The notes under the pieces: model-generated
Seen by the model: the letters and a program-made list of their open reading frames with translations, nothing else
The model's database searches: none
What the model was told of the DNA's origin: nothing
Shown: positions 1 through 64,000 of the stretch, in pieces
How positions within the stretch are numbered: position 1 is the stretch's first letter
Layout of the letters: every line of letters begins with the position of its first letter
Origin: Candidatus Raymondbacteria bacterium RIFOXYA2_FULL_49_16
GTDB taxonomy: Bacteria > Fibrobacterota > OXYB2-FULL-49-7 > XYB2-FULL-49-35
Assembly (NCBI GenBank): GCA_001789205.1
Contig: MFYT01000039.1
Span: 14,233-78,232, forward strand
Length of the DNA: 64,000 nucleotides
Direction: 5' to 3'
Translations under genes and position numbers: made by a program

Positions 1-1
1 T

Positions 2-1270
2 GGAATTATGGGTTTCTCTGCAGGCGGACATCTTGCCTCAACCATAGCTACCCATTATAATGACAGCATTTATGCGGCAACAGATTCCATAGACCGGCTC
101 AGTGACCGCCCTTCGTTTCAATTGCTCATTTATCCGGTCATTTCTTTTTGGCCGCCGCTCGTACATACCGGTTCCATGACCAATTTGCTGGGCGGCAGTC
201 CTTCCGATTCCATGCGCAATTATCTCTCCAATGATATTCAGGTGAAACCTTCGACGCCGCCGGCCTTTTTGGCCCATGCGTTGGACGATGCGACCGTTCC
301 CATCGGCAATGGTCAGGCGTTTTATGATTCCTGTTTGTCCAAACATGTTCCCGCGGAATTCCATATATATCCCAAGGGCGGTCACGGCTTCTATCCGTAT
401 GATTCGACCATTTTACTGTGGGCAAAGGATGGTCTTGGCTGGTTAAGCAAACTCGACATCACCAATGAGACTGTTGATAGTGGCTCCAATATGGCCCTTG
501 GCAAACCGGTCACCGGTTCCAGCCTCTATGAAAGCAATGGCTGGGGAGCGGCCAAGTTAGTGGATGGCATACTCACTTCGATTCCAGGAAGCTATGGCTA
601 TACCAGCGCCTGTCATGCTACTCCGGATGCCGTAGAGTGGGTTGAAGTGGACTTGCGGCAAGATATGATTGTGAATCAGGTGAAGCTATATTCCCGCACC
701 GATAATTTAAATGCTGACGGTGAAAGCCCCAGCTTCCCTGTTGATTTTACCATTCAGGGCAGAAACCAGGCCGGTATTATAGAGACGCTTTTTACAGCAA
801 CCGGATATCCAAATCCCAGGAATATTGTGCAGGTCTTTGATTGTAACGCGGTTTCGATTCGTTATGTCCGCGTGCATGCCACACTGCTTGGAAACGCGCC
901 TATAGATAATACTTCGTGCCGCCGTCTGCAATTGGCTGAGATGGAGGTGTATAACAACAATCCCATGGGCATACAGAGAACCGTGCGTCCGGGACAGGCC
1001 CTGCATTTAGCGGTTTGTCCCAACCCCTTTAATCCGGTATCGCACATCAATTTTACGCTGCCAATCACCGGGTATGTCAACCTTTCTGTGTATGATATTT
1101 CAGGGCGATTGGTGAAAACATTGATATCCCGTGAAACCGGGGCCGGGCAGCACGCCGTTATCTGGGATGCCACAGACGCCAAAGGACGCAAGGTATCGTG
1201 CGGCGTGTACGTGTATCTGCTGAAAACCCAGAAAAAAACACTGCGGTATAAAAGTGTATTGATAGAATAA
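2..1270 (+). CDS. Secreted alpha/beta-hydrolase (esterase), 5' truncated, with discoidin domain and sorting tail
   Basis: The frame is open to the left window edge, so the N-terminus is missing and about 422 residues are visible. Counting from the ATG at position 8, GFSAGGH (residues 2-8) is the nucleophile elbow of a BD-FAE/acetyl-esterase-like hydrolase. The acid is in LDDATVP (about 92-98) and the histidine in KGGHGF (about 123-128), so all three catalytic residues are present. A module of about 150 residues beginning NMALGKPVTGSS resembles an F5/8 type C (discoidin, CBM32-like) domain. The last 80 or so residues carry PNPFNP and VYDISGRLVKTL, a type IX-like sorting domain. The likely role is extracellular deacylation of a polysaccharide, anchored by the discoidin module. 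The substrate is not readable. It leads a run of secreted genes on the same strand. Confidence 0.85.
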   Translation, partial: GIMGFSAGGHLASTIATHYNDSIYAATDSIDRLSDRPSFQLLIYPVISFWPPLVHTGSMTNLLGGSPSDSMRNYLSNDIQVKPSTPPAFLAHALDDATVPIGNGQAFYDSCLSKHVPAEFHIYPKGGHGFYPYDSTILLWAKDGLGWLSKLDITNETVDSGSNMALGKPVTGSSLYESNGWGAAKLVDGILTSIPGSYGYTSACHATPDAVEWVEVDLRQDMIVNQVKLYSRTDNLNADGESPSFPVDFTIQGRNQAGIIETLFTATGYPNPRNIVQVFDCNAVSIRYVRVHATLLGNAPIDNTSCRRLQLAEMEVYNNNPMGIQRTVRPGQALHLAVCPNPFNPVSHINFTLPITGYVNLSVYDISGRLVKTLISRETGAGQHAVIWDATDAKGRKVSCGVYVYLLKTQKKTLRYKSVLIE

Positions 1271-1300
1271 TTAGATTATTGTGGTGCTTATGGTTTAGTT

Positions 1301-3265
1301 ATGAAGCCTGTTTTAAAACAAATAGTATTTGTAGTTTTTTTTGTTATTAATTTAACCTTTGCCGGGAAGATAATTACGCATAATATACCATCAGAATTTA
1401 CAAATCCTCCGCGTGAATTTACTGTCATGCCTTTCTGGTTCTGGAACGATACTTTAAAAGAAGAAGAGATCGTTCGTCAGATAGCTGATTTTGAGAACCA
1501 TGGCGTCTATGGTTTTGTGATCCATCCTCGTATAGGATTACCTGAAAACATGGAATGGCTTTCGCCAGAAATGATACACGCAATGAATGTTGCTGTTCAA
1601 GAGGCCTCAAAAAGGAAAATGTATGTGGTTTTGTACGATGAGGGAATGTACCCTTCGGGATCTTCCAGCGGACAAGTGGTGGCACGTAATTCGTGTCATG
1701 CGGCACGCGGCCTTGCAAAAATTGATATTATGCCTGGCGACAAGCTTCAGCTTTCTGCAGGAACAAAATTAGTCACGACAATTGCGCGTCCGGGTGGAAA
1801 GCGTGTCGCGATTATTGAGAAACCATCAGGCGGTGTGATCCGGGGGCTTCATTATATCGGTAAAAAAGACAACCGGATTGAAGAAGAATCACCTCCCGCC
1901 GGTGATATATTGAATCCCGATGCAGTTACCAGTTTTATAGAACTGGTTTACGATCGTTTTGCAAAAGAGTTTGGCACATATTTCGGGACAACTATCCTGG
2001 GAATTTTTACAGACGAACCTTCGCCTCTCGGACGCGTAAGTGAAAAAGGATTGTTTCCCGGGAACGCCGCTCTCCTTGAACAAATCAATAGGATACTGGG
2101 ATACGATATCAAACCCTATCTGGGGGATTTGTGGTATAGCGACCTTCCCGGGTCAGATATACATCGCGTTGATTATAACAGGGCGATCAATATCTGCCTC
2201 GAAGAAAACTATTACAGAAGGCTAGGGGATTGGTGCAAAGATCATCAAATTTCTCTTATGGGTCATCCCGCCGAATCTATGGATATTGGTGCGCAAAGAT
2301 ATTTCCAGGTCCCTGGGCAGGATCTTGTATGGCGTTATGTGGAGCCCGGGGCTAAAGCTCTTGAAGGACCGCATTCTACTATGGCTAAAGGCGCCTCAAG
2401 TGCAATGGTTCATCAAGGGCTTCGCCGCAATTCGAATGAGCTTTATGGCGCTTACGGACACAATCTCACCTACGATGAGATGCAATGGCTTGCTAATTGG
2501 TGTTTTGTCCGCGGACAGAATTTCTTGTTTCCCCATGCTTTTTACTATTCTATCCGCGGCCCCAGGTTTGATGAACGCCCTCCAGATGTCGGACCAAATT
2601 CCTCCTGGTGGGACACCTACAAGCCATTCGCGGATGCCTGCCGCAGACTCAGCTGGCTAAATACCGATTCGAAACAGGTTTGTTCTCTGGCGATTTTATG
2701 TGAGGCAACTTGGCTGCCGGATACATATGCAAAAATCTGTTATCAAAACCAATGCGATTTTAACTATCTGGAAATACGTTATCTGCAGGAAGGTGCGAAA
2801 GTTGATGCCGGGGGAATACATATCTCCGGAATGCATTATAAAGCGTTAATGATCGACGGTCTTTCCTTTTTGCCTGATAACGTAATGCCATCTTTGAACA
2901 TGTTGGCAGCAAACGGACGACTGTTAATTGGAAAAAACACACCCTATTCCGCAATGTTTGAAGGGGCGCGTATTATTCAAACCCCCGAGGAGACAAAAAA
3001 TGCGATTATTAAGGTGTTTCAGCCTGACATTAGTATTGATCCTATGACTGCGGATGTCAGATACAGGCATGTTGTAAAGAATGGCGACCATTATTATATC
3101 CTGTTTAATGAGGGGGCTGGTGTGGTGACCGCAAAACTTCAATTTTCTGTGACTGGAAAAAGCCAATGGCTGAATCCTTTTACCGCTGAAGTTGTTGTTG
3201 GGAACGAAGATGAAAAAGTGCAGTTTAAACCCCACGAGTTAAAAATACTTCGGATAAGCCAATGA
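1301..3265 (+). CDS. Secreted GH106-like glycoside hydrolase (alpha-L-rhamnosidase-like)
   Basis: 654 residues with a signal peptide (hydrophobic residues 6-20, then AGK). The N-terminal barrel shows the block typical of GH106 and related proteins: MPFWFWN (43-49), a helix, then HGVYGFVIHPR (67-77), YDEGMYPSGSSSG (112-124) and FTDEP (236-240), where the acidic residues are likely catalytic. A later block, NWCFVRGQNFLFPHAFYYS, is also typical of the family. The family removes rhamnose from plant or microbial polysaccharides, but GH106-like paralogues vary in specificity, so the substrate is inferred. The protein is shorter than classical GH106 enzymes of about 1000 residues. Unlike its neighbours it has no PNPFNP tail, so it may be periplasmic. 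It starts 30 nt after the preceding gene and lacks a clear ribosome binding site. Confidence 0.75.
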   Translation: MKPVLKQIVFVVFFVINLTFAGKIITHNIPSEFTNPPREFTVMPFWFWNDTLKEEEIVRQIADFENHGVYGFVIHPRIGLPENMEWLSPEMIHAMNVAVQEASKRKMYVVLYDEGMYPSGSSSGQVVARNSCHAARGLAKIDIMPGDKLQLSAGTKLVTTIARPGGKRVAIIEKPSGGVIRGLHYIGKKDNRIEEESPPAGDILNPDAVTSFIELVYDRFAKEFGTYFGTTILGIFTDEPSPLGRVSEKGLFPGNAALLEQINRILGYDIKPYLGDLWYSDLPGSDIHRVDYNRAINICLEENYYRRLGDWCKDHQISLMGHPAESMDIGAQRYFQVPGQDLVWRYVEPGAKALEGPHSTMAKGASSAMVHQGLRRNSNELYGAYGHNLTYDEMQWLANWCFVRGQNFLFPHAFYYSIRGPRFDERPPDVGPNSSWWDTYKPFADACRRLSWLNTDSKQVCSLAILCEATWLPDTYAKICYQNQCDFNYLEIRYLQEGAKVDAGGIHISGMHYKALMIDGLSFLPDNVMPSLNMLAANGRLLIGKNTPYSAMFEGARIIQTPEETKNAIIKVFQPDISIDPMTADVRYRHVVKNGDHYYILFNEGAGVVTAKLQFSVTGKSQWLNPFTAEVVVGNEDEKVQFKPHELKILRISQ

Positions 3266-3514
3266 CCCTGTACCATAATAAATATGAACCTGCCTATAAG
3301 CGATTAAATAAAGTACTAAGACACACCTACAGCCCCGAGAGTTTTAACCAATCGCATTCGGAATTACCAACAATCGTCCGGCTTAAATTGGAGTTATATT
3401 ATTCTATAACCAAGGAGAAGAACGAATGAGAACATTCCGGCAACCAGCTGGCCTCACTGCATGATCAATTGGTCACGTGAGAGGGGAATATAAGGAAATA
3501 AAGTGGGGGATCCA

Positions 3515-5206
3515 ATGAAGAACATGATGTGCTTTTTCCTGTTCATCTGTGTGGCGTTCTGTATGTATGGCGCCGCGCAGACAATTACGCCATCCTCGTG
3601 GGTTCCATCGAACCTTGGCGCAAAGCTTTCGCAAAATCCTGTCACAGGGACAGACGCCCAAATACGGGCGCTTATCGACGCCTATCAGAAGGGCATAGAT
3701 ACGCTCGATCAGGGACTCGACATTGTGCAGCGCTGCCTGCCCTCGCTCAAGGAGAATGTTTTCATTCTTTACCGGGAATACAACCAAAACCATACGCGCG
3801 CCAATTACGAAAGCCCTGACTTCACCGTTACCGAGTGCCTCAATTACCTCCAGAGCGACATGGATTTCTATCTCTCCCGTCTTTGTAATGGAGTAAATCC
3901 GGATATCGCCGCGAAGGGCTCCTATATGCCCAAGGCGTACTGGCTTCCCGAGTGGGAAATAATGGGGCGTTACGATGCCATAATACCCAATACATACGAT
4001 GCGAGGGCATCGTGGCCTCTGATTCTATCCACCCAGGACGACCCTGGCATGGCATTGAAGCCCACGCCATATATCCTGGCCCGTTGCATCAAAAAGGGTT
4101 ACCAGAATAACGACACCAAGGAACAGGCGAAAAACAAGGCGGTCCTGCTCGATATGGCGTATGATTTCAACATAAATCCTTTGCGCCTTTTTGCCACGGG
4201 GTTTTCAAAGGGCGGACATCAGTCTCTCAAGCTGGGCATCAGGTATCCTGATTGGTATGCAGGCATCATTGCCGTGCATCACGACCTTATCATGGAAAGT
4301 TTTCCAGTCCAATGGGAAGCGCTCATGGATCTAATAAATGCACCTACGCTCCTTGTGCACAGCACCATGGACGGTTATTTTCAGGACACGACGGTCAAGT
4401 ATATGCTGCAAAACGGCTGTCCAGTGCACTTTATCAATGATGGGCACGGGCATGATGCTGACTGGCTTTTCAGGCAAAACGTGGATACGCTTGTCGCTTT
4501 CTGCGATGGGGTAACCTTGGATCCCTACCCGAAAAAGGTACGGCATACTGTCGAGCACAAGCGGTATTCGCGCGCCTACTGGACCAACATGCGCGCCATA
4601 ATGGACGAAAACCTGATAAACGCGCAGTACGAGATCGAGGTTACCGGCGACAATATCATTGAAATAAGGCTCCTCAAGAACGCCGCCAAGATCCAGGGCT
4701 TTGACTTCTATTTGAACGACCAGATTGTTGACATGGGCCGGCCGGTCAAAATCATCTATAACACGGATACTGTTTTCAATGGCATGCCTACATTCCGCAC
4801 ATCAGTGACGCTTCTGACAGGACCAACAACGGTGCATGCGAACATAGTCTCGCTTCTCTGGCAGCAGATCGACAATATCCGGATAGCTACGTTCGGCGCA
4901 TCCACGCAGGTACAGGAGACAGCATCGGCATGGCCACACAAAGAGCAGGCCTTATTTGTATCACCCAATCCATTCAATCCCACGACAAAAATCACCTTTG
5001 ATTATCAGAAGGGATTGGGCAGCGCTGCGTCAATCGTGATATTTGATTTACAAGGCAGAATCGTCGCCAATCTGACGCCTTCTTCCGGTTCCTGTTTGAA
5101 AGAGGGCGTTGTCTGGAACGCCGCGCATTCGCCAAGCGGCGTGTATTTTGTCCAGGCAAAAGCGGGCGGTGTAAGACTGATAAAACGTGTCACGTTAATG
5201 AAATAA
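3515..5206 (+). CDS. Secreted alpha/beta-hydrolase with sorting tail
   Basis: 563 residues. I chose the ATG at 3515 because GGGGGA lies 5 nt upstream; a GTG at 3503 is also in frame. A signal peptide follows (MKNMMCFFLFICVAFCMYGAAQ). The hydrolase core has GFSKGGH as nucleophile elbow, an acid in STMDGYF and a histidine in NDGHGHD, the usual order and spacing of a serine hydrolase of the dienelactone-hydrolase/PHB-depolymerase type. The C-terminus has SPNPFNPTTK and IFDLQGRIVANL, a type IX-like sorting domain. Likely an extracellular esterase acting on acylated polysaccharide. It is followed after 17 nt by another hydrolase and is probably co-transcribed with it. Confidence 0.8.
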   Translation: MKNMMCFFLFICVAFCMYGAAQTITPSSWVPSNLGAKLSQNPVTGTDAQIRALIDAYQKGIDTLDQGLDIVQRCLPSLKENVFILYREYNQNHTRANYESPDFTVTECLNYLQSDMDFYLSRLCNGVNPDIAAKGSYMPKAYWLPEWEIMGRYDAIIPNTYDARASWPLILSTQDDPGMALKPTPYILARCIKKGYQNNDTKEQAKNKAVLLDMAYDFNINPLRLFATGFSKGGHQSLKLGIRYPDWYAGIIAVHHDLIMESFPVQWEALMDLINAPTLLVHSTMDGYFQDTTVKYMLQNGCPVHFINDGHGHDADWLFRQNVDTLVAFCDGVTLDPYPKKVRHTVEHKRYSRAYWTNMRAIMDENLINAQYEIEVTGDNIIEIRLLKNAAKIQGFDFYLNDQIVDMGRPVKIIYNTDTVFNGMPTFRTSVTLLTGPTTVHANIVSLLWQQIDNIRIATFGASTQVQETASAWPHKEQALFVSPNPFNPTTKITFDYQKGLGSAASIVIFDLQGRIVANLTPSSGSCLKEGVVWNAAHSPSGVYFVQAKAGGVRLIKRVTLMK

Positions 5207-5223
5207 CATGCGAAGGAGGAACG

Positions 5224-7356
5224 ATGCGTCTTTTTATTGTCTGCGCGCTGTTCTGTTTTGGATTCCAGGTTCTCAATGCCGCACAACCCACAAACCTTTC
5301 CGCCTTTTTCCGTTCGGGCCAAACTTTCATCACCTGGTGTGAGGATGTTGGTCAAACCGGCGAAACATACCGGGTATACCGGCATACCAGCGCCATTACC
5401 TCCGGCAATCTTGCTTTGGCAACACTTATTGCTGAAGTAAAAGAAAATTCCAGTTATTTCCGCGAGATGCACAACTGCGACAGCTCGCTTACCCAACCGG
5501 CCGATACTTCATATATTGATCGTTTCATCATCCAGCCAGTGACCAGCGGCAAGGGTACGCAATTAAGCGATACCACCGGTATCTTTGTCTATACCATTAA
5601 GGCCATCGGCCAGGCCCAAAGCTATTATGCGGTCACAACCGTTTCGTCTGGTGATGTTGAAGAGACCGCGATCAATCCGGAAAACAGCGCAGGGGCGGTC
5701 ACTGAGCAGGAGCAATATTCTGACGCAGTGAAGTACTATGTTGATGCGAATAGGGATTATTACATCATTTGGCTCGATCACAGAATCTACAATTCATACA
5801 CAGGCAACGCCTTTCCTTTTGCCATTACCCGCAGCGCATTCTCTCCGGGTGGAAACATGCCGAGAATCCATCTGGACGGTATTAGTACACATTTTCCAGC
5901 CGCCGACTACACCAATTACGGCAACATGGACTATGGCAGCAACGGCACGCCCACCTGGTACTTCGGCCACCACATGTCGCTGGCGTACGATGGCGGCTGC
6001 CAGGCCACAAGCGGCCAGGTCATGCAGGACACAATCGCTAATTATGTGCAGTACAAACACATGCAGGCGGTTCTTTGGGCGCGCAGGCACTATAATATAA
6101 CCCAGCCGAAATTTCATATCGACGGCAATTCCATGGGCGCTTCGGGCGCATGGGGATTTCTTATCGCCTTTCCCTCGTTTGTCACCAGCATCTGGTCTAA
6201 CGAAGGCCTTACACAATACCGTTGCCCCGGCATCAGTGGCAGCGGCGATACCATGTGGGCAAGTTCTATATACGGCAATTATGGCCATTACAACATGGCA
6301 AACCCGGTCAAATTCCTGGCGTTCAACGATCCCCAGTATCCTGGTCTCGACTGGGTTACGCAGTTCACGGGTATGAACGTGTACGATGTGCGGGACGTTG
6401 CCAAATTCATGGAAATGAACAAGGGAAAAAGCTTCGGCGTATTCAGCGGCGGCCACTGTTTTTCCGACGGATCCATTCCCTTTGACTATAACGGCGCTCC
6501 TTTTGAAACCTACATAAAAGACTCCCGGCAATGCATAGGTTATGCTGTGCGTCCCGGCGGCCACAACTGGGGCAACGTCGTGTATGGAAGTGCCATGTCG
6601 GGCAATATGCGTTGGGACGAAAGCAGGCCGGGTTTTTCAAATGTGCCAGCCATTGTTGGGTGCAAATTCAACGATCCTGATCCGCAATACGCGGACCCAG
6701 ATAGCCGCACTTACATGTGCTTCACAGAATGGGGCGCCAAGGATCATACCATCCTGGGAAACCGGAAAATTGCTGAAACTGCGACCAGTTGGAGCATCCC
6801 CATCAGGAACATGGGCAGGTGCGCCTGCAACAGCGTCACCTTCAATGTGGACATTACCCCGCGCAATCTCCAAATGCTCGACATGTGCGAAGGAGACACC
6901 TTTACGTATGCAGTGAGCGATACCCATGGCACGGTCGAGGCCTCAGGGACCATTGTGACCGACAGTCTTCAGCTTCTGCTTATTCCTCAGGTGCCCATCC
7001 GGCTGACCGGCGCCATAGCTTCGGTTACGCTGAAAAACAGGGGCGCAAATTATCCATGTTCCGACATGGATCCGCCCATGCATGCGGCCCTGAGCGCGCC
7101 TCTTCAGCAGCCTGAAGCTGCGATTATTGCCATGCCCAATCCGTTCAATCCGGCCATTACGATTTCTATAGGGGCGTCAAATGCAATACCCTTGCAAACC
7201 AGTATTTTTACGATCAATGGCCGGTTGGTCGCCAATTTGAAACTGTTCAATGGTACAGCAACATGGAACGCAGCAGGCATGCCGAGTGGAGTGTATATTG
7301 TCAAAGCCATGGCTGGCAACAAACGCCTGATCAGAAAGATTGTACTGACTCGTTAA
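5224..7356 (+). CDS. Secreted alpha/beta-hydrolase-like protein with sorting tail
   Basis: 710 residues. AAGGAGG precedes the ATG by 5 nt. The signal peptide is MRLFIVCALFCFGFQVLNA. Residues about 20-130 look like a fibronectin-type III-like module (THE motif FFRSGQTFITW is near its start). The central region carries IDGNSMGASGAWGF, a nucleophile elbow (GNSMG) in a hydrolase fold. Conserved-looking histidines occur in SGGHCFSDG and PGGHNWG, but I cannot assign which is catalytic. The tail contains MPNPFNPAI and IFTINGRLVANLKLF, a type IX-like sorting domain. It differs in sequence from the hydrolase just upstream, so this is not a recent duplication. It probably removes ester groups from polysaccharide outside the cell. 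Confidence 0.7.
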   Translation: MRLFIVCALFCFGFQVLNAAQPTNLSAFFRSGQTFITWCEDVGQTGETYRVYRHTSAITSGNLALATLIAEVKENSSYFREMHNCDSSLTQPADTSYIDRFIIQPVTSGKGTQLSDTTGIFVYTIKAIGQAQSYYAVTTVSSGDVEETAINPENSAGAVTEQEQYSDAVKYYVDANRDYYIIWLDHRIYNSYTGNAFPFAITRSAFSPGGNMPRIHLDGISTHFPAADYTNYGNMDYGSNGTPTWYFGHHMSLAYDGGCQATSGQVMQDTIANYVQYKHMQAVLWARRHYNITQPKFHIDGNSMGASGAWGFLIAFPSFVTSIWSNEGLTQYRCPGISGSGDTMWASSIYGNYGHYNMANPVKFLAFNDPQYPGLDWVTQFTGMNVYDVRDVAKFMEMNKGKSFGVFSGGHCFSDGSIPFDYNGAPFETYIKDSRQCIGYAVRPGGHNWGNVVYGSAMSGNMRWDESRPGFSNVPAIVGCKFNDPDPQYADPDSRTYMCFTEWGAKDHTILGNRKIAETATSWSIPIRNMGRCACNSVTFNVDITPRNLQMLDMCEGDTFTYAVSDTHGTVEASGTIVTDSLQLLLIPQVPIRLTGAIASVTLKNRGANYPCSDMDPPMHAALSAPLQQPEAAIIAMPNPFNPAITISIGASNAIPLQTSIFTINGRLVANLKLFNGTATWNAAGMPSGVYIVKAMAGNKRLIRKIVLTR

Positions 7357-7379
7357 TTTGAAAGGGGTGTTCTTGTTCT

Positions 7380-9299
7380 ATGAGAAAAACAATCTGTCTT
7401 TCGATGGTCATCTACTCCTGCATGTTTCTGCTATTGACCGGCGGGCCTGCGCGAGCCGCCGTTTTTAACGCACAATTTGTCAGGTGCGTCATTCCCGAAA
7501 CGCTGACTACGGACGAGATATTTCCTGCGGTAATTTGCATGAGAAATACCGGCGATACTGCCTGGCCAATAGCGGATATCCTGATGTATTCCCGGTATCC
7601 GGACACTAATTATACATGGGGCGCTTATTTTATTCTCCAGCATGACGCAAAGTTTGTTGCGCCGGGCGACACCTTTAATTTCACCTCCAATTTAAGGGCG
7701 CCATCTACACCGGGAAAACGGGCATTTGCCTGGCAGTGCTATTATTATAAGACAAAACAGTTCTTTGGAGAAACAGTACCTGCGGAGAGCATATACGTAC
7801 AACAGCGGCTTGAAACGCCCCCTCCGCCGCCACCACGCAAGGACTCGCTTCTCGATTCCTCGGATTTCGAATATGCCGGTTCTTTCAAAGTTCCGGTTGT
7901 GGTTGGTTGGGACGAGCATATTTACGCTAAAAGCGGACTTTCGCTGCGCATTATGCCGGACAGCACCAGGCATCTCTTCCTGACTGCCGGGGTGCCCCGC
8001 AGGTACGACAACTATTTTAGTTATAAACTCTATGAAGTGGCGTTGCCGCAACTCGTAAAAATAGCGGGCAATAATTTTTCCGCGCTCGATACCGCGCCTC
8101 TTGTCAAAAATTGGGGTGTTCTTGGCTGGCCCACTCCAGCGGGTGATAGAAGCGACCTGCCTGGCAATGGTGGCTTCTGGTGGGACAACAGCACAAATAT
8201 CCTTTACTGGAGCATATGGCATATTTATTATATGGGCAGTGGATTCCCCATGCTTTCCGCCTCCAGACTTGAAAACGACACTATTATCAATCTGAAGTAC
8301 TGGTATTTGCCCATACCCAGGCTAAAGGCCTGGAAAGGGTATTGGGGAGGGGTCACGAACCTTCCAAGAACATTTGCCAATGCCTATGCTGGCGGCAGAG
8401 ACTTGGCATTGGGTTTTGGGGGATATTATAGTATCTGCCAGCCGGCCAGTTGCGGGCCTGCGATTGCGGCCATACACACGCCGGATATATTGCAAGACAC
8501 CCTAAACGATCTGCTCGAAGTACTCAGGTATGTTTATCCTGAAGCTGCTGACAGGAACGGTAATTATTTTGCCGCAAATGAAAACATCTGGGGATATCAA
8601 CCCCCGAATCCCTGGACGGGGAAATTCGCTTACAATAGTTCATGCATGACAGGAGTATTTGTCGATCTTCCTGATAAAAAAGGGTATATTACATTTGTGA
8701 AGCATAATATTGGCAGGATCGGATACGACTGGGGCGGCAGTGTTCTTGATGGCCACAAAGAGAACAACTGGTATTTCTATGATTTCAAGGATTTGGGAGA
8801 GGCTGCGCTGGGCAATCGGGCAATGGGAAGCGTGCAACCATCATCATATGTCAAAATCGATTATCCAGCGGTCAGCAGTGCCACAACGGTGTCCGGCGCC
8901 TGTTTTGATCCGCAGACCAGGATTATGTATTTATATCTTACCTTTGCTCTTGGCAGCGAGCCGGTTGTCCATGCCTACCATGTAAAACAATCGGCCGATG
9001 CTCGGACAGAAATCATGCCACCGGAAAAGGCGGGGCCAGTGTTCGTCACGCAACCGAACCCCTTTAATCCGGTTACGAAGATAGTTCTCAATTCACCATT
9101 GAAGCTCAATGGTTTGGAAAAGGCTGAAATAATGATTTTTAATGTTCGTGGAAAATTGGTGCAAAGACTGCTGGCCACCAACCAGCAATTGTCCGCTGGT
9201 TTGGCCTGGGACGCTTCCAACCAACCCAGCGGGATTTATATGCTCCAGGTAAAGATCGGCGGTCATCTCTTAATGGGACGCGTCAGTTTAATTAAATAA
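7380..9299 (+). CDS. Secreted protein with NBR1-type Ig-like domain and sorting tail
   Basis: 639 residues with signal peptide (MRKTICLSMVIYSCMFLLLTGG). Residues about 27-135 match the NBR1 Ig-like fold: a Trp-containing strand (DTAWPIADI), VAPGDTFNFTSNLRAPSTPG and a WQCYYYKTKQFFGE strand. A proline-rich linker (ETPPPPPPRKDS) joins this to about 400 residues of unrecognised sequence rich in Trp and Tyr, possibly a beta-propeller. The tail has QPNPFNPVTK and IFNVRGKLVQRLL. No catalytic motif is apparent; a binding or accessory role next to the hydrolases is inferred from position only. Confidence 0.6.
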   Translation: MRKTICLSMVIYSCMFLLLTGGPARAAVFNAQFVRCVIPETLTTDEIFPAVICMRNTGDTAWPIADILMYSRYPDTNYTWGAYFILQHDAKFVAPGDTFNFTSNLRAPSTPGKRAFAWQCYYYKTKQFFGETVPAESIYVQQRLETPPPPPPRKDSLLDSSDFEYAGSFKVPVVVGWDEHIYAKSGLSLRIMPDSTRHLFLTAGVPRRYDNYFSYKLYEVALPQLVKIAGNNFSALDTAPLVKNWGVLGWPTPAGDRSDLPGNGGFWWDNSTNILYWSIWHIYYMGSGFPMLSASRLENDTIINLKYWYLPIPRLKAWKGYWGGVTNLPRTFANAYAGGRDLALGFGGYYSICQPASCGPAIAAIHTPDILQDTLNDLLEVLRYVYPEAADRNGNYFAANENIWGYQPPNPWTGKFAYNSSCMTGVFVDLPDKKGYITFVKHNIGRIGYDWGGSVLDGHKENNWYFYDFKDLGEAALGNRAMGSVQPSSYVKIDYPAVSSATTVSGACFDPQTRIMYLYLTFALGSEPVVHAYHVKQSADARTEIMPPEKAGPVFVTQPNPFNPVTKIVLNSPLKLNGLEKAEIMIFNVRGKLVQRLLATNQQLSAGLAWDASNQPSGIYMLQVKIGGHLLMGRVSLIK

Positions 9300-9329
9300 G
9301 CGGTTTTTCGCGAAAAAAAGAGGGCTTCA

Positions 9330-11789
9330 ATGAACTTTTTTTCTGTGGTGACAACGGCTTTATTAGTCGCCAGTATTGTGACCTCTTATGCAGCTGATGT
9401 TCTGGTCGAGGCCGAAGCCTTTGGAGACAGAGGCGGGTGGGTGGTGGATCAGCAATTCATGGACCAGATGGGCTCACCATTCTTGCTTGCGCACGGCAGG
9501 GGTGTGCCTGTGAACGATGCAGTGACAACCATAAATTTCCCGGGCGCCGGTATCTACCATGTCTATGTCCGGACTAGGGATTGGGTAGTGCCTTACGGCC
9601 CTGGAAAATTTACCGTATCCATTAATGGGCAGGCCCTTGATACGGTCTTTGGGGTTGGCGGTGACGGGTCGTGGCAATGGCACTATGGCGGGACCGTGAA
9701 TATTGCGGGTACGCAGACAGAGATCAGGCTGATAGATTCAACGGGATTTGAAGGGCGTTGCGATGCTCTGTTGTTCCGCGATGCGGCAAGCGCTCCGCCA
9801 AACGACCTGGCCGCGTTGTCTTTTCTTCGAAAAACGCTTTTTGGTTTACCGGAAATTCCTCCAGATACCGGGACGTATGATCTAGTGGTCGTTGGCGGGG
9901 GCTTTGCGGGCATGTGCGCGGCAATTTCAGCAGCCCGGCTTGGAAACAAGGTTGCTTTAATTCAGGACCGGCCTGTATTGGGAGGTAATAATAGTTCGGA
10001 AATTGGCGTCCCGGCCGAGGGTGGAGTGAATCAGCCGCCATATCCCAGAATAGGAAATATTGTCAGGGAACTTGTGCAATTCCCGAAATTGGATATCGTG
10101 CTTTCAGAAAGCAATATAACGCTTTTCCTGAATACACACGTTTTTAAGGCTGAAATGGACGGCTCCCGCATTACGGCGGTTTATGGGAAATATATAATGA
10201 ACGGACGCGAATGGCGTTTTCCATCAAGGGTTTTTGCGGATTGCAGCGGTGACGGCAATCTCGGTTTTCTGGCAGGGGCTGAATTTATGATGGGACGGGA
10301 GGGACGCTCGGTATTTGGAGAGCAGCTTGCCCCAAGTATCGCGGACAGTATGCACATGGGCCAAACGAACAGTTGGTACGCGGATGATAGGGGGGAACCT
10401 GTCAGTTTTCCTGTATGCCCATGGGCCTTTCAATTTGATGTGAGTACCTATAACCCTCTCCTCCAGAGTACCTCTTGGAACTGGCGATGGGAAGCTGGGT
10501 TTTACCAAAACCAGCTGACTGAAGGAGAGTATATACGGGATGCGCTTTTTCGCGCTATCTATGGTAATTGGTCTTTCTTGAAGAATGTGAAGGAATTGTA
10601 TCCGAACTGGCGGCTTGCGTGGGTGGGATATGTGGGCGGAAGAAGGGAATCTCGCCGCCTGATAGGAGACCATATCCTTACCCAGCAGGACATTCAGACC
10701 CCTGCGTTGTTTCCGGACGGCTTTGTGGTACCCACATGGACAATCGATCTCCATTACCCGGAAGCGTGGAATCTCGCCGCGTTTCCCAATGATCCGTTTT
10801 ACAGCAATTGCACTCAGTCTGGTTTTAATAGTGACCCGCCTCCGACCATACCGTACCGCAGCCTTTATTCGAGGAACATAGAAAATCTTTTTATGGCCGG
10901 ACGCTGTATCAGCGTGACGCATGTGGCACTCGGCACAGTACGCGTCATGAAAACCGGCGGCATGATGGGAGAAGTTGTTGGCAAAGCAGCTTACCTGTGC
11001 AAAACATTCGATGCAACCCCTCGGGAGATTTATCAGAACCATCTTGCGGAATTAACGGCCCTGTTGCTTGATTCCAGCAGTGCGGACACCGGCACTATCG
11101 TCGACAATACCGCCGCCCAGGTCAATGGCAGCTGGACATCCAGCGTGGTTACATGGGGTTATTATGGCACGGATTATATACACGACGAAAATGCTGGAAA
11201 AGGAACAAAAAGTGTTGTATTTACACCAACCATCGCGTCCACTGGTCTGTATGATATTTTTCTTCGCTGGACAGCCGGGACAAACAGGGGGTCGAATGTG
11301 CCGGTTGTTATTTCACACGCACAGGGCATGGATACGGTCGTAGTCAACATGCAAAACAATAATGGGATATGGTTTAAACTGGGCAGCTATTCGCTTGATT
11401 CGGGACGTAATTGCCAGGTCACGATTCTGACAACTGGCACCAATGGGTATGTCATCGCAGATGCGGTCAGATTCAGTCTGGTTGATTCCTCAAGTTCGCG
11501 TGTGACCGCGTCAACCGGGGACCATTCACCAGCGTATGATATTAGCCTCTCACCCAATCCTTTCAACCCCCTGGTCAGCATACACTACCAATTGCCCCGC
11601 ACTTCAAACGTACGGGTAGAAATATTCAATGACAGGGGCCAACTCGTCGCCCGCATCGTGGATGCTGATATGAGGAGCGGTTTCCATACCAGCGTATGGC
11701 GCGCAAAAGGTCTTCCGTCAGGACTGTATCTTATCCGGATGACCGCTGATAAATCCATAAAGGTTAGAAAGGCATTGTTGCTGAAATAA
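9330..11789 (+). CDS. Secreted FAD-dependent oxidoreductase with flanking carbohydrate-binding-like domains and sorting tail
   Basis: 819 residues. AGAGGG lies 5 nt before the ATG. The Sec-type signal peptide (MNFFSVVTTALLVASIVTSYA) has no twin arginine. Residues 22-150 resemble a beta-sandwich CBM-like domain (VLVEAEAFGDRGGW). Residues 184-560 are an FAD_oxidored-type flavoprotein: Rossmann fingerprint VVVGGGFAGMCAA (187-199), then RPVLGGNNSSE, a variant of the GGN motif of this family, and LFMAGRCISVTHVALGTVR, the second FAD-contacting block. Residues about 595-720 are a golvesin/xanthan-lyase-type CBM-like domain. SPNPFNPLVS begins the type IX-like tail. Such proteins are often annotated xanthan lyase in Bacteroidota without biochemical proof. 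A redox step on extracellular glycans is plausible but unproven. Confidence 0.75.
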   Translation: MNFFSVVTTALLVASIVTSYAADVLVEAEAFGDRGGWVVDQQFMDQMGSPFLLAHGRGVPVNDAVTTINFPGAGIYHVYVRTRDWVVPYGPGKFTVSINGQALDTVFGVGGDGSWQWHYGGTVNIAGTQTEIRLIDSTGFEGRCDALLFRDAASAPPNDLAALSFLRKTLFGLPEIPPDTGTYDLVVVGGGFAGMCAAISAARLGNKVALIQDRPVLGGNNSSEIGVPAEGGVNQPPYPRIGNIVRELVQFPKLDIVLSESNITLFLNTHVFKAEMDGSRITAVYGKYIMNGREWRFPSRVFADCSGDGNLGFLAGAEFMMGREGRSVFGEQLAPSIADSMHMGQTNSWYADDRGEPVSFPVCPWAFQFDVSTYNPLLQSTSWNWRWEAGFYQNQLTEGEYIRDALFRAIYGNWSFLKNVKELYPNWRLAWVGYVGGRRESRRLIGDHILTQQDIQTPALFPDGFVVPTWTIDLHYPEAWNLAAFPNDPFYSNCTQSGFNSDPPPTIPYRSLYSRNIENLFMAGRCISVTHVALGTVRVMKTGGMMGEVVGKAAYLCKTFDATPREIYQNHLAELTALLLDSSSADTGTIVDNTAAQVNGSWTSSVVTWGYYGTDYIHDENAGKGTKSVVFTPTIASTGLYDIFLRWTAGTNRGSNVPVVISHAQGMDTVVVNMQNNNGIWFKLGSYSLDSGRNCQVTILTTGTNGYVIADAVRFSLVDSSSSRVTASTGDHSPAYDISLSPNPFNPLVSIHYQLPRTSNVRVEIFNDRGQLVARIVDADMRSGFHTSVWRAKGLPSGLYLIRMTADKSIKVRKALLLK

Positions 11790-11804
11790 AAAGATATTGT
11801 TATG

Positions 11805-11828
11805 GGAAAACCCATCACGCGGTTTTCC
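11805..11828. terminator. Hairpin between convergent genes
   Basis: GGAAAACC (11805-11812) and GGTTTTCC (11821-11828) form a perfect 8-bp stem with an 8-nt loop, between the convergent ends of the FAD oxidoreductase and DUF362 genes. No U-tract follows on either strand, so a bidirectional terminator is only the likeliest reading. Confidence 0.4.
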
Positions 11829-11856
11829 GCATGAGAAATACCTGTAGTACTACCTG

Positions 11857-12993
11857 TCAGTCCCTGAAGAGTATTTTCGCCGCAATCTTGCCAACCAATG
11901 GCCGTTTGGCGGTAATGGCTTTGTGCGGACATATTTCCTGACAGCAGAAACAGCGGATGCATTTTTCGTAATCCATTACAATTTTTGCATTCTCATTTGT
12001 AATGCAGGAGACCGGGCACATGGCAATGCATTCGCCGCACAAACGGCATTTTTTTTGGTCAACCCTGGGCTTAAAAGAGAGATGGTTGCGCAATGGATTG
12101 GCAATAAATTCAGGCACCATGGTCAGAGGGCTGAAACCCTGGCGTGCTGGCCTGAAGTTTTTCACGCGCACGCTTTCTATGCTTTCCCCTGTCACTGTAA
12201 TGGCTGCCAGATCGCCTGTTCCCAGTGCGTTTTTTTTCGCCTGGGCGAATATTGGAATGTTCTCCGGATTAAAACCCAGGATTGCGGCGCATATTCGGTC
12301 AACAGCAATAGTATCTGTTCCCGTCACAATAAGGCCAAGGTCGTACGGATCGCCGCCGCCCGGTCCATTGCCGTCCATGGCCACAATGCCGTCTATTATC
12401 GAAACAACGGGCTTTTTAAAATAGCACAATTCAACCAGCATGCGCGCAAAGAGCGAATAATCCGTGCCCGACTCAAGGTGCTTTTTGCCTTTTAGCAACC
12501 CAGGAACAATCCCGAACATGTTTTTGGTTGCTCCGGTAAGATACATTTGTCCGTGCGTCTTGAGTTTGGGCAGATTTATGATCGCTTCAGACTCAAACAC
12601 TCCTTTGGCAATTATAAAAGTCTTGAATGTGCCTCTCTCATTTTTAACAGTTACCGGGGTCGCAAAATCAGCAATGGTGACATTGAGCCCTTTCAGCCCC
12701 TCAATGACTCTGCATCCTTTAAGACATTGGTTTGTGTTGCCAAATCCCGGGCTGTCGCCCACGGCCACGCGGGCCCCATGGTCAAGCGCGATCTCAGCAA
12801 TTGCCCTGATAAAAAGGGGATGAGTGGTAACTGCTTTTTCAGGAGCAACAGCACGCAGAAGGTTTGGCTTGAGAAGCACCTGTTTGTTTTTCAGAGAATA
12901 AGGGTCGAACCCGGCAAGAGACAGGGCATTGGCTATGTCGGTTTTAAGCCCGGGCAGCGAATACCCATTGCTTTTAACTATTGAGACGTTCAA
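11857..12993 (-). CDS. DUF362 domain protein with two 4Fe-4S clusters
   Basis: 378 residues. The first 300 are a DUF362 domain (VLLKPNLLRAVAPEKAVTTHP and GDSPGFGNTNQ are typical blocks). The C-terminus is a bacterial two-cluster ferredoxin: CRLCGECIAMCPVSC and CIRCFCCQEICPHKA. The family is cytoplasmic, and its function remains undefined, though an iron-sulphur redox or metal-handling role is generally assumed. The start is TTG at 12993; no good ATG lies nearby, and SIVKS matches the usual family beginning. This TTG overlaps (TTGA) the stop codon of a ychF-like 3' remnant just upstream, which suggests translational coupling to a former ychF-DUF362 arrangement. Confidence 0.85.
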   Translation of the reverse strand: MNVSIVKSNGYSLPGLKTDIANALSLAGFDPYSLKNKQVLLKPNLLRAVAPEKAVTTHPLFIRAIAEIALDHGARVAVGDSPGFGNTNQCLKGCRVIEGLKGLNVTIADFATPVTVKNERGTFKTFIIAKGVFESEAIINLPKLKTHGQMYLTGATKNMFGIVPGLLKGKKHLESGTDYSLFARMLVELCYFKKPVVSIIDGIVAMDGNGPGGGDPYDLGLIVTGTDTIAVDRICAAILGFNPENIPIFAQAKKNALGTGDLAAITVTGESIESVRVKNFRPARQGFSPLTMVPEFIANPLRNHLSFKPRVDQKKCRLCGECIAMCPVSCITNENAKIVMDYEKCIRCFCCQEICPHKAITAKRPLVGKIAAKILFRD

Positions 12994-13028
12994 TTATTAA
13001 CCCTGATGATGAGCATATCGCAGTCCTG
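12990..13028 (-). pseudogene. Remnant of the 3' end of a ychF gene
   Basis: These 39 bases match 33 of 39 bases of the true ychF terminus at 15055-15093. Read on the minus strand they encode QDCDMLIIRVNN followed by TGA, against QDGDMLTIRFNN and TGA in the intact gene. The frame hits a stop immediately upstream, so only the tail is left. Its TGA overlaps the TTG start of the DUF362 gene. Together with the intact tail it forms a direct repeat flanking the heparinase-like gene. Confidence 0.75.
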
Positions 13029-13087
13029 AATTCATTTCAACTAGGCCCGGCTAGAAGGATTCCAGGGGCAATGCGTTCCAGCTACGG

Positions 13088-15016
13088 TCAATCCAGCGAA
13101 TATCCCAGCATAGCTTTCTTTCCTTCCACGGTCACCTCAAGGTCCATCTTGTTCGATCCGATACGATTGCGTATGCCAGCGCTTGCAGAGGGGATCTTCC
13201 CCGTATACGGCACGAGTATTGTGACAAAACGCACAGGTGCACTGACCTGCGGGATTTCGAAACGTAGTGCGGGCCGGGGTTCCTGCGAAGCGTATTTGAA
13301 CGAGACCCGTCCTTCTTCTTCGGATAATCCGAGGCCAGGCTGTGGCATGGCCTGAATGAGAAGATTCATACCTTTCTCGAAACCCGTGTGCGCTGAGAGC
13401 GCTTTAGAATCGAGGATCGCGGTAGTCGGTGGGAACTGAAAATGGAGCCACGCATTGCCGCGCGGTTCGCCCAGCAGTTCGTCCACGAGGACAAAATACT
13501 TTTTTTTCACGAAAAAGACAGATCTGCGGTGCGTCGTCTTTTCATAACTCTCGTTCTCAACGACAAGCACGTCTGTGTCCGTGTCCGGTTTAAACAACCG
13601 CAACCGTGGGGCATAGGCGATATCACGGCCATCAAGCGTCAGGGTCTGGTGAACGCGTGATTGCCTGAACCACGCGCGTCCGTCGGTGTCTCCCGAATAA
13701 ATGTACGATCCCGCATCGGGCGTGAGTCTGCGGCCGCCCGCGAAGATCTCGAAGGTTCCATTATCAGGCTGGCAGTGCCATCCTCCGTCAGGCCCGCACT
13801 TGAGCACGAGCATGGCGGCGTCAGTCGTCCATCCGCTCCGCATGGAGTAGAACCCGCTCAGGGGCAGGGAGAACGCGGTTGCCGCTGGCATTTTCCCCTT
13901 CTTTCCTCCAGTCGCGGCAAAGAGTAGATCGTCGCGTTTGAATAGGGTAGCGTACTGCCCAAGGGTCTCCCTCCAGCCAAATTGGCTGTGGTCGTCGCCG
14001 AACTGCGTGTTGCTCCCGTTTGGCAGGCCGAGTTTCATCGGCACCTCGCACATGGCCTCAATGCGCTTCCAGAAACTGTCGGGGAAAAGATTGCCTTTGC
14101 CGTTCAGCGCAAGCAGCTGAGCGGTCCGGCTGAACCAGTTGATGCAGCCCATATGGTATCCCAGACACAGTTCCACTTGGTGGCCGTCTGATCTCACTTG
14201 TTCCTCGACTGCCCGGTTCAGGCAATCGACAGCCAGCGAAAGCCAGGCAACAGACTCCCTGAACTCGGGGAAGGTGACTGCGATGAACGCCAGGCCCTCT
14301 GCCTCCATGAGCGCCCAGTTACTTTTCAGCCCCTTGGATTCGTCCTGTTTTCGCTTATTGAGAATACTTGTCAGAATGACTGCGTGGTCGTGGAAGCTGC
14401 GGAGCTGGAGCAGCAGCGCCTCCGGCGTATATTCGAGCGATCTCACGAACCTGAGAAAATGGAAGGTCCACGCATGCCCGCGTATACCCGCTTCAATGGT
14501 CCGCCACGCGTCTGAGTCCTCGTTGATCGGGCACTGCCCGATCCACCCCTTGAGCTGGCGCACATAGCACTGTGGGTATCTGTCGTCGCCGGTTGCCGCG
14601 TAGACCTCGCTCATCGCGCCCCACGAGTCGTGGCGGTTGAGCTGGACCAGCCATTCGTAGTCTTTGTTTTGCGCCTGGTTCGTGAGCCAGTCAATGGTGT
14701 CGCCGAATGCATACCGCGGGTATTTGGGGCTGGTGATAAGCGTGTTTCTGAGCGCGTCGTCTGCTGTGTTAAGAACGGACGTGTCCAGCGATGCGAGGGA
14801 TATCTTTTCTATGCAGCAGGGATGCCTGACCGAGGTACGCTGCCGGTAATAGGTCAAAAGCTTTGCCGCGGCCGCGTTGGGACTGGACAGGTTCTCCCTT
14901 ACGGCTGCGAGTCCGGGAGTGTTGAGGTCAAGCAGATCGAAGGCCAAGGGTTCCCCCATGGGTGCGGATGTTATGGGCAGCGACATCATGCAGAGTATAA
15001 GTATTAAATATCTCAT
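13088..15016 (-). CDS. Heparinase II/III-like polysaccharide lyase
   Basis: 642 residues with a signal peptide (MRYLILILCMMSLPITSA). The N-terminal half is an alpha/alpha toroid of the Hepar_II_III_N/alginate-lyase type: LLTYYRQRTSV, LVQLNRHDSWGAMSEVY, TIEAGIRGHAWTFHFLRF and SNWALMEAEGLAFIA. YHMGCINWF and FGDDHSQFGWRE carry Tyr and His residues in the usual active-site region. The C-terminal half is a beta-sandwich Hepar_II_III domain. The family cleaves uronic-acid-containing polysaccharides by beta-elimination in the periplasm; the substrate here is unknown. There is no PNPFNP tail. It lies 38 nt downstream of ychF and is flanked by two copies of the ychF 3' end, which suggests it was inserted as cargo. 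Confidence 0.75.
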   Translation of the reverse strand: MRYLILILCMMSLPITSAPMGEPLAFDLLDLNTPGLAAVRENLSSPNAAAAKLLTYYRQRTSVRHPCCIEKISLASLDTSVLNTADDALRNTLITSPKYPRYAFGDTIDWLTNQAQNKDYEWLVQLNRHDSWGAMSEVYAATGDDRYPQCYVRQLKGWIGQCPINEDSDAWRTIEAGIRGHAWTFHFLRFVRSLEYTPEALLLQLRSFHDHAVILTSILNKRKQDESKGLKSNWALMEAEGLAFIAVTFPEFRESVAWLSLAVDCLNRAVEEQVRSDGHQVELCLGYHMGCINWFSRTAQLLALNGKGNLFPDSFWKRIEAMCEVPMKLGLPNGSNTQFGDDHSQFGWRETLGQYATLFKRDDLLFAATGGKKGKMPAATAFSLPLSGFYSMRSGWTTDAAMLVLKCGPDGGWHCQPDNGTFEIFAGGRRLTPDAGSYIYSGDTDGRAWFRQSRVHQTLTLDGRDIAYAPRLRLFKPDTDTDVLVVENESYEKTTHRRSVFFVKKKYFVLVDELLGEPRGNAWLHFQFPPTTAILDSKALSAHTGFEKGMNLLIQAMPQPGLGLSEEEGRVSFKYASQEPRPALRFEIPQVSAPVRFVTILVPYTGKIPSASAGIRNRIGSNKMDLEVTVEGKKAMLGYSLD

Positions 15017-15054
15017 TTATTCGATAGAGGTCCCGTATCTGAGAATGGAATCGA

Positions 15055-16140
15055 TCAATTATTGAACCTGATGGTGAGCATGTCGCCATCCTGGACAACG
15101 TATTCTTTGCCTTCTAGACGCATGCGGCCGGCTTTTTTAACGCCATTCATGTCGCCATGGGCCAAAAAGTCCGCAAACGCGATTGTTTCAGCGCGGATAA
15201 ACCCTTTTTCAAGGTCTGAATGAATGGAACCCGCAGATCTTTGCGCATTTGTGCCTTTGGCAATGGTCCACGCCCGGCACTCATCCTCGCCAAAGGTGAA
15301 AAAAGAGATAAGTCCGCACAGGCTGTACGATTCCCTGATCAAACGGGTCAGTGCTGCTTCCTGTATGCCAAGGTCCTGCATAAATATTTTGGCATCGTCC
15401 GCCGAGAGGACCGCTATTTCAGCTTCAATTTTTGCTGAAAGCGCCATAATGCCGGTATGGGCAACGCTCTTGTATGGGTCAAACATGGCGGTAATGGCTG
15501 CCTCATTTTTCAAATCGTCTTCTGATATGTTTGCGCAGATAAGCAGAGGTTTTTGTGTCAGGAAGCGGTATCCGCGCATAAGTTTGTCTTCTTCCACGCT
15601 CAGCTCGGTTGCGCGTATTGGTTTGCCGGATTCAAGCAAGGCCTTGAATTGGATCAGCAGCTGTTTTTCTTTTTCAAAATCTTTGCTTGGCGCTTTTTTG
15701 TTTTCTTTTGCACTACGGTCGATCTTGTTTTCTATGACTATCAGGTCGGCCAAGGTCATCTCATCTATAAGTTTATCAGCATCGCGTTTTGCGTCAATGG
15801 TATCGAGCTGATGGGGTACTGAGTCGTCCTGAAAATGGCGTACTACCATGATAATCGCGTCCACAGTGCGTAATTGAGCGAGAAATTCAGCGTCAATACT
15901 GTCTTTGTCGATGTTGCCCCTGCCCATGCCGCACAAGTCTATGTAGGTCACGCTTGCGGGTGTGGTTTTTTTCGGATTGTAGATCTTCGCAAGGTGCGTG
16001 AGCCGCTCGTCAGGCACTTTGACGACCGCCTGGCTCATCTCTTTTGTCCCGCCAAGACCGGTCTCGAGCGTACTGCCCGTAAGGGCGTTGAATACTGTTG
16101 TCTTGCCGCTCTGGGGCATGCCGATGATTCCGATCTGCAT
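15055..16140 (-). CDS. ychF: Ribosome-associated P-loop ATPase YchF (OLA1 family)
   Basis: 361 residues, the normal length for YchF. The N-terminal G domain has Walker A GMPQSGKTT (7-15) and switch II DLCGMGRG. The base-recognition motif is not the NKxD of GTPases, as expected because YchF prefers ATP. The C-terminal third is a TGS-type domain (FFTFGEDECRAW, then IHSDLEKGFIRAE and QDGDMLTIRFNN). Cytoplasmic, binds ribosomes, linked to stress and translation control. AAAGGA lies 8 nt before the ATG. It is divergent from the PHP gene. Its last 39 bases are repeated at 12990-13028. Confidence 0.93.
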   Translation of the reverse strand: MQIGIIGMPQSGKTTVFNALTGSTLETGLGGTKEMSQAVVKVPDERLTHLAKIYNPKKTTPASVTYIDLCGMGRGNIDKDSIDAEFLAQLRTVDAIIMVVRHFQDDSVPHQLDTIDAKRDADKLIDEMTLADLIVIENKIDRSAKENKKAPSKDFEKEKQLLIQFKALLESGKPIRATELSVEEDKLMRGYRFLTQKPLLICANISEDDLKNEAAITAMFDPYKSVAHTGIMALSAKIEAEIAVLSADDAKIFMQDLGIQEAALTRLIRESYSLCGLISFFTFGEDECRAWTIAKGTNAQRSAGSIHSDLEKGFIRAETIAFADFLAHGDMNGVKKAGRMRLEGKEYVVQDGDMLTIRFNN

Positions 16141-16194
16141 AAATATGTCCTTTCGATTGCAGAGTAAAATAACTTAATTGTATCTTACGTCTAT

Positions 16195-16968
16195 ATGAAA
16201 AAAATAGATTTGCACCTGCATTCTGACCTTTCTTCAGATGGAAAAGTCTCTTTTGAAAAAATCGTGCGAAAGTTGAAGGAGGAGAACGTCCAGACAGCCG
16301 CGCTTACCAACCATATCCCCGAAGTTCCAGGCCATCTCTGGTATGCGTCGTGCAACGCTGTTGTCAACCTGAAAAAGGAGCGGGACAAGCTCGAAGATAC
16401 ATACGGTGTACGCATACTTGTCGGCGCTGAAATTGATGTAATCGATGTCTCGGGCAGGCTTGCGGCGCCCGAAAGCCTCATTGATGAGTTTGAATTTATC
16501 ATTTCCGGAGTACATAGATACCCTAACGCAACCCGGGGGCGCTGGTTTCATGGTTCCCGTTTGCCAGTGCCCAATGCGGACAGCATGCATTACGGTCCAG
16601 CTCAATATTATGCCATCACAGAAGGCATTCTCAAGAACGAGCAGGTCACGGTCCTTGCGCATCCTCTGTTCGCCTACGATTTCCTTTTTCCGCCGCATAA
16701 AAAGGCCGAGGCAATCCGGTCATTTCCAGAAATATACAAGCGTGAAATCATGCGCATCGCGGCCGAGGAGGGAAAGGCGGTTGAATTGAACTCTGACGAT
16801 ATCGACCGTATGGACGATGCCTGGTTCTCATTTGGTCAGACATACGGGACCATGTATTCCATTGGCAGCGACGCGCACAGCCTCAAACATGTGGGGGATG
16901 TGAAAAAGTCGTATGAATATGTGCAGAAATACAAAATACCTGAAGAAAGAATAATACACGTAGGATAG
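16195..16968 (+). CDS. PHP-domain phosphohydrolase
   Basis: 257 residues. The PHP metal-binding motifs are visible: DLHLHSDLSSDG (5-16), ALTNHIPEVPGH, the glutamate in VGAEIDV, ISGVHRYPNATRG, LAHPLFAYDF and GSDAHSLKHVGD near the end. This set fits a stand-alone PHP hydrolase related to histidinol phosphatase. No his genes are nearby, so the substrate is uncertain. No clear ribosome binding site precedes the ATG. Divergent from ychF. Confidence 0.8.
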   Translation: MKKIDLHLHSDLSSDGKVSFEKIVRKLKEENVQTAALTNHIPEVPGHLWYASCNAVVNLKKERDKLEDTYGVRILVGAEIDVIDVSGRLAAPESLIDEFEFIISGVHRYPNATRGRWFHGSRLPVPNADSMHYGPAQYYAITEGILKNEQVTVLAHPLFAYDFLFPPHKKAEAIRSFPEIYKREIMRIAAEEGKAVELNSDDIDRMDDAWFSFGQTYGTMYSIGSDAHSLKHVGDVKKSYEYVQKYKIPEERIIHVG

Positions 16969-16974
16969 AATACC

Positions 16975-17037
16975 AGGATCGAGGTCCGAGGGTGCTTCGT
17001 AACCACAAAGTAGTCTCAAGCCTCGGACCTCGATCCT
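16975..17037. repeat. 17-bp perfect inverted repeat between genes
   Basis: The arm AGGATCGAGGTCCGAGG (16975-16991) is exactly complementary to 17021-17037, with a 29-nt loop. It fills the space between the PHP and HD genes. No U-tract follows. It may be a dispersed palindromic element or an RNA stem in the HD gene leader. Confidence 0.7.
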
Positions 17038-17050
17038 CGTTCCTTTACCC

Positions 17051-17698
17051 ATGAATCATAGAGAAGCACTTCGCAAAACCCGGTTGTTTGTCCGCTCCCA
17101 TCTTTCCGGCGAGGCAACGGGCCATGATTACTGGCACACGGTTCGCGTCGTTCGTATGGCAGAGCGGATTGCCCGCAACGAACTGGCCGATCTTTTCGTC
17201 GTCAGGCTGGCTGCTCTGCTCCACGATATTGCTGATTGGAAATTTCATAAAGGCGATATCAGCGTTGGTCCAAAGGTGGCAGCACAATGGCTGAAGAAAA
17301 TTGGCATTGGTGCTGAGATAATAGGCCGGGTCTGCGAAATAATCAAGAACATTTCATTTAAAGGCGCTGGTGTTAGGGCCGGAATGAATACGCTTGAAGG
17401 CAAAGTTGTCCAGGACGCTGACCGGCTCGATGCCCTGGGTGCAATTGGCATTGCACGGACATTTGCTTATGGCGGATCAAAGGGCAGGCCTATATACGAT
17501 CCATTGGTAAGGCCAAAGAGGCACAAGACTTTTGCCCAATATAAAAAAGGCGCAGGACCAACCATAAACCATTTTTATGAGAAACTGCTATTACTGAAAG
17601 GCCTCATGAATACCCGGACAGGCAGAATAATGGCACAGAAACGGCACGCATTCCTGGAGATCTATTTGAAACGGTTTTTTAGGGAATGGAAGGTTTAA
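17051..17698 (+). CDS. HD-domain phosphohydrolase (YedJ-like)
   Basis: 215 residues. The HD motifs are HDYWHTVRVVRMA (first histidine), LAALLHDIADWKFHKGD (HD pair), and a downstream Asp in VQDADRLDALGAIGIART. This pattern matches the YedJ/YpgQ group of small cytoplasmic HD phosphohydrolases, some of which act on nucleotides. It starts 14 nt after the inverted repeat and has no obvious ribosome binding site. Its stop overlaps, tail to tail, the end of the minus-strand lipoprotein gene. Confidence 0.85.
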   Translation: MNHREALRKTRLFVRSHLSGEATGHDYWHTVRVVRMAERIARNELADLFVVRLAALLHDIADWKFHKGDISVGPKVAAQWLKKIGIGAEIIGRVCEIIKNISFKGAGVRAGMNTLEGKVVQDADRLDALGAIGIARTFAYGGSKGRPIYDPLVRPKRHKTFAQYKKGAGPTINHFYEKLLLLKGLMNTRTGRIMAQKRHAFLEIYLKRFFREWKV

Positions 17699-20256
17699 GG
17701 GCCGCCGATTTTTATTTTCTGCAACGTTGAGTTGTGTATCCCATAGAGCGTTCCGTCAGTGGATATGCCGCAGAAATTTCCCGTTGGAAACCATGGATAT
17801 CCGCTACCGGTTATGGTTCCCATGCCGGTCAGCCGGCCGTCCGGCCGTTGTTTTGTGAAGAAATTGTTGCGTATAGAGATGAGGTCGCCGTCAGGATGCA
17901 GAAGTATTCTGTCAATTGAGATCTCAGAGGCGAATGGCTGATTGGCGAATGTGTCAGTTGCGGCCATTGTTCCCTGCGTGTTAAAGAGTTCTGCAATGAC
18001 TTGATTTGGTGATGGTGCGTAAAAGAGCTGGAAATTGTTGTTCGCGGCATAACCAATGGTAGTTGAACTTGACATGTCTGTGATTGTGTCAGTTCCTCTG
18101 CCCGTCGAGTCAAAGAAAAATAATGTACCCATGCAGCTTATCACGATATCGCCTCTGTTGTTTCGGATCACCTGGTCGATGTTGGGGACATTAACGATCG
18201 TCCCGGTCCTGTTAAAAGCTGTATCGGCAACGAATTCCGGAAGTTTGAACCGATAGACGGTGGTGTTTTTGAACCCGGAAATGAATTTTCTGTTTGCGCG
18301 CATTTGTGCAAGGCCAAGCGCACCCACTGTATTGGCCGTGTCTTTCATTCTGAGAACAAGGTCGGCTGTTGCGCCGCCATTGTCAACAAAACCTTTGACC
18401 GCTATTTTCCCATCTTCTTCCTGGTCAATAATCCACATGGTATCGTCTAACATGGTGCCTGCAATGGACAGACTGATGTTCTCAGGCGCGGATCCGGTGA
18501 CAGCAAGCACCGGGTTCACAACCCTGATCGAATCAATGACAAACACTGTTCCACTATCCCAGAAAGCTTCATTGCTGAAAGGTAAGGTCACGAATGCGGT
18601 CACCCGTATGCGTAAAAGTGTATCGCGGGTAAAGAAACAGGGGATAGAATCATAGTGGAGGGTGGTTGTATCAATCGTCCCGTTGTTGCCGAAATCCCAT
18701 TGCAGGCTGTCAATGTATGCGACTGGACGGGAGGTGTTGCTGCCGAAATCAGTTTCGTTAATGGGAAGCGAGCCATTTGTATACGTAGCAAGGGTGCAAT
18801 TGGAGAAAAAACTGGTCGGCGTGAGATGGTAATCATAATTCAGGACAGCGATATCAGTGATAATGCAGGTGTCCCCGGCGTTTTCGGTAATAATCATGCT
18901 GATATTCAGTGTGTCTGATTGGATACTGGTATCGGTCAGCGGGACCTTGCGGACAAGCATATATGGCGTGGCAGAATCGGCAATTGAAAGGGAAACGGGA
19001 AGCGTGTCCACACACTGTGCACTGGTCCAGCCTGCGTGGCCGAGTTTGAAACCTGTAATGGTCATGCGCGCCGAGTCAATATCCCGGGTATCGGTAATAT
19101 CAATGAATCCCGTGCAGCCAGGCTTAAAATAAATGGTGGTCGAAGGGGTGCCGGGAAGGGCAAATATATTCGTTGAAACAGACAGGGGTATGTACATGTT
19201 GTTGGGGATGCATCCTGTGTCCGAAAAGGAGGTATAGATTGTTTTTTCCCGGTAGATGATACATTGGCCCGGGTTTTCCAATAATTCCGTGGAGTCCATC
19301 ATGTTTCCACGGCTGTCGATGATCCGGACGAGTGGCTTTCGAGTAATGTTGTTTGAATCCGTGTCAAAATGGAACGTATGCCTGCCTGTTCTGCTGGTGT
19401 CAACATCCACGCAGTCTGTGTAATCGCATCCTCCGATCCAGCGGTACAGGAGCGGTGTGTTCTGGTCATCAAAAGCGTGGACAGTAAAAGTAATTTTTGA
19501 TCCACTATGAATGTCCAAATTGCCGCTTGTGCCATGGGCCTGGTACGAACGGATAAAGGTGACCTGCGGTGGATTGGCCGATGCGCTCCAGAACCACCAT
19601 TCATCCTGGTCCAATGGAACGGTTGCATCGAGCGATGTTTTTAGCCTGAACCGTGAACCCAGGAGCAGTCCCGGTGTTGAAATGCTGTCGATTATCGGAA
19701 CAAGATCGCGTGTTACAACATACACGGAATCGACCAGGGCGTCCTCATCATTTATTCCCGGTACCCTGCAAAAGATTTTGCAGACTGGCCCTGGAAATTC
19801 GTTTGTATTATTGGGAAACAAGCTGTCCACAACCCTGGCCAGTACGTTGATGTCATTGGGATACGAGGAGGCTGACCGGAACTCATCCAAATACATATAT
19901 GCCTGGTGATATGGCCCCATGCGGTTATTAAAATGTTCTGTGAGATCGCAAAAGGGTCCGAGTGTAAAGGCTTTGTAGTGTATATTCACATTGGAATTCA
20001 GGGATGAATTCATTGGGGTCACGGTCCATTCGTAGGAGTTGGTTTCTCCGGAAAGCAGTGACGCGCTGACCCGCAGGCTGTCCCCATGGGTAAAACAAAC
20101 AAGCCGCGATGAATCCATGGTTGTCATGCGAAGAGCGTTTTTTTTACCGATATAATTGTTTGCGTCAGGATCAACAGGGTTATCAAACACAAAATCAGGT
20201 TTTTGGCAGCCAAGGCCCATGAGAACCAGAAATATGAGTGCAACGCGGGTTATCAT
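17695..20256 (-). CDS. Large lipoprotein with Ig/PKD-like repeats
   Basis: 853 residues. The N-terminus MITRVALIFLVLMGLGC is a lipoprotein signal with Cys17, followed by QKPDFVFDNPVDPDANNY, a leader style common in Fibrobacterota-like lipoproteins. The body is rich in beta-prone segments with Asp/Asn/Thr patterns similar to PKD or Ig-like modules (VTFIRSYQAHGTSGNLDIHS and HAFDDQNTPLLYRWIGGC are examples), and the last 200 residues could be a beta-propeller. No catalytic motif is seen. It lies 1 nt downstream of the CsgG/PEGA gene and is almost certainly co-transcribed with it. Likely surface or periplasmic, with a structural or binding role. Confidence 0.65.
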   Translation of the reverse strand: MITRVALIFLVLMGLGCQKPDFVFDNPVDPDANNYIGKKNALRMTTMDSSRLVCFTHGDSLRVSASLLSGETNSYEWTVTPMNSSLNSNVNIHYKAFTLGPFCDLTEHFNNRMGPYHQAYMYLDEFRSASSYPNDINVLARVVDSLFPNNTNEFPGPVCKIFCRVPGINDEDALVDSVYVVTRDLVPIIDSISTPGLLLGSRFRLKTSLDATVPLDQDEWWFWSASANPPQVTFIRSYQAHGTSGNLDIHSGSKITFTVHAFDDQNTPLLYRWIGGCDYTDCVDVDTSRTGRHTFHFDTDSNNITRKPLVRIIDSRGNMMDSTELLENPGQCIIYREKTIYTSFSDTGCIPNNMYIPLSVSTNIFALPGTPSTTIYFKPGCTGFIDITDTRDIDSARMTITGFKLGHAGWTSAQCVDTLPVSLSIADSATPYMLVRKVPLTDTSIQSDTLNISMIITENAGDTCIITDIAVLNYDYHLTPTSFFSNCTLATYTNGSLPINETDFGSNTSRPVAYIDSLQWDFGNNGTIDTTTLHYDSIPCFFTRDTLLRIRVTAFVTLPFSNEAFWDSGTVFVIDSIRVVNPVLAVTGSAPENISLSIAGTMLDDTMWIIDQEEDGKIAVKGFVDNGGATADLVLRMKDTANTVGALGLAQMRANRKFISGFKNTTVYRFKLPEFVADTAFNRTGTIVNVPNIDQVIRNNRGDIVISCMGTLFFFDSTGRGTDTITDMSSSTTIGYAANNNFQLFYAPSPNQVIAELFNTQGTMAATDTFANQPFASEISIDRILLHPDGDLISIRNNFFTKQRPDGRLTGMGTITGSGYPWFPTGNFCGISTDGTLYGIHNSTLQKIKIGGP

Positions 20257-20257
20257 A

Positions 20258-21538
20258 TTAAAAATTGAACCTGTACATGAATGTTAGAAAGAAAACGCCA
20301 CTCAGGGAAGAGGCGCCTATGCCGGCAACAGCAAGGCCATTGGAGATGTTCTTTTTCGAGGCGACATCGCTCCGTACTTGAGAAGCATAGTCGCTGGAAA
20401 TGGCTGGTTTATATTCGTTGTCATATTGGTCTTTTGCATTGTCGTATAAAAGCTTTGACGCGAGAAACAGGCCGCCGGCAACCGCGCCTGTGCCAAGCGT
20501 CAGATACATGAATTTGTATGACGAAAGCCTGTGGCCCCGCCGTTTCAGGAATTTTTTCTGTTGTGCCGCCAGTTCTGCGCTTGCAGGGTCGAGATCGAAT
20601 GAATACGTGTTTTTACTATAGGGCTTAATCTGCATGGTCTGTGTTGCCAAGGCATACCCTTCTTTGAAGATGATGAGCCGGTATGTTCCCGGTATAATGG
20701 TGTCTGTGATCAGCGGCGTGGTCCAGAGAGGTCTTTTTCCATATGCCAGCGAATCGTTCAGATAGACCTCTGCCTCGCCTGGTTCGGTATTCAGCGATAC
20801 CACGGTCTTTTTCAGGGCCAGGGTCATGTCTACTTTCGCGACCTGATTGTCGCTGAGCGTCACGTTTCTGACTGACTCAAGCGTGTCTTTTTCAACGCGT
20901 ACTTCATGGCTGCCGGCCATCAGTTCCTGCAAGGTCAGCGGGGTCCGGCCATCACGCAACTTGCCATCAATATATATTTTGGCGCCCGAGGGCGTGGATT
21001 TCACGAACAGGCCGGCATTTCCCTTTTGGATTTGGATAGCGGCTGATTGGTTTTCGACCTGCATGCCCGCCAGTTTTTGCGCTACCCGTTTCATGACCGT
21101 AAGAAGCACCTGTTCAATTGGGCAGTCGCAGTCTTCGGACACGGTTTTTACGATTTGCCCGGTCCCCACATCGAGTATTTTTACTTCAATCGAATAGATT
21201 GATCCTACCTTGCCTATGCTGCCCGTTGCCATCTGCTGTACGGCGATCAATTGGCCCACCTCCACAATGCACGACGCCTCGCTGCATGCGCCGGTCTGCT
21301 GGAACCCCTGCTCTTTAAGTACCAGATCCATCTGGTTGCGTTCCATAACGTCGAACGCGCGGGTGGCGATTAATTCAGACCTGAAGCGGTCAGAGAGCGA
21401 GGCTGCTTCGAATTGGCTGATACCGCGGGGTTCGAAATCCATGACCGCAATCTTCGGCTTCGGGCTTTCCAGGGTCTGGGAGAAAAGCGCAGTGCACGCA
21501 AAAATCAAAGAGAGTATGGAGAAAAGGCTGGAACGCAT
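20258..21538 (-). CDS. CsgG/TolB-N-like domain plus PEGA repeats, membrane-associated
   Basis: 426 residues from the ATG at 21538, chosen because a signal peptide follows at once (MRSSLFSILSLIFACTALFS). The frame stays open for 60 more codons upstream into an IS3 remnant, which is unlikely to be native. Domains: CsgG/TolB-N-like alpha/beta domain (PKIAVMDFEPRGISQFEA to VAQKLAG), two PEGA domains (VKSTPSGAKIYIDGK and LNTEPGEAEVYLND), and a C-terminal hydrophobic segment (MYLTLGTGAVAGGLFLASKL) plus another near the end. Such proteins sit in the envelope and are linked to surface assembly. First gene of an operon with the large lipoprotein. Confidence 0.75.
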   Translation of the reverse strand: MRSSLFSILSLIFACTALFSQTLESPKPKIAVMDFEPRGISQFEAASLSDRFRSELIATRAFDVMERNQMDLVLKEQGFQQTGACSEASCIVEVGQLIAVQQMATGSIGKVGSIYSIEVKILDVGTGQIVKTVSEDCDCPIEQVLLTVMKRVAQKLAGMQVENQSAAIQIQKGNAGLFVKSTPSGAKIYIDGKLRDGRTPLTLQELMAGSHEVRVEKDTLESVRNVTLSDNQVAKVDMTLALKKTVVSLNTEPGEAEVYLNDSLAYGKRPLWTTPLITDTIIPGTYRLIIFKEGYALATQTMQIKPYSKNTYSFDLDPASAELAAQQKKFLKRRGHRLSSYKFMYLTLGTGAVAGGLFLASKLLYDNAKDQYDNEYKPAISSDYASQVRSDVASKKNISNGLAVAGIGASSLSGVFFLTFMYRFNF

Positions 21539-21603
21539 GGATGAAAATAAGATACCGAAAGTGTGCACTGGGAAGCAATGGCCGCTGAAAAGGTGAAATG
21601 CAT

Positions 21604-21639
21604 GTCGCGCCCTGTGCGGCGTAACGGGCTGGCACTGTT
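21604..21639. repeat. Copy 1 of a 36-bp two-copy repeat
   Basis: This sequence matches 22944-22979 at 31 of 36 bases (shared core GCGGCGT then ACGGGCT). Copy 1 abuts the truncated IS3 OrfA. The two copies lie on either side of the group II intron in the same orientation. Confidence 0.6.
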
Positions 21640-21642
21640 CAG

Positions 21643-21779
21643 GCCGTTCGACAAGCTGGACCGCCTGGATCCTGAAATCACGGTCATACTTCTTTCGTCT
21701 CTTCTGTTCCATGGACACACCTCCTGATGATAATATTAAGTTTGGTTCTTCGTGTGTCCAAATCTCTGGGGTAGGGTCA
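21643..21779 (-). mobile_element. Left end of an IS3-family element, truncated
   Basis: On the minus strand the segment begins TGACCCTACCCCAGAGATTT (from 21779), a typical IS3-family terminal repeat, followed by GGACAC, then AGGAGG and the ATG at 21712. The open frame starts MEQKRRKKYDRDFRIQAVQL, the helix-turn-helix start of an IS3 OrfA transposase. The homology stops near residue 22, where a 36-bp repeat begins. OrfB and the right end are missing. Its strong Shine-Dalgarno and start codon run in frame into the CsgG/PEGA gene. Confidence 0.7.
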
Positions 21780-21915
21780 CTCGGCGGATTCCTGGCAAGA
21801 AAAGGAGATAAGCAGCCTGGAATTACTCATATTTGGAGAGGTATGATAAAATTCGCGGCAATTGTCGAAGGGGCGACCCTTGCCAAGGACATTTGTGGGT
21901 AATAGATAGCCCTCA

Positions 21916-21949
21916 GAACCGTACATGATGGTTTCCGCTCATACGGCTC
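21916..21949 (-). ncRNA. Group II intron domain V
   Basis: A 34-nt hairpin with the near-invariant ends GAGCCGTAT and ATGTACGGTTC and a GGAAAC apical region. The stem pairs along its length, and this catalytic hairpin is the most diagnostic part of the intron. Confidence 0.85.
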
Positions 21950-22029
21950 AAGCACTTCAAAGATAATCTATGTCATAATGTCAACCGATATTTCCGACAG
22001 AAAAGCCTTAAGCGATCAGTTCACCCAAC

Positions 22030-22117
22030 TGGACAGGCGGCTGAAACAGTCATTGGTGAAGCACCGGTCAAGAATATAAAATTCTTGACTAATGACTGCC
22101 CATATCCGACTGTCCAG
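22030..22117 (-). ncRNA. Nested stem structure inside the intron
   Basis: Three pairs of complementary arms nest around one axis: CTGGACAG (22030-22037) with 22110-22117, CAGTCATT (22047-22054) with 22091-22098, and AAGAAT with ATTCTT near the loop (about 22070-22085). This fits a peripheral domain (III or IV), with domain IV reduced and lacking a protein gene. Confidence 0.6.
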
Positions 22118-22925
22118 CTCTGTTTACAGAAGCCCTTTCTGTTGAGTAGCCTTTGCGATACGCATCTGAGGCCGCTTCGCCTTTCGGCGGGTAGGCGCAT
22201 AGACTGCCCAGGGGACAGTCTTCATTTGCTTTCCTTCCCTAAGTGGTTCCTCAAACTCTCTCGCAACGAAGCACCAGACGAACGTCAGCCTGCCTCGCCT
22301 CTGGAAAGAGGCGGGCCTCCTTGCGGAGCGGATGATGTCGGGCCCGGCAAAGGCCCTCAATCCCTATGTACTGCGCTACACAGTCCTTTCGCTTCTTTCA
22401 CCTTCTCCACCCGCGCTCCCCACAGCCCACTTTTCGGACAGCCTGCCCCTGTAAAGGGCAAAAGTCGCGGGGTTACTCATCGTCCAGTCTTGTCAATCCT
22501 GTATGTCTGTTGAAGGTCTGCGTCGTCTGCCGAGGGGCCCTGGTGTCCGTGCCGGTTTCCCGTTGATAGTCGCCGGCCTCGCCCCTGTTACCTGTTTGGT
22601 TTAAAGCGTATCAATTCCTTTTCGCTTCTGCGCGTGACGACAGTTGACCGCATTCACATGTGTTGACCATGACAGACGGTGCGGACGCCTTGTCCGGGTG
22701 GAATTCCCAGAGGGAAACGTTCCTCGCGGTTCACTTTCCGTTCCGTTCTCATGGAACTACGGCGCAGTGTCCGGGGAGCTTCATACCCTCAATGGCAGGA
22801 CCGCTGAGACCATGTTCTCGTAAGCACGCGGTGACGGAACACCGGATTGATTGAGCGCATCCTTGCGCACCTCTCTATATGTTGACAAGAGGCAATGAGC
22901 CGCAACGTTCCGCGCTATGCCCGTA

Positions 22926-22979
22926 GCAACCCGGATGGGTTGCGTCGCGCCCAATGCGGCGTGACGGGCTAGCGCTGTT
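22926..22979. repeat. Copy 2 of the 36-bp repeat, with adjoining hairpin
   Basis: 22944-22979 is the second copy of the repeat found at 21604-21639. Next to it, GCAACCC (22926-22932) pairs with GGGTTGC (22937-22943) around a 4-nt loop. The segment lies just outside the 5' end of the group II intron (minus strand) and may be part of its 5' exon or target element. Confidence 0.55.
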
Positions 22980-23004
22980 GTGTTGCCGTGACTACCGCCA
23001 GTCC

Positions 23005-23271
23005 TCAAGCAGCCCTTCGCCGCCCATGGATATGTTCGTGCAAGATCTCACCTATGTAGGTTTGGTATTTCTTTCCAGAATGAACCGCAAGCTCTCTGAT
23101 TTTATCTAAATCCATGCTATTCAAGCGAATAGTAATACTCTTATCCTTCAGAAGAGTGGCCTCGGCAGCTGCCTTGTAGGTGGCTCGTATCTTCTTAGTT
23201 GTTGGAATAATTTCGAATTCCTTGTTCTTGAACGCCGTAAGAATTGATTTCTCGTATTTAGTTAGTTTCAT
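23005..23271 (-). CDS. CopG-like (ribbon-helix-helix) antitoxin
   Basis: 88 residues. The C-terminal half, KDKSITIRLNSMDLDKIREL followed by YQTYIGEILHEHIHG, matches CopG-type antitoxins that usually accompany BrnT/DUF4258-like toxins. The N-terminal part with LTKYEKSILTAFKNKEFE and an Ala-rich helix is also typical. It overlaps the upstream toxin gene by 4 nt (ATGA), so the pair is translationally coupled. It should bind its toxin and the operator in front of the operon. Confidence 0.82.
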   Translation of the reverse strand: MKLTKYEKSILTAFKNKEFEIIPTTKKIRATYKAAAEATLLKDKSITIRLNSMDLDKIRELAVHSGKKYQTYIGEILHEHIHGRRRAA

Positions 23272-23510
23272 AATTCCCTCCTGAAAATAGTGTGTAAATG
23301 ATATGAGTATTTATGCTCTGTAAATGGTGCAATCCAATAAACGTCATTATATTTAAAAAGGAAGCACTTCTGGTCTGGATGATTCTTCGATTTCACACGT
23401 GCTACCTTGTATCTTCCTTCAATGACTGCTTTCATGACTACCTCAAAACCAATGCCACGTTCAAGTTTTAACTTTGTATTCTTTCCCAAGTTGTATGTGA
23501 ACGTCTTCAT
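23268..23510 (-). CDS. BrnT/DUF4258-like toxin
   Basis: 80 residues. The pattern LKLERGIGFEVVMKAVIEGR, DQKCFLFKYNDVYWIAPF and LHTIFRREL matches a family of small RelE/BrnT-fold toxins that likely act as RNases. It is the first gene of the pair and overlaps the CopG antitoxin by 4 nt. The ATG is 9 nt from a double TGTACA site, so the leader is very short. The locus sits at the edge of a mobile-DNA region, as is common for such modules. Confidence 0.75.
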   Translation of the reverse strand: MKTFTYNLGKNTKLKLERGIGFEVVMKAVIEGRYKVARVKSKNHPDQKCFLFKYNDVYWIAPFTEHKYSYHLHTIFRREL

Positions 23511-23518
23511 ATATTAAA

Positions 23519-23535
23519 TGTACATTAATTGTACA
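23519..23535. promoter_or_regulatory. Putative toxin-antitoxin operator
   Basis: Two palindromic hexamers TGTACA (23519-23524 and 23530-23535) are 11 bp apart, one helical turn, directly upstream of the toxin start. Ribbon-helix-helix antitoxins often bind such tandem short sites. Confidence 0.55.
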
Positions 23536-23939
23536 TACAATTCAAGAAAATAATGAAATGGGCGGCAATATTTTGATTTGGGCGGCGAGGCGGTAGGCAT
23601 GGCACACAACTCGTTCCAGGCCGTCACAAGCTGCAGTATTTATCATTTTGGTTTCCACTGTGCACAGTATATTGCAGGCAATGGACTCACTCTGTAGAGA
23701 TAAATAATTGATACGTCGTATGTCAATATGTTCGCAATGAAGGTCCCAAGTTGTCAAAAGTCGTATGTGATTGATTAATTGGATGAAAAAAAGACTAGAT
23801 GGGCATTGGTTCGGTATGGATGCCTTTTCGGTTCGCAAAGCGAACCAATTACCTTACCTTGCAGGAGAGGGTGCGGTCAGGGCTGGCAGTAATTAGTTCT
23901 TGTGGAGGAATTTTTAGGAATTTATAAAACCTTGACCTG
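23536..23939. other. 404-bp interval without a recognised gene
   Basis: I find no supported gene here. A perfect hairpin GGTTCGC / GCGAACC (23830-23846, 3-nt loop) lies downstream of the two minus-strand tRNA genes and may end or process their transcript, though no U-tract follows. A 98-codon minus-strand frame (23542-23838) has no recognisable similarity or ribosome binding site. Confidence 0.4.
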
Positions 23940-24013
23940 CGGGAGTGATGGGGCTCGAACCCACGGCATCCTGCGTGACAGGCAGGTACTCTAACCAACT
24001 GAGCTACACCCCC
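23940..24013 (-). tRNA. tRNA-Asp (anticodon GTC)
   Basis: A 74-nt cloverleaf: acceptor GGGGGTG pairs with CACTCCC (one G-U), D arm GCTCAGTTGGTTAGAG, anticodon arm CCTGC-CTGTCAC-GCAGG with GTC, and T arm GTGGG-TTCGAGC-CCCAT. The discriminator base is G, as expected for tRNA-Asp. CCA is not encoded. Confidence 0.95.
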
Positions 24014-24042
24014 GCGGGTCAAGGCAGATATGTCAAATAAAA

Positions 24043-24117
24043 TGGGCGATACAGGAGTCGAACCTGTGACCCCCTGCTTGTAAGGCAGGTGCTCTAAACC
24101 AACTGAGCTAATCGCCC
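24043..24117 (-). tRNA. tRNA-Val (anticodon TAC)
   Basis: A 75-nt cloverleaf: acceptor GGGCGAT pairs with ATCGCCC, D arm GCTCAGTTGGTTTAGAGC, anticodon arm CCTGC-CTTACAA-GCAGG with TAC, and T arm ACAGG-TTCGACT-CCTGT. Discriminator A; CCA is not encoded. It lies 29 nt upstream of tRNA-Asp and the two are likely one transcript. Confidence 0.95.
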
Positions 24118-24139
24118 AAACAAGTTTCTTTGTTTGGGC
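24114..24139 (-). promoter_or_regulatory. Leader hairpin overlapping the tRNA-Val 5' end
   Basis: GCCCAAACAA (24114-24123) and TTGTTTGGGC (24130-24139) are perfect 10-bp arms around a 6-nt loop. The proximal arm includes the first four bases of the mature tRNA, so the leader could pair with the acceptor strand before processing. Confidence 0.5.
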
Positions 24140-24168
24140 AGTAAAAGATATATTCCTGCAGAATAAGT

Positions 24169-24690
24169 ATGCAACAGAACAGTAGCACAATTGACGCGTA
24201 TTTAGCGTTACTCAAGCAACTCGACACCTTTCAGAAAAGGGTTCTAGCGCGCTATGGGAAAGCGATCGCCTGCCGCAGGGGATGCTCCTCATGCTGCATC
24301 CTTGAGACGGTCTTTCCCATTGAAGCCTGGTATGTAGAACATGCATTGGGAAAGCTGAGCAATACGGCCCTTCAAGCGCTGGCCCGGCAGATCAAAAAGG
24401 CGCGATCAGGCGAATGCGTCCTTCTGGTGCGCAATCAATGTCTTATATACAAACAAAGACCAATCATTTGCCGCACCCATGGGCTTCCCCTTATTATTGA
24501 AGGTAAGATCGATTTTTGCGATAAGAACTTCAAAGGCGTCTCTTCCCTCGATGGCCAATCCATTCTCGATCTGGAAAAGACAACCATGGTTCTCGCGGCG
24601 ATTAACCTGCGGTTTTTAAAGGAAAAAAAAAGCGCAACACAAACGTCTGGCCGGGTTGCGCTCCGTGAAATCGTGGATAAATTTATTTAA
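24169..24690 (+). CDS. YkgJ-family cysteine-cluster protein
   Basis: 173 residues. The zinc/iron-chelating cluster is clear: CRRGCSSCC (about 38-46), with a further Cys in NQCLIYKQRPIICRTHGLPL. The family (formerly UPF0153) is cytoplasmic and binds a metal; its role is poorly defined. It diverges from the tRNA genes. The 3' part of the gene carries, on the opposite strand, the terminator of the convergent beta-helix gene, and the two coding regions overlap by 8 nt. Confidence 0.85.
   Translation: MQQNSSTIDAYLALLKQLDTFQKRVLARYGKAIACRRGCSSCCILETVFPIEAWYVEHALGKLSNTALQALARQIKKARSGECVLLVRNQCLIYKQRPIICRTHGLPLIIEGKIDFCDKNFKGVSSLDGQSILDLEKTTMVLAAINLRFLKEKKSATQTSGRVALREIVDKFI
24623..24662 (-). terminator. 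Rho-independent terminator for the minus-strand gene, inside the YkgJ coding region
   Basis: On the minus strand AGCGCAAC (24655-24662) pairs with GTTGCGCT (24631-24638), followed by a run of about nine U. It lies just after the stop codon of the beta-helix gene. On the plus strand the same bases encode the Lys-rich segment and residues near the YkgJ C-terminus. Confidence 0.8.
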
Positions 24691-26269
24691 GCAGAATGGC
24701 CTTTTCCGTGAGTTTCAGTGAACCTGCGGTAACAACAATCGTATACACGCCAGAAGGCAGGTGCGACGCGTCCCAGGTTATTCCAATTGGCAGCTGGCGG
24801 CAGGCAGCAGACAGTTTTTGGACTAGGGTACCGTGCATATTGAAAACATTCATGGCCGCCATCTCACTGCCTGCTGCAAACAGCCCGCTTTGTCCGCGAA
24901 GCGAGGCGAGCCCGCTGACCGATATTCTTGTTGCAGGGTTAAAGGGATTTGGCGCAATTGTGATGCCTGGTTTCATGTCGCGATCCGTGGTCTTCTCCGC
25001 GGCCGTACCCGCCTGTTCAAGCGGACCAATGTCGTAGGCGCCGCCCAATGGACGCACGGCTCCCTTAATATCAAAAGGTATGCCCGGGCACGCAGTGTCC
25101 GGTATTGCGCCGCCGTTAACCAACGGACTGCCCGCGGCAACGGAAATGCTGTTCATTATGTGCGCATAGTCGGTTCCTGACGTGTCGATAGAGAGAAGGG
25201 GATCGGTCAGGACACCGGCCGCTTCACGCGCAGGGCTGAAGGTGCGGTCGCTTGCCAGAATTTCGCCGCTGTTCCAGAAACAGTTGTTGTCGTGGACGAA
25301 GTTTTCAATGGTAATCGCTTCGGTCTTTGCCAGCATGGGACGTTTGCCCAGCATGCCGCAATTGAAAAAGACATTGTTGTAGGCGTAAATATTCCTGTTA
25401 CCGCCGTCCAACCCAGTGCCGCCGCCCTGTCCAAAGTTGATGTTGGGGCTTGAGCAACCGTACGAGAGATTGTTGTAGATGTAGGCGCCATCCACATTCA
25501 CAATCACAAACGACCCGCGGGTAGAGCCGATGATTATATTATTTCGCGCCGTGATATTGACGCCTTCAAATTGGCCGTTAATGTAAATAGGGTCGGAATA
25601 TCCGCCAAGCATGACCGCCGCTTCCATACCTTTGGCATGCAGAAAGATATTGTTTTCAAAGATGATATCCCGGCTGCCGCCTTTTGCATTGACGTATTGC
25701 CGGGCCGGTTCGGTTATGGTCCGAAAGACATTGCCGCTGATAAGGCCACCGTTGCAGTCTAGAAGGTCGAGGGTCTCCTGGGCGGTGCCGTCAACGCGGA
25801 GGCCCGGGTCATGAAGGTCGCAGCCTATCACGTTTACTCTGGAAGTCTGGTTGATTTTAATGCAGTCGGCATCATATGAACCATTGTAAATGTGGCAGTT
25901 TTTAATTGTTATATCGCTCGATGTCGCCGAGACCTGTACTAACCCGGAATTGGAGCTCATGTTGGTACCGTCGATTTCAAAGCCTTCAAATACAATGCCA
26001 TGAGCATTGTAAAAATTCGCCTTGTCACCGCTCTGAATACGCGCTCCATGGAGGGTCGAGGATTTGATGACCAGTGGATCTGACGCTGAAAACTGTCCTG
26101 AGGTCGAGAAGGCGGTGTATATGCCCGTATTACAGAGAATTGTGTCTCCGCTTGTACGCGCCGCTATGGCGCTGGTTATTGATTGGCCCTGGGAAATGGT
26201 GACTGTGGTTCCCATGACCCGCATTGTGAACAACGCAACGAGACAAAAATAAATTAAACTTTTTACCAT
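24683..26269 (-). CDS. Secreted right-handed beta-helix protein (polysaccharide-lyase-like) with sorting tail
   Basis: 528 residues from the ATG at 26269, which has AGGGGG 6 nt upstream; an upstream ATG at 26296 is less likely. The signal peptide is MVKSLIYFCLVALFTMRVMG. Repeated short strands with Asn ladders (DIIFENNIFLHAKGMEAAVM, ITARNNIIIGSTRGSF, NIYAYNNVFFNCG) indicate a parallel beta-helix of the PL6/PbH1 type. The tail has APNPFNPATR and MNVFNMHGTLVQKL. The catalytic residues cannot be assigned by eye. It follows the first transmembrane AraC gene on the same strand, so it may be its target. Confidence 0.78.
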   Translation of the reverse strand: MVKSLIYFCLVALFTMRVMGTTVTISQGQSITSAIAARTSGDTILCNTGIYTAFSTSGQFSASDPLVIKSSTLHGARIQSGDKANFYNAHGIVFEGFEIDGTNMSSNSGLVQVSATSSDITIKNCHIYNGSYDADCIKINQTSRVNVIGCDLHDPGLRVDGTAQETLDLLDCNGGLISGNVFRTITEPARQYVNAKGGSRDIIFENNIFLHAKGMEAAVMLGGYSDPIYINGQFEGVNITARNNIIIGSTRGSFVIVNVDGAYIYNNLSYGCSSPNINFGQGGGTGLDGGNRNIYAYNNVFFNCGMLGKRPMLAKTEAITIENFVHDNNCFWNSGEILASDRTFSPAREAAGVLTDPLLSIDTSGTDYAHIMNSISVAAGSPLVNGGAIPDTACPGIPFDIKGAVRPLGGAYDIGPLEQAGTAAEKTTDRDMKPGITIAPNPFNPATRISVSGLASLRGQSGLFAAGSEMAAMNVFNMHGTLVQKLSAACRQLPIGITWDASHLPSGVYTIVVTAGSLKLTEKAILLK

Positions 26270-26292
26270 ATGCGGCCCCCTTGTTAAATTTG

Positions 26293-28284
26293 TCATTTTT
26301 TTTCCCGGAAATCCGTTGGAGTCATTCCGGTTATTTTTTTAAAATTCCGTTGAAAAAGACGAAGATCGGAAAAACCTGTTTCATATGCTGTTTCAGATAC
26401 TGATTTTATTCCCGCTGCCAGCAGTTCCTTTGCGCGTTCAATCCGAATGTTCGTCAGCGTAGAGAACGGCGTATCACTGATGATTGTTTTATAAATCGAT
26501 ACGGCCCTGTGGCCGCTTAAGCCAACAACCCGGCCAATGTCCTCGTTTGACAGTTTTTCCTGGTAGTGTTCATTGAGAAATCTGGTTATTGTGCGTGCAG
26601 TTTCCGTCATTGCCGGCGTGATAAGGGCTGCGGCGGCCTTTTTTTTAAGGATATATCGTATGATGGTTGTCCCAAGAAGAAGGGAAACAAGGGCCGCCAG
26701 GGAGATTATTATCCAACGGGGAAAAGGTCTTTTCTGAATGACAAAGAAAACAGGGGGCGCGTAGGAGGTTTTGCCGCCCCGTTCTACAAACTGGGTGCTT
26801 ATATGCCATATTCCCGCTTCGTGTATTGTTTTAAAGGCAAAGACAAGGGCCACGCTTCTGTTGGTGAATGCTGTTCGCTCCCATACGAGTGGCATCATCT
26901 TTGTGTCAATGGCGCTCCCGGAAAAATGCGCTTCTGAGAGTGGGACCCATTTGCCGCCTGAATGAATATATAACAGCTTCTCTTTGCGCAGGGATATATT
27001 GAAAATCCAATTTTTGGCAGGATCAAATATTTTCCACCGTTTGTCCCATTTATTGGTAAAAGACTCATGCGAAACATTCAGGAGCATATACATGGTCTCT
27101 ATGGAATCAGTGGGAAGGCCGATAGTGCAGACCATACTGTCATTATAATAAAACAGGTTGCCCGGTCTGTTGTGCAAAGATTGGTCCAATGACACTGAAA
27201 AACGGGTGTCAATTTTTACGGGAATGGGAGAATGAGAAACAAAGAAGGGATGGAAATCGCTCCACGCGCTCCATGCGCCAAAAATGTTTTTTGCCCGCGC
27301 CTTGACCCGGTAGCCCGTATTGTCCGTAAATGGCGTTGAAAACCTGACCGTGTCCCGGCAATAAAACAAGCTGTCTGTTACGTGAATATTGTCAAAGGAA
27401 CTTATTTCAAACGCCACGGAATCGGTGAAATTATCAGAGGTCCATGTGAAGGTCGGAGAAGGAGATACATATGATTCATCCTGCTGTGGATGGGTAATAA
27501 CAGGGATGGCTGGTTCCGGACCAATGCGCCGGGACGAAACAGTCAGATTATCGTACATGATTGATCTGACACCAGATGTTTGTTTTGTACCAGTGGCGCC
27601 CAGAATCAGCGCTTTGAAAGATTCCGCTTTTTCCCTGAAGAGTATCTTCTGCGCAACCATGAAAGTGCCATCAAAGAACAAAGAATCAAACAGCATGTCA
27701 TTGCGTAAGGCGAGGAACAATTCCAGGCAGTGCCATGTCCCAGGTCCTACCAGCATGCACGATTTATCATGGGGAAAATAGTCAGGATTGCCCGCGACGC
27801 TGTCGCGTACGCCAATGGCCAGGGAGAATTTCCCATCAAACACCCCCATTGAGTAGATCCAGGGATTAAGGCATCCTTTTTCCTTGAACGTGAGCAGTTC
27901 GAATGAAAAGATATTGAAGTCCGCAGTGGTCTTCAGTGTAGGATCAAAGGTTGGGGAGGGTATGATTTTAAAATAGAGACGGGTATAAAAACCGTTTGTA
28001 GCTAATTCGTCAGACTTGTGGAGCAGGACTTCCCGGTAGAGGTAGTTTGCGGAGCCAAGAGATACCTCGATAGCGCCAGTGCCCGAGAAGGGGGCTTCGT
28101 GGACTATGTTGGCCGCGTCTTCACCTTGGTGCTGCCAGAAAAACAACGAGGAATCAGACTCAAAATCATCCTTGAATAGGGTTTGTGCGCCTGCCTGTAT
28201 CTGGCAGAAAAGGCACGCTGCAACCGTAGCTTTGACAAAAATAGCCAATCGCCCCGTTCTTCCGAGTCTCAAGGGTATCCGCAT
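26293..28284 (-). CDS. Transmembrane one-component AraC-type regulator with ConA-like sensor domain
   Basis: 663 residues from the ATG at 28284, where AGAAAGAG lies in a plausible position; an earlier in-frame ATG at 28317 overlaps xylulokinase further. Order: signal/anchor segment (LAIFVKATVAACLFC), a ConA/LamG-like jelly-roll domain (starts FKDDFESDSSLFFWQHQGED; contains WHCLELFLALRNDMLFDSLF), a fibronectin type III-like module (SYVSPSPTFTWTS), then a Y_Y_Y-like region, a transmembrane helix at about 525-546, and a cytoplasmic AraC pair of helix-turn-helix motifs (residues 560-663; ETGFSDLRLFQRNFKKITGM is the second). No kinase or receiver domain is present. It is like the regulator at 45407-46990. 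The stop is 23 nt from the beta-helix start. Confidence 0.8.
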   Translation of the reverse strand: MRIPLRLGRTGRLAIFVKATVAACLFCQIQAGAQTLFKDDFESDSSLFFWQHQGEDAANIVHEAPFSGTGAIEVSLGSANYLYREVLLHKSDELATNGFYTRLYFKIIPSPTFDPTLKTTADFNIFSFELLTFKEKGCLNPWIYSMGVFDGKFSLAIGVRDSVAGNPDYFPHDKSCMLVGPGTWHCLELFLALRNDMLFDSLFFDGTFMVAQKILFREKAESFKALILGATGTKQTSGVRSIMYDNLTVSSRRIGPEPAIPVITHPQQDESYVSPSPTFTWTSDNFTDSVAFEISSFDNIHVTDSLFYCRDTVRFSTPFTDNTGYRVKARAKNIFGAWSAWSDFHPFFVSHSPIPVKIDTRFSVSLDQSLHNRPGNLFYYNDSMVCTIGLPTDSIETMYMLLNVSHESFTNKWDKRWKIFDPAKNWIFNISLRKEKLLYIHSGGKWVPLSEAHFSGSAIDTKMMPLVWERTAFTNRSVALVFAFKTIHEAGIWHISTQFVERGGKTSYAPPVFFVIQKRPFPRWIIISLAALVSLLLGTTIIRYILKKKAAAALITPAMTETARTITRFLNEHYQEKLSNEDIGRVVGLSGHRAVSIYKTIISDTPFSTLTNIRIERAKELLAAGIKSVSETAYETGFSDLRLFQRNFKKITGMTPTDFREKK

Positions 28285-29780
28285 GAGGTCATCTCTTTCT
28301 TCAGCGTTTGCAGCCATGTCTCATATACTTCACCATAAGCCTTTACGAGTTTTTTATCCGGTTCAAAGCGCCTAACGGTCCGTAGTCCGGCAAAGGCCTC
28401 CTGCGTATTTTTATAGATGCCTGCGCCAATACCAGCACCCCGCGCCGCGCCCTGCGCACCGTCTGTGTTGCATAGTTCAACAGTGGCGCCGGTCATAGCG
28501 GCAAACACATCGCAGAAGAGCGGGCTCAGGAAAATGTTGGCGTGGCCTGCGCGCACGGTCCTCACCTTCATGCCCATGCCGCGCATTATGGACAGTCCAT
28601 AATTCAGCGCAAAGACTATGCCTTCCTGTGCGGCTCGGAACAAATGGCCTGGCTTGTGTGTGGGGAAATTCAACCCATGGATCGCGGCCCTGAGGTCCTT
28701 GTTCCCAAGCGAACGTTCTGCGCCGTTGCCATAGGGGAGCATGACAAGCCCGTCAGCGCCAATGGGGGTGGCTGCGGCAAGATCGTTCATTTCCGGATAG
28801 GTCAATTCACTGCCCTTGTGTGCGGCAATGGTGTGTTTCAACCAGCTGTTCAGGATACCTGTGCCATTTATGCACAGCAATACGCCATAGCGAGGCTTTT
28901 TTGCCGAATGATTAATATGGACGAAGGTATTCACCCGTGACAGCGGATCATAGACCAGCTTGTCTGTTACGCCATATATCACCCCTGATGTACCTGCGGT
29001 AGTCGCTATTTCGCCCGGGGACAGCACATTGAGCGATAAGGCGTTGTTGGGCTGGTCTCCGCCCCGGTAGGTGATTGGCGTGCCTGTTTTCAGGCCAAGT
29101 TCTTCGGCAGCCTGTTTTGTCAGTTCCCCCTGCTGTGAGAATGAGGGGACAGGATCAGCGATAAGCTCCGGCGCGATTTTATAATGGGAGAGGAGTGTTT
29201 GCGCCAATCCATTACTCTTGAAATCCCACAAAATTCCTTCGGAAAGCCCGGAATATGTTGTCTTGATTTTACTGGTCATTTTCATGGCGATATAATCACC
29301 AGGGAGCATCATTTTATAGATTTGTTTATATATCTTTGGCTCGTTTTGCTGGACCCATTTTAATTTTGATGCGGTAAAATTACCCGGGGAATTAAGAAAA
29401 CGTTCCAGGCATTTTTTCGGGCCCATGGATTTGAAGGCTTTTTCGCCGGTCTCAACCGCGCGGCTGTCGCACCAGATAATGGCCGGACGCAAAACGCGCA
29501 TATTCCTGTCAACGATCACCAGACCGTGCATCTGGTACGATATTCCGATTGCGGCTATTGCGCTGGTATCAGTTTTTGAGGAAACAAGAATTTCTCGTAT
29601 GGCGTTTTTTACGTGTTTCCACCATGTTGCTGGATCCTGTTCCGCCCAGCCGGGTTTTGGGGCAACAATGGGGAGCTCTGTTTTCGGCGAGGTTGCTGAA
29701 GCGAAGGCAGCGCCGGTCGCGGCATCTACCAGGGAAGCCTTTACCGATGAACTGCCAATGTCAAGGCCAAGTAGAAACAT
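28269..29780 (-). CDS. xylB: Xylulokinase (FGGY family)
   Basis: 503 residues, the normal size for XylB. The ATP-binding start LGLDIGSSSVKASLVD (4-19), PGWAEQDPATWW, SYQMHGLVIVD, IIWCDSRA, and the C-terminal FGGY signature region (VRTVRAGHANIFLSPLFCDV, then GAQGAARGAGIGAG) place it with D-xylulose kinases. It phosphorylates xylulose for the pentose phosphate pathway. GGGGAG precedes the ATG. It overlaps the AraC regulator by 16 nt and is likely in one operon with it. Confidence 0.88.
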   Translation of the reverse strand: MFLLGLDIGSSSVKASLVDAATGAAFASATSPKTELPIVAPKPGWAEQDPATWWKHVKNAIREILVSSKTDTSAIAAIGISYQMHGLVIVDRNMRVLRPAIIWCDSRAVETGEKAFKSMGPKKCLERFLNSPGNFTASKLKWVQQNEPKIYKQIYKMMLPGDYIAMKMTSKIKTTYSGLSEGILWDFKSNGLAQTLLSHYKIAPELIADPVPSFSQQGELTKQAAEELGLKTGTPITYRGGDQPNNALSLNVLSPGEIATTAGTSGVIYGVTDKLVYDPLSRVNTFVHINHSAKKPRYGVLLCINGTGILNSWLKHTIAAHKGSELTYPEMNDLAAATPIGADGLVMLPYGNGAERSLGNKDLRAAIHGLNFPTHKPGHLFRAAQEGIVFALNYGLSIMRGMGMKVRTVRAGHANIFLSPLFCDVFAAMTGATVELCNTDGAQGAARGAGIGAGIYKNTQEAFAGLRTVRRFEPDKKLVKAYGEVYETWLQTLKKEMTSCGYP

Positions 29781-29896
29781 GATTACTCCCCGAAGAAACT
29801 GTGTGCAATTTAAGATATATCTTGGATATTGATGCAGTCAATACGCGGACAGTGCGCCTAAGAAAACGGATACAATTGGTATAAAAAACTTTGAAG

Positions 29897-30982
29897 TTAC
29901 AGGGCCACCCCGATGACAAATATTGTCACGACAATCCCGCCAATTACGGCCAGCACGGTGGTGACGGGGTTACGGGATTGGGTTGTCTCAGAAGGTGGTC
30001 GTTTTTTCCATGTAATGCCAAGGGCTGTGGTAATCCCCTGGTCCAGGTCATCATTAAAAACGATTTTATACCCGGCATCGAGGGACAGGCGGAAGTTATA
30101 GGTCCTGAAGAAGAGCATTCCCACCTTGCCGTTCAAGGCAAAACCGCTGTTTCGCTTGTTCGGGTCGTCAAAGGGGTCGGCGAAAACATAATCCAATCCT
30201 ATGCCGCCGCCGGCGTAGGGGGCGAAATCGCCCCGGGAGAACAGCTTTAGGAGCGAAAAATGAGTGCCAAGCTCCGCTCCCCATCCTACGTGAAGATCCC
30301 AGTTAAGTACCAGATCTTTGGGAAGTTCGAACCAGTTGACAAAATCAGTCATTAATACCTGCTTGTACTGATTTGTGTCATATCGATCTTCGTATGAATA
30401 GTAATAGTCGTAATTATAATCGTAATTTAAGTATGAAGACTTGCCTTGGGGAAATAAATAACCGAATTTGACGCCAAATGCATAAAAGCCCTCGCGTCTC
30501 CGGTGCTGTTCATCGGTCATTTCGGACTCGGTCACGTTGTCAATCGACGCGACGTCCTCCATTGTCTTCCCTTTTGCCAGGGCCTCTGCCATGCGTTTCA
30601 TGACAAATTCAAAATCTTCTACGGATTTACAGTCAAGACGGATGGAGGCCAGCAGTTTTTGGTCCGCAGTGCGATAGCGGTATCCTGCGACAATCCATTT
30701 TGACCCGAGCATGCGTGCGGAACCGTATACAACTTCTTCCGCTCCCATGGCGCTCGCGGTCGCAATGGCGCATTCCTTGGCACTACAGAGTACAGAATCA
30801 GGACCCGCCTTGATGGATCCTTTGTAAAACGTCTCGTAATCCTCAAAAAATAATTGGATTATCGTGTTTTGATTCGATGAATCGACACCTGCCAGTTGAA
30901 AGGGAAAAATAACAACATCACCAAAAATATTGTGCGTGTATATCAGGGAAAAAACCAAAACGAAAAATATTTTCATGATCAT
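29897..30982 (-). CDS. Envelope protein: TolB-N/CsgG-like domain and outer-membrane barrel
   Basis: 361 residues from the ATG at 30982 (AGGAG 5 nt upstream). The signal peptide is MIMKIFFVLVFSLIYTHNIFG. The N-terminal domain (VVIFPFQLAGVDSS to MKRMAEALAKG) resembles the CsgG/TolB-N-like domain of the gene at 20258-21538. The C-terminal part has alternating aromatic beta-strands (FYAFGVKFGYLFPQGKSSYL, DYVFADPF, LSLDAGYKIVF) like a small barrel, and a final hydrophobic helix (VLAVIGGIVVTIFVIGVAL). Function unknown. Confidence 0.6.
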   Translation of the reverse strand: MIMKIFFVLVFSLIYTHNIFGDVVIFPFQLAGVDSSNQNTIIQLFFEDYETFYKGSIKAGPDSVLCSAKECAIATASAMGAEEVVYGSARMLGSKWIVAGYRYRTADQKLLASIRLDCKSVEDFEFVMKRMAEALAKGKTMEDVASIDNVTESEMTDEQHRRREGFYAFGVKFGYLFPQGKSSYLNYDYNYDYYYSYEDRYDTNQYKQVLMTDFVNWFELPKDLVLNWDLHVGWGAELGTHFSLLKLFSRGDFAPYAGGGIGLDYVFADPFDDPNKRNSGFALNGKVGMLFFRTYNFRLSLDAGYKIVFNDDLDQGITTALGITWKKRPPSETTQSRNPVTTVLAVIGGIVVTIFVIGVAL

Positions 30983-31153
30983 ATGCACTCCTGATAAAAA
31001 GCGCTGGTAGAATTATCGATTTATAAAATAACAATTATTGTCCAGTAAAACAAATAAAAAGACATTGAACGCGAATTGAAAGTCCCTTCATTGCCTCGCT
31101 CATGCTGTATTTAGTATTTTAACGATCAATTTTCCAACATAAAGGGGTATTTC

Positions 31154-32356
31154 ATGACAACGATTTTTGACTCGGTTTTCACGTCCCGCAAAGGCCTTGG
31201 CGACATCAATGTTGCCGTTGATCCTTTTTCCGGCAAGGCAAACGTGTATATGCCCGCCATTACCCGCTATCCACACGGACCGCTTATGGATATGGGAAGC
31301 TTTTTTGACAGCGTTCAAAAACAGATGGTCCAGGGCGAACTCAAGCCAAAGATCGACGGCCGTCTCGATGTTGTCAAAGACCTGCACAATCCCGGCCTTG
31401 CCCGTTACAAGGACAAATACGTCATGATCGTCCGGTACCAAAACAACACCCGGTACAACGACCATTATCTGGCCTACAGCGACGATGGCATCGAATGGAA
31501 GCACAACCCTGTATCGCTCGATCTGCCCGGCCTTCCTGCTCAACCCAAAGCAGATAAGCGTAGAGAGGCCTATCCGGAAATATCCGAGAACAAAAAGTGG
31601 CGCAAAGGAGAGTTCTACGATCCCCGGGTCACACAAATCGGCTATGATTATTATATAACTTTTGCCATTGATTACGATACGTTGGAACCTGCTGGAAAAC
31701 CATATATAAATGTATGCGACAATGTGTTGTACCATACGAGAGATTTTAAGAAATTCAGGTATATCTCAACATTCGGCGGCAATACACGCAATGGCATCAT
31801 GTTTCCCAGGAAAATAGATGGATATTATTACATCGCGGCAAGGCCAAACCATGGGAATACATGCGCGAATTTCCAGGTCACGGGCCACGATAGCGTGCTT
31901 TTTCGGTCAAGAGACCTAAAGGATTGGGAGCCAGTGCATGTGCTTTTCCGCGGCGGCCATGCTTGGCTAGGCCATGCTGGCCCGGGCTTCCCGCCTTTTG
32001 AAATGAAGGATTATTGGGTCATGGGCGTCCACGGGGTTGAGATCCATGGGACCTTTGGCGTCCACTACCGGGGTGGTGTTGCGCTTCTCGATAAAAAGAC
32101 CCTCAAGGTTGTGCATGGGCCGGTACCTATCCTCGATCCGCAGGAACTGTATGAACTTACCGGGCTGGTGCACAATGTCTGTTTTCCCACAGGCCTCTTG
32201 TTCAGCGATGGCTGTGGCGATGGCGTGAAATCACGGGACACAAAGATCGCGCTCTACTATGGCGGATCAGACCATGTCATTCACGTGGCCCTTTCCACTG
32301 CCGGACGGCTCATGGACGTGGCCATGGGGAAATATAATCCGTTCAGGAATTGTTAA
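31154..32356 (+). CDS. GH130-family glycoside phosphorylase (beta-mannoside type)
   Basis: 400 residues with no signal peptide. The five-bladed propeller motifs are visible: LHNPGLARYKDKYVMIVRYQ, FYDPRVTQIGYDYYITF, and the C-terminal IALYYGGSDHVIHVALSTAG typical of GH130. The family phosphorolyses beta-1,4-mannosyl linkages, giving mannose 1-phosphate, in the cytoplasm. AAAGGGG precedes the ATG. Followed after 20 nt by a GH94 phosphorylase in an apparent operon. The exact substrate (mannosyl-glucose or mannobiose) cannot be read. Confidence 0.85.
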   Translation: MTTIFDSVFTSRKGLGDINVAVDPFSGKANVYMPAITRYPHGPLMDMGSFFDSVQKQMVQGELKPKIDGRLDVVKDLHNPGLARYKDKYVMIVRYQNNTRYNDHYLAYSDDGIEWKHNPVSLDLPGLPAQPKADKRREAYPEISENKKWRKGEFYDPRVTQIGYDYYITFAIDYDTLEPAGKPYINVCDNVLYHTRDFKKFRYISTFGGNTRNGIMFPRKIDGYYYIAARPNHGNTCANFQVTGHDSVLFRSRDLKDWEPVHVLFRGGHAWLGHAGPGFPPFEMKDYWVMGVHGVEIHGTFGVHYRGGVALLDKKTLKVVHGPVPILDPQELYELTGLVHNVCFPTGLLFSDGCGDGVKSRDTKIALYYGGSDHVIHVALSTAGRLMDVAMGKYNPFRNC

Positions 32357-32375
32357 TTTATAAGGAGAATTCAGC

Positions 32376-34679
32376 ATGAAATCCAGCTACGGGTACTTTG
32401 ACAAAAACGGCAGAGAATTTGTTGTTACCGAATACGATACCGTGATGCCCCTCATCAACTATTTCTGGAACAATGAGTTCATCTCTGGCGCCAACCATCA
32501 CGGCGCAGGCCTTGGCTGTTTTACCGAACGGACCATGCAATACATGCATCCCACCACACGCTGCATCATGATCCGCGATGAGAACCGCCATTTCTACCTG
32601 CGCGATGAAATGACCGGCGATGTCTGGTCTCCAGGCTGGTATCCCATGCTGAAAAAGCTTGACTCGTACAAATGCCGTCACGGATTGGGGTACACCATTG
32701 TCGAATCCAGCCGCAGAGGCATTCAGACATTGTTCCGCGTTTTCGTGCCGGTTAAGCAGGCAGCCGAGATATGGACCATCACCGTCAGGAACACCGGTAA
32801 AGGCAAACGGAAAATAAAGGTGTTTACCTTTGCTGATTTTCTTCTCAAGGGATATGAGGAATATGCGGACTACTCAAGCTGCCTCTATACTATTTACGAC
32901 AATTCGTTCAACGCCTTAAACGCATTTAATGATGCGTTCGAGCGTCCGCACGACCGGTTCAGCGCATTTGTGGCCTCCGATCGCAAACCGACTGGATACG
33001 ACGGTTCTCGTGCGGCATTTCTTGGCAGATATGGCACCATCAGTAATCCCCAGGCGGTTATAGAGGGCGCGTGTTCCAACAGCACGGCTAACACGGAAAA
33101 ACTCTGTGGTGCGCTTGAACATACAGTATCGCTCAATCCTGGCGAATCTGTTGTCTTCAATGTTCTTATCGGGTCAACCAATGCGCTGAAAACAACGCGT
33201 GATATGTGCGCAAAGCTTCTGAAAAGAGGCCAGGTAGAAAAGGAATTCAACAAACACCTTATAAAAGTCGATCGCGATCTTTCACATATTTTTGTTGAGA
33301 CACCTGACGAGAAACTGAATTGGTTGTTTAATAACTGGATTCCAAGGGAAATACAGCTGCATACTGAAGTTGGGACTGATACCGGCAGAGGTTTTCGCGA
33401 CATCATGCAGTCGGCATGGAGTTCCGCTTTCTATGATCCTGAAGGAAGCAAGGAAAAGATACTGGTTTCTCTTAAAGCGCAATATGCTGACGGCCATACG
33501 CTCCGTGGATGGAACCCTGTTGACGATCACTATTATTCAGATGGTCCCGTATGGATTGCGCCAACGGTTAATACATACCTGAAAGTAACAGGAAATTACG
33601 ATTTTTTAAAGATCAGGGTTCCCTACTTCGATAAAGGTTCTGGTTCGGTATGGGAACATATTCTGGCTTCTTTGTACAACGCTACAGATGACATCGGCGC
33701 CCGCGGTCTCGTGCGCTGCAGGTATGGTGACTGGAACGATTCCGTTAATGGTATAGGGATCAAAGGCAAGGGTGAGTCTGTTTGGACTTCCATTGGAATT
33801 GTTTTTGCTCTTAATGAAGCGATTGAAATTGCCGAGAATGTCCTGGGTGATATAAAGGTTGCCGAGGGATTAAAACGCCGTAAGGAAAAGTTGACCCGGG
33901 CGATCCAAACGAAAGGATGGGATGGCAATTGGTATCTTCAAGGCATCAACGATGCTGGCGCGAAAATAGGCTCCCATGAGGAAAAAGAGGGGAAATATTA
34001 TTTAAACTCACAAACATGGGCCATTTTAGCAGGCATTGCCAAAGGCGATCGTTTAAAAAAGATAGTTTATATTATTGACAAAAAACTCGATTGTAAAAAT
34101 GGATCCATGGTGTTGGCTCCTGCATACACAAAACCAAATCCCGGTATCGGTCGTATTTCCTGGTTCAGGCCCGGGATGTGGGAGAACGGCGCGCCGTATT
34201 GTCATGGCGGCGCTTTTAAAGTTGTTGCCGATACCTATCTGGGTAGGGGTGACAAGGCTTATGATACGCTCACGAAAATCCTGCCCGACTCAAAGAGAAA
34301 TCCGTCAACGCATTCGGGCTGTCCACCCTATGTATGTACCAATATGTACTTCGGTCCCGATCACTCGCGGGAGGGACAGATACTCTATTCCTGGATCACC
34401 GGCACTGCCACATGGCTTTTTAGGGCTCTTACGGTCCACATGATCGGCGTCAAACCTGAATACGACGGTCTTATGATGGAACCGTGCATGCCTTCGCATT
34501 GGAAACGGGCGCGTCAGGTCTGCAAATTCCGGGGTGCGGAATACGATATCACTGTCCTGAATCCAAAGGGCAAACAGACCGGTGTTTCGGCCGTCACCGT
34601 TGACGGTAAAAAGATAGCCGGTAATTGTGTGCCGAATTTCAGAGATGGGAAAAAACATACGGTCATTGTGGTCATGTAG
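32376..34679 (+). CDS. GH94-family cellobiose/cellodextrin-type phosphorylase
   Basis: 767 residues, cytoplasmic. Typical blocks are YGYFDKNGREFVVTEYDTVM at the N-terminus, GHTLRGWNPVDDHYYSDGPV, and YGDWNDSVNGIGIKGKGESV, whose Asp-Trp-Asn-Asp region holds the catalytic acid. Family members split beta-linked disaccharides or oligosaccharides with phosphate. Specificity (cellobiose, laminaribiose, chitobiose) varies and is not determined. AAGGAG precedes the ATG. Second gene of the operon with GH130; together they suggest energy-saving uptake of mannan- or glucan-derived oligomers. Confidence 0.88.
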   Translation: MKSSYGYFDKNGREFVVTEYDTVMPLINYFWNNEFISGANHHGAGLGCFTERTMQYMHPTTRCIMIRDENRHFYLRDEMTGDVWSPGWYPMLKKLDSYKCRHGLGYTIVESSRRGIQTLFRVFVPVKQAAEIWTITVRNTGKGKRKIKVFTFADFLLKGYEEYADYSSCLYTIYDNSFNALNAFNDAFERPHDRFSAFVASDRKPTGYDGSRAAFLGRYGTISNPQAVIEGACSNSTANTEKLCGALEHTVSLNPGESVVFNVLIGSTNALKTTRDMCAKLLKRGQVEKEFNKHLIKVDRDLSHIFVETPDEKLNWLFNNWIPREIQLHTEVGTDTGRGFRDIMQSAWSSAFYDPEGSKEKILVSLKAQYADGHTLRGWNPVDDHYYSDGPVWIAPTVNTYLKVTGNYDFLKIRVPYFDKGSGSVWEHILASLYNATDDIGARGLVRCRYGDWNDSVNGIGIKGKGESVWTSIGIVFALNEAIEIAENVLGDIKVAEGLKRRKEKLTRAIQTKGWDGNWYLQGINDAGAKIGSHEEKEGKYYLNSQTWAILAGIAKGDRLKKIVYIIDKKLDCKNGSMVLAPAYTKPNPGIGRISWFRPGMWENGAPYCHGGAFKVVADTYLGRGDKAYDTLTKILPDSKRNPSTHSGCPPYVCTNMYFGPDHSREGQILYSWITGTATWLFRALTVHMIGVKPEYDGLMMEPCMPSHWKRARQVCKFRGAEYDITVLNPKGKQTGVSAVTVDGKKIAGNCVPNFRDGKKHTVIVVM

Positions 34680-35002
34680 CAGTATTTTCGCCAAGGTATG
34701 GATGCCGCACTATTAGGAGTGTTGTCTGGTATGTTGTAGCGGCAGAAAGGTGAAAAAATGACTGGTATGAATACTGCGACGATTAAAAGAATATGCACGC
34801 TGCCACAGAACAATAGTTTCTTCCTGTTTGGCGCAAGAGGAAACTGATAGGATTTTTCTTTTTTCATGCTGAGCCGCATTTTTCGTCCGCTCGTTGCGGG
34901 TTTTGGATACGGTGTTCGATATTGCCTTCTTCGCGCCCCGCATTTTTTAAAAACCGGGCCGGATTTCGGCCGTATCATACCCCAGCATTTCGGGCATTTC
35001 AA
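34514..35002 (-). CDS. Possible zinc-ribbon membrane protein, antisense overlap with GH94
   Basis: From a TTG start at 35002, with an excellent Shine-Dalgarno GAGGTGATCC just upstream, the frame reads KCPKCWG then FKKCG, a short zinc-ribbon-like start, and later one hydrophobic helix (LLFCGSVHILLIVAVFIPVI). The last 55 codons lie antisense to the end of the GH94 gene and look like its shadow, so the true C-terminus may have been lost by frameshift. Weakly supported. The sequence does not match a family I recognise. Confidence 0.3.
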   Translation of the reverse strand: MKCPKCWGMIRPKSGPVFKKCGARRRQYRTPYPKPATSGRKMRLSMKKEKSYQFPLAPNRKKLLFCGSVHILLIVAVFIPVIFSPFCRYNIPDNTPNSAASIPWRKYCYMTTMTVCFFPSLKFGTQLPAIFLPSTVTAETPVCLPFGFRTVISYSAPRNLQT

Positions 35003-35026
35003 GGGATCACCTCAAGGGCGTTCTTT

Positions 35027-35209
35027 TTAAACAAGCATTCGAGCCTTTTCATACGCCTTGTTTGACGAGGCGAAGATTTTCTCCTCCGTCTGGAAAATAT
35101 TCTCCTGTCCCAGCACTGCGGTCATGCCGGTCTTGTCAAAAAACCGCTTCAGTACCGGCGAAACGCCGCACAGGAGGATGACCGTGCCTTTCTGGTGTTT
35201 TTGATGCAT
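35027..35209 (-). pseudogene. C-terminal fragment of a SulP/STAS-type protein
   Basis: 60 codons reading GTVILLCGVSPVLKRFFDKT and AVLGQENIFQTEEKIFASS, which resembles the STAS domain at the end of SulP anion transporters. A stop codon lies directly upstream, so no transporter part remains. The neighbouring IS21 end and DUF4143 fragment support decay of this region. Confidence 0.5.
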
Positions 35210-35323
35210 TTAGCGGTGTTCCAAAACTTGGTGTTGCCGCGAAGATGATATTTTTAGGCGACTTTAAACAGTTAACGGATATGGGATTCAAGAATGCCGC
35301 ATTGGTGCGTTTTCCGATCCTAA

Positions 35324-36027
35324 CCGGCCACTGATTCCGATTTCATCCAGCCACCCATTCCGACGCATCCGGCCACCCCCTCCCCATGGTTGGGTGACTT
35401 GGTTTTCCAGCGAAGCGTTGTAAGACAATAATTTTATAATGTATTACTTTCTTTTCTTACGAAAAGGTAATATGGCAAGGAGACAGAGTATGCGGAGAAT
35501 CAAAGATGTCTTGCGGTTAAGGTTTGAGAACGGCATGAACCAACGCCAAGTGGCCAGATTGCTTGGTATAAGTCGGAGCACGGTACAGGAGTACTGGTAT
35601 CGATATGATGCCTTGGGCTTGGATTGGCCCCAAGGCGCGTTGCTATCGGATATGGTCCTGGAGGAACGGCTGTTTTCATCGGCCCTGGTTTCTTCTGTCA
35701 AACGAGAGGAGCTTGATTTTCTTTATGTGCATCAGGAGCTTCAACGGCGCGGGGTGACCTTGCAGTTGCTGTGTGAGGAGTATAGGAAGACCCATTCCCA
35801 GGGTTACCAATACAGCCGTTTTTGCGAGCGGTACCGTTCTTGGGCGCATGGGCTGAAGATATATATGCGGCAGGTCCACAAGGGCGGGGAAAAAGTATAC
35901 GTTGATTATTCTGGTAAGAGGCCTCATATTGTGGACTCTGCCACCGGGGAGATTCAGGAGAAGGAGTTGTTGGTGATGGTCTGGGGCGCCAGCAACTATA
36001 CGTACGTGGAGGCCCAGGATTCGCAGG
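35324..36027 (+). mobile_element. Truncated IS21-family element with partial istA
   Basis: The left end shows three iterated motifs of the form CCGGCCAC or CCAGCCAC spaced 22-23 nt (35324, 35347, 35369), each near an ATTCCGA-type word, typical of IS21 subterminal repeats. From 35472 (GAAAAGG upstream) the frame MARRQSMRRIKDVLRLRFEN encodes the IstA helix-turn-helix and the start of the DDE core (VYVDYSGKRPHIVDSATGE). Homology ends near GASNYTYVEAQDSQ at about 36027. The rest of istA, istB and the right end are missing. Confidence 0.8.
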
Positions 36028-36030
36028 TGG

Positions 36031-36333
36031 ATGAATATGGAAATACAAAAAGCCGCCAAACGGTTGCGTGAAGTGCTGGACGAGGCAGTACCGGATGGAA
36101 TAGAGAAGGCCGATTTCATACTCAACAGGGGGGCGATTGCAATTGAGATAAAAGGAAGCTCTCAGGTCGACGATGCCTCGCTAAAGGGGCTGAAGGCCTT
36201 TTGTGAAGATTATGCGCCAGAAAGGGCCATTGTAGTCAGTAATGAATCAAGGCCCCGAAAACATGGTTCCATGGACATTATACCCTGGCGCGATTTTTTA
36301 GAACGTCTTTGGAACGGTGTGATTGTGCGCTGA
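36031..36333 (+). pseudogene. C-terminal fragment of a DUF4143 AAA ATPase
   Basis: 100 codons including GIEKADFILNRGAIAIEIKG, LKGLKAFCEDYAPERAIVVS and IIPWRDFLERLWNG, the C-terminal nuclease-like DUF4143 region. The P-loop domain is absent, having been replaced upstream by the IS21 fragment. Related full-length genes are at 47093-48478 and 48558-49703. Confidence 0.75.
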
Positions 36334-36367
36334 ACGGAGATTATAATTGAATTGATACTACTTGCTT

Positions 36368-37375
36368 TTATCGTACTTCCGGTTTGATCACATTTGACCC
36401 AATGGCTTCGAGCCTTGCGCTCAACTTTGTAAACATATCCTCGTCCTCATATGTGCCGATAATGGCGCCTCCCGAACCCGCGAATTTTGCGCTGGCCCCG
36501 CAGGCGCGCGCGGTCTCAATCATTTGGACCTGCCAGGCAGGCAGCGTGCATATGGAGCGCCTCAGATCAAAATTTCTGTTTATCAGCGCCCCGAGCGCCT
36601 GCGCGTTTTTCTTCAGGAGCGCCTCGCGGCCAGCCGCGGCAAATGAGGCGAATTCCTTCATCGCATTGACCACTTCCGGTTCGCCCCTGGTGTAGCGTCC
36701 ACGCAAATCATTGTGAAAAACCTCGGTCGGTTCGCTGAAGGTATTGTGATAGGCAAGATACAAAGGTGGCAGCAGCGCAGGAGAGAGGGGTTCGTATTCA
36801 TAGCACTGCATGTTGTCGACCAGCCGTTCCTTGGCCTTATCAAAGTTCATGTATACCATGCCCTCATACGCCTGGATAATACGGTCCTGAAGCCCTGCCG
36901 CAATGCCCAGTTCTTCCCTTTCAATAGATAACACAAAGGTCGGCTGGGCCTCTTTTGGAATGGTGATTCCGTAAAATTCCATGAGACAGCGCAGGGTCGC
37001 GGTAATCAAGGCGCTGGAACCGGCAAGACCCACCTGGCGCGGAATGGTCGTATGGTAGCGGATGGAGAAGTTCTGATTGTGCAGTTTCAGGCCGCGCTCC
37101 TCGCAGTAAGCGACAAAGCGCTTGATGGTGGCCTTGATCAGCCTGATGCCGCCGTAGTAACCGTGGAGTTGCACGTCCCTGGCAAGGTCGTGCACTGAAC
37201 TGAAATGGGCGCGGTCGTCCTCGGAAAGCACAATATCAACCGTGTCCCATTCGTACAACACCACCTCGGCCCACAGGTTTCTGATGATGACGGAAATGGT
37301 TTTGCCATTGTACCCGTCCGAAGGATTGCCTAGCAGGCCGGCGCGGGCAAAGGCGCGCTTTTTAATAAGGTTCAT
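36368..37375 (-). CDS. GHMP-family glucuronokinase-like sugar kinase
   Basis: 335 residues. Motifs: ARAGLLGNPSDGYNGKTIS (11-29) and PRQVGLAGSSALITATLR (GHMP ATP-binding loop), LHGYYGGIRLIKATIKRF, and LSIEREELGIAAGLQDRIIQ. This combination matches plant glucuronokinases closely: GNPSD near the start and the YYGGIRL and ELGIAAGLQDR blocks. The enzyme would convert glucuronate to glucuronate 1-phosphate in the cytoplasm. The ATG overlaps the galU stop by 4 nt, so both genes form one operon. The enzyme class is inferred from motifs; galacturonate is an alternative substrate. Confidence 0.75.
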   Translation of the reverse strand: MNLIKKRAFARAGLLGNPSDGYNGKTISVIIRNLWAEVVLYEWDTVDIVLSEDDRAHFSSVHDLARDVQLHGYYGGIRLIKATIKRFVAYCEERGLKLHNQNFSIRYHTTIPRQVGLAGSSALITATLRCLMEFYGITIPKEAQPTFVLSIEREELGIAAGLQDRIIQAYEGMVYMNFDKAKERLVDNMQCYEYEPLSPALLPPLYLAYHNTFSEPTEVFHNDLRGRYTRGEPEVVNAMKEFASFAAAGREALLKKNAQALGALINRNFDLRRSICTLPAWQVQMIETARACGASAKFAGSGGAIIGTYEDEDMFTKLSARLEAIGSNVIKPEVR

Positions 37376-38250
37376 TGGACCAGTGTTTTGATGTATTGTT
37401 TGAGGCCTGGTCCCTGTTTTTTGTCGGCCAGGGCGAATTCCACAAAGGCGCGGAAATAGGCTTTGAAATTCCCAATGTCGTACCGTCGTTCCTCGGGCTG
37501 CAGACGTATGCCATAGACATTGCCGCTTTCCCTGATCATGAGTCTGAGAGCGTCGGTAATCTGTATTTCGCCGCCCTTGCCTGGTTTTGTCCGATTAATG
37601 GCGTCGAACACAGCAGGGGAGAGCACATAGCGTGCGGCAATGGCAAGGGTTGAGGGCGCCTCGGATTCCGAGGGTTTTTCGATGAGGTCCTCTATTTCAA
37701 AAACAGCACCGTCTGATTTTGGCTTTGCAATGCCGTACTTGTGCACGTCTGACCGGGGCACCTCTTCAAAAGCAATGACCGCAGCGGCTTTTTTTTCTAT
37801 AAAACAGGCGGTCATACGTTTTACAATGTCGCTCTGCGCGTGCATGCCAATAATGGAATCGCCCAGGGCAGCCACAAAGGGCTGGTTGCCGACAAACGGT
37901 CCGGCGCACGATATGGCGTGGCCCAGACCCAGAAGTCTGCGCTGGCGGGTGTAAAAATATTGCACTGGCGCACGCTCGTATTCCAGTTCTTCGAGCAGGT
38001 CCTCTTTTCCGGTCTCGCGCAGGTTTTGGACAAGCTCGGAGTTGCTGTCAAAATGGTTTTCGATCGACGCCTTGCCTGGCCCAGTGATAAAGAGCAGGCG
38101 CTTCATGCCAACCCGGGTAAGTTCTTCCACCACATATTGGACCACGGGCTTGCGGCCAACAGGCAGCATTTCTTTTGGCTGCGATTTGGTTGCGGGCAAC
38201 AACCGGGTTCCCAGACCCGCGACCGGGACTACTGCAACGGTGATTTCCAT
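37372..38250 (-). CDS. galU: UTP-glucose-1-phosphate uridylyltransferase
   Basis: 292 residues. The nucleotidyltransferase signature GLGTRLLPATKSQPKEMLPV (12-31) is complete, and RQRRLLGLGHAISCA and GDSIIGMHA (catalytic-metal region) follow. AAAGGA precedes the ATG. First gene of an operon with the glucuronokinase-like gene. Standard role is UDP-glucose synthesis. Next to a glucuronokinase it may also accept glucuronate 1-phosphate. Confidence 0.92.
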   Translation of the reverse strand: MEITVAVVPVAGLGTRLLPATKSQPKEMLPVGRKPVVQYVVEELTRVGMKRLLFITGPGKASIENHFDSNSELVQNLRETGKEDLLEELEYERAPVQYFYTRQRRLLGLGHAISCAGPFVGNQPFVAALGDSIIGMHAQSDIVKRMTACFIEKKAAAVIAFEEVPRSDVHKYGIAKPKSDGAVFEIEDLIEKPSESEAPSTLAIAARYVLSPAVFDAINRTKPGKGGEIQITDALRLMIRESGNVYGIRLQPEERRYDIGNFKAYFRAFVEFALADKKQGPGLKQYIKTLVQ

Positions 38251-38473
38251 CAGAGTTCCTTTATGTTTTATTAGTAGTAAATAACAAAATTACCAAAGAC
38301 CATTCAAGAATAATAAAAATCGGACTTTTTTGTCAAAATATTTGCTAAAAAGAATGGCGGATTGTGACAAGAATGTCGTACCAAACACCAAAATTATCCT
38401 TCACTATTTTTTCATCAGGGAAAAGCCATTGATTTCAAAGGTTTTAATCAACCAGGCACGTTTTTATGTTAGG

Positions 38474-38489
38474 TGTGGTTGAAACCACA
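38474..38489. promoter_or_regulatory. Palindrome before the first VWA gene
   Basis: TGTGGTT (38474-38480) and AACCACA (38483-38489) are inverted around 2 nt, just ahead of AAAGGAGG and the TTG start. It may be an operator or a leader hairpin. Confidence 0.4.
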
Positions 38490-38506
38490 TTCACAAAGGA
38501 GGCTGC

Positions 38507-40879
38507 TTGAAATATACAATTGTATGCATCCTGATGCTTTTTTTGGCCCTGGGGGCAAAAACACTAAAGAAAAGCGATTTTGACCTTGATTTTCCCTGTA
38601 CTTCAGGGTTGAGCAAAACAGCCGGGCGGTCGATTCCGGCCCGTTCGTTTATCCAGAATCAGTTTCTTGAGGCAGCGCTTTTCGAGGGCTGTTTTTTTAC
38701 ACTGGGTACCAATCAGGGCCTCTTGGAAAGCAGTCTTGACGACAAATGCTGCATTACCTATGGCCATCCCTATGCCAAAACCTCGTATCCGTTTCTTAAA
38801 ATCCAAAACGCATGGGGAAAACTTGAAGCGTGTACGGACATTTCTATACCGCAGGTGCGGCGCACGACAGACAGTGTCACCTACCGGTATTTTCTGAACG
38901 ATAGCATTGAGTTTACATTTTCCCTGAGCCTGCTGCCGGCCGCTGAGGGCGCTGGCGCCATGCTTGCGATGAACATTGCCAACAGGAGTAATGCTGTGCA
39001 AACCGTCCAGCCCGCGCTCATCTACGATCCTGGCATGGGCAGGTTCGAACCTGACGCCGCAGCCTGGGTCAATGGCGCGTCACTGGTCCAAACCGAGGGC
39101 CAGGCCAATGGATGTTCAACCCTTGTTTTCTCTGAAAAGAGCGCAGGACATACAGGATTGCGATGCTCTCTGACTCCCATTGCCGGGACGCTTGAGACCG
39201 CGGTCTTTGGCAATTGGCATAAAATGGAGGCTGCTGTGGCGTCCGCGTATGATACTTCTACCAGGCTGCCTTTCTACGATCTTGCGGTCAAACTCCTATG
39301 GCAGCAGCGTACTATTGCCCCTGATTCGTCCATTGCAGTGCGCCTGGCAATTAAGCTCGAACCCCCTGATTTCGGGCAGCAGGCGTTTATCCGCTGGGAC
39401 GTTCCCCGGTTCCTCACCGTTGAAACCGGCGCGCTCTTTCCCCAGACAATTGACACACGCGCATATGTGGACAATCTGCTTGCATTTCCGAAGAATTTCA
39501 GGCTTTTCGCCGACCTGCCTTTCCAAGTTGTTTTTAACCAGGAGGTTGTTGATTTTTCCGTTAATTCCATGGAAGCGGCGTATCAGACGTTGCGGCTTTT
39601 GGCGCGGGAAAATTATCAGGCCGACACCATTGTACCGCTTACCCTGATACTTGCCGAAGGGGCAAACGAGATCGACCGCGTCACCACGAACCTGTATGTG
39701 CCCCAATGCCCCTTCAGCGATACCGGGTTGGTGGTGACCATTGACTCGTTCTTTACCAACAATGCCGGTGAAAAAATCGTCACCTTTAGCGCGCAGGTGG
39801 AATCCACCACGCAGGCGCTTTTCAATCTTGGGCTGGAACATGTTACGCTGTACGAGAATAACGCGCGGATCAATCCAGCATACCTGGGCAGGGACACCAG
39901 CGGCGGCGCTTCGGCAGTGGATATTGTTTTTGTCCTCGACGTGACCGGCAGCATGAGCGACAATATCAATGATGTGAAGAACAATATTATTATGTTCAAT
40001 GATACACTTGTTAATCGCGGCATTGACCATCGGCTGGGTATGGTGACTTTTCTCGACGCTGTTGAAAATATTTATCAATTCACGGACAATATCACCCAGT
40101 TCAAATCGTATGTTGACGCCCAATATGCCCATGGAGGCGGTGACGGGCCTGAAAACGACCTCCAGGCGCTGCACATTGCCTCGGGCCTGAATTTCCGGCC
40201 CGAGGCGCGCAAGGTTTTCATCTGGATCACGGACGCGCCATACCACGAGATGGATTGGGCCACCACCCTCGATATCGGCACTGTTGTCAATACGCTTCTG
40301 GCTCATGATATCATGGTCTACGCGGTGGGTGAACAGGCGAATAGGGACGCCAGCGCCTTCAACATTTACAATCCCACGGGCGGCAAATGGTTCGACATCA
40401 GAGGGCCTTTTCAGGATGTTCTCATGGATGTGGCCAATCTCCGGTATAGTTCAAAAAGCATGGCGCTGTACACCGGAGGCGTTGCATCGTCAACGGTCAT
40501 GAGCGTACGTCTTTCCGTGCATCATGCGGGCCTGGGCGGCAGCGGTCTTCTGACCCTGGGCGGCTCCGCCCCCCTGACGGCCGGTAAACGGCCTGCGACC
40601 AGCCTTACGCTTTCACCAAACCCCAGCAATCCATCGACACTGATTACTTGTTCCGTCAATGACCGCGCCAATGGCGAGCTCTCCATATGCGATATCCGGG
40701 GGCGCATGGTGTTCAACGAACGGTTCATCAACCGCTCGGGCTTGTTCCGGGTCTCGTGGAACGGCCGCAGCGCGACCGGCACGGCCCTGGCAAGCGGTCT
40801 CTATATGGTGCGGCTCCGCGTTGATGTCGCGGACAAGCCGCCGGTCTTCCTGAACCAGAAACTGGTTTTGGCAAAGTAA
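38507..40879 (+). CDS. Secreted von Willebrand factor A protein with sorting tail
   Basis: 790 residues. The start is TTG at 38507, with AAAGGAGG ending 4 nt before; the signal peptide begins at once (KYTIVCILMLFLALGA). The first 460 residues are unrecognised. A VWA domain begins at about residue 471: VDIVFVLDVTGSMSDN has the DxTGS MIDAS core, followed by HRLGMVTFLDAVENIYQF and KVFIWITDAPYHEMDW. The tail has the variant LSPNPSNPST and ICDIRGRMVFNERF, a type IX-like sorting domain. Likely binds protein or surface ligands through a metal ion. 14 nt upstream of a second VWA gene. Confidence 0.78.
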   Translation: MKYTIVCILMLFLALGAKTLKKSDFDLDFPCTSGLSKTAGRSIPARSFIQNQFLEAALFEGCFFTLGTNQGLLESSLDDKCCITYGHPYAKTSYPFLKIQNAWGKLEACTDISIPQVRRTTDSVTYRYFLNDSIEFTFSLSLLPAAEGAGAMLAMNIANRSNAVQTVQPALIYDPGMGRFEPDAAAWVNGASLVQTEGQANGCSTLVFSEKSAGHTGLRCSLTPIAGTLETAVFGNWHKMEAAVASAYDTSTRLPFYDLAVKLLWQQRTIAPDSSIAVRLAIKLEPPDFGQQAFIRWDVPRFLTVETGALFPQTIDTRAYVDNLLAFPKNFRLFADLPFQVVFNQEVVDFSVNSMEAAYQTLRLLARENYQADTIVPLTLILAEGANEIDRVTTNLYVPQCPFSDTGLVVTIDSFFTNNAGEKIVTFSAQVESTTQALFNLGLEHVTLYENNARINPAYLGRDTSGGASAVDIVFVLDVTGSMSDNINDVKNNIIMFNDTLVNRGIDHRLGMVTFLDAVENIYQFTDNITQFKSYVDAQYAHGGGDGPENDLQALHIASGLNFRPEARKVFIWITDAPYHEMDWATTLDIGTVVNTLLAHDIMVYAVGEQANRDASAFNIYNPTGGKWFDIRGPFQDVLMDVANLRYSSKSMALYTGGVASSTVMSVRLSVHHAGLGGSGLLTLGGSAPLTAGKRPATSLTLSPNPSNPSTLITCSVNDRANGELSICDIRGRMVFNERFINRSGLFRVSWNGRSATGTALASGLYMVRLRVDVADKPPVFLNQKLVLAK

Positions 40880-40893
40880 CAAAGGGGAAAAAC

Positions 40894-42972
40894 ATGCGTA
40901 CCATAGCACTTATTATTGTCCAGGCGTTTTTGTTGTGCGCGGGACACGCGCACGCTGATGCGGTCATGCGTCCGGTTGATCCATCGTATCCGGGTACTCT
41001 GTTCAGGCATACCCTGACCGAGGTCACCGTGACCCTGCACGGCTCTATCGCGGAGACAGAGGTGTATTGCGAATTCATTAACGAATGGGACCATGCCACA
41101 GGTGGTGTCTTTTCCTTTCCCTTGCCCATGGACGCGAATGCCACGCAGATGTCCTTTGGCAAGAGCCTGGTGTTTTACGACGCGATACTCAAACCGGTCA
41201 TACAGTCCAATACGCCAGGTACGGGCGCGGGCGGGTTTGCGGCTGAACTCAACGCCTATCTGGGAAAAAACGCGGTTAACCTGAAAATAGATACCATTGC
41301 CGCTGGCGCTGTGCAGCAGATATACCTCAAATATATCCAGCGGTTGCCATACTACAATGGCAGCCAGCACTATGCGTATCCATTGGCGTCAGGGGTTTTT
41401 CAGCCCAACCCGCTCGCTTCCCTGGGTATAACCGTGCGCGTGTTTCCCGGACCTGCCTTGCATACGTTTGCCTCGGCTTCCCATGCCGCGGGCTGGCGCG
41501 CTTTGCAGGCGCCTGGCAATGTCAGCGAATACCGCTACGAGGCGTCTAAAGTCTATCTGGAACGTGATCTGCGTTTCTCCATTGCTATGGGCCATAGTAC
41601 CATGCAAGCTGAACTCTATTCAGCCGCGGGCCGCAATGGCACAGGGTATTTCGCCTTTTCCCTGTATCCTGCGTCCGCCTGCTCCCGCGCCGATGTTTTC
41701 AACAGAAACATCGCCTTTGTGCTCGATGTGTCGCGCAGCATGGCCGGCTACAAGCTGCAGCAGAGCTGCGAGGCAATCAAGGCGTGCATTGGCCAGCTCG
41801 ACGCGAACGACCGTTTTTCCATCATCGCCTTCAGCGACCTTGCGCAAACGGTCCTGGGACCCCTGCCCGCGAACGCGACTTCGCACGCTGCGGCCAGTCA
41901 GGCGCTCGATTCGCTCGCGTTGCTAAAAGGCCCAAGCGCCACGCAGCTTGCGCCCGCCCTTGCCAGCGCGATTAGCGCGGTGACCGGCAGCGGGTATGCG
42001 CCCATTGTGGTTGTGTGCACGGACGGCTTTTCTCCTTGCACGCCCGACGATATTGTCAACACGGCCAATGCCAGCATTTTTACGCTGGGCCTGGGCCAGG
42101 ATGTTTCGCGCGCCCGGCTCGAGGCCATTGCCTGTCGCAACAACGGTTTTGCCGCGTTTATAGGCGAGAATGAGCCTGTGGCACAGTCCATTATCGCGCT
42201 TTTCGACGCGGTCAAGCATCCAACCATCAACAGTTTCATGCTTGATTTTGCCGGCGCCATTGTTCGTGAACTACTGCCCGATGCGTCTCCCTACACCTTC
42301 TTTAACGGCCTGGGATATTTCATTGCCGGGAAATTTGGCGTTCCGGGCGCGCACAACGCGGCCATGGGCGGCCATACTGTCACCGGAGATCTGAACGATT
42401 TTTTCAGCCTTGAGTTCAATGGAGACACGGCTAGCGCTGATCTGCGGTTTGTGGAACAGCTTTGGGCGGCCGAGAAGATCAAGGCATGGGAACGGGAGAT
42501 CGAAGTGTATAACAGGGCGACCCAGCTTCGCGATTCGGTCATTGCCCTCAGTCTTGTGTATAATGTCAAAAGCCAGTTCACCTCGTTTTGGGCCGACACC
42601 GCCGCCCGTCCAGCGGACAGCATCTATGTCGAGGACGAAGGCACGAGTGTCATTGTGTCCGTGGATTCGGTTCCCGGCGCAGCGCCAGGCGCCATGGCGC
42701 TTGCCGTCACTCCCAATCCTTTTAATCCCGATACCTGGATCCGGCTTACCCTTCCCGCAACGGCAAAAGCAGGGGTCGCGGCCATTGCCATCTACGATCT
42801 TGCGGGCCGCCTGATTTCGATCGTCAAACGGAACGTTTCGGGAAATGCCGCGCTTGTGGTCCATTGGAACGGCCGCACCGCGTCAGGATTGCAGGCTGCC
42901 AGCGGAGTCTATGTGGTGATATGCGAATATAGCGGCCACAAGGTGCATACGCGGATCTCACTGGTTCGGTGA
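40894..42972 (+). CDS. Secreted VIT-VWA protein with sorting tail
   Basis: 692 residues, AAAGGGG upstream. Signal peptide MRTIALIIVQAFLLCAGHAHA. Residues about 25-160 form a VIT domain (LTEVTVTLHGSIAETEVYCE, FSFPLPMDANATQM). The VWA domain starts near residue 269: NIAFVLDVSRSMAGYK has the DxSxS MIDAS, then DRFSIIAFSD. The tail has TPNPFNPDTW and IYDLAGRLISIVK. VIT-VWA pairs occur in inter-alpha-trypsin-inhibitor-like proteins; bacterial versions have unknown roles. Follows the first VWA gene in an apparent operon. Confidence 0.85.
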   Translation: MRTIALIIVQAFLLCAGHAHADAVMRPVDPSYPGTLFRHTLTEVTVTLHGSIAETEVYCEFINEWDHATGGVFSFPLPMDANATQMSFGKSLVFYDAILKPVIQSNTPGTGAGGFAAELNAYLGKNAVNLKIDTIAAGAVQQIYLKYIQRLPYYNGSQHYAYPLASGVFQPNPLASLGITVRVFPGPALHTFASASHAAGWRALQAPGNVSEYRYEASKVYLERDLRFSIAMGHSTMQAELYSAAGRNGTGYFAFSLYPASACSRADVFNRNIAFVLDVSRSMAGYKLQQSCEAIKACIGQLDANDRFSIIAFSDLAQTVLGPLPANATSHAAASQALDSLALLKGPSATQLAPALASAISAVTGSGYAPIVVVCTDGFSPCTPDDIVNTANASIFTLGLGQDVSRARLEAIACRNNGFAAFIGENEPVAQSIIALFDAVKHPTINSFMLDFAGAIVRELLPDASPYTFFNGLGYFIAGKFGVPGAHNAAMGGHTVTGDLNDFFSLEFNGDTASADLRFVEQLWAAEKIKAWEREIEVYNRATQLRDSVIALSLVYNVKSQFTSFWADTAARPADSIYVEDEGTSVIVSVDSVPGAAPGAMALAVTPNPFNPDTWIRLTLPATAKAGVAAIAIYDLAGRLISIVKRNVSGNAALVVHWNGRTASGLQAASGVYVVICEYSGHKVHTRISLVR

Positions 42973-43083
42973 GACTGGCTATTTCTTGAAGCATGCCTAT
43001 TCCGGCATTGCCCTTGTATTGCGGCAGTGCCGGTTTCTATTTTATGACTGCCTTTTCATCCCTTTTTCACAAAGGACACGCCT

Positions 43084-43521
43084 ATGAAGGTGACAGTCAC
43101 GACCGACCAGTATAAGTCCCTGCTCCACCTGGTTTATCTTGGCAATTGGATGGCGAACAGCTACCGTGAAACGCCCCTTGATGAATTCGATAAGATCGAG
43201 GAGTTCATCTTTTCCCTTGCGCCCGCTGCGGGACTCGACGAATGGGTCACATTTTCACACGAAGATAACCGGCTCCATGCGTCCGAAGGCTTTGACGAGA
43301 CCCTCATGGAATTCCTCGACGACTATGACGAGAATACTTTCTGGGAGTCGTTTGTTCAGCGCATGGCCCGCCGCGACCTTGAACGGGAGGTGGGGGTCGA
43401 CACGGTCATTGCGCTTGCTCCCGATGCGCTCCAGGAGAAACTGCAGCCGCACGTGGAACGCTGGGCGCAAGAAATAGATGAAAATGGGCTCGAACGGATA
43501 GTTGTGGAGAAGGGGTCTTGA
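43084..43521 (+). CDS. Conserved hypothetical acidic protein
   Basis: 145 residues, AAAGGA upstream. No signal peptide or membrane segment. Acidic with LDEFDKIEEFIFSLAP and FDETLMEFLDDYDENTFWES; no recognised motif. Small cytoplasmic proteins of this kind are reported as hypothetical. Convergent with the lipoprotein gene. Confidence 0.6.
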   Translation: MKVTVTTDQYKSLLHLVYLGNWMANSYRETPLDEFDKIEEFIFSLAPAAGLDEWVTFSHEDNRLHASEGFDETLMEFLDDYDENTFWESFVQRMARRDLEREVGVDTVIALAPDALQEKLQPHVERWAQEIDENGLERIVVEKGS

Positions 43522-43533
43522 TCAGCCCGGTCT

Positions 43534-44241
43534 CTAGAGAAAATATTCGGGGAAAGCGCCTTTTATTATATCAGCGACTTCGTCCAGTTTTATTTCCTGA
43601 ACATTTTTCGCCAGGCCATTGATAAGCAGGGTTTGGGCCGTGGTCAGCGGGCTCTTCTCTATCGGAAGCGCCAGACAGAAAAAGAGGGTCTCTTCGGCCG
43701 CGCGTTCAGCAGCGCCGGGTGAACTGGCGCGCGTCCTGCCGATGTAGTCGAGAAGGGCCAGGGAGATGCCTGCAACCGTACGGCATGCTTCTTTCCGGTA
43801 CTCATCAACATTGCCGAATTCCTCGGCCAGCGTGTGCAGCTTTGTATAGGCGGGGTCAAACTCCACGATCGCTGGCATAAGGAGTTCCATTTCTTTTTTC
43901 GCCTGATCGCGCGAATTCGCTTGCAGCGCGTCCTTCAACAGGCCGCAACGCAGCAGGTTGCGCGCGCGCGATTGCGAAAAGGCCTTTTTCCCGGGAATAC
44001 CCTGTTCAAGGGCCAGGATGCCCGAATGGCGGTCGCGGAGAAAGGGGGCGATGCGGCGTCTGAAAAAGCTCTCACAGTCGGAAATTTTTGACGCTGCAGG
44101 CGCGCTCATGGCCATGAATTCGCGTACAGTTTCAGCGGTCAGCGGTTGTTTGCTGGCGCAGTCAATAAGTGGCAGGCAGCAGAGGCTGCCCACAAGGCAA
44201 AAAAGAACCAAATTTTTCCGTTTGAGCTCCGCGCGGTTCAT
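43534..44241 (-). CDS. Putative lipoprotein, unknown function
   Basis: 235 residues from the ATG at 44241, chosen because the lipoprotein signal follows (MNRAELKRKNLVLFCLVGSL, then LPLIDC as lipobox). The remaining 200 residues are mostly helical (AETVREFMAMSAPAASKISD, AAEETLFFCLALPIEKSPLT). No catalytic motif is recognised. Divergent from the polymerase delta prime gene. Confidence 0.55.
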   Translation of the reverse strand: MNRAELKRKNLVLFCLVGSLCCLPLIDCASKQPLTAETVREFMAMSAPAASKISDCESFFRRRIAPFLRDRHSGILALEQGIPGKKAFSQSRARNLLRCGLLKDALQANSRDQAKKEMELLMPAIVEFDPAYTKLHTLAEEFGNVDEYRKEACRTVAGISLALLDYIGRTRASSPGAAERAAEETLFFCLALPIEKSPLTTAQTLLINGLAKNVQEIKLDEVADIIKGAFPEYFL

Positions 44242-44310
44242 ATACCTTAAATATATAAAAATATCTTGCCTTTGACCCTGTAAACTTACATTTTTTCCAG
44301 CAAGAGAACA

Positions 44311-45396
44311 ATGAAATTCACCAATGTTATTTCGCGGAACCGGGCTGTCCAGGCATTGGAAACCGCATGTGCAGGTACTTCCATGCACCACGCGTACCTT
44401 CTGACCGGGCCCGAAGGCGTTGGCAAATTCGGCCTGGCGCTCGAGGCCAGCCTGGCCCTTTTATGCCGCAACAAGGACAACGCACCCTGCCGTTCCTGTG
44501 TTTCGTGCCGGAAACTTCTCAACTACAACCACCCCGATTTCAGGCTGATTTTTCCTTATGTTAGCGACAAGAGTTTCAGGGATGTTGCCAAAGAGCTGGG
44601 CTTGCTTGAAAAATACCGCAAAGAGACAGGGCTTCATCTTACTTACGAGGATATTTACGTCAAATATTATTCTGAGGCAGCCGTGCTTTCTCTTGGCCAG
44701 CCTTTCAGGAAGTTGAAGGCTTCCGAGGACCTAAAGGCCAAAAACCGGGAGATTTTTATCGACGTGCTCAGGCAGCTTGCGGACGAACTTACCATGCCTC
44801 CTTCTGAATCATCATTCAAGGCCGTGATCATTGCCGAGGCTGACCTTATGAACACTGAGGCGGCAAACGCCTTTCTGAAGACCCTTGAGGAACCGCGGCC
44901 GCATGTGCGGTTTTTCCTTTGCACATCCAGGCCCCACGCGCTGCTCGCCACAGTGCGCTCGCGTTGCCAGGAACTCAAGTTTCCCGAGCTTTCTGAAGAT
45001 GAGATTGCCGCTTTTCTAATAGAGCGCGAAGGGACCAATCCTGACGCTGCGCGCCAGGCTGCCCGCGCGGCAATGGGATCGCTGTCGGGCGCACTCGAGT
45101 ATCTTGACCCTGAAAACAGCGCCATACGGGACGAAGCCGCTGAACTGGTGCGGTGCATCGAGAAAAACGACAGCGCAGACGCCCTTACCCTGGCAGCCCG
45201 TTTTTCAAAGACACAGCTTCCTGAGAACCTCCTGCGACTCAGGTTCGCGGCCCAGGAGTTGCGCCAGCGGCCGGACATGTTTCCCAAAGTGCTCCCGAAA
45301 ATAACCGCGGCCTTGTATGCTCTCGAAAGAAAGGGCCAGCCCGAACTGGTACACACGGCGTTTTTCCTGGGTGCGCTCGAGGCTGCCCGTCAGTAA
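44311..45396 (+). CDS. holB: DNA polymerase III delta prime subunit
   Basis: 361 residues. Walker A GPEGVGKFGLA, a zinc-binding cysteine cluster (CRNKDNAPCRSCVSC), the clamp-loader block EADLMNTEAANAFLKTLEEP and the SRC motif (TVRSRCQ) identify a clamp-loader ATPase-fold subunit. The length fits HolB. Part of the DNA replication complex that loads the sliding clamp. It is followed after 11 nt by the AraC regulator. Confidence 0.9.
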   Translation: MKFTNVISRNRAVQALETACAGTSMHHAYLLTGPEGVGKFGLALEASLALLCRNKDNAPCRSCVSCRKLLNYNHPDFRLIFPYVSDKSFRDVAKELGLLEKYRKETGLHLTYEDIYVKYYSEAAVLSLGQPFRKLKASEDLKAKNREIFIDVLRQLADELTMPPSESSFKAVIIAEADLMNTEAANAFLKTLEEPRPHVRFFLCTSRPHALLATVRSRCQELKFPELSEDEIAAFLIEREGTNPDAARQAARAAMGSLSGALEYLDPENSAIRDEAAELVRCIEKNDSADALTLAARFSKTQLPENLLRLRFAAQELRQRPDMFPKVLPKITAALYALERKGQPELVHTAFFLGALEAARQ

Positions 45397-45406
45397 CGGT
45401 CATTGT

Positions 45407-46990
45407 ATGAAGCATTTTGCGGTATTTCTCCTTCTTTACGCCGCCACACTGTTTTCCGCAACATTCTATCGTGAGGACTTCGAAGGGAATGCGCGCGTCC
45501 AGTCGTGGATGACCACCACGGAAGAGCCTGTGGAACAGTGGCTGCGCATTGGGCCTGAATTCGCGTGCGAGGGAAACGCGGGCCTGCGCATTGGGCCTGG
45601 CCCCTGGCACATGCTCAGGAAAGATGTATTATGGAAAACCGATTCGCTGCTTTTTTCACAAGGATTCTATTTTCATTTTTTCCTGAGGATTGAAAGCGGG
45701 CCATTCGCCCTTGGACAGTCTTTTACCGACCTGGTCCATTTTCTCATGATTCCGCGATCAGGCGGTTATTATAGCAACCCAAGCCTTCTGGTTGAAAGGC
45801 GGGCGGACAGCTCCATCCACCTCTTTGCGCTCCTGCGCCAGAAAAAAGAGGACAATCCGCTCCGGGTGCCATTGCGCGAACAGGAGTCGCGCCTTGAGCC
45901 GGGTGCGTGGTACCGGATTGAATTTTTTGTGCGTATCAAGGGCGATTCGCTCTCAGACTCGCTTTTTATCAATGGCCGTTGCGCCGGGCAGGGCGCGGTG
46001 GCGCTGGTGGACCGCTATGGCCTTCTCCAAAGCTGGTATCTGGGTTTTGGGAATTCCCGCCTGCAGGGCGTTGCCGCTTTTGACATGGACAATATCATCA
46101 TTTCCGCTGACCGGTTGTCAGCATCGCTCAATCCCTTTTCGCTTTCAGCGCATGCGCGCAACGATTCCCTGGACTGTTCCCTGCTCTTTCCACCGCAGCA
46201 AGGGGTGTTTTATATTGACCTCAATCTTGGCGCGCAGGGATTTGCCGGGTCCGCGGGCGAACGGTTCGGCGTTTATGACGGTAAAAACAACCTGGTTTTC
46301 AGCTTGTACAGGTCTGATACTATTTTCTATAAAGGCGTTGAAGGGTCGAACCGGTGGTCCAAGACATGCCGTTCTGATACAGGAAGCCCGGTGTGGAGCA
46401 TTGACGCGACCGCGGGCGCGGCGCAATTGCGGATATGCATGCCCGCTGGTCTTTCACCTGGCGCATGGCACGCCCGTGCGCGCCTGATAAGCGAAGAGCA
46501 AGCGGCGCAATACGATTTTCCCGAGGCGGTTTTTATTGTTCCGGAAAGGCCGTGGTTTTTCCGGTGGTATAGTGTGCTTGCTGTCGCAGCGGTCCTGGGT
46601 CTGGTCTCGGGCGCGCTGGTGTTTCGGGCGCGTTTGCGGGAAGCCGCGTTGCCAGCGGAAATGCCAGGATCGTGGAAGCGGGCGGTGGATGATATTGAAA
46701 CCATGCTCCTCCAACGTTTTGGCGACGCGCAGCTTGATTCCAACGCCATTGCGGGCCATGCTGGGTTGAGCGTTAAAAAGGCCCAGCAGGTGTATCAGGC
46801 TGTGAAAGGAAAATCACCGGTCCAGCATTTGCGCGAGATACGGCTAGAACGCGCGTGTGTGCTGCTCAAGACCACGCAGAAGTCAGCGGCCGAGATTGCC
46901 TATGAGGTTGGTTTTTCAGATCCTATCATTTTCCAGAGAAACTTCAAGAAGGCCTTTTCCCTTACGCCAGGCCAATACCGCGACCAGTAG
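45407..46990 (+). CDS. Second transmembrane one-component AraC-type regulator with ConA-like sensor domain
   Basis: 527 residues from the ATG at 45407. Signal peptide MKHFAVFLLLYAATLFSA. The extracytoplasmic domain YREDFEGNARVQSWMTTTEE and WYRIEFFVRIKGDSLSDSLF is the same ConA/LamG-like fold as in the regulator at 26293-28284; here it lacks the fibronectin module. The transmembrane helix is at about 387-406 (WYSVLAVAAVLGLVSGALVF). The cytoplasmic part (about 425-527) has the AraC double helix-turn-helix (EVGFSDPIIFQRNFKKAFSL). It ends LTPGQYRDQ, and the same 9 residues are encoded again at 48487-48513. Confidence 0.8.
   Translation: MKHFAVFLLLYAATLFSATFYREDFEGNARVQSWMTTTEEPVEQWLRIGPEFACEGNAGLRIGPGPWHMLRKDVLWKTDSLLFSQGFYFHFFLRIESGPFALGQSFTDLVHFLMIPRSGGYYSNPSLLVERRADSSIHLFALLRQKKEDNPLRVPLREQESRLEPGAWYRIEFFVRIKGDSLSDSLFINGRCAGQGAVALVDRYGLLQSWYLGFGNSRLQGVAAFDMDNIIISADRLSASLNPFSLSAHARNDSLDCSLLFPPQQGVFYIDLNLGAQGFAGSAGERFGVYDGKNNLVFSLYRSDTIFYKGVEGSNRWSKTCRSDTGSPVWSIDATAGAAQLRICMPAGLSPGAWHARARLISEEQAAQYDFPEAVFIVPERPWFFRWYSVLAVAAVLGLVSGALVFRARLREAALPAEMPGSWKRAVDDIETMLLQRFGDAQLDSNAIAGHAGLSVKKAQQVYQAVKGKSPVQHLREIRLERACVLLKTTQKSAAEIAYEVGFSDPIIFQRNFKKAFSLTPGQYRDQ
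46961..46990 (+). repeat. Direct repeat, copy 1 (AraC 3' end)
   Basis: 30 bases encoding LTPGQYRDQ and the TAG stop of the AraC gene. The second copy is at 48487-48516. Their differences fall only in third codon positions and in the stop codon. Confidence 0.75.
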
Positions 46991-47021
46991 ATTTTAGCAT
47001 GAAAACGCGTTTTTTTGGCTT

Positions 47022-47053
47022 ATTTATATAAACAGGCGCCTGTTTTATATAAA
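47022..47053. promoter_or_regulatory. Imperfect 32-bp palindrome before the ATPase gene
   Basis: ATTTATATAAACAGGC meets GCCTGTTTTATATAAAT at a shared centre, a near-perfect palindrome with one extra base in the right arm. It lies 40 nt before the DUF4143 start in AT-rich DNA and is the likely operator or promoter. Confidence 0.5.
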
Positions 47054-47092
47054 TTTATTGAAAAAAACACGCCTATTTATTATATTAATGAT

Positions 47093-48478
47093 ATGAAACG
47101 GTTAGCAGAACAGCGTCTTTTTGAATGGATTAGTTCAAAAAATCGGAAACCACTTATCATTCGCGGAGCAAGGCAAGTTGGAAAGTCCACTGTTATCCGG
47201 AACTTTTCCGCCCAACATAATAAAACACTGCACGAGATCAATCTTGAGAAGAATCTGAAACTCGATACGGTTTTCAGGAAACTCAATATTGCTGACATCA
47301 TTCGTGAGCTTGAACTTCTCTCCAACCGTGGCAGGATAGACGGGGAAAACAGCGTTGTTTTTTTGGATGAAATACAGGCAGTACCCTCAGCGATCCCCGC
47401 GTTGAGATATTTTTTCGAGGAGCGTCCCGATATTCCGGTAGTGGCCGCAGGATCTTTGCTTGAATTCACGCTCTCCAGGGAACATTTTTCCATGCCTGTT
47501 GGACGGATAGAATACCTGTATCTGGGACCAATGAGTTTTCAGGAATATCTTATGGCGCAGAACGAGGGCCAGTTGATCGATTATATGCAGGGGTTTAGCG
47601 TGCATACGCCTCCTTCGGAAGCTGCGCATGGAAGGCTGCTGACACGTTTGCGTGAATACCTCCTCGTCGGTGGCATGCCCGAAGCCGTGAGGGTCTTTAC
47701 GGATACCGGAAGGTTCGAGGACGCTTTTAAAGTGCATGATTCCATAATCGAGACATACCGGGAGGATTTTTCGAAATACGCTTCGTTCCAAGACCTGATA
47801 CGGCTTCAGAAGGTTTTCGATTATGTCCCTTCCACGATTGGAGAAAAATTCAAGTATGTTAACATAAATTCCATGGAAAAGTCCGCTGATATGCGCCGTT
47901 CCGCAGACCTGTTGGCGCGTGCAGGGATCTTTCACCATGTCACCCACTCTTCATGTTCTGGCCTGCCGCTGCAATCCGGGGCAAAGGAAAAGGTTTTCAA
48001 ACCACTGTTTCTCGATGTTGGGTTGATGAATGATATTCGCGGCATCCACGCGCTTTCCGCAGAGAATGTGTTGAGCAGGCAGTTCATGAACGAAGGAAAG
48101 ATGGCCGAACAGTTCATAGGCCAGCATGTGCTCTATCTGAACGGGACAAGCAGGCATCCATCCCTCCATTATTGGCTCCGCGAGGAAAAGACGGGCGGCG
48201 CAGAAGTCGATTATGTCGTTTCCGTCGGAGAGACCATTGTACCGGTTGAAGTCAAGGCGGGATTGTGCGGTAGCCTGAAATCGCTGCTGCAGTTTGCGTT
48301 TCAGAAAAAGAGCCGGCTTTGCGTTCGCTTTGACCAGCACCAGCCGTCGTTTCATCCCGTTCAGTACGCGCTGAAGAACGGTGACGGCAACGGACATGTG
48401 CAGTTCAATTTTCTTTCACTGCCATTGTATATGGTGGATGAATTCCCACGGCTTGTGCAGGAGGCACTGGCGGTGTAA
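47093..48478 (+). CDS. AAA ATPase with DUF4143 domain
   Basis: 461 residues from the ATG at 47093. Walker A IIRGARQVGKSTVIRN, Walker B VVFLDEIQAVPSA, the sensor-like AAGSLLEFTLS, and GRIEYLYLGPMSFQEYL mark AAA_14. The C-terminal DUF4143 region includes FLDVGLMNDIRG and GGAEVDYVVSVGETIVPVEV, a nuclease-like fold. Cytoplasmic; function unknown, though such genes are often multiplied in genomes. It sits between the AraC gene and a repeat of the AraC 3' end. Confidence 0.85.
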   Translation: MKRLAEQRLFEWISSKNRKPLIIRGARQVGKSTVIRNFSAQHNKTLHEINLEKNLKLDTVFRKLNIADIIRELELLSNRGRIDGENSVVFLDEIQAVPSAIPALRYFFEERPDIPVVAAGSLLEFTLSREHFSMPVGRIEYLYLGPMSFQEYLMAQNEGQLIDYMQGFSVHTPPSEAAHGRLLTRLREYLLVGGMPEAVRVFTDTGRFEDAFKVHDSIIETYREDFSKYASFQDLIRLQKVFDYVPSTIGEKFKYVNINSMEKSADMRRSADLLARAGIFHHVTHSSCSGLPLQSGAKEKVFKPLFLDVGLMNDIRGIHALSAENVLSRQFMNEGKMAEQFIGQHVLYLNGTSRHPSLHYWLREEKTGGAEVDYVVSVGETIVPVEVKAGLCGSLKSLLQFAFQKKSRLCVRFDQHQPSFHPVQYALKNGDGNGHVQFNFLSLPLYMVDEFPRLVQEALAV

Positions 48479-48486
48479 ACCATGTA

Positions 48487-48516
48487 CTCACGCCCGGCCA
48501 ATACCGCGACCAATGA
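48487..48516 (+). pseudogene. Remnant of an AraC regulator 3' end (direct repeat copy 2)
   Basis: This sequence encodes LTPGQYRDQ then TGA. Compared with 46961-46990, codons differ as CTT/CTC, CCA/CCC, CAG/CAA and TAG/TGA, all silent. Sequence upstream of the nine codons is not AraC. It lies 8 nt past the ATPase stop. Confidence 0.75.
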
Positions 48517-48557
48517 ATGATAGTCTTGGAAAGACATTGTCATCGTTTTTTTAAGGT

Positions 48558-49703
48558 TCATAGCCTGCACGAGGCCAGCCGCGAGGTCATTTCTTCCATG
48601 CCCATAAATCGTACTGGCAGTCCATTTATTAATTGCGTATACTCTTGGAGGGTATGCCGGCAGACCACCCAGTTCTCTCCCTGTGAATATTTTTTACGGA
48701 ACACCTGAAGGTTCCGGGAGTCGAAACCGTTGGCATCCCACTTGCACTCAACCGTTATCGGATTTTGCGTTTGATCCAGGATAATGAAGTCAATTTCGTG
48801 CCCCTGTTTATCTCGCCAGTATCTGACGCCTGGCCGTTGGAAATATGAGTGCATTTGGTTCAGCGTATAGTGCTCCCATAGCAGTCCAAGGTCCTCTTTT
48901 CTGAGCGTGTTCCATCCCTTGAAATGGCAGACGAAACCCGTGTCAAACGCGTAGATTTTTGGTGCGGCGACTATTTCATTCGATTTGCGGGATGAAAAAG
49001 GCCGGACCGTGTGGGCCACCCAGGTTTCTTGCAGGATAGCCAGATAATTATGGATTGTCTGCCTGCTTGCTTCGCATAGGTGGGCGAATCGTGTGGCCTC
49101 GAAAATGGAGCCGCTCTGAACAAAGAGCAGTTCCAGCATTTTCTGAAAACTTGACTTCCGGCCCAGGTTGAAGAGTTCCGAAATGTCCCGCGACCAAAAG
49201 GAATCTATCCATTCCTGAAACCGGTTCTCTTCGCGTTCTCCGAGAAAAAAAGGGGGTAGTCCGCCGCTGTGCAAGCGGGTTTCTATATCCGTTTGGTTAA
49301 AGTCCTTAAGGTCCTCTGCGGTCATAGGCGTCAGCCAAAGGGATGTCTTTCTTCCTGTCAATGTATCGCTGAAGCGTTTCGAGGCGCCAAGGGTGGACGA
49401 CCCGGTAGCTATTATTCTGGTTTCCGGATAATAATCGGCGGCGATTTTAAGCAGTTCTGACGGATTTTTCAGCTTATGGATTTCGTCCAAAACAAGGCGC
49501 TGGCCTTTGGTTTTTTCTAAGAATGATTCGGTATTGGAAAGAACCTCGCGTACGCTTGGCAGTTCACAGTCAAAATATGTGATTGAGTCGAGGCTTTTAC
49601 AGAGGACTGTTTTACCGGATCGTCTGACACCTGAAAGCCAAAGTATAGATTTCTGTTTCCAGCACTCTTCGATTTTCCTTTTCCAGTAGATTCTATCAAT
49701 CAT
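48558..49703 (-). CDS. Second AAA ATPase with DUF4143 domain
   Basis: 381 residues from the ATG at 49703. Walker A LWLSGVRRSGKTVLCK, Walker B RLVLDEIHKLKNPS, ATGSSTLGASKRFSDTLTGR, and a DUF4143 region with AFDTGFVCHFKGW and HEIDFIILDQTQNPITVECK. It is convergent with the related gene at 47093-48478, with which it shares the family but not close sequence. Function unknown. Confidence 0.85.
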   Translation of the reverse strand: MIDRIYWKRKIEECWKQKSILWLSGVRRSGKTVLCKSLDSITYFDCELPSVREVLSNTESFLEKTKGQRLVLDEIHKLKNPSELLKIAADYYPETRIIATGSSTLGASKRFSDTLTGRKTSLWLTPMTAEDLKDFNQTDIETRLHSGGLPPFFLGEREENRFQEWIDSFWSRDISELFNLGRKSSFQKMLELLFVQSGSIFEATRFAHLCEASRQTIHNYLAILQETWVAHTVRPFSSRKSNEIVAAPKIYAFDTGFVCHFKGWNTLRKEDLGLLWEHYTLNQMHSYFQRPGVRYWRDKQGHEIDFIILDQTQNPITVECKWDANGFDSRNLQVFRKKYSQGENWVVCRHTLQEYTQLINGLPVRFMGMEEMTSRLASCRL

Positions 49704-49973
49704 AACTATAATATAATCAAAGTGTTTATCTAAACGCAATGTTGTTTTGCTAATAGTTTATCAATTTAATTGTTTTGGTAACTAATAGTTCTAGTTATTG
49801 ATATTGAATAAGATATGATCATTTATGGTTGGTGTCGTATTCAGTGGCGCAGATGTCACCAGTTGACTAAAACCTCTTCGCCTGCTGAGATTATATGTCC
49901 ATAGTAATCCTGCTTCTTGAAGCCGCAATCCCGCACATACTATTTTATGGACGTTTCAACAACGGAGTTTCCC

Positions 49974-52355
49974 ATGGAAAAAGAAGGCGTATCCCAATAT
50001 GGGTATTTTGACACCGAGCGAAACGAATATGTTATTACACGGCCCGATACCCCCACTCCCTGGATAAACCACCTTGGCGAGAGCGAGCGCTTTTCCGGCG
50101 TCATCTCGAACACGGCCGGCGGTTACACCTTTCATCTCGATCCTGCGAACAAACGCATTACCCGATACCGGTACGCGGCCATTCCCGAAGACAGACCAGG
50201 CAGGTATTTTTACCTGAAAGACTGCGAAGACAATGCGGCTTGGTCAACCACCTGGCAGCCGATGGTTAATTTCAAGAACGACTTTTCATACGAATGCAGG
50301 CATGGCTTTGGGTATACAAAGATATCGTACGCGTATAAGGACATCGCTTCTGAGAACGTTTATTTTGCGCCTATTGGCAAGGATTTCGAGTTGTGGCGCA
50401 TAACCGTGAAAAACAATTCACAGCGTCCCAGAAAGCTCAAGCTTTTCCAATACAGCGAATGGTGCATCTGGAACATGATCAAGGACCACTACAATGCCCA
50501 GTCAATCGCCAATGAGGCGCGCAGCTGTTTCAAGCCCGAGATAAACACCTTTTATCATTACCCGTACGCTGACCCCGCGGTGTCCATGAAGGATTCTGAA
50601 TTTTTCGCGTGGGTCGCTTTCTTCGCCTGCTCGTGCAACCCTGATTCAGTTTCCCTGAGACGGGACAGGTTTATTGGCCGGTACCGGGACGAGAGCAACC
50701 CCATTGCCGTTGAAAAGGGCGTATGCGATGGCTTTTACGCTGGCGGCGGCTACCATGTTGCCGCAACCCAGTACAATCTTGACCTAGGGCCAAACGAGGA
50801 ACGGGCCTTCTTTTTCGCCATGGGGTCGTATGACGCCATGGGCGATGAAAGGGCCGATGTGGCGCCTCTACTCACTGCCGGGGGGTTTGACGCTGAATTT
50901 GCAAAACTAAAGAAATACTGGAAAACCTATACGGACAAATTCGCCTGCGCAACCCCCAACCGGGGCATGGATGTATTCCTGAACGGCTGGCACCAGTACA
51001 ACCTGATCATGGATCTCTGGAAAACCGTGAATTACAGCTACACAGGGTGGGGTGGCGGCTCCGTGGGATATAGGAACAGGGCGCAGAAGACAATCGCCCT
51101 TGCGACAATCGACCCGCGGCTTGCCAAGTCGGCCATGGACCAGCTTATCCGCATCCAGTACGAATGCGGCGACGCGCCGGGCGGTTACAGTCCCATGACA
51201 GGCGCAAAAGCTAATGCGGGCGGTTTTTCGGACGTACCCATCTATCTGATCTATGCGGTCACCGCCTATGTGCAGGAGACCGGTGACATGGGGCTTTTGA
51301 CAACAGAGTATCCCTTTTTTGAGGGAAGCACGGCGACTCTTTACGAACACCTTACGCGCATTATCGACTGGATCTGGAGCAGGCGCGGACCGCACGGTCT
51401 TCCCATCATTGGCATTGCCGACTGGAACGACGCCATCAACCTTAACGGCAAGGGCGAGACCCAGATGGTTGCCTGTCAGTTTGTGCTCGCATGCAGGCAG
51501 CTTGTGGACATGGCAAAATTCCTCAAAAGGGACAATGATGCCGTAAAATTCAGCGGCCTTGCGGAGAAAATGAGCGCCATTGTCAACGAGGTATGCTGGG
51601 ACGGCGAATGGTATTTGCGCGCCTTTCAGCTCGATGGCACGCCTGTTGGGTCGCACAAGAACACCTATGGGAAAATATTCCTCAATGCCCAAAACTGGGC
51701 CATAATTGCGGGAATTGTACAGGGAGAACGGCTTGAACAATGCCTAGCTTCCGTGCGCAAGCACTTGTTTATCAAATGCGGGCTCAAACTGTGCGCGCCA
51801 GCCTATCCGGGGTACGACGAAAAGATAGGGCCCATTGGCTCCATGGTCCCGGGACTCAAGGAAAACGGCGCGGTCTTCTGCCATGCCCATGCCTGGGGCG
51901 TCATTGCCACTGCCATGACACGCAAGGGCGATTTGGCCATGGAATACTACAATGCGGCGCTCCCGTATTACCAGGACCCTGATGTTTCCACGACCGAACC
52001 CTATACCTTCTGCCAAACATATGCCAGCGACGAGCACCCTGAATACGGCCTTGGCAGGCTGCACTGGCATTCGGGGACCATTCCATGGACCTACATTGCA
52101 TCAACGCAGTACATCCTTGGCATAAAGCCCCAGTTTTCCGGTCTTCTGATAGATCCTTGCATACCAAAGGAATGGAAGGGCTATACGGTTAAACGGGAAT
52201 ACCGGGGTACCATATATTCCATTGAGGTGAGCAATCCGGATGGCGTATCATCCGGAGTGAAGAGCGTCATCGTAGACGGGAAAAAGACCGGCAACAATAT
52301 GGTTGTGCACGACAAAGCCAAGAAGGCGGTGACTGTCCAGGTTGTTTTAGGTTGA
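49974..52355 (+). CDS. Second GH94-family phosphorylase
   Basis: 793 residues from the ATG at 49974, with CGGAG 6 nt before; frame-upstream ATGs lack a ribosome binding site. Blocks: QYGYFDTERNEYVITRPDTP, a beta-sandwich N-terminal domain, GYRNRAQKTI, and IADWNDAINLNGKGETQMVA with the catalytic Asp. C-terminus typical of GH94. Cytoplasmic, related to the gene at 32376-34679 but clearly diverged, so a different disaccharide is likely (cellobiose- versus cellodextrin-like). Confidence 0.87.
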   Translation: MEKEGVSQYGYFDTERNEYVITRPDTPTPWINHLGESERFSGVISNTAGGYTFHLDPANKRITRYRYAAIPEDRPGRYFYLKDCEDNAAWSTTWQPMVNFKNDFSYECRHGFGYTKISYAYKDIASENVYFAPIGKDFELWRITVKNNSQRPRKLKLFQYSEWCIWNMIKDHYNAQSIANEARSCFKPEINTFYHYPYADPAVSMKDSEFFAWVAFFACSCNPDSVSLRRDRFIGRYRDESNPIAVEKGVCDGFYAGGGYHVAATQYNLDLGPNEERAFFFAMGSYDAMGDERADVAPLLTAGGFDAEFAKLKKYWKTYTDKFACATPNRGMDVFLNGWHQYNLIMDLWKTVNYSYTGWGGGSVGYRNRAQKTIALATIDPRLAKSAMDQLIRIQYECGDAPGGYSPMTGAKANAGGFSDVPIYLIYAVTAYVQETGDMGLLTTEYPFFEGSTATLYEHLTRIIDWIWSRRGPHGLPIIGIADWNDAINLNGKGETQMVACQFVLACRQLVDMAKFLKRDNDAVKFSGLAEKMSAIVNEVCWDGEWYLRAFQLDGTPVGSHKNTYGKIFLNAQNWAIIAGIVQGERLEQCLASVRKHLFIKCGLKLCAPAYPGYDEKIGPIGSMVPGLKENGAVFCHAHAWGVIATAMTRKGDLAMEYYNAALPYYQDPDVSTTEPYTFCQTYASDEHPEYGLGRLHWHSGTIPWTYIASTQYILGIKPQFSGLLIDPCIPKEWKGYTVKREYRGTIYSIEVSNPDGVSSGVKSVIVDGKKTGNNMVVHDKAKKAVTVQVVLG

Positions 52356-52392
52356 TGGCCGATATATTTTTGTTTATTCCGGTATTTATATT

Positions 52393-52490
52393 AAATAGTC
52401 AGCTTTTTTCTTAAAAAAATAATATAATACTATAAATAGTCAGCTATTTTTTATAAATAATCATTGTTATAGTACGGAGAATCAGCTATT
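52393..52490 (+). promoter_or_regulatory. Three phased copies of a TCAGCT motif upstream of the beta-helix gene
   Basis: The word TAGTCAGCT followed by a T-rich tract occurs with CAGCT at 52400 and 52441, and a diverged copy (AATCAGCT) at 52483. Spacings are 41 and 42 nt, about four turns of DNA, in AT-rich sequence ending just before the start. Candidate regulator binding sites. Confidence 0.5.
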
Positions 52491-52499
52491 ATTTATACC

Positions 52500-54017
52500 A
52501 TGAGCATGAAAAACCTTGCGTACTTGGTATCCATTGCAGTTTCTGTTTGCTTTGCCTACACTACCTTTGACGGTAAAGAGGTGCCGCCGCTGCCCCCTGC
52601 GCAATCCAACATAGTCACTGCCCGCACCCCAGTCGCGCTCTACCAGGCCCTGCGTAACCAGAGTGCCGGACAGACCATTGTTATCGGCAATGGGACCTAC
52701 GATGTCTCTCCCTGGGAATCCATCCTGATTGATGTTGACGGCCTTACCATCCAGGGCGAGAGTGGAGACCCCGCTGACGTGGTCTTTGTGGGCAGGGGCT
52801 TTGAGAACTGCGACGCAGTGGGAGAGGAGATGATCAAGATCAACAGCGATCGTTTCACCATTGCCAATCTCACGCTTTCCGAGACCAGGACCCAGGCGCT
52901 CAAGCTCCAGACCATGGGCAACGACAGCTGCCTGGTCCACAATGTCCGGTTTTTCAACAATGGTGAATGGGGCATCAAGGCGCCTAATGGCCCCGTATCA
53001 TACGGCTGGGAAATACGGTATTGCCATTTTGAGAACACCAAGGTCCCGGTCATAGACCGGTGTCAGGATATGGACGGCGGCAATTATATCGGCGGCATGA
53101 CCCTGATGAAATGCGATGGGTGGAACATACACGACAATGTGTACCTGAATATACAGGGAGCGACCAATAGGGCCATGGGCGCTATTCTTGCCTGGAATGG
53201 GTGCGCCAGCCTCGTTATCCAGCGCAACCTCATCATGGGATGCGACCAGGGCATAGATCTCTGGTTGACAACAACGAATGTTGTCATCAGGAACAACATG
53301 ATTGTGCCGGGTGCCATGAACAGCATGTACATCACCGATGGTACAGGGACGCAGGTCTGCAATAATACTGTTTTCAGCGTGTTTACCACGAACAACGGGG
53401 CGATTATTTTTAATAATTCGACCGGAGTCACTTTTAAAAACAACATAGTTTATGGGTCGCTGGTGCAAAACGGCACGGTCACTATTGATACTGGGAACAA
53501 TATTTTTCTCACTCGTACCAACCGGCTGGCCGCTGCGGCGTGGTTTGGCGATGAGAGCATGGGCGACCTGCACCTGAAATCAGATACATGCGCTCCGGTA
53601 AACGCGGGAATTTCACTCGCCGGAGTGAGTGATGACTGGGACGGTGTTCAGCGGACCGGACCGTACGATATTGGCGCTGATGAATATGCCGTTGGCAATG
53701 GGATCCTTCCACAGGGAGACCTTGGCGCAGCAGGGCTTGTTGTCAGCCAGGCTTCTCCCAATCCTTTTAACCCTGCTACACGGGTCAGGTATAGTATATC
53801 GGAATCCATGCAAGGAAAGTTATTTTCTATAAAGGTCCATGCTGCTTCGGGCGTGGTGATAAAGACGCTTGCTTCAGGCATTGTACTGTCTGGAACGCAC
53901 GATGTTGTGTGGGATGGTACAGACAATGTCAGCCACCCAGTGGCTTCAGGCATATATTGGATCGTCGTGCAGTGCGGCGCTGCGCAAAAGAGCGTGCGCG
54001 CAGTACTCTGGAAATAA
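52500..54017 (+). CDS. Secreted right-handed beta-helix (pectate-lyase-like) protein with sorting tail
   Basis: 505 residues. Signal peptide MKNLAYLVSIAVSVCFA. Short repeated strands with Asn ladders (TIANLTLSETRTQALKL, WNIHDNVYLNIQGATN, VVIRNNMIVPGAMN, VTFKNNIVYGS) indicate a parallel beta-helix. The tail has ASPNPFNPATR and a HAASGVVIKTLA strand. Substrate unknown; catalytic residues not assigned. A second ATG at 52506 is possible. The next genes on this strand are also secreted. Confidence 0.8.
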   Translation: MSMKNLAYLVSIAVSVCFAYTTFDGKEVPPLPPAQSNIVTARTPVALYQALRNQSAGQTIVIGNGTYDVSPWESILIDVDGLTIQGESGDPADVVFVGRGFENCDAVGEEMIKINSDRFTIANLTLSETRTQALKLQTMGNDSCLVHNVRFFNNGEWGIKAPNGPVSYGWEIRYCHFENTKVPVIDRCQDMDGGNYIGGMTLMKCDGWNIHDNVYLNIQGATNRAMGAILAWNGCASLVIQRNLIMGCDQGIDLWLTTTNVVIRNNMIVPGAMNSMYITDGTGTQVCNNTVFSVFTTNNGAIIFNNSTGVTFKNNIVYGSLVQNGTVTIDTGNNIFLTRTNRLAAAAWFGDESMGDLHLKSDTCAPVNAGISLAGVSDDWDGVQRTGPYDIGADEYAVGNGILPQGDLGAAGLVVSQASPNPFNPATRVRYSISESMQGKLFSIKVHAASGVVIKTLASGIVLSGTHDVVWDGTDNVSHPVASGIYWIVVQCGAAQKSVRAVLWK

Positions 54018-54048
54018 CGAAAAGGTCAATTAATCAAAAGGGGTTTTC

Positions 54049-55158
54049 ATGAAACAGCTGGCTGTACTTGGTTTTCTTGCGGTTTCCATTTTTTCCGCTC
54101 AACCGACAACGCATGTTTTTTGGCACAAGGCGCTTGAGAACAGTTACGATCTTGAGGCTGTTGGGGTTCCGGCTGCCAGTATTGTCCACGAAGGCCCCAT
54201 GGCTTCGGCAATGTTTGCCGTGGGTCTGGGATATGCGGGCGCGGGCATTGTTATCGGATCCGCGGCCACGGATGACCAGGCATGGTGTGCGGTCATGTGG
54301 GCTGGCAGTCTCAACCACGATTCCCTGTCTCTCCAGGTTGATTCAGCGTTTCTGCGCGGCGAATACAGTGACGGGTGGATCAATGACGGGTTTTGCAACG
54401 CAGGCCCCATATATCTCAAAAAGGCGGTTGTGGATGTTTCGTTTGGTATTATGATGTATGGTGGTCCTGAAAACATACCGGAAGATGCTGCCTGGGCAGA
54501 CCTTGATCCCATGAATTCTCTTGGATTCAATATGCCGATTATCGAGGGCACTGATACGTATGACACCATAAGCGGAGTGGCTGGGAGAAGCGCCTGGGAC
54601 CAAGCATCGGTACTCGACAGCCAGTTTGCGCGTATCGACATCACTGAACAGGTGAATTACATCCTTGCCAATAGCGGCCAGTTTGCCATTGTTTTGCTCA
54701 CGGAAATGGGCCAGGGCAGCCTTGGAAAAATAAACCTCTATGCGAACGAAGCCTGTACCCTTACCTATACGTCAGAGAATGGCAGTGTTAATGGGTCGGA
54801 CAATCCTTGGACACAGGATGGGAATACTTCCCACATTCTTACCTATGGCAACCAGATCAGCGTGGAAAAACGTGCACCAGCGCAAGCCCATGACGCGGGT
54901 CTAAGCGCTGCGCCCAATCCTTTCAATGCTGTAACAAAAATAGCCCTTCAACTAAGCTCAGGGCAGGCAGGCAGCAAGAATGCAAAGATAGAAATATTCA
55001 ATATGTATGGCAGCCTTGTTCAAACGCTGTCAGCTGCCGGCAATCAGCTGCAAACTGGAATAATCTGGGATGCGGGGGAAAATCCCTCAGGCATATACCT
55101 TGTACGGGTAACCATGGGAAACACGGTATTGTCCCGGCAGATTACATTGTTAAGATGA
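54049..55158 (+). CDS. Secreted protein of unknown function with sorting tail
   Basis: 369 residues, AAAAGGGG upstream. Signal peptide MKQLAVLGFLAVSIFSA. Middle part beta-rich with DITEQVNYILANSGQFAIVL, which resembles a carbohydrate-binding or DNRLRE-like jelly roll. Tail has AAPNPFNAVTK and IFNMYGSLVQTLSA, a type IX-like sorting domain with Ala in place of the last Pro. Likely an accessory binding protein. Confidence 0.6.
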   Translation: MKQLAVLGFLAVSIFSAQPTTHVFWHKALENSYDLEAVGVPAASIVHEGPMASAMFAVGLGYAGAGIVIGSAATDDQAWCAVMWAGSLNHDSLSLQVDSAFLRGEYSDGWINDGFCNAGPIYLKKAVVDVSFGIMMYGGPENIPEDAAWADLDPMNSLGFNMPIIEGTDTYDTISGVAGRSAWDQASVLDSQFARIDITEQVNYILANSGQFAIVLLTEMGQGSLGKINLYANEACTLTYTSENGSVNGSDNPWTQDGNTSHILTYGNQISVEKRAPAQAHDAGLSAAPNPFNAVTKIALQLSSGQAGSKNAKIEIFNMYGSLVQTLSAAGNQLQTGIIWDAGENPSGIYLVRVTMGNTVLSRQITLLR

Positions 55159-55195
55159 TTGTTTTCCCATATACAGGACACGAAAGGACCGCTCG

Positions 55196-57550
55196 ATGAA
55201 AATCTTAAGTCTTTTTGTCATTCTCACATGCGCGTTTTCCGTTTCCGCAAAGGTCTATACGCCTAAGGTGCTCACAGACCACGTGGCTGACCTGTCGGGC
55301 GATTGGCAGTCGTTTATGGCCTATCCGGAGTTTCAGGGAAAAACAGGACAGGAACTGGCAGAGGCGCTGCACAATTATTTTGCCGATTCCATCACCGGCT
55401 TTTACCACTGTACTGATGTACGCGAAGAATGCAGGTGGGTCGATCATATGATAGAGTATAACGATAATGAACGGTTCTGTTATGGGCTTGTCCGCGACCC
55501 TGTCGAGCTTTTCAACATCTGGGGTTTTGGCCTCTGTTATCAGGTCAATCCCATCCATGCGGGTGTCCTTGAGGCGCTCACCGGTGCTGGCTTTGATTCA
55601 GTGCTTTGCGGCGGGTTTCGGAACTGGCATACCCTCATGGAGGTGTTCTACAGCGGCGGCTGGCATTATTTCGATCCTGAACAGCGCGGATATGTAAAAC
55701 GCGCCAACGGCACCATACCATCGTGGCTCGAGATTGGCGCAGACACCAACCTTTTAAATTCTAACCCGTACAATATTACTCCTTATTTTCCCTATCCAGC
55801 GTCCCTCAGCCATATCGGCATGATTACGCGCGATAAATTCCAGCTCTTTGCCGATTCCAGCTATCGCATTGCCAATTATTATGAGCGGTACAACCGGTTC
55901 TGGTCTCGCGTGCATACCATGGATTTTATCCTTAGACGGGGTGAGACCCTGCGGCGTTACTGGCAGTCTGACTCGGGCCGTGTGTACATTCAGAGGGAAA
56001 AGGTCAATCTGAGCAATCCCAATCCCTACTGGGCGGGCAATGCCGCGACGCTTGACACCATGTTCAACCGGCCGCCCTATGGCCCCAAGTCATGGGTCAC
56101 ACCCTCAAATGGCGGCAGCGTCAATTCCACGGGCATGGGTGTGCTCTTATACAATCCCGACCTCACCACTGCCGCGGACTATCGTGACGGTATTTTTATT
56201 GACAGTAATATGGTACATACCGCATCGGGTCCTGTCCTGGCGCAGAACGGTACGGGCTATGTTATTTTCCGGACCTATTCACCGTATATTATTATAGGCA
56301 AGGCGAACAATGTTGTTGATAAAAACGATGATGCGGACGGCGCAAAGGTACAGTATGTTACGCAGGGACAGACGTCGGTGAAGATTTCAACCAATTTCGG
56401 TTATGTATGGCAGGACCTTGAGCAGGGAACAAACCTCAATGCCGCAAAGGACATTACGGTCCAATGTTATGGCCGGCACGAATATTTCATCAAATTTGAA
56501 TTCACCGGCACTGCTGGCGCGGCCGGGCTTTCAGGTTTTGGCACAGAGACTTGGCTGTCAGTGGCGCCCATGTCGCTTCCACGCCTGGCCCAGGGTACCA
56601 ATACCATATCATATAAAACAGGCGATGTAAAAGGGGAGAACACAGTCCCCATCCGTTTTCCCGTTCTTTTAAGTGATTCGGGACAGACGAATTCAATGAT
56701 CTTCAACAGGAGTGGGACCTACAATCCATTTTCACTCCAGAACAAGCTTGTGGGCTCAATGGTCTTCAAAATAACTGCGCCGTCAACAGGAAAGTTCAAG
56801 TGGGTCACGCTTGGCGCATCGGTTGTTAGCGGATGGAACCAGACAAGGACCTACACCTTTTCAGCTTCTTCAGACAATAGCTCCTATCAGACTGTCTTCA
56901 ACTTTTCACCGGAACCGCCTTGGTACAGGCATTGGCAGGGCCATAAGGATGGTACGGTCGATCTTCCGGGATATGGCAATGTGCTCTATGCCCGGTATTC
57001 GTGTGCAACCACCTCAGGCCACGGCATCAACAGGATCATGGTCCATGCCGCGTACGAGGACACGGTCTTTCCCGCAAGCGATCCAGTCATGGTGTCGTAT
57101 CATTATACTGAAAACGGCGTTGACCGGGAGTATTCTTTTTCCGCGTTCAATGATACGGCGCGATCCCTTTCCATTGCCGGGGCCGTGGTCAACAAATATA
57201 TCGACATATCCAATCCTGCCTCAGGAAGTACTGGTGTAAAAAAAAAGCCGGAACAGATTCAAAAAGGCGGATTAGACATTGAAATCTGGCCCAATCCGTT
57301 TAATCCGGCGGTAATAATAACAATTACGAATTACCCGCCTCGACTCACTCTCGGCGAGGCGGGCGAATTTCAAATTACGAATATGGAATTAAAGATATTC
57401 AATACACAGGGAAAACTGGTACAAGACCTGACACCGGGAATTCGTCATTCAATTCCCTGGGATGCATCAGACCAGCCCAGCGGCATGTATGTTATCAGGG
57501 CAATGGTCAATGGCAAGATATTGACAAAGCCGTGCATGCTGTTGAAATGA
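55196..57550 (+). CDS. Secreted transglutaminase-like protein with sorting tail
   Basis: 784 residues, GAAAGGA upstream, signal peptide MKILSLFVILTCAFSVSA. At about residues 103-165 the order FNIWGFGLCYQVN, NWHTLMEVFY and GGWHYFDPEQRG gives Cys, His and Asp in the arrangement of a transglutaminase-like fold. The rest is beta-rich. The tail has WPNPFNPAVI, then an unusual insert with NYPPRLTLGEAGEFQ encoded by a palindrome, and IFNTQGKLVQDLT. Catalysis (crosslinking or proteolysis) is possible but untested. Confidence 0.7.
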   Translation: MKILSLFVILTCAFSVSAKVYTPKVLTDHVADLSGDWQSFMAYPEFQGKTGQELAEALHNYFADSITGFYHCTDVREECRWVDHMIEYNDNERFCYGLVRDPVELFNIWGFGLCYQVNPIHAGVLEALTGAGFDSVLCGGFRNWHTLMEVFYSGGWHYFDPEQRGYVKRANGTIPSWLEIGADTNLLNSNPYNITPYFPYPASLSHIGMITRDKFQLFADSSYRIANYYERYNRFWSRVHTMDFILRRGETLRRYWQSDSGRVYIQREKVNLSNPNPYWAGNAATLDTMFNRPPYGPKSWVTPSNGGSVNSTGMGVLLYNPDLTTAADYRDGIFIDSNMVHTASGPVLAQNGTGYVIFRTYSPYIIIGKANNVVDKNDDADGAKVQYVTQGQTSVKISTNFGYVWQDLEQGTNLNAAKDITVQCYGRHEYFIKFEFTGTAGAAGLSGFGTETWLSVAPMSLPRLAQGTNTISYKTGDVKGENTVPIRFPVLLSDSGQTNSMIFNRSGTYNPFSLQNKLVGSMVFKITAPSTGKFKWVTLGASVVSGWNQTRTYTFSASSDNSSYQTVFNFSPEPPWYRHWQGHKDGTVDLPGYGNVLYARYSCATTSGHGINRIMVHAAYEDTVFPASDPVMVSYHYTENGVDREYSFSAFNDTARSLSIAGAVVNKYIDISNPASGSTGVKKKPEQIQKGGLDIEIWPNPFNPAVIITITNYPPRLTLGEAGEFQITNMELKIFNTQGKLVQDLTPGIRHSIPWDASDQPSGMYVIRAMVNGKILTKPCMLLK
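57334..57363. repeat. Palindrome inside the transglutaminase-like sorting tail
   Basis: CCCGCCTCG (57334-57342) is inverted at 57355-57363 with a 12-nt loop, in frame within the tail and flanked by near-repeats of AATTACGAAT. It encodes PPRLTLGEAG, which other tails lack. Confidence 0.65.
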
Positions 57551-57573
57551 TCTCGTGCCTGTTCAGCGCTCAA

Positions 57574-58812
57574 TCAATCTAAAAGCGTGTAGGCGCTTTC
57601 TTTGTGCTGCGTGTGGTCAAGACCCATGACTTCCTCTTCGTCGCTTACCCGAAGGCCCATGGTCGCGTCAAGCACTTTCAAGATAGTGACGGTGGCCATG
57701 GCCGCGTAGGCAGCGGTGGCCGCGACCGCGACAATCTGCGTGATCATCTGCGTGGGGTTGCCGAAGAAGAGGCCATTGCTGCCAGCGGCATTGACCGCAG
57801 TGCTGGCAAAGGCGCCGGTCAATATGGCCCCGGTCATTCCTCCAATGCCATGGATGCCAAAAGCGTCAAGACTGTCGTCGTATCCCAGTCTGTTTTTTAC
57901 AATCACAACAGCGCTGTAGCATACGGCGGCCACGATTATGCCAATGGCGATGGCTGACAGCGGTGAGACAAATCCAGCCGCAGGGGTAATGCCCACCAGT
58001 CCCGCAACAGCGCCTGAGGCGCCGCCCAGTACGGTTGGTTTTCCCGCAACCTTCCATTCAATAAGCATCCACATGAGCGCTGCCGCGGCAGCGGCTGTGT
58101 TTGTGGTGATAAAGGCGGAAACCGCAAGACCCGAAGCGCCAAGAGCGCTGCCAGAATTGAAGCCAAACCAGCCGAACCAGAGAAGCGACGCGCCAAGCAG
58201 CGTAAAGGTCATATTGTGCGGTGGAATGGCTGCGCCGGGATATCCTTTGCGTTTTCCCAGCATGAGCGCGCAGACAAGCGCTGATACACCCGATGAAATA
58301 TGCACGACTGTGCCGCCGGCAAAATCAAGCGCGCCCAGGTTTCTGAGCCAGCCTCCTACGCCCCATACCCAATGGCAGACCGGATCGTACACTACGGTTA
58401 TCCAGATAATACTGAAAACTGCGAAGGTGGAGAATTTTATCCGTTCGGCAAACGCTCCGGTTATTAGCGCAGGCGTAATGACTGCGAACATCATCTGGAA
58501 TACCATGAAGAGCGAGTGGGGGATTGTTCCTGCATAGTCAGGGTTGGGGGCGCTTCCCACATTGGTCAGACCAAGCCACGAGAGGTTGCCGATTACGTGG
58601 CCAATGTCGGGCCCAAAAGCGAGTGAATAGCCATACAGTATCCACTGGAGGCTTACCAGGCATAAAAGAAAGAAAGACTGCATCATGGTTGAAAGCACAT
58701 TTTTTCTCCTCACCAGACCACCATAGAAAAAGGCAAGTCCAGGCGCGGTCATGAGCATGACCAGGGCTGTTGAAACCAGTACCCAGGAGGTGTTGCCAGT
58801 GTCGATTGTCAT
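57574..58812 (-). CDS. amt: Ammonium transporter
   Basis: 412 residues from the ATG at 58812 (GGAGG 7 nt upstream). Eleven hydrophobic segments. Amt landmarks: FFYGGLVRRKNVLS, DFAGGTVVHISSGVSAL, LLWFGWFGFNSGSALGA and the His of GIHGIGGMTGAILTGAF. It carries ammonium across the inner membrane. No glnK regulator is beside it. The barrel gene is 14 nt upstream on the same strand and probably shares its transcript. Confidence 0.92.
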   Translation of the reverse strand: MTIDTGNTSWVLVSTALVMLMTAPGLAFFYGGLVRRKNVLSTMMQSFFLLCLVSLQWILYGYSLAFGPDIGHVIGNLSWLGLTNVGSAPNPDYAGTIPHSLFMVFQMMFAVITPALITGAFAERIKFSTFAVFSIIWITVVYDPVCHWVWGVGGWLRNLGALDFAGGTVVHISSGVSALVCALMLGKRKGYPGAAIPPHNMTFTLLGASLLWFGWFGFNSGSALGASGLAVSAFITTNTAAAAAALMWMLIEWKVAGKPTVLGGASGAVAGLVGITPAAGFVSPLSAIAIGIIVAAVCYSAVVIVKNRLGYDDSLDAFGIHGIGGMTGAILTGAFASTAVNAAGSNGLFFGNPTQMITQIVAVAATAAYAAMATVTILKVLDATMGLRVSDEEEVMGLDHTQHKESAYTLLD

Positions 58813-58826
58813 AATTAAGCCTCCAG

Positions 58827-59513
58827 TCAGTTGTTGAAGTCGAACGCATACCAGTACCACAGTGTTATTCCTACGCAAATATCTCCGTTGCCAGCCATAT
58901 TTGTCAGGGGCACTGCAATGGATGCCTGGTGCCTGGTCGAAGGGATTCCTATCCAGCAACCCGGCACCAGCGCGAGAGCGAACGAACCGGTGAAATCCAT
59001 GGATGGATCTACCTCAATGTAGGGATGAAGAACATTGGGCAGTATTTTATATACTGGTGCAATGACAGCGGATACCAGGCCAGCGTCGAATACTGAATTC
59101 ATTGTTCCGTTTACGTTCACTTCAACGGCGAATCGTTCGCTCTCTTTAAGAAAATGAAACTGCGGACCGCCGAATATGTTGTTTCCATCGCTTCCCACAA
59201 GCAGTGCGATTGTTCTGTTGTTGCCGAAATTATACCGCGGCATTATCCATGAGCTTGCATAGGTACCAGGGTGTAGATACATGGAAGCGAAATTTACAAA
59301 GATGTCCTTGTTTTCAGACAAGCCATAGGCAGCCACCAGATCCATTGAAAGGTTGTCTGTTGGAGAAAGCGGTTTGTATAAAAATGGATTTATAGCCAAT
59401 GTTTTTTTGCCTGTCATTGAAGTCCATGCGGTAAAAGAATAGGCATTTGTTGCAGCGGGAAGGGCCACGAGCAGGATACCGGTAAGAAAGAGCGCTGCTG
59501 TTCCAGATTTCAT
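58827..59513 (-). CDS. Secreted beta-barrel-like protein upstream of amt
   Basis: 228 residues from the ATG at 59513 (AGGAGG 4 nt upstream). Signal peptide MKSGTAALFLTGILLVALPAATNA. Alternating strands such as KDIFVNFASMYLHPGTYASS, TIALLVGSDGN and ASIAVPLTNMAGNGDICVGI suggest an outer-membrane barrel. Position before amt hints at nitrogen uptake, which is inference. Confidence 0.5.
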   Translation of the reverse strand: MKSGTAALFLTGILLVALPAATNAYSFTAWTSMTGKKTLAINPFLYKPLSPTDNLSMDLVAAYGLSENKDIFVNFASMYLHPGTYASSWIMPRYNFGNNRTIALLVGSDGNNIFGGPQFHFLKESERFAVEVNVNGTMNSVFDAGLVSAVIAPVYKILPNVLHPYIEVDPSMDFTGSFALALVPGCWIGIPSTRHQASIAVPLTNMAGNGDICVGITLWYWYAFDFNN

Positions 59514-59794
59514 TTTTCCTCCTGTGTTAGGAGTAAGGAAATGCAATTAGTGTACCTGTCGCACTTTTTGTTCATATCTTGTTTATAATCAATGTGAATT
59601 ATGCATATAAAAAAGCAGATTTTAATATAAAAGTACAAAAACGTAATATAACAAAAATAAAAAATACAATAAAGTAAGTTATTTTTGTTTAAAAAATAGA
59701 TAATAAACATATAATGTATATAACAGATAGTACAAAAATGTATTTTTATTAAGGTTTGCTTTTATTGTTGTGTAGAAAATATCTTTCCTACCCA
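59514..59794. promoter_or_regulatory. AT-rich divergent promoter region
   Basis: 281 bp of very AT-rich DNA between the divergent barrel and glycosyltransferase genes. It should hold promoters for both, but I cannot place clear -35/-10 pairs. Confidence 0.3.
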
Positions 59795-60892
59795 ATGAAA
59801 GGCCTTTTTTTAAAAGAGTTTGAAGTGCGCGGAAAGAGGTTTCTTGTTCCGCTTCTGGCTACCCCATTTAAGGTCAGGCCTTCTTCCATGCCTGTTCTGG
59901 ACAATAACAGCTCAGTGTTGTTCCTGCGTCACGACAGAATCGGTGATATGATAATCAGCACTGGCATTTTCAGCATGCTCAAGAAAAAATTCCCTGACAT
60001 CCGCATTGGTGTCATTGCTTCATCGCGTAATGCCATGATTATCGAAGGGTCGCCCGATGTCGATGCTCTCTATGTGTACGATAAGCGGCCCATGGCAATG
60101 GCAGCGCTTGTGCGCAGCATCAGGAAGGCGCGCTATTCTTTTGTGGTAAATCTGGTCCTCTACTCATCTCTTACCGGCGGTCTTCTCGCAGCTCTCTCGG
60201 CAGGGTCGTGGGCCTTTCGTATGCGCATGACCATGGGCGATGATCTGGATTTTTTTTACCATCGGAATTGCCGTAAGACCATCTGGGGCAATGCCACGCG
60301 GACCATGCTCGAAGAGACCGCGGCAATGGCAGGAGAGCTGGGCGTCACCTACACAACTGAAGAGGTTCGTCCTGTTCTCAGGATCCCGCAAGATCTTCTG
60401 GAACAGGCCCGTGCCTGGCGGGTTGGGCTTGGACCTGGTCCGGTCATTGGCGTGAATCTTGCGTCAGGCGTGCCTGAACGTGAGGCGCCTGCTGTTTTAT
60501 GGAAGGGTATTATCGAGCTTTTCAGCGCACAGCACCCTAGTGCGCGGTTTATTCTTCTTACGCCGCCGCATGGCAACGTGTTTGAGCAACTAAAAATTCT
60601 TGGCATTCCCGCGTGTGCGCAAGAAAATCCGCCGCACCAGGGTATTATGGGCGCGGCAGCGCTTATCGCAACCATGGACGCGGTTGTTTCAGCGGATACC
60701 GCAATCCCTCATATTTGTTCAGCGCTCAATATACCGGTGCTTGTTCTCTATCACTGTGTTGAAAATTCGGTGCTCTGGGCGCCGTTTGGCGTGCGTCATA
60801 TAAAAGTGGTGTCGCCTGCGCCTGGCCATAACGCCCAGGACCCGGGCCGGATCGCGGGACCTCTGGCCTCATTGCTTGTTCATGCAACTTAG
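59795..60892 (+). CDS. Glycosyltransferase family 9 (heptosyltransferase-like)
   Basis: 365 residues from the ATG at 59795; a TTG at 59756 is also in frame. VLFLRHDRIGDMIISTGIFS is the family start, and GPVIGVNLASG, then ADTAIPHICSALNIPVLVLY near the end complete the GT9 fold. It probably adds heptose or a related sugar to lipopolysaccharide core at the inner membrane. No other LPS genes lie beside it. Confidence 0.82.
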   Translation: MKGLFLKEFEVRGKRFLVPLLATPFKVRPSSMPVLDNNSSVLFLRHDRIGDMIISTGIFSMLKKKFPDIRIGVIASSRNAMIIEGSPDVDALYVYDKRPMAMAALVRSIRKARYSFVVNLVLYSSLTGGLLAALSAGSWAFRMRMTMGDDLDFFYHRNCRKTIWGNATRTMLEETAAMAGELGVTYTTEEVRPVLRIPQDLLEQARAWRVGLGPGPVIGVNLASGVPEREAPAVLWKGIIELFSAQHPSARFILLTPPHGNVFEQLKILGIPACAQENPPHQGIMGAAALIATMDAVVSADTAIPHICSALNIPVLVLYHCVENSVLWAPFGVRHIKVVSPAPGHNAQDPGRIAGPLASLLVHAT

Positions 60893-60920
60893 TATATTTT
60901 TAAAACCTACGGAGGAAATT

Positions 60921-61037
60921 ATGATAGGTAAGAGAAAACTGCCAGTGTTAATCGCCCTGATAGTTTCAATTGTCGGAGGACTTCTTCTTCTATTGACCTT
61001 TAAGAGAAAACAGAAGGAACAGGAAATCGAAGACTGA
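60921..61037 (+). CDS. 38-residue single-span membrane protein
   Basis: A strong GGAGG lies 5 nt before the ATG. The product begins MIGKRKLPVLIALIVSIVGG, continues LLLLLTFKRK and ends KEQEIED: one hydrophobic helix flanked by basic residues with a charged tail. It starts 28 nt after the glycosyltransferase and ends at a terminator, so it is probably translated. Function unknown. Confidence 0.65.
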   Translation: MIGKRKLPVLIALIVSIVGGLLLLLTFKRKQKEQEIED

Positions 61038-61039
61038 TT

Positions 61040-61073
61040 CGGCTGCCGGGGTCTCACCACTCAGCCGGTTTTT
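61040..61073 (+). terminator. Rho-independent terminator
   Basis: CGGCTG (61040-61045) pairs with CAGCCG (61062-61067) and is followed by a short T run (GTTTTT). It lies right after the small membrane protein gene. Confidence 0.55.
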
Positions 61074-61121
61074 AAACATTACCCAGCGCGTCCGGCGTGG
61101 CTCCGCGCCCATTCGCTGAAG

Positions 61122-61520
61122 CTAATACGGTAAATCCAGAATACGCACTCCAGGCACTGCACGGAAATGCTTGTCATAGGTGATAAGCAGCGCTCCCGTT
61201 TCCCTCGCTTGCGCGGCAATCCATACGTCGTTTATGGGGATCGGCGTTCCTGCCTGCTGTAGATCATGTTTGACTTCGCCGAAAATTTCCGACGTTTCCG
61301 CTGTAATATTATTGATTTTTACCGTTGGTTTGCGTAAAAATCGATTAAGCAATTCCCTGTTTTCCTTCTTCTTTGTACCGCTCGCAAAGCCCGCGTTCAA
61401 TTCGCCCAGCACGATCACTGAAACGAGCACTGTTTCCGCCTCCGCCAAGACATCCAGGACAGCCTGTTCGCCGCGCATCAAGTGGGAGTAGGCGGTGGTA
61501 TCCAACAAAACGGTCTTCAT
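61122..61520 (-). CDS. vapC: PIN-domain toxin VapC
   Basis: 132 residues from the ATG at 61520. PIN signature: LLDTTAYSHLMRGE, SVIVLGELNAGF, INDVWIAAQARETGALLITY. The acidic residues Asp in LLDTT, Glu in LGELN, Asp in NDVWIA and Asp in TYDKH form the RNase site. Overlaps the antitoxin by 4 nt (ATGA), giving translational coupling. Confidence 0.9.
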   Translation of the reverse strand: MKTVLLDTTAYSHLMRGEQAVLDVLAEAETVLVSVIVLGELNAGFASGTKKKENRELLNRFLRKPTVKINNITAETSEIFGEVKHDLQQAGTPIPINDVWIAAQARETGALLITYDKHFRAVPGVRILDLPY

Positions 61521-61774
61521 TCCCAGTCCTCCTTGTCCATACGGCGGCATGCTTTCATTGTTCCCATAAAATGGTCGAAGTCATCCTTGGACCATGCGCC
61601 GGCAAACTCGGCAAAGTCTTTACGGTGGATACCTCGCTCAGCTGGCCTGATACCTAGCGCCTGCTCCAGAAGTTTTTTAATAGTCTTGTTCAGGCTAAGG
61701 CCTTGGTCATGCGATTTTTGGACGATCAGATTTGCCATTTCTCGGTCAATATCGTGCAGTGTTATTGCTTTCAT
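61517..61774 (-). CDS. vapB: VapB-type antitoxin
   Basis: 85 residues, GGAGG upstream. N-terminal ITLHDIDREMANLIVQKSHD and LSLNKTIKKLLEQALGI form a ribbon-helix-helix-like DNA-binding fold; the C-terminus is charged (KDDFDHFMGTM) and likely wraps the toxin. Paired with VapC. Confidence 0.82.
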   Translation of the reverse strand: MKAITLHDIDREMANLIVQKSHDQGLSLNKTIKKLLEQALGIRPAERGIHRKDFAEFAGAWSKDDFDHFMGTMKACRRMDKEDWE

Positions 61775-61788
61775 AATTCCTCCGTGAC

Positions 61789-61836
61789 GAACTATAATTG
61801 AACCATTTAATGAACCATTTTACTATAATATAGTTC
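61789..61836. promoter_or_regulatory. VapBC operator candidates
   Basis: GAACCATTT occurs twice (61800-61808 and 61812-61820), 12 nt apart, inside an inverted GAACTATA / TATAGTTC pair (61789-61796 and 61829-61836), directly upstream of vapB. Confidence 0.55.
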
Positions 61837-61943
61837 TTTTTATTGAAGATTTCAATTCGATGAGAGGTCATCAAAGACTTCTGGCTGCTTTATACAGCTG
61901 ATTATCTTCATCATGCTGCTGCATTGGAGGCATTTGAGCGGAT

Positions 61944-63134
61944 CTAGACAATGACCTCAATGGTCAGGTATTGCTGCTTGCGCATGTCTATTTTTTGGGG
62001 AGGTAAAATGGCTTTCCCATGTTTGGTCCTGATAAGCAGAATGACCGGACGGTCTGGTTTTTCCGGATCTACCTCAGCAACCACACCCTGATATCCCACC
62101 TGTTCCCTGTTCACTGACGCGCTCACAAGGATGTGCGCGCCCACGGGAAAGAGCGGGATGCTTTTTATCAGCGTCTCTACGATCCGCTTGTTCAACTGGC
62201 TCCCGGCCACTTTTATCAACTCTTCAACCGCCTGTGCCGGGCTTTTTACCTTTGCATGGGGACGTTCCGTGGTTATTGCATCGTATGCGTCGGCCACCGC
62301 GGCGATTTCGGCAAACCGGTGGATGACCGCCTGGGTCTCAAACGTTGCGCGCTTGATGGGGATTTCATTGGTTCCCGTTAGTTTGCGGGGATAGCCAGCG
62401 CCATCCTGGCGTTCGTGGTGCTGAAAGGAGATTGCGCTTACCACGGGTGAGAGGGCCGGGTTTTTCCCCAAAATGAGGAACCCGTAGTTGGGATGCTCGC
62501 GCACCATGAGCATTTCTTCCTGTGAAAGCGGGCCCGGCTTTTCAAGCATTTGCTGGGGAAGCGCGATCATGCCGATGTCCATGAGCATGGTACCCATGCC
62601 TAGAAGTTCGAGTTCGGGAAGCGTGAAGTTGTTGCGCAGTCCCAGGTACAAGGCAACTACTGTTGTGTTGATCGCATGCTGAAAGCGGTAGCTGCTCATG
62701 TTCTTGATGGCAGAAAGGTTGAGCAGAGAACGGGGTGACGAGAGAATGTTTTCGATAATGCCGGAAAGACGTTCCTTGAGTACCGGGGCAAGAACAATAT
62801 TTTTAAAGGCCCCTGATTTTTCCTCAACGATTTTTTTGACCTGATCGAGAGATTCTTCCCGGATGGCCAGGATGGCGGTGGCCTTATTCTGCATGGCCGA
62901 CACTTCGGCCTCTGCTTCGCGGCGCACCTGCTCGGAAACAATGTCCTCGGGCACCACTTCATCCGTGCCGGGTTCGTGGATGTATATCTCGAAATACCTG
63001 AGTTGTTTGAGCCGTTCGATAATAGGGGCGGTGAGCCTGAAACCCGCGGCAAGAATGAGTTCGTTTTTTGGGCCGTAAATGGAGCGGCCCAGGACCATTC
63101 CCTCCTCAATGAAGTCAATACCGTATTTGATCAC
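61944..63134 (-). CDS. Degenerate HD-GYP-domain protein
   Basis: 396 residues from a GTG at 63134 (reading IKYGIDFIEEGMVLGRSIYG, a typical leader domain); the open frame extends further upstream but without support. The HD-GYP domain has His153 in FQHAINT, HPNYG and HHERQDGAGYP (239-249), all well kept. The key HD pair is changed: MLMDIGMIALP (183-193) has Met for the His and Met for the usual Lys. Cyclic-di-GMP hydrolysis may be lost or altered. C-terminal segment is a small beta domain. Confidence 0.8.
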   Translation of the reverse strand: MIKYGIDFIEEGMVLGRSIYGPKNELILAAGFRLTAPIIERLKQLRYFEIYIHEPGTDEVVPEDIVSEQVRREAEAEVSAMQNKATAILAIREESLDQVKKIVEEKSGAFKNIVLAPVLKERLSGIIENILSSPRSLLNLSAIKNMSSYRFQHAINTTVVALYLGLRNNFTLPELELLGMGTMLMDIGMIALPQQMLEKPGPLSQEEMLMVREHPNYGFLILGKNPALSPVVSAISFQHHERQDGAGYPRKLTGTNEIPIKRATFETQAVIHRFAEIAAVADAYDAITTERPHAKVKSPAQAVEELIKVAGSQLNKRIVETLIKSIPLFPVGAHILVSASVNREQVGYQGVVAEVDPEKPDRPVILLIRTKHGKAILPPQKIDMRKQQYLTIEVIV

Positions 63135-63184
63135 GGATAAAAAATAAATTAATTGTACGGGTCGGGGACGAGATAAAAGTGAAT

Positions 63185-64000
63185 CTAGTACATGCCTGGC
63201 ATCAGGTTTTTTTTGTCCTTGTTCCAGTACGCGAGCAGGGGCGCATAGCACCCGGCAGGCAGACGGTTTTTTCCTGAAGCGCCTATGCCTAACCAGTAGC
63301 GGGTCGAAACAACCATGCGCGCGGTTTTCCATGAGACCGCAAGTTCGTATACTCCTCCGGCATCGTCCGGCAGTTTGATGGTAAAAGGGCCGGCGCAGAG
63401 TCTGGCCATGGATGCCACTGGGGCGATAGCGCGAGTCTTTTTGAAGAGCGCGTCATTGTTGTCAAGGGGCGTCAGTGAAAGCGCGATTGTTCCCGCGACA
63501 GCGTTGGCCATGGAGTCGTTGCAGCAGTGGACCTCAACCTGGGTCTCTTCGCCCGGCACAAGCACGAAATGCTGGAGCCGCGCTGAAACAGCCAGGGGCG
63601 CGTAGGTTTTCTGAATGGTGAAATAGGCCGGCTTTGGCACGTCGGGATAGGCCACAATATCGCTTCCCGCGACCGTTGTCCACGGGTAGTTGAAGCACCA
63701 GGGCATTGAGCCTGTGATGTTTGGCCAGCGACGCCGCAATTCCTCGCACAGGTACTGGAGGCCAATGGCCTGGAGAAACTGACTTGCCCTGCATAGGTCC
63801 GCAAGGTCCTTCAGTGGGCCAAAATATTTTTCGACCAGGGCAAGGCACATCCACGAATCGCCTTTTTGCCAGGCATTAAACCCTTTGTGAAACTCCCACG
63901 ACCCTTTGGGCGCCGGAGGCCATATCTCATCTTTGGGTAGGCATTTTTCAATGAGCCAGGCGTGTTCAGCGCCGCTGATCCCGCATTCGTTATACGCGCC
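63185..64000 (-). CDS. GH2-like (beta-mannosidase-type) glycoside hydrolase, C-terminal part
   Basis: The frame is open to the right window edge, so only the last 271 residues are seen. YNECGISG, an internal block WEFHKGFNAWQKGD, ALVEKYFGPLKDLADLCRAS and CFNYPWTTVAGS follow the C-terminal pattern of GH2 beta-mannosidases and related enzymes. The Glu in YNECG may be the catalytic nucleophile. The remainder is a beta-sandwich. It precedes the HD-GYP gene on the same strand. Confidence 0.65.
   Translation of the reverse strand, partial: GAYNECGISGAEHAWLIEKCLPKDEIWPPAPKGSWEFHKGFNAWQKGDSWMCLALVEKYFGPLKDLADLCRASQFLQAIGLQYLCEELRRRWPNITGSMPWCFNYPWTTVAGSDIVAYPDVPKPAYFTIQKTYAPLAVSARLQHFVLVPGEETQVEVHCCNDSMANAVAGTIALSLTPLDNNDALFKKTRAIAPVASMARLCAGPFTIKLPDDAGGVYELAVSWKTARMVVSTRYWLGIGASGKNRLPAGCYAPLLAYWNKDKKNLMPGMY

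Follow-up and report, generated by a model that had tools for sequence, protein, structure and literature searches.

Can a protein with a carbohydrate-binding domain outside the inner membrane and a DNA-binding domain inside it carry a sugar signal to a promoter by itself? Two genes raise this question in the 64,000-nucleotide stretch of DNA analysed here (the window), which comes from a bacterium of the Fibrobacterota, a phylum known for cellulose degradation. We found that lectin- or CBM-type membrane AraC regulators appear to sense sugars outside the inner membrane of this bacterium, and that many of them probably switch on adjoining secreted-protein genes through operator repeats of their own. 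The computation itself shows the order of the domains, the topology, the expansion of the family, its association with genes for secreted proteins and the locus-specific repeats.

Two regulators with one architecture

A sequence-only reading had placed two transmembrane (TM) AraC regulators at 26293-28284 and 45407-46990, and both pairs of coordinates were correct. The first gene lies on the minus strand; the plus frame there is full of stops.

26293..28284, minus strand: regulator 1 (P0002, 663 aa), signal peptide - jelly roll - Fn3-like insert - juxtamembrane domain - TM - AraC
28186..28284, minus strand: regulator 1 signal peptide, residues 1-33, an N-terminal hydrophobic segment
27517..28188, minus strand: predicted Cip1/ConA-type jelly-roll domain of regulator 1, residues 33-256, from the family profile against Cip1 and the calcium-site columns
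27235..27516, minus strand: Fn3-like insert of regulator 1, about residues 257-350, from the alignment, with the fold assigned by eye
26734..27198, minus strand: juxtamembrane domain of regulator 1, residues 363-517
26650..26712, minus strand: TM helix of regulator 1, residues 525-545
26296..26598, minus strand: cytoplasmic AraC DNA-binding domain of regulator 1 (Pfam HTH_18, E=3.2e-15)
45407..46990, plus strand: regulator 2 (P0001, 527 aa), signal peptide - jelly roll - juxtamembrane domain - TM - AraC
45455..46123, plus strand: predicted Cip1/ConA-type jelly-roll domain of regulator 2
46157..46543, plus strand: juxtamembrane domain of regulator 2
46574..46636, plus strand: TM helix of regulator 2, residues 390-410
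46679..46987, plus strand: cytoplasmic AraC DNA-binding domain of regulator 2 (Pfam HTH_18, E=5.7e-20)

As that reading had it, both proteins consist of an N-terminal signal segment, one TM helix, whose inside flank is positively charged, and a C-terminal AraC domain (HTH_18 above the Pfam cut-off), and Pfam and NCBIfam scans of both found no kinase, receiver or phosphotransfer domain. The linker from the TM helix to the AraC domain is only ~20-40 residues long. The two regulators are paralogs, with 28% and 23% identity across their two halves. The reading had missed the juxtamembrane domain in both proteins, as well as the Fn3-like insert, which the alignment shows in regulator 1 and not in regulator 2.

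A large, lineage-specific family

The genome has 14 full-length paralogs with this domain order, both window regulators included, so the architecture is far beyond chance. All 14 have HTH_18 at matching positions (Pfam), and all 14 have a signal and a single positive-inside TM helix. Together with four proteins that have a related lectin-like domain (group B), six with CBM9 and one small protein, they bring the membrane AraC regulators of this genome to 25, and the proposed direct sensor-to-DNA-binding design without a phosphorelay holds across this whole set. In the six sister regulators, CBM9_1 scores above the Pfam gathering threshold and lies outside the TM helix. The same was true of the CBM9_1 score in 8/9 full-length candidates scanned from other Fibrobacterota genomes, and the CBM9-TM-AraC order is phylum-wide in the Fibrobacterota.

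The juxtamembrane domain has no Pfam family; of 168 Fibrobacterota genomes, only 2 carry it, and these belong to one order. It weakly matches the domain with which O-antigen ABC transporters bind sugar (E=0.047), which is a lead only. A first contig scan with the 26293 protein as query gave no match; when the relatives' juxtamembrane domain was the query, Fibrobacteres MAG-297 loci were the only matches, and a search for a plasmid found none. We read the family as a large, lineage-specific set of membrane-tethered one-component regulators. In the open-licence literature, we found no earlier case of an AraC domain joined through a TM helix to a jelly roll or CBM. RsgI-type anti-sigma factors of Clostridium thermocellum also combine a CBM outside, one TM helix and a regulator inside, in several paralogs with different modules. 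RsgI, however, frees a separate sigma factor, whereas the regulators here would bind DNA themselves.

The ectodomains resemble Cip1

As single sequences, the ectodomains gave no informative match in Pfam, NCBIfam or the PDB. Searching the PDB with a family profile of the ectodomain returned Cip1 of Hypocrea jecorina (3zyp) as the sole significant match (E=4.9e-4), with the similarity spanning both ends of the fold. Cip1 is a jelly roll with the same calcium-ligand columns as the regulators: D206 is kept in 14/14 paralogs, E7 as E or D in 14/14, D5 in 10/14 and S37 in only 7/14, and the F and G that flank these columns are invariant. Cip1, a biomass-induced protein, is secreted free and, unlike the regulators, lacks TM and DNA-binding parts. 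Because the family profile matches Cip1 and its calcium ligands are conserved, the assignment of both ectodomains to a Cip1/ConA-type jelly roll is supported at the level of sequence. Two AlphaFold models reached a mean pLDDT of only 47 and 46, probably because the alignments are shallow; at this quality they do not bear on the fold or allow a binding face to be judged. Foldseek on such a low-pLDDT model returned mostly Fn3 and beta-sandwich chains, with the Emp47p lectin domain at rank 48, and we draw no evidence from this ranking.

A jelly roll can also bind ligands other than sugars or serve as a structural module. The glycan type of the regulator sensors is nonetheless well supported by homology, namely the Cip1-type calcium jelly roll and the CBM9 of the six sisters, and by cargo that includes secreted esterase, GH30, beta-helix and cellulose-binding-type proteins. 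The earlier interpretation, a compact glycan-sensing design, is partly supported overall.

Secreted cargo beside the regulators

Both regulators had been described as lying near beta-helix or GH94 genes, and this was borne out: a beta-helix gene shares 4 bp with regulator 1, and the start of a GH94 gene lies 2.9 kb past regulator 2.

24683..26296, minus strand: secreted beta-helix-type protein with a T9SS-like sorting tail, the beta-helix assigned partly by eye
28269..29780, minus strand: FGGY-family (xylulokinase-like) sugar kinase, upstream of and overlapping regulator 1, in a putative operon with it
31154..34679, plus strand: GH130 and GH94 phosphorylase genes, in the opposite direction to the kinase-regulator 1-beta-helix cluster
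49917..52355, plus strand: GH94-family phosphorylase, immediately before the predicted operator of regulator 2
52500..54017, plus strand: secreted beta-helix-type protein with a FlgD-type tail, the first gene past the predicted operator
54049..55158, plus strand: secreted sorting-tail protein, putatively in the same operon as 52500..54017
55196..57550, plus strand: secreted sorting-tail protein, putatively in the same operon as 52500..54017

The 24683..26296 gene, whose start codon accounts for the overlap with the regulator 1 stop, is a probable co-transcribed cargo of that regulator; its NCBIfam choice-of-anchor Q and sorting-tail matches are sub-threshold. Counting sorting-tail genes on the same strand within 400 bp, we found one directly downstream of 14/24 TM regulators and of 3/191 control genes (p=3e-13). 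None of the six AraC genes that lack a clear TM helix is followed by such a gene. Of the 13 family members that could be scored, four, including regulator 2, have no tail gene directly downstream; in two of these four, the tail gene is split or cut by the end of a stretch. Among the cargo are esterases (GDSL and others), cellulose-binding proteins of the Sde182 type, and GH30, DUF6250 and beta-helix proteins.

Since the clearest correlation is with sorting-tail, and hence secreted, cargo, the same wiring could serve a signal other than free oligosaccharide, with the ectodomain sensing, for instance, secretion-machinery load, envelope state or the cargo itself in a secretion feedback loop. The varied cargo families (phosphatase, FAD oxidoreductase, esterases) would fit such a loop, as would the lack of an identified conserved binding residue beyond the calcium site. 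However, carbohydrate-binding-type sensors occur here in several forms (Cip1-like, CBM9 and group B lectin-like), and the ectodomains, at about 20-35% identity, diverge faster than the HTH, as expected for differing ligands. We regard such a different signal as unlikely.

Candidate operators in the regulator-to-cargo gaps

Repeats with a period of 19-21 bp, a range that was set after inspecting the gaps and that is also the spacing expected for AraC sites, occur at p<0.05 in 8/16 regulator-to-cargo gaps versus 1/30 controls. One example is a RAAAWGMCGAA pair, which has exactly three matches (<=2 mismatches) in 5.43 Mb, against 0 for the reversed control. All three directly follow three sister regulators (HTH identity 56-79%), and each of the three gaps has a hexamer, TATATT or TATTTT, 61-68 bp beyond the pair.

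52393..52462, plus strand: predicted operator of regulator 2, AAATAGTC-type repeats phased at 20-21 bp

Genome-wide, perfect matches of this type at 20 or 21 bp spacing occur only here and just past the gene of the nearest paralog of regulator 2 (59% HTH identity). Because the AAAWARTC motif is common to the two loci, 52393-52462 is the probable operator of regulator 2. A weaker repeat lies directly past the regulator 2 stop, ahead of an AAA ATPase gene. For regulator 1 and its nearest paralogs, L021 and L022, no repeats were found, and those upstream of the kinase-regulator 1 operon were not significant. The region upstream of the kinase and the gap after L022 share a similar stretch, which a genome-wide search did not confirm.

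A proposed membrane-bound activation model and its relatives

We consider it likely that a glycan-sensing jelly roll acts through the juxtamembrane domain and TM helix to make a membrane-bound AraC domain activate a nearby secreted operon. The signal peptide would export the Cip1-like, calcium-site jelly roll to the periplasm, where it would most likely bind a plant-wall oligosaccharide. The juxtamembrane domain and the single TM helix would relay the change, probably as dimer formation or re-orientation. The AraC domain, remaining at the membrane with no need for proteolysis, would then act from tandem ~20 bp repeats ahead of the promoter to activate, rather than repress, a nearby operon of sorting-tail secreted proteins. 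A ligand might instead trigger cleavage near the membrane and so release a soluble AraC fragment, and with their type I-like, single-pass topology and a DNA-binding domain in the cytoplasm, the regulators do resemble intramembrane proteolysis substrates. We found no dedicated protease gene conserved beside the regulators, however, and CadC, a comparable one-component regulator, acts as a full-length membrane protein (PMC5936718); regulated proteolysis is thus rather unlikely.

In Bacteroides, hybrid two-component systems (HTCS) unite a periplasmic glycan sensor and an AraC output in one polypeptide, often beside the polysaccharide genes that they regulate (PMC3404733, PMC3878776). The regulators here likewise have an extracytoplasmic sensor and an AraC output in one chain. 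By contrast, HTCS place a histidine kinase and a receiver between sensor and AraC, where these proteins have only a TM helix and a short linker. The closest solved match of the AraC DNA-binding domain is itself an HTCS protein (12aw_A, E=5e-11), which would suit a degenerate HTCS that lost its kinase and receiver and is now inert or constitutive. This seems highly improbable and was set aside: frames are intact in the 14 paralogs and also in another family within this taxonomic order, operators are conserved beside sister regulators, and the juxtamembrane domain is unlike Y_Y_Y, the common periplasmic domain of HTCS, which has no match above cut-off in the genome (the ectodomains have no Pfam match).

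The label 'ToxR-like' holds for the membrane-bound activation model as a working mode but not as membership. Proteins of the ToxR/CadC family are bitopic, lack a phosphoacceptor and join an extracytoplasmic sensor directly to a DNA-binding domain (PMC5936718). The regulators share the single TM helix, the extracytoplasmic sensor and the lack of a phosphoacceptor; ToxR proteins, however, carry a winged HTH at the N-terminus and a periplasmic domain at the C-terminus, whereas the proteins described here run the other way round and have AraC, a different DNA-binding fold, as their output. SusR, a membrane regulator, activates polysaccharide genes and has maltose as its periplasmic ligand; the DNA-binding domain at its C-terminus is not significantly similar to other known regulators, and its family is reported only from Bacteroidetes (PMC3878776). 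The regulators here, by contrast, have a clear Pfam AraC domain (E=3e-15 or better) and belong to Fibrobacterota.

Implications

A recent review describes three systems that commonly control bacterial polysaccharide-degradation genes and does not mention Fibrobacter (PMC10766802). Each regulator described here has a candidate sensor domain and many also have a candidate operator and target, so the question is testable. The parts look modular, which would be of interest for building glycan biosensors. We think it an even bet that ~25 membrane AraC regulators per cell, each with its own carbohydrate-binding ectodomain and a private operator beside one secreted-cargo operon, fill in Fibrobacterota the role of the HTCS and ECF systems that do corresponding work in Bacteroidota. 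If true, the set would add one more, very simple path from a sugar outside the cell to a promoter inside it.

The window regulators and their family

We analysed two genes of the window:

26293-28284, minus strand, regulator 1, 663 aa
45407-46990, plus strand, regulator 2, 527 aa

Domain and transmembrane (TM) scans confirmed the common order described in the sequence-only reading: both proteins run from an N-terminal hydrophobic signal through a long ectodomain and one TM helix, followed by basic residues, to a C-terminal AraC domain. As that reading had also claimed, domain scans found no kinase, receiver or phosphotransfer domain in either protein. Pairwise comparison showed that the two are paralogs, and alignment revealed an extra domain in regulator 1, Fn3-like in fold as judged by eye, that is absent from regulator 2. 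A search for proteins of jelly roll–TM–AraC order found 14 full-length family members, the two window proteins included, in the source genome (5.43 Mb). The genome encodes other TM-AraC regulators, comprising four with a related lectin-like ectodomain (group B), six with CBM9_1 (counted as Pfam matches above cut-off) and one small protein; TM-AraC regulators account for 25 of its approximately 52 AraC-domain places above cut-off.

Single-sequence searches with the ectodomain gave no matches. A profile of the 14 members matched Cip1 of Hypocrea jecorina (3zyp; E=4.9e-4), with corresponding segments at both domain ends. Cip1 is a beta-jelly-roll most similar in structure to a glucuronan lyase and an alginate lyase, and its calcium ligands are D5, E7, S37 and D206 (PMC3764139). 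In the family alignment, the D206 column is D in 14/14 members and the E7 column E or D in 14/14, the D5 column is D in 10/14 and the S37 column S in 7/14; an F and a G beside these columns are invariant across all 14. This conservation, together with the profile match, is the best support for a predicted jelly roll; the two AlphaFold models had mean pLDDT values of 47 and 46, too low to inform this reading.

A second conserved domain, which has no Pfam name, lies between the jelly roll (or Fn3 insert) and the membrane. Profile comparison found this juxtamembrane domain also in group B and in relatives from Fibrobacteres MAG-297 (98% probability, E=1.6e-13). The jelly roll is common to most of the MAG-297 set (E=1.2e-8) and group B (E=2e-6), and not to the L042/L050/L052 subset. 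One weak match aside, the juxtamembrane domain occurs in 2/168 Fibrobacterota genomes, the source genome (18 copies) and MAG-297 (12 copies), which belong to the same order. The CBM9–TM–AraC form is wider, with full-length matches in several other Fibrobacterota families (supported by TM scan and Pfam); Fibrobacteraceae-like genomes (family f3, our assignment) gave above-threshold matches to the HTH part only.

Cytosolic AraC proteins of about 560 aa with PAS-like N-terminal parts also occur in several copies in the genome (L025:11608-13281, L037:4133-5818, L108:13573-15255 and L069). Their middle stretch resembles a ConA-type domain, and L069 matched the ectodomain profile at E=1.8e-10 over 52 positions.

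Neighbouring secreted cargo

Genes were called as non-overlapping ORFs, and the scored neighbour was the first gene to follow on the same strand, at a distance of no more than 400 bp. A gene with a T9SS-like sorting tail, detected with an HMM built from the source genome itself, came next downstream of 14/24 scorable TM regulators versus 3/191 control genes from 20 kb stretches at arbitrary places (p=3e-13). AraC genes that had no clear TM helix scored 0/6. Two tail-negative regulators are probably positive: L028_15601, because its downstream gene exceeds the fetched stretch (tail at C9:92781-93020), and L025, because its downstream esterase is split into two frames, the second tail-bearing. 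The latter gene, feruloyl-esterase-like (L025:2560-3737), lies in two overlapping frames, reflecting a frameshift or sequencing error. Cargo families comprise GDSL lipase, other esterases, GH30, the Sde182 cellulose-binding type, DUF6250, metallophosphatase, FAD oxidoreductase and beta-helix types. In the window, a beta-helix gene and the regulator 1 gene overlap by 4 bp, and an FGGY kinase gene overlaps the start of the latter.

In MAG-297, L101:1-3789 is one 1262-codon frame, open at its 5' end, in which a TM-AraC regulator continues, uninterrupted by a stop codon, as a secreted beta-helix/chondroitinase-B-like protein; this fusion, or stop lost in assembly, parallels the 4 bp overlap. At C9:88000-95000 of the source genome (L028 and L040), a regulator of the jelly-roll type is followed by a single tail-bearing cargo gene and then by a CBM9-type regulator, placing two dissimilar TM-AraC regulators in series. 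The source genome has at least 150 sorting-tail matches, all above Pfam cut-off, among 431 first-look candidates, which makes its complement of secreted T9SS-like cargo unusually large. Two ORF starts in the window resemble transposase remnants and look like signs of insertion elements:

20258-21718, minus strand, IS3-like start fused to a PEGA/LpoB-like protein
35439-36071, plus strand, IS21-like fragment

Predicted operators

Tandem repeats of 19-21 bp period, a range chosen after an initial look at the gaps, were present at p<0.05 in 8/16 regulator–cargo gaps versus 1/30 control gaps; other periods tested gave 0-3/16. The gaps of L028_15601, L030 and L031, sister regulators with 56-79% HTH identity, have in common the pair RAAAWGMCGAA-N8-RAAAWGMCGAA, with a TATATT or TATTTT hexamer 61-68 bp past it. 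At two or fewer mismatches, this pair has exactly three matches in the source genome, all in these gaps, and its reversed control has zero; about 4e-5 perfect matches are expected from base composition. In MAG-297, five regulators have a secreted gene a short way downstream, and three of these (L047, L083 and L086) also show such repeats.

The nearest HTH relative of regulator 2 is L028_4603 (59% identity), the gap of which contains AAAAAGTC/AAATAGTC at 20 bp. A genome-wide search for perfect AAAWARTC pairs spaced 20 or 21 bp apart found them only in this gap and at window position 52434, around which more copies form an array spanning 52393-52462. A GH94 gene lies before the array and three secreted tail-bearing genes (52500-57550) directly after. 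Because the array shares its motif with the L028_4603 gap and stands directly before three secreted genes, we predict that it is the operator of regulator 2; a weaker repeat directly after the regulator 2 gene is an alternative candidate. For regulator 1, repeat searches around its locus and a genome-wide check found no operator. Two AAA ATPase-type genes, which may be later insertions, separate regulator 2 from the GH94 gene:

47015-48478, plus strand, AAA_14/DUF4143 by Pfam
48558-49739, minus strand, assigned by resemblance

Proposed mechanism and known systems

Oligosaccharides derived from plant polymers would enter the periplasm and bind the jelly roll. The ligand-induced change would then reach the AraC domain by way of the juxtamembrane domain and TM helix, and the AraC domain would act on DNA near the membrane and boost transcription of the adjoining secreted operon. 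It is possible that the AraC part is instead freed by proteolysis, or that the ectodomain senses a non-sugar signal. We consider oligosaccharide sensing at the membrane the most likely mode of action, for which we infer the ligand, the sign of control and the dimer step.

Hybrid two-component systems (HTCS) do the same job but with kinase and receiver parts, which the window regulators lack. The finding of no Y_Y_Y domain above cut-off in the source genome argues against the common HTCS form there; other HTCS forms may be present. The ToxR-like label proposed earlier holds for the one-component membrane mode, shared with ToxR and CadC, but not for the DNA-binding part, which is an N-terminal winged HTH in those proteins and a C-terminal AraC domain here (PMC5936718). 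SusR senses sugar in the periplasm, as proposed here, but belongs to a different DNA-binding family (PMC3878776). In the open-licence literature searched, we found no description of a jelly roll or CBM linked via one TM helix to AraC. We rate the family as a variant of membrane one-component regulation, unusual in its expansion and its private predicted operators.

Follow-up and report, generated by a model that had tools for sequence, protein, structure and literature searches.

Single-gene units and gene ends

Phages and genomic islands of the icd type integrate into the 3' end of a gene, replace this end by an equivalent one and leave the old end at the far side of the inserted DNA. Another form of insertion, accompanied by a long target duplication of variable length, is known for restriction-modification genes (Nobusato et al. 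2000, as cited in the available parts of PMC3031569, PMC1643837 and PMC4978471). In parallel, PDC-S01 is described in the available part of PMC12988326 as an ATPase fused to a member of the PD-(D/E)XK superfamily; it ranks there fourth in commonness among the defence types across prokaryotes, and validation by experiment is stated to be still pending for most PDCs. In the PDC-S01 literature, as far as its text was available, no account was found of how such genes move or of gene-end duplication.

The locus described here lies within a 64-kb stretch of DNA, all of which was analysed and which is called the window below. An ATPase gene stands there between two copies of the 3' end of an AraC-type gene, with the following features:

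45407..46990, plus strand: AraC-type regulator gene, the target gene (Pfam HTH_18, 5.7e-20, at the C-terminus; HTH_AraC, 1.1e-8)
46961..46990, plus strand: copy 1 of the direct repeat, the last nine AraC codons (LTPGQYRDQ) with TAG, CTTACGCCAGGCCAATACCGCGACCAGTAG
46991..47092, plus strand: AT-rich spacer (24.5% G+C) between copy 1 and the ATPase gene
47058-47086: sigma-70-like promoter match in the spacer, a match to the consensus only
47093..48478, plus strand: cargo gene for an AAA_14-DUF4143 ATPase of PDC-S01 type (Pfam AAA_14, 1.4e-24; DUF4143, 1.1e-22)
48487..48516, plus strand: copy 2, nine codons for LTPGQYRDQ with TGA, 8 nt past the ATPase stop, CTCACGCCCGGCCAATACCGCGACCAATGA

Among the described phenomena, the nearest one that this unit resembles is restriction-modification insertion with long target duplication. 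In both cases a defence-type block without transposase or integrase is flanked by direct repeats of the target whose length varies, and an empty site is found in another genome, here at a second locus that contains a GNAT gene. The repeats also reach the length of long target duplications, namely tens of base pairs or more, with 30 nt at AraC, ~33-123 nt at GNAT and ~171 nt at a third locus containing ribE. On the contrary, the cargo is here a single AAA_14-DUF4143 (or Fic) gene, no methylase or restriction-modification cargo being found in the unit, and the repeats sit at gene ends. Moreover, the copies differ by synonymous changes and by their stop or start codons, a pattern that speaks for an imported allele end rather than for a fresh duplication.

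The first-pass annotation of this DNA had likened the unit to phage integration into icd. The anatomy supports the likeness, in that the gene end is restored on one side of the unit and found again on the far side, but the unit is tiny and, as had been noted, devoid of integrase, a single gene lying between the copies of the 1526-nt unit; in addition, the cases share no common core. The unit also differs from an insertion sequence or a transposon, since no transposase ORF was found between the copies and no inverted repeats at the boundaries. It is reminiscent of an integron cassette in that one gene is closely trailed by a short repeat and that arrays are possible. Nevertheless, inspected by eye, the 30-nt copies contain no GTTRRRY or RYYYAAC core sites, and the repeat consists of coding gene-end sequence. 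Finally, the cargo is like the single-gene candidate defence PDC-S01 of PADLOC, whose model matches the ATPase at 2.1e-142 over residues 1-457.

The AraC-end repeat and its cargo

Copies 1 and 2 are spaced by 1526 nt and are identical at 25 of 30 nt (24 of 27 within the nine codons), with an identical 17-nt core, GGCCAATACCGCGACCA. As the first-pass annotation had claimed, the nine-residue AraC end recurs behind the ATPase gene with TGA in place of TAG, and the five mismatches comprise three synonymous changes at third codon positions, the rest falling in the stop codon. The local score of the repeat is 21, while the maximum reached in 400 shuffles was 13.5 (extrapolated P ~1e-7), and it is the top-scoring direct repeat at a spacing of up to 8 kb across the window. 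In the genome, 724 ORFs (0.92 Mb) were surveyed for other 3'-end duplications scoring above 16. One was found, on contig C64, with a 202-nt copy at a spacing of 2450 nt, and it looks like a pair of paralogous C-terminal domains. The AraC-end repeat is the sole short 3'-end duplication of its kind among the 724 genes. Chance similarity, for which the shortness of the repeat speaks and nothing else, is negligible as an explanation given the distance from the shuffled scores and the lack of any comparable short repeat in 0.92 Mb. The 17-nt core was also sought in viral contigs, where the nine exact matches were about the estimated chance number for a collection of this size and were rejected.

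The repeat, its cargo and the synonymous divergence of the copies were observed directly. When substitutions were placed at random on the window copies, the synonymous-only pattern came out in ~1% of simulations when the nine codons were considered and in 0.03% when the stop codon was included. This bears on a true target duplication, in which 30 bp of the target would have been duplicated by the insertion itself, with drift between the copies thereafter. A like anatomy is reported for restriction-modification genes in the available parts of PMC3031569 and PMC1643837. Drift, however, should hit all codon positions, whereas both the window copies and the GNAT copies of two other species (G141 and G100) show only synonymous or stop-to-stop changes, and a true target duplication is therefore very improbable. 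A freed copy would have changed at all codon positions, so the two ends more likely diverged in working genes before they met. Divergence before the insertion in turn suggests that the cassette brought a gene end from another allele.

The view that both copies had been kept as coding sequence did not hold, as copy 2 has no present reading frame of its own. Conversely, the annotation had named as a refutation that copy 2 be the end of a separate gene. This was contradicted by the frame of copy 2, which differs from that of the ATPase gene, by a stop codon in its own frame 24 codons upstream, and by the lack of any AraC-like sequence found before the copy. The same evidence weighs on the idea of a paralogue remnant, which supposes a tandem AraC duplicate or a related AraC gene downstream, with the ATPase gene between, and the loss of the second gene except for its last 30 nt. 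Such a history would account for the synonymous divergence without an imported end. It fits poorly with a copy that begins 8 nt past the ATPase stop behind a frame with no AraC trace, and with a nine-residue end that is found in no paralogue of the genome: LTPGQYRDQ is absent from ~14 other AraC-type genes, the nearest end being LTPGQYRDKKSD, with different codons. Furthermore, several independent cases end in similarly short copies (30, ~34 and ~39 nt). Weighed against the support that it draws from the GNAT locus below, this evidence makes a paralogue remnant appear unlikely.

The translation of the cargo gene shows Walker motifs as well as a PD-(D/E)XK-like motif, and its product is, from the profile match to PDC-S01, a candidate anti-phage ATPase-nuclease. 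NCBIfam gave no match for the ATPases, and no convincing resemblance by sequence to a solved structure was found (best E 0.0065). The composition of the gene is unremarkable (49% G+C versus 51% for the ORFs of the window), and at least 14 genes of the AAA_14-DUF4143 type are present in the genome. In the spacer upstream of the ATPase gene, a 31-nt near-perfect palindrome (47023-47053, TTTATATAAACAGGCGCCTGTTTTATATAAA), unique within the window, is a possible operator. Terminator hairpins were no stronger than in shuffled sequence. A second AAA_14-DUF4143 gene, also of PDC-S01 type and not mentioned in the first-pass annotation, occupies 48558-49703 on the minus strand. The two genes are convergent, the stop of the second one being 41 nt away from copy 2, and no repeat was found to flank this second gene.

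Gene-end copies around other DUF4143 genes

A total of 102 distinct DUF4143-type genes with both flanks were surveyed for direct repeats from flank to flank, with a cut-off score of 15 or more. Nine genes, corresponding to ~7 independent loci, reached the cut-off and the other 93 carried no such repeat. None of 29 HolB-like control genes did. In a second control with randomly paired flanks, the 99th percentile was 13, with one high value of 28.5. This value most likely reflects orthologous loci that happened to be paired, as the peak was 14 in an earlier control that used fewer genes. Among the nine high scorers, two belong to an interspersed repeat family of the window's own genome and one to an intergenic array repeat. 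The search for other DUF4143 genes flanked by host-gene ends, which the first-pass annotation had proposed as a check, was positive in two independent lineages, in one of them with an empty site.

The two high scorers L002 and L006, both from the window's genome, were discarded, as their scores are due to the interspersed family and are unrelated to the AraC repeat. This family (GATAAGCATTTTNATTTTC ... AAAATACCCCTTC) is present in ~12-20 copies in 5.4 Mb of that genome. It lies no more than ~25 nt from the stop codon in four DUF4143-type genes (L002, L005, L006 and L122) and additionally upstream of three of them, and is commoner there than its copy number suggests. In the same way, a 33-nt repeat around DUF4143 genes of three genomes (G010, G157 and G006) was rejected because it is intergenic and hence not a gene end. 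This repeat (CTTATAGGGGYTCTTTTTGAACCNGGGGAAAAC) forms array-like loci in genus g3 and a relative (L234, L235, L236 and L283-L309), where its copies share one strand per locus and separate small accessory genes, including toxin-antitoxin-like pairs, DUF4143 ATPases and lipoprotein-like genes. The repeat and the DUF4143 stop codon overlap, and the arrays are integron-like in look. In another genome (G053, L259), a DUF4143 gene is bracketed by a 22-nt direct repeat (AAAGTTTGGCTGAAACGAG core) that adjoins a ~44-bp tandem repeat at the contig end.

Like anatomy was directly observed at other gene ends, together with one empty site. In five species of one genus (G130, G141, G100, G138 and G137), probably a member of the Fibrobacterota as judged from gene content and group size, a DUF4143 gene comes after a GNAT gene, and four of the five have a copy of the GNAT 3' end directly behind the DUF4143 gene. 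In a sixth species (G140), the start of this DUF4143 gene stands behind GNAT at a contig end. The order in G141 and G100 is GNAT, DUF4143, GNAT-end copy, 130-aa ORF, GNAT-end copy, Fic, GNAT-end copy, the copies at the locus measuring ~33-123 nt. The DUF4143 gene, given as the cargo by the first-pass annotation, is thus the cargo in the window, but a Fic gene and a gene of 130 aa occupy the same kind of cassette elsewhere. Over the compared codons, only synonymous and TAA/TGA differences separate copy 1 from copies 2, 3 and 4 in G141 and from copies 2 and 4 in G100. For these comparisons, P under random substitution ranged from 0.003 to 5e-6; over the G141 and G100 GNAT pairs, such substitution gave the pattern in 2% to 0.0005% of simulations, with pairs that come from one locus and are statistically non-independent. 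One GNAT-end copy of G100 is frame-shifted, and the DUF4143-side copies of G130 and G138 carry changed residues; these copies look decayed.

The empty site was found in G105, where the GNAT stop directly precedes the sequence that lies behind the last copy in G100 and G141 (92% over 196 nt and 91% over 105 nt). Its GNAT allele is diverged, with 67% protein identity. In G046 and G136, purD stands directly behind GNAT, and in several other species decayed GNAT-end-like sequence is found immediately 3' of the Fic stop. These arrangements suggest that the GNAT gene end acts as a cassette boundary that was used repeatedly. On the other hand, the tandem GNAT alleles of G135, and the 123-nt copy and GNAT 5' fragment of G146, count against insertion, because a gene-remnant history would yield them, and they lend the paralogue remnant its support from this locus.

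In genus g3, the interval between a TSCPD-like gene and purD (L229-L245) is hypervariable, with a gene combination that differs per species. It contains GNAT alleles A and B as well as DUF4143, Fic, SDR, RhuM-like, lipoprotein and glycosidase-like genes, some of which are separated by GNAT-end copies. An extra GNAT-end-like copy was seen in G140 (L244, 6886-6915); it lies behind a flavodoxin-like gene, and the intact GNAT gene ends 3.4 kb downstream of it.

In a third lineage (G061), a DUF4143 gene separates ribD from ribE, and on either side of it stands one of two diverged copies of the ribE start and its upstream intergenic DNA (65 nt at 91% and 106 nt at 82%, in total ~171 nt). The start codon is GTG in the intact ribE gene and ATG in the remnant, and four of the five other codon changes are synonymous. 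As these copies belong to a gene start, the process does not appear confined to 3' ends.

These loci bear on a tyrosine recombinase supplied in trans, for which the unit would be a satellite with its att core in the AraC 3' end. The idea is in line with the attL/attR-like anatomy at the 3' end of a gene and with the identical core of 17 nt, and at least 12 tyrosine-recombinase genes, as family matches, are present elsewhere in the genome. Nevertheless, the unit has no integrase, and the other DUF4143 cases share no core, extend from 30 to ~171 nt and include one at a gene start, so that such a recombinase is distinctly improbable. The lack of a common core in the bracketing ends of AraC, GNAT and ribE and their span of lengths argue against one site-specific recombinase and for homology-guided exchange.

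Proposed insertion and its meaning

The 1526-bp unit would best be explained as a horizontally acquired single-gene cassette that was inserted at the AraC 3' end by short-homology recombination at the gene end, to which we assign a probability of about 0.55. The insertion into a 3' end that restores the gene end, as put forward in the first-pass annotation, remains in this form the best reading and its anatomy recurs at other gene ends, with the paralogue remnant as the main rival. The ATPase gene most likely arrived on a circular or end-to-end joined DNA molecule, together with an AraC end that belonged to an allele of another lineage. A single crossover within the ~17-30 bp of shared end would then have given the AraC gene a new, equivalent 3' end (copy 1, TAG) before the cassette, leaving the target gene intact, and would have left the old AraC end (copy 2, TGA) behind it. 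At the AraC locus, we infer the horizontal origin, the half of each copy that came from outside and the circular or one-crossover step. The recombination itself would have been guided by homology, whether RecA-dependent or not, with no integrase supplied in trans.

Several points count against this explanation. A homology of 30 bp is short for ordinary RecA recombination. In addition, no empty AraC site was found among the genomes compared. None of 61 genomes yielded an orthologous AraC locus, the best outside match covering the DNA-binding domain only, at 34% identity; the orthologue is absent from the one same-order genome compared, and a search of contigs for the locus gave one locus, which is unrelated. 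The unremarkable composition of the ATPase gene, the diverged GNAT allele at the G105 empty site, the GNAT alleles and fragments of G135 and G146 and the large share of surveyed DUF4143 genes lacking a flank repeat (93 of 102) also weigh against it.

Taken together, the cases suggest that solitary candidate-defence genes (PDC-S01 and SoFic of PADLOC) insert at gene ends and bring a replacement end from another allele. More tentatively, PDC-S01 (AAA_14-DUF4143) and Fic genes may be integrase-free cassettes that spread by exchange of the end of a neighbouring gene while keeping this neighbour intact. The driver could be the ATPase-nuclease itself or ordinary host recombination, and cassettes may stack at a favoured end. 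The synonymous difference between copies would record the end of a foreign allele and separate imported ends from fresh target duplications. A scan for the gene-end signature, which flags empty as well as filled sites, would make the movement of single genes of the PDC-S01 type traceable and testable.
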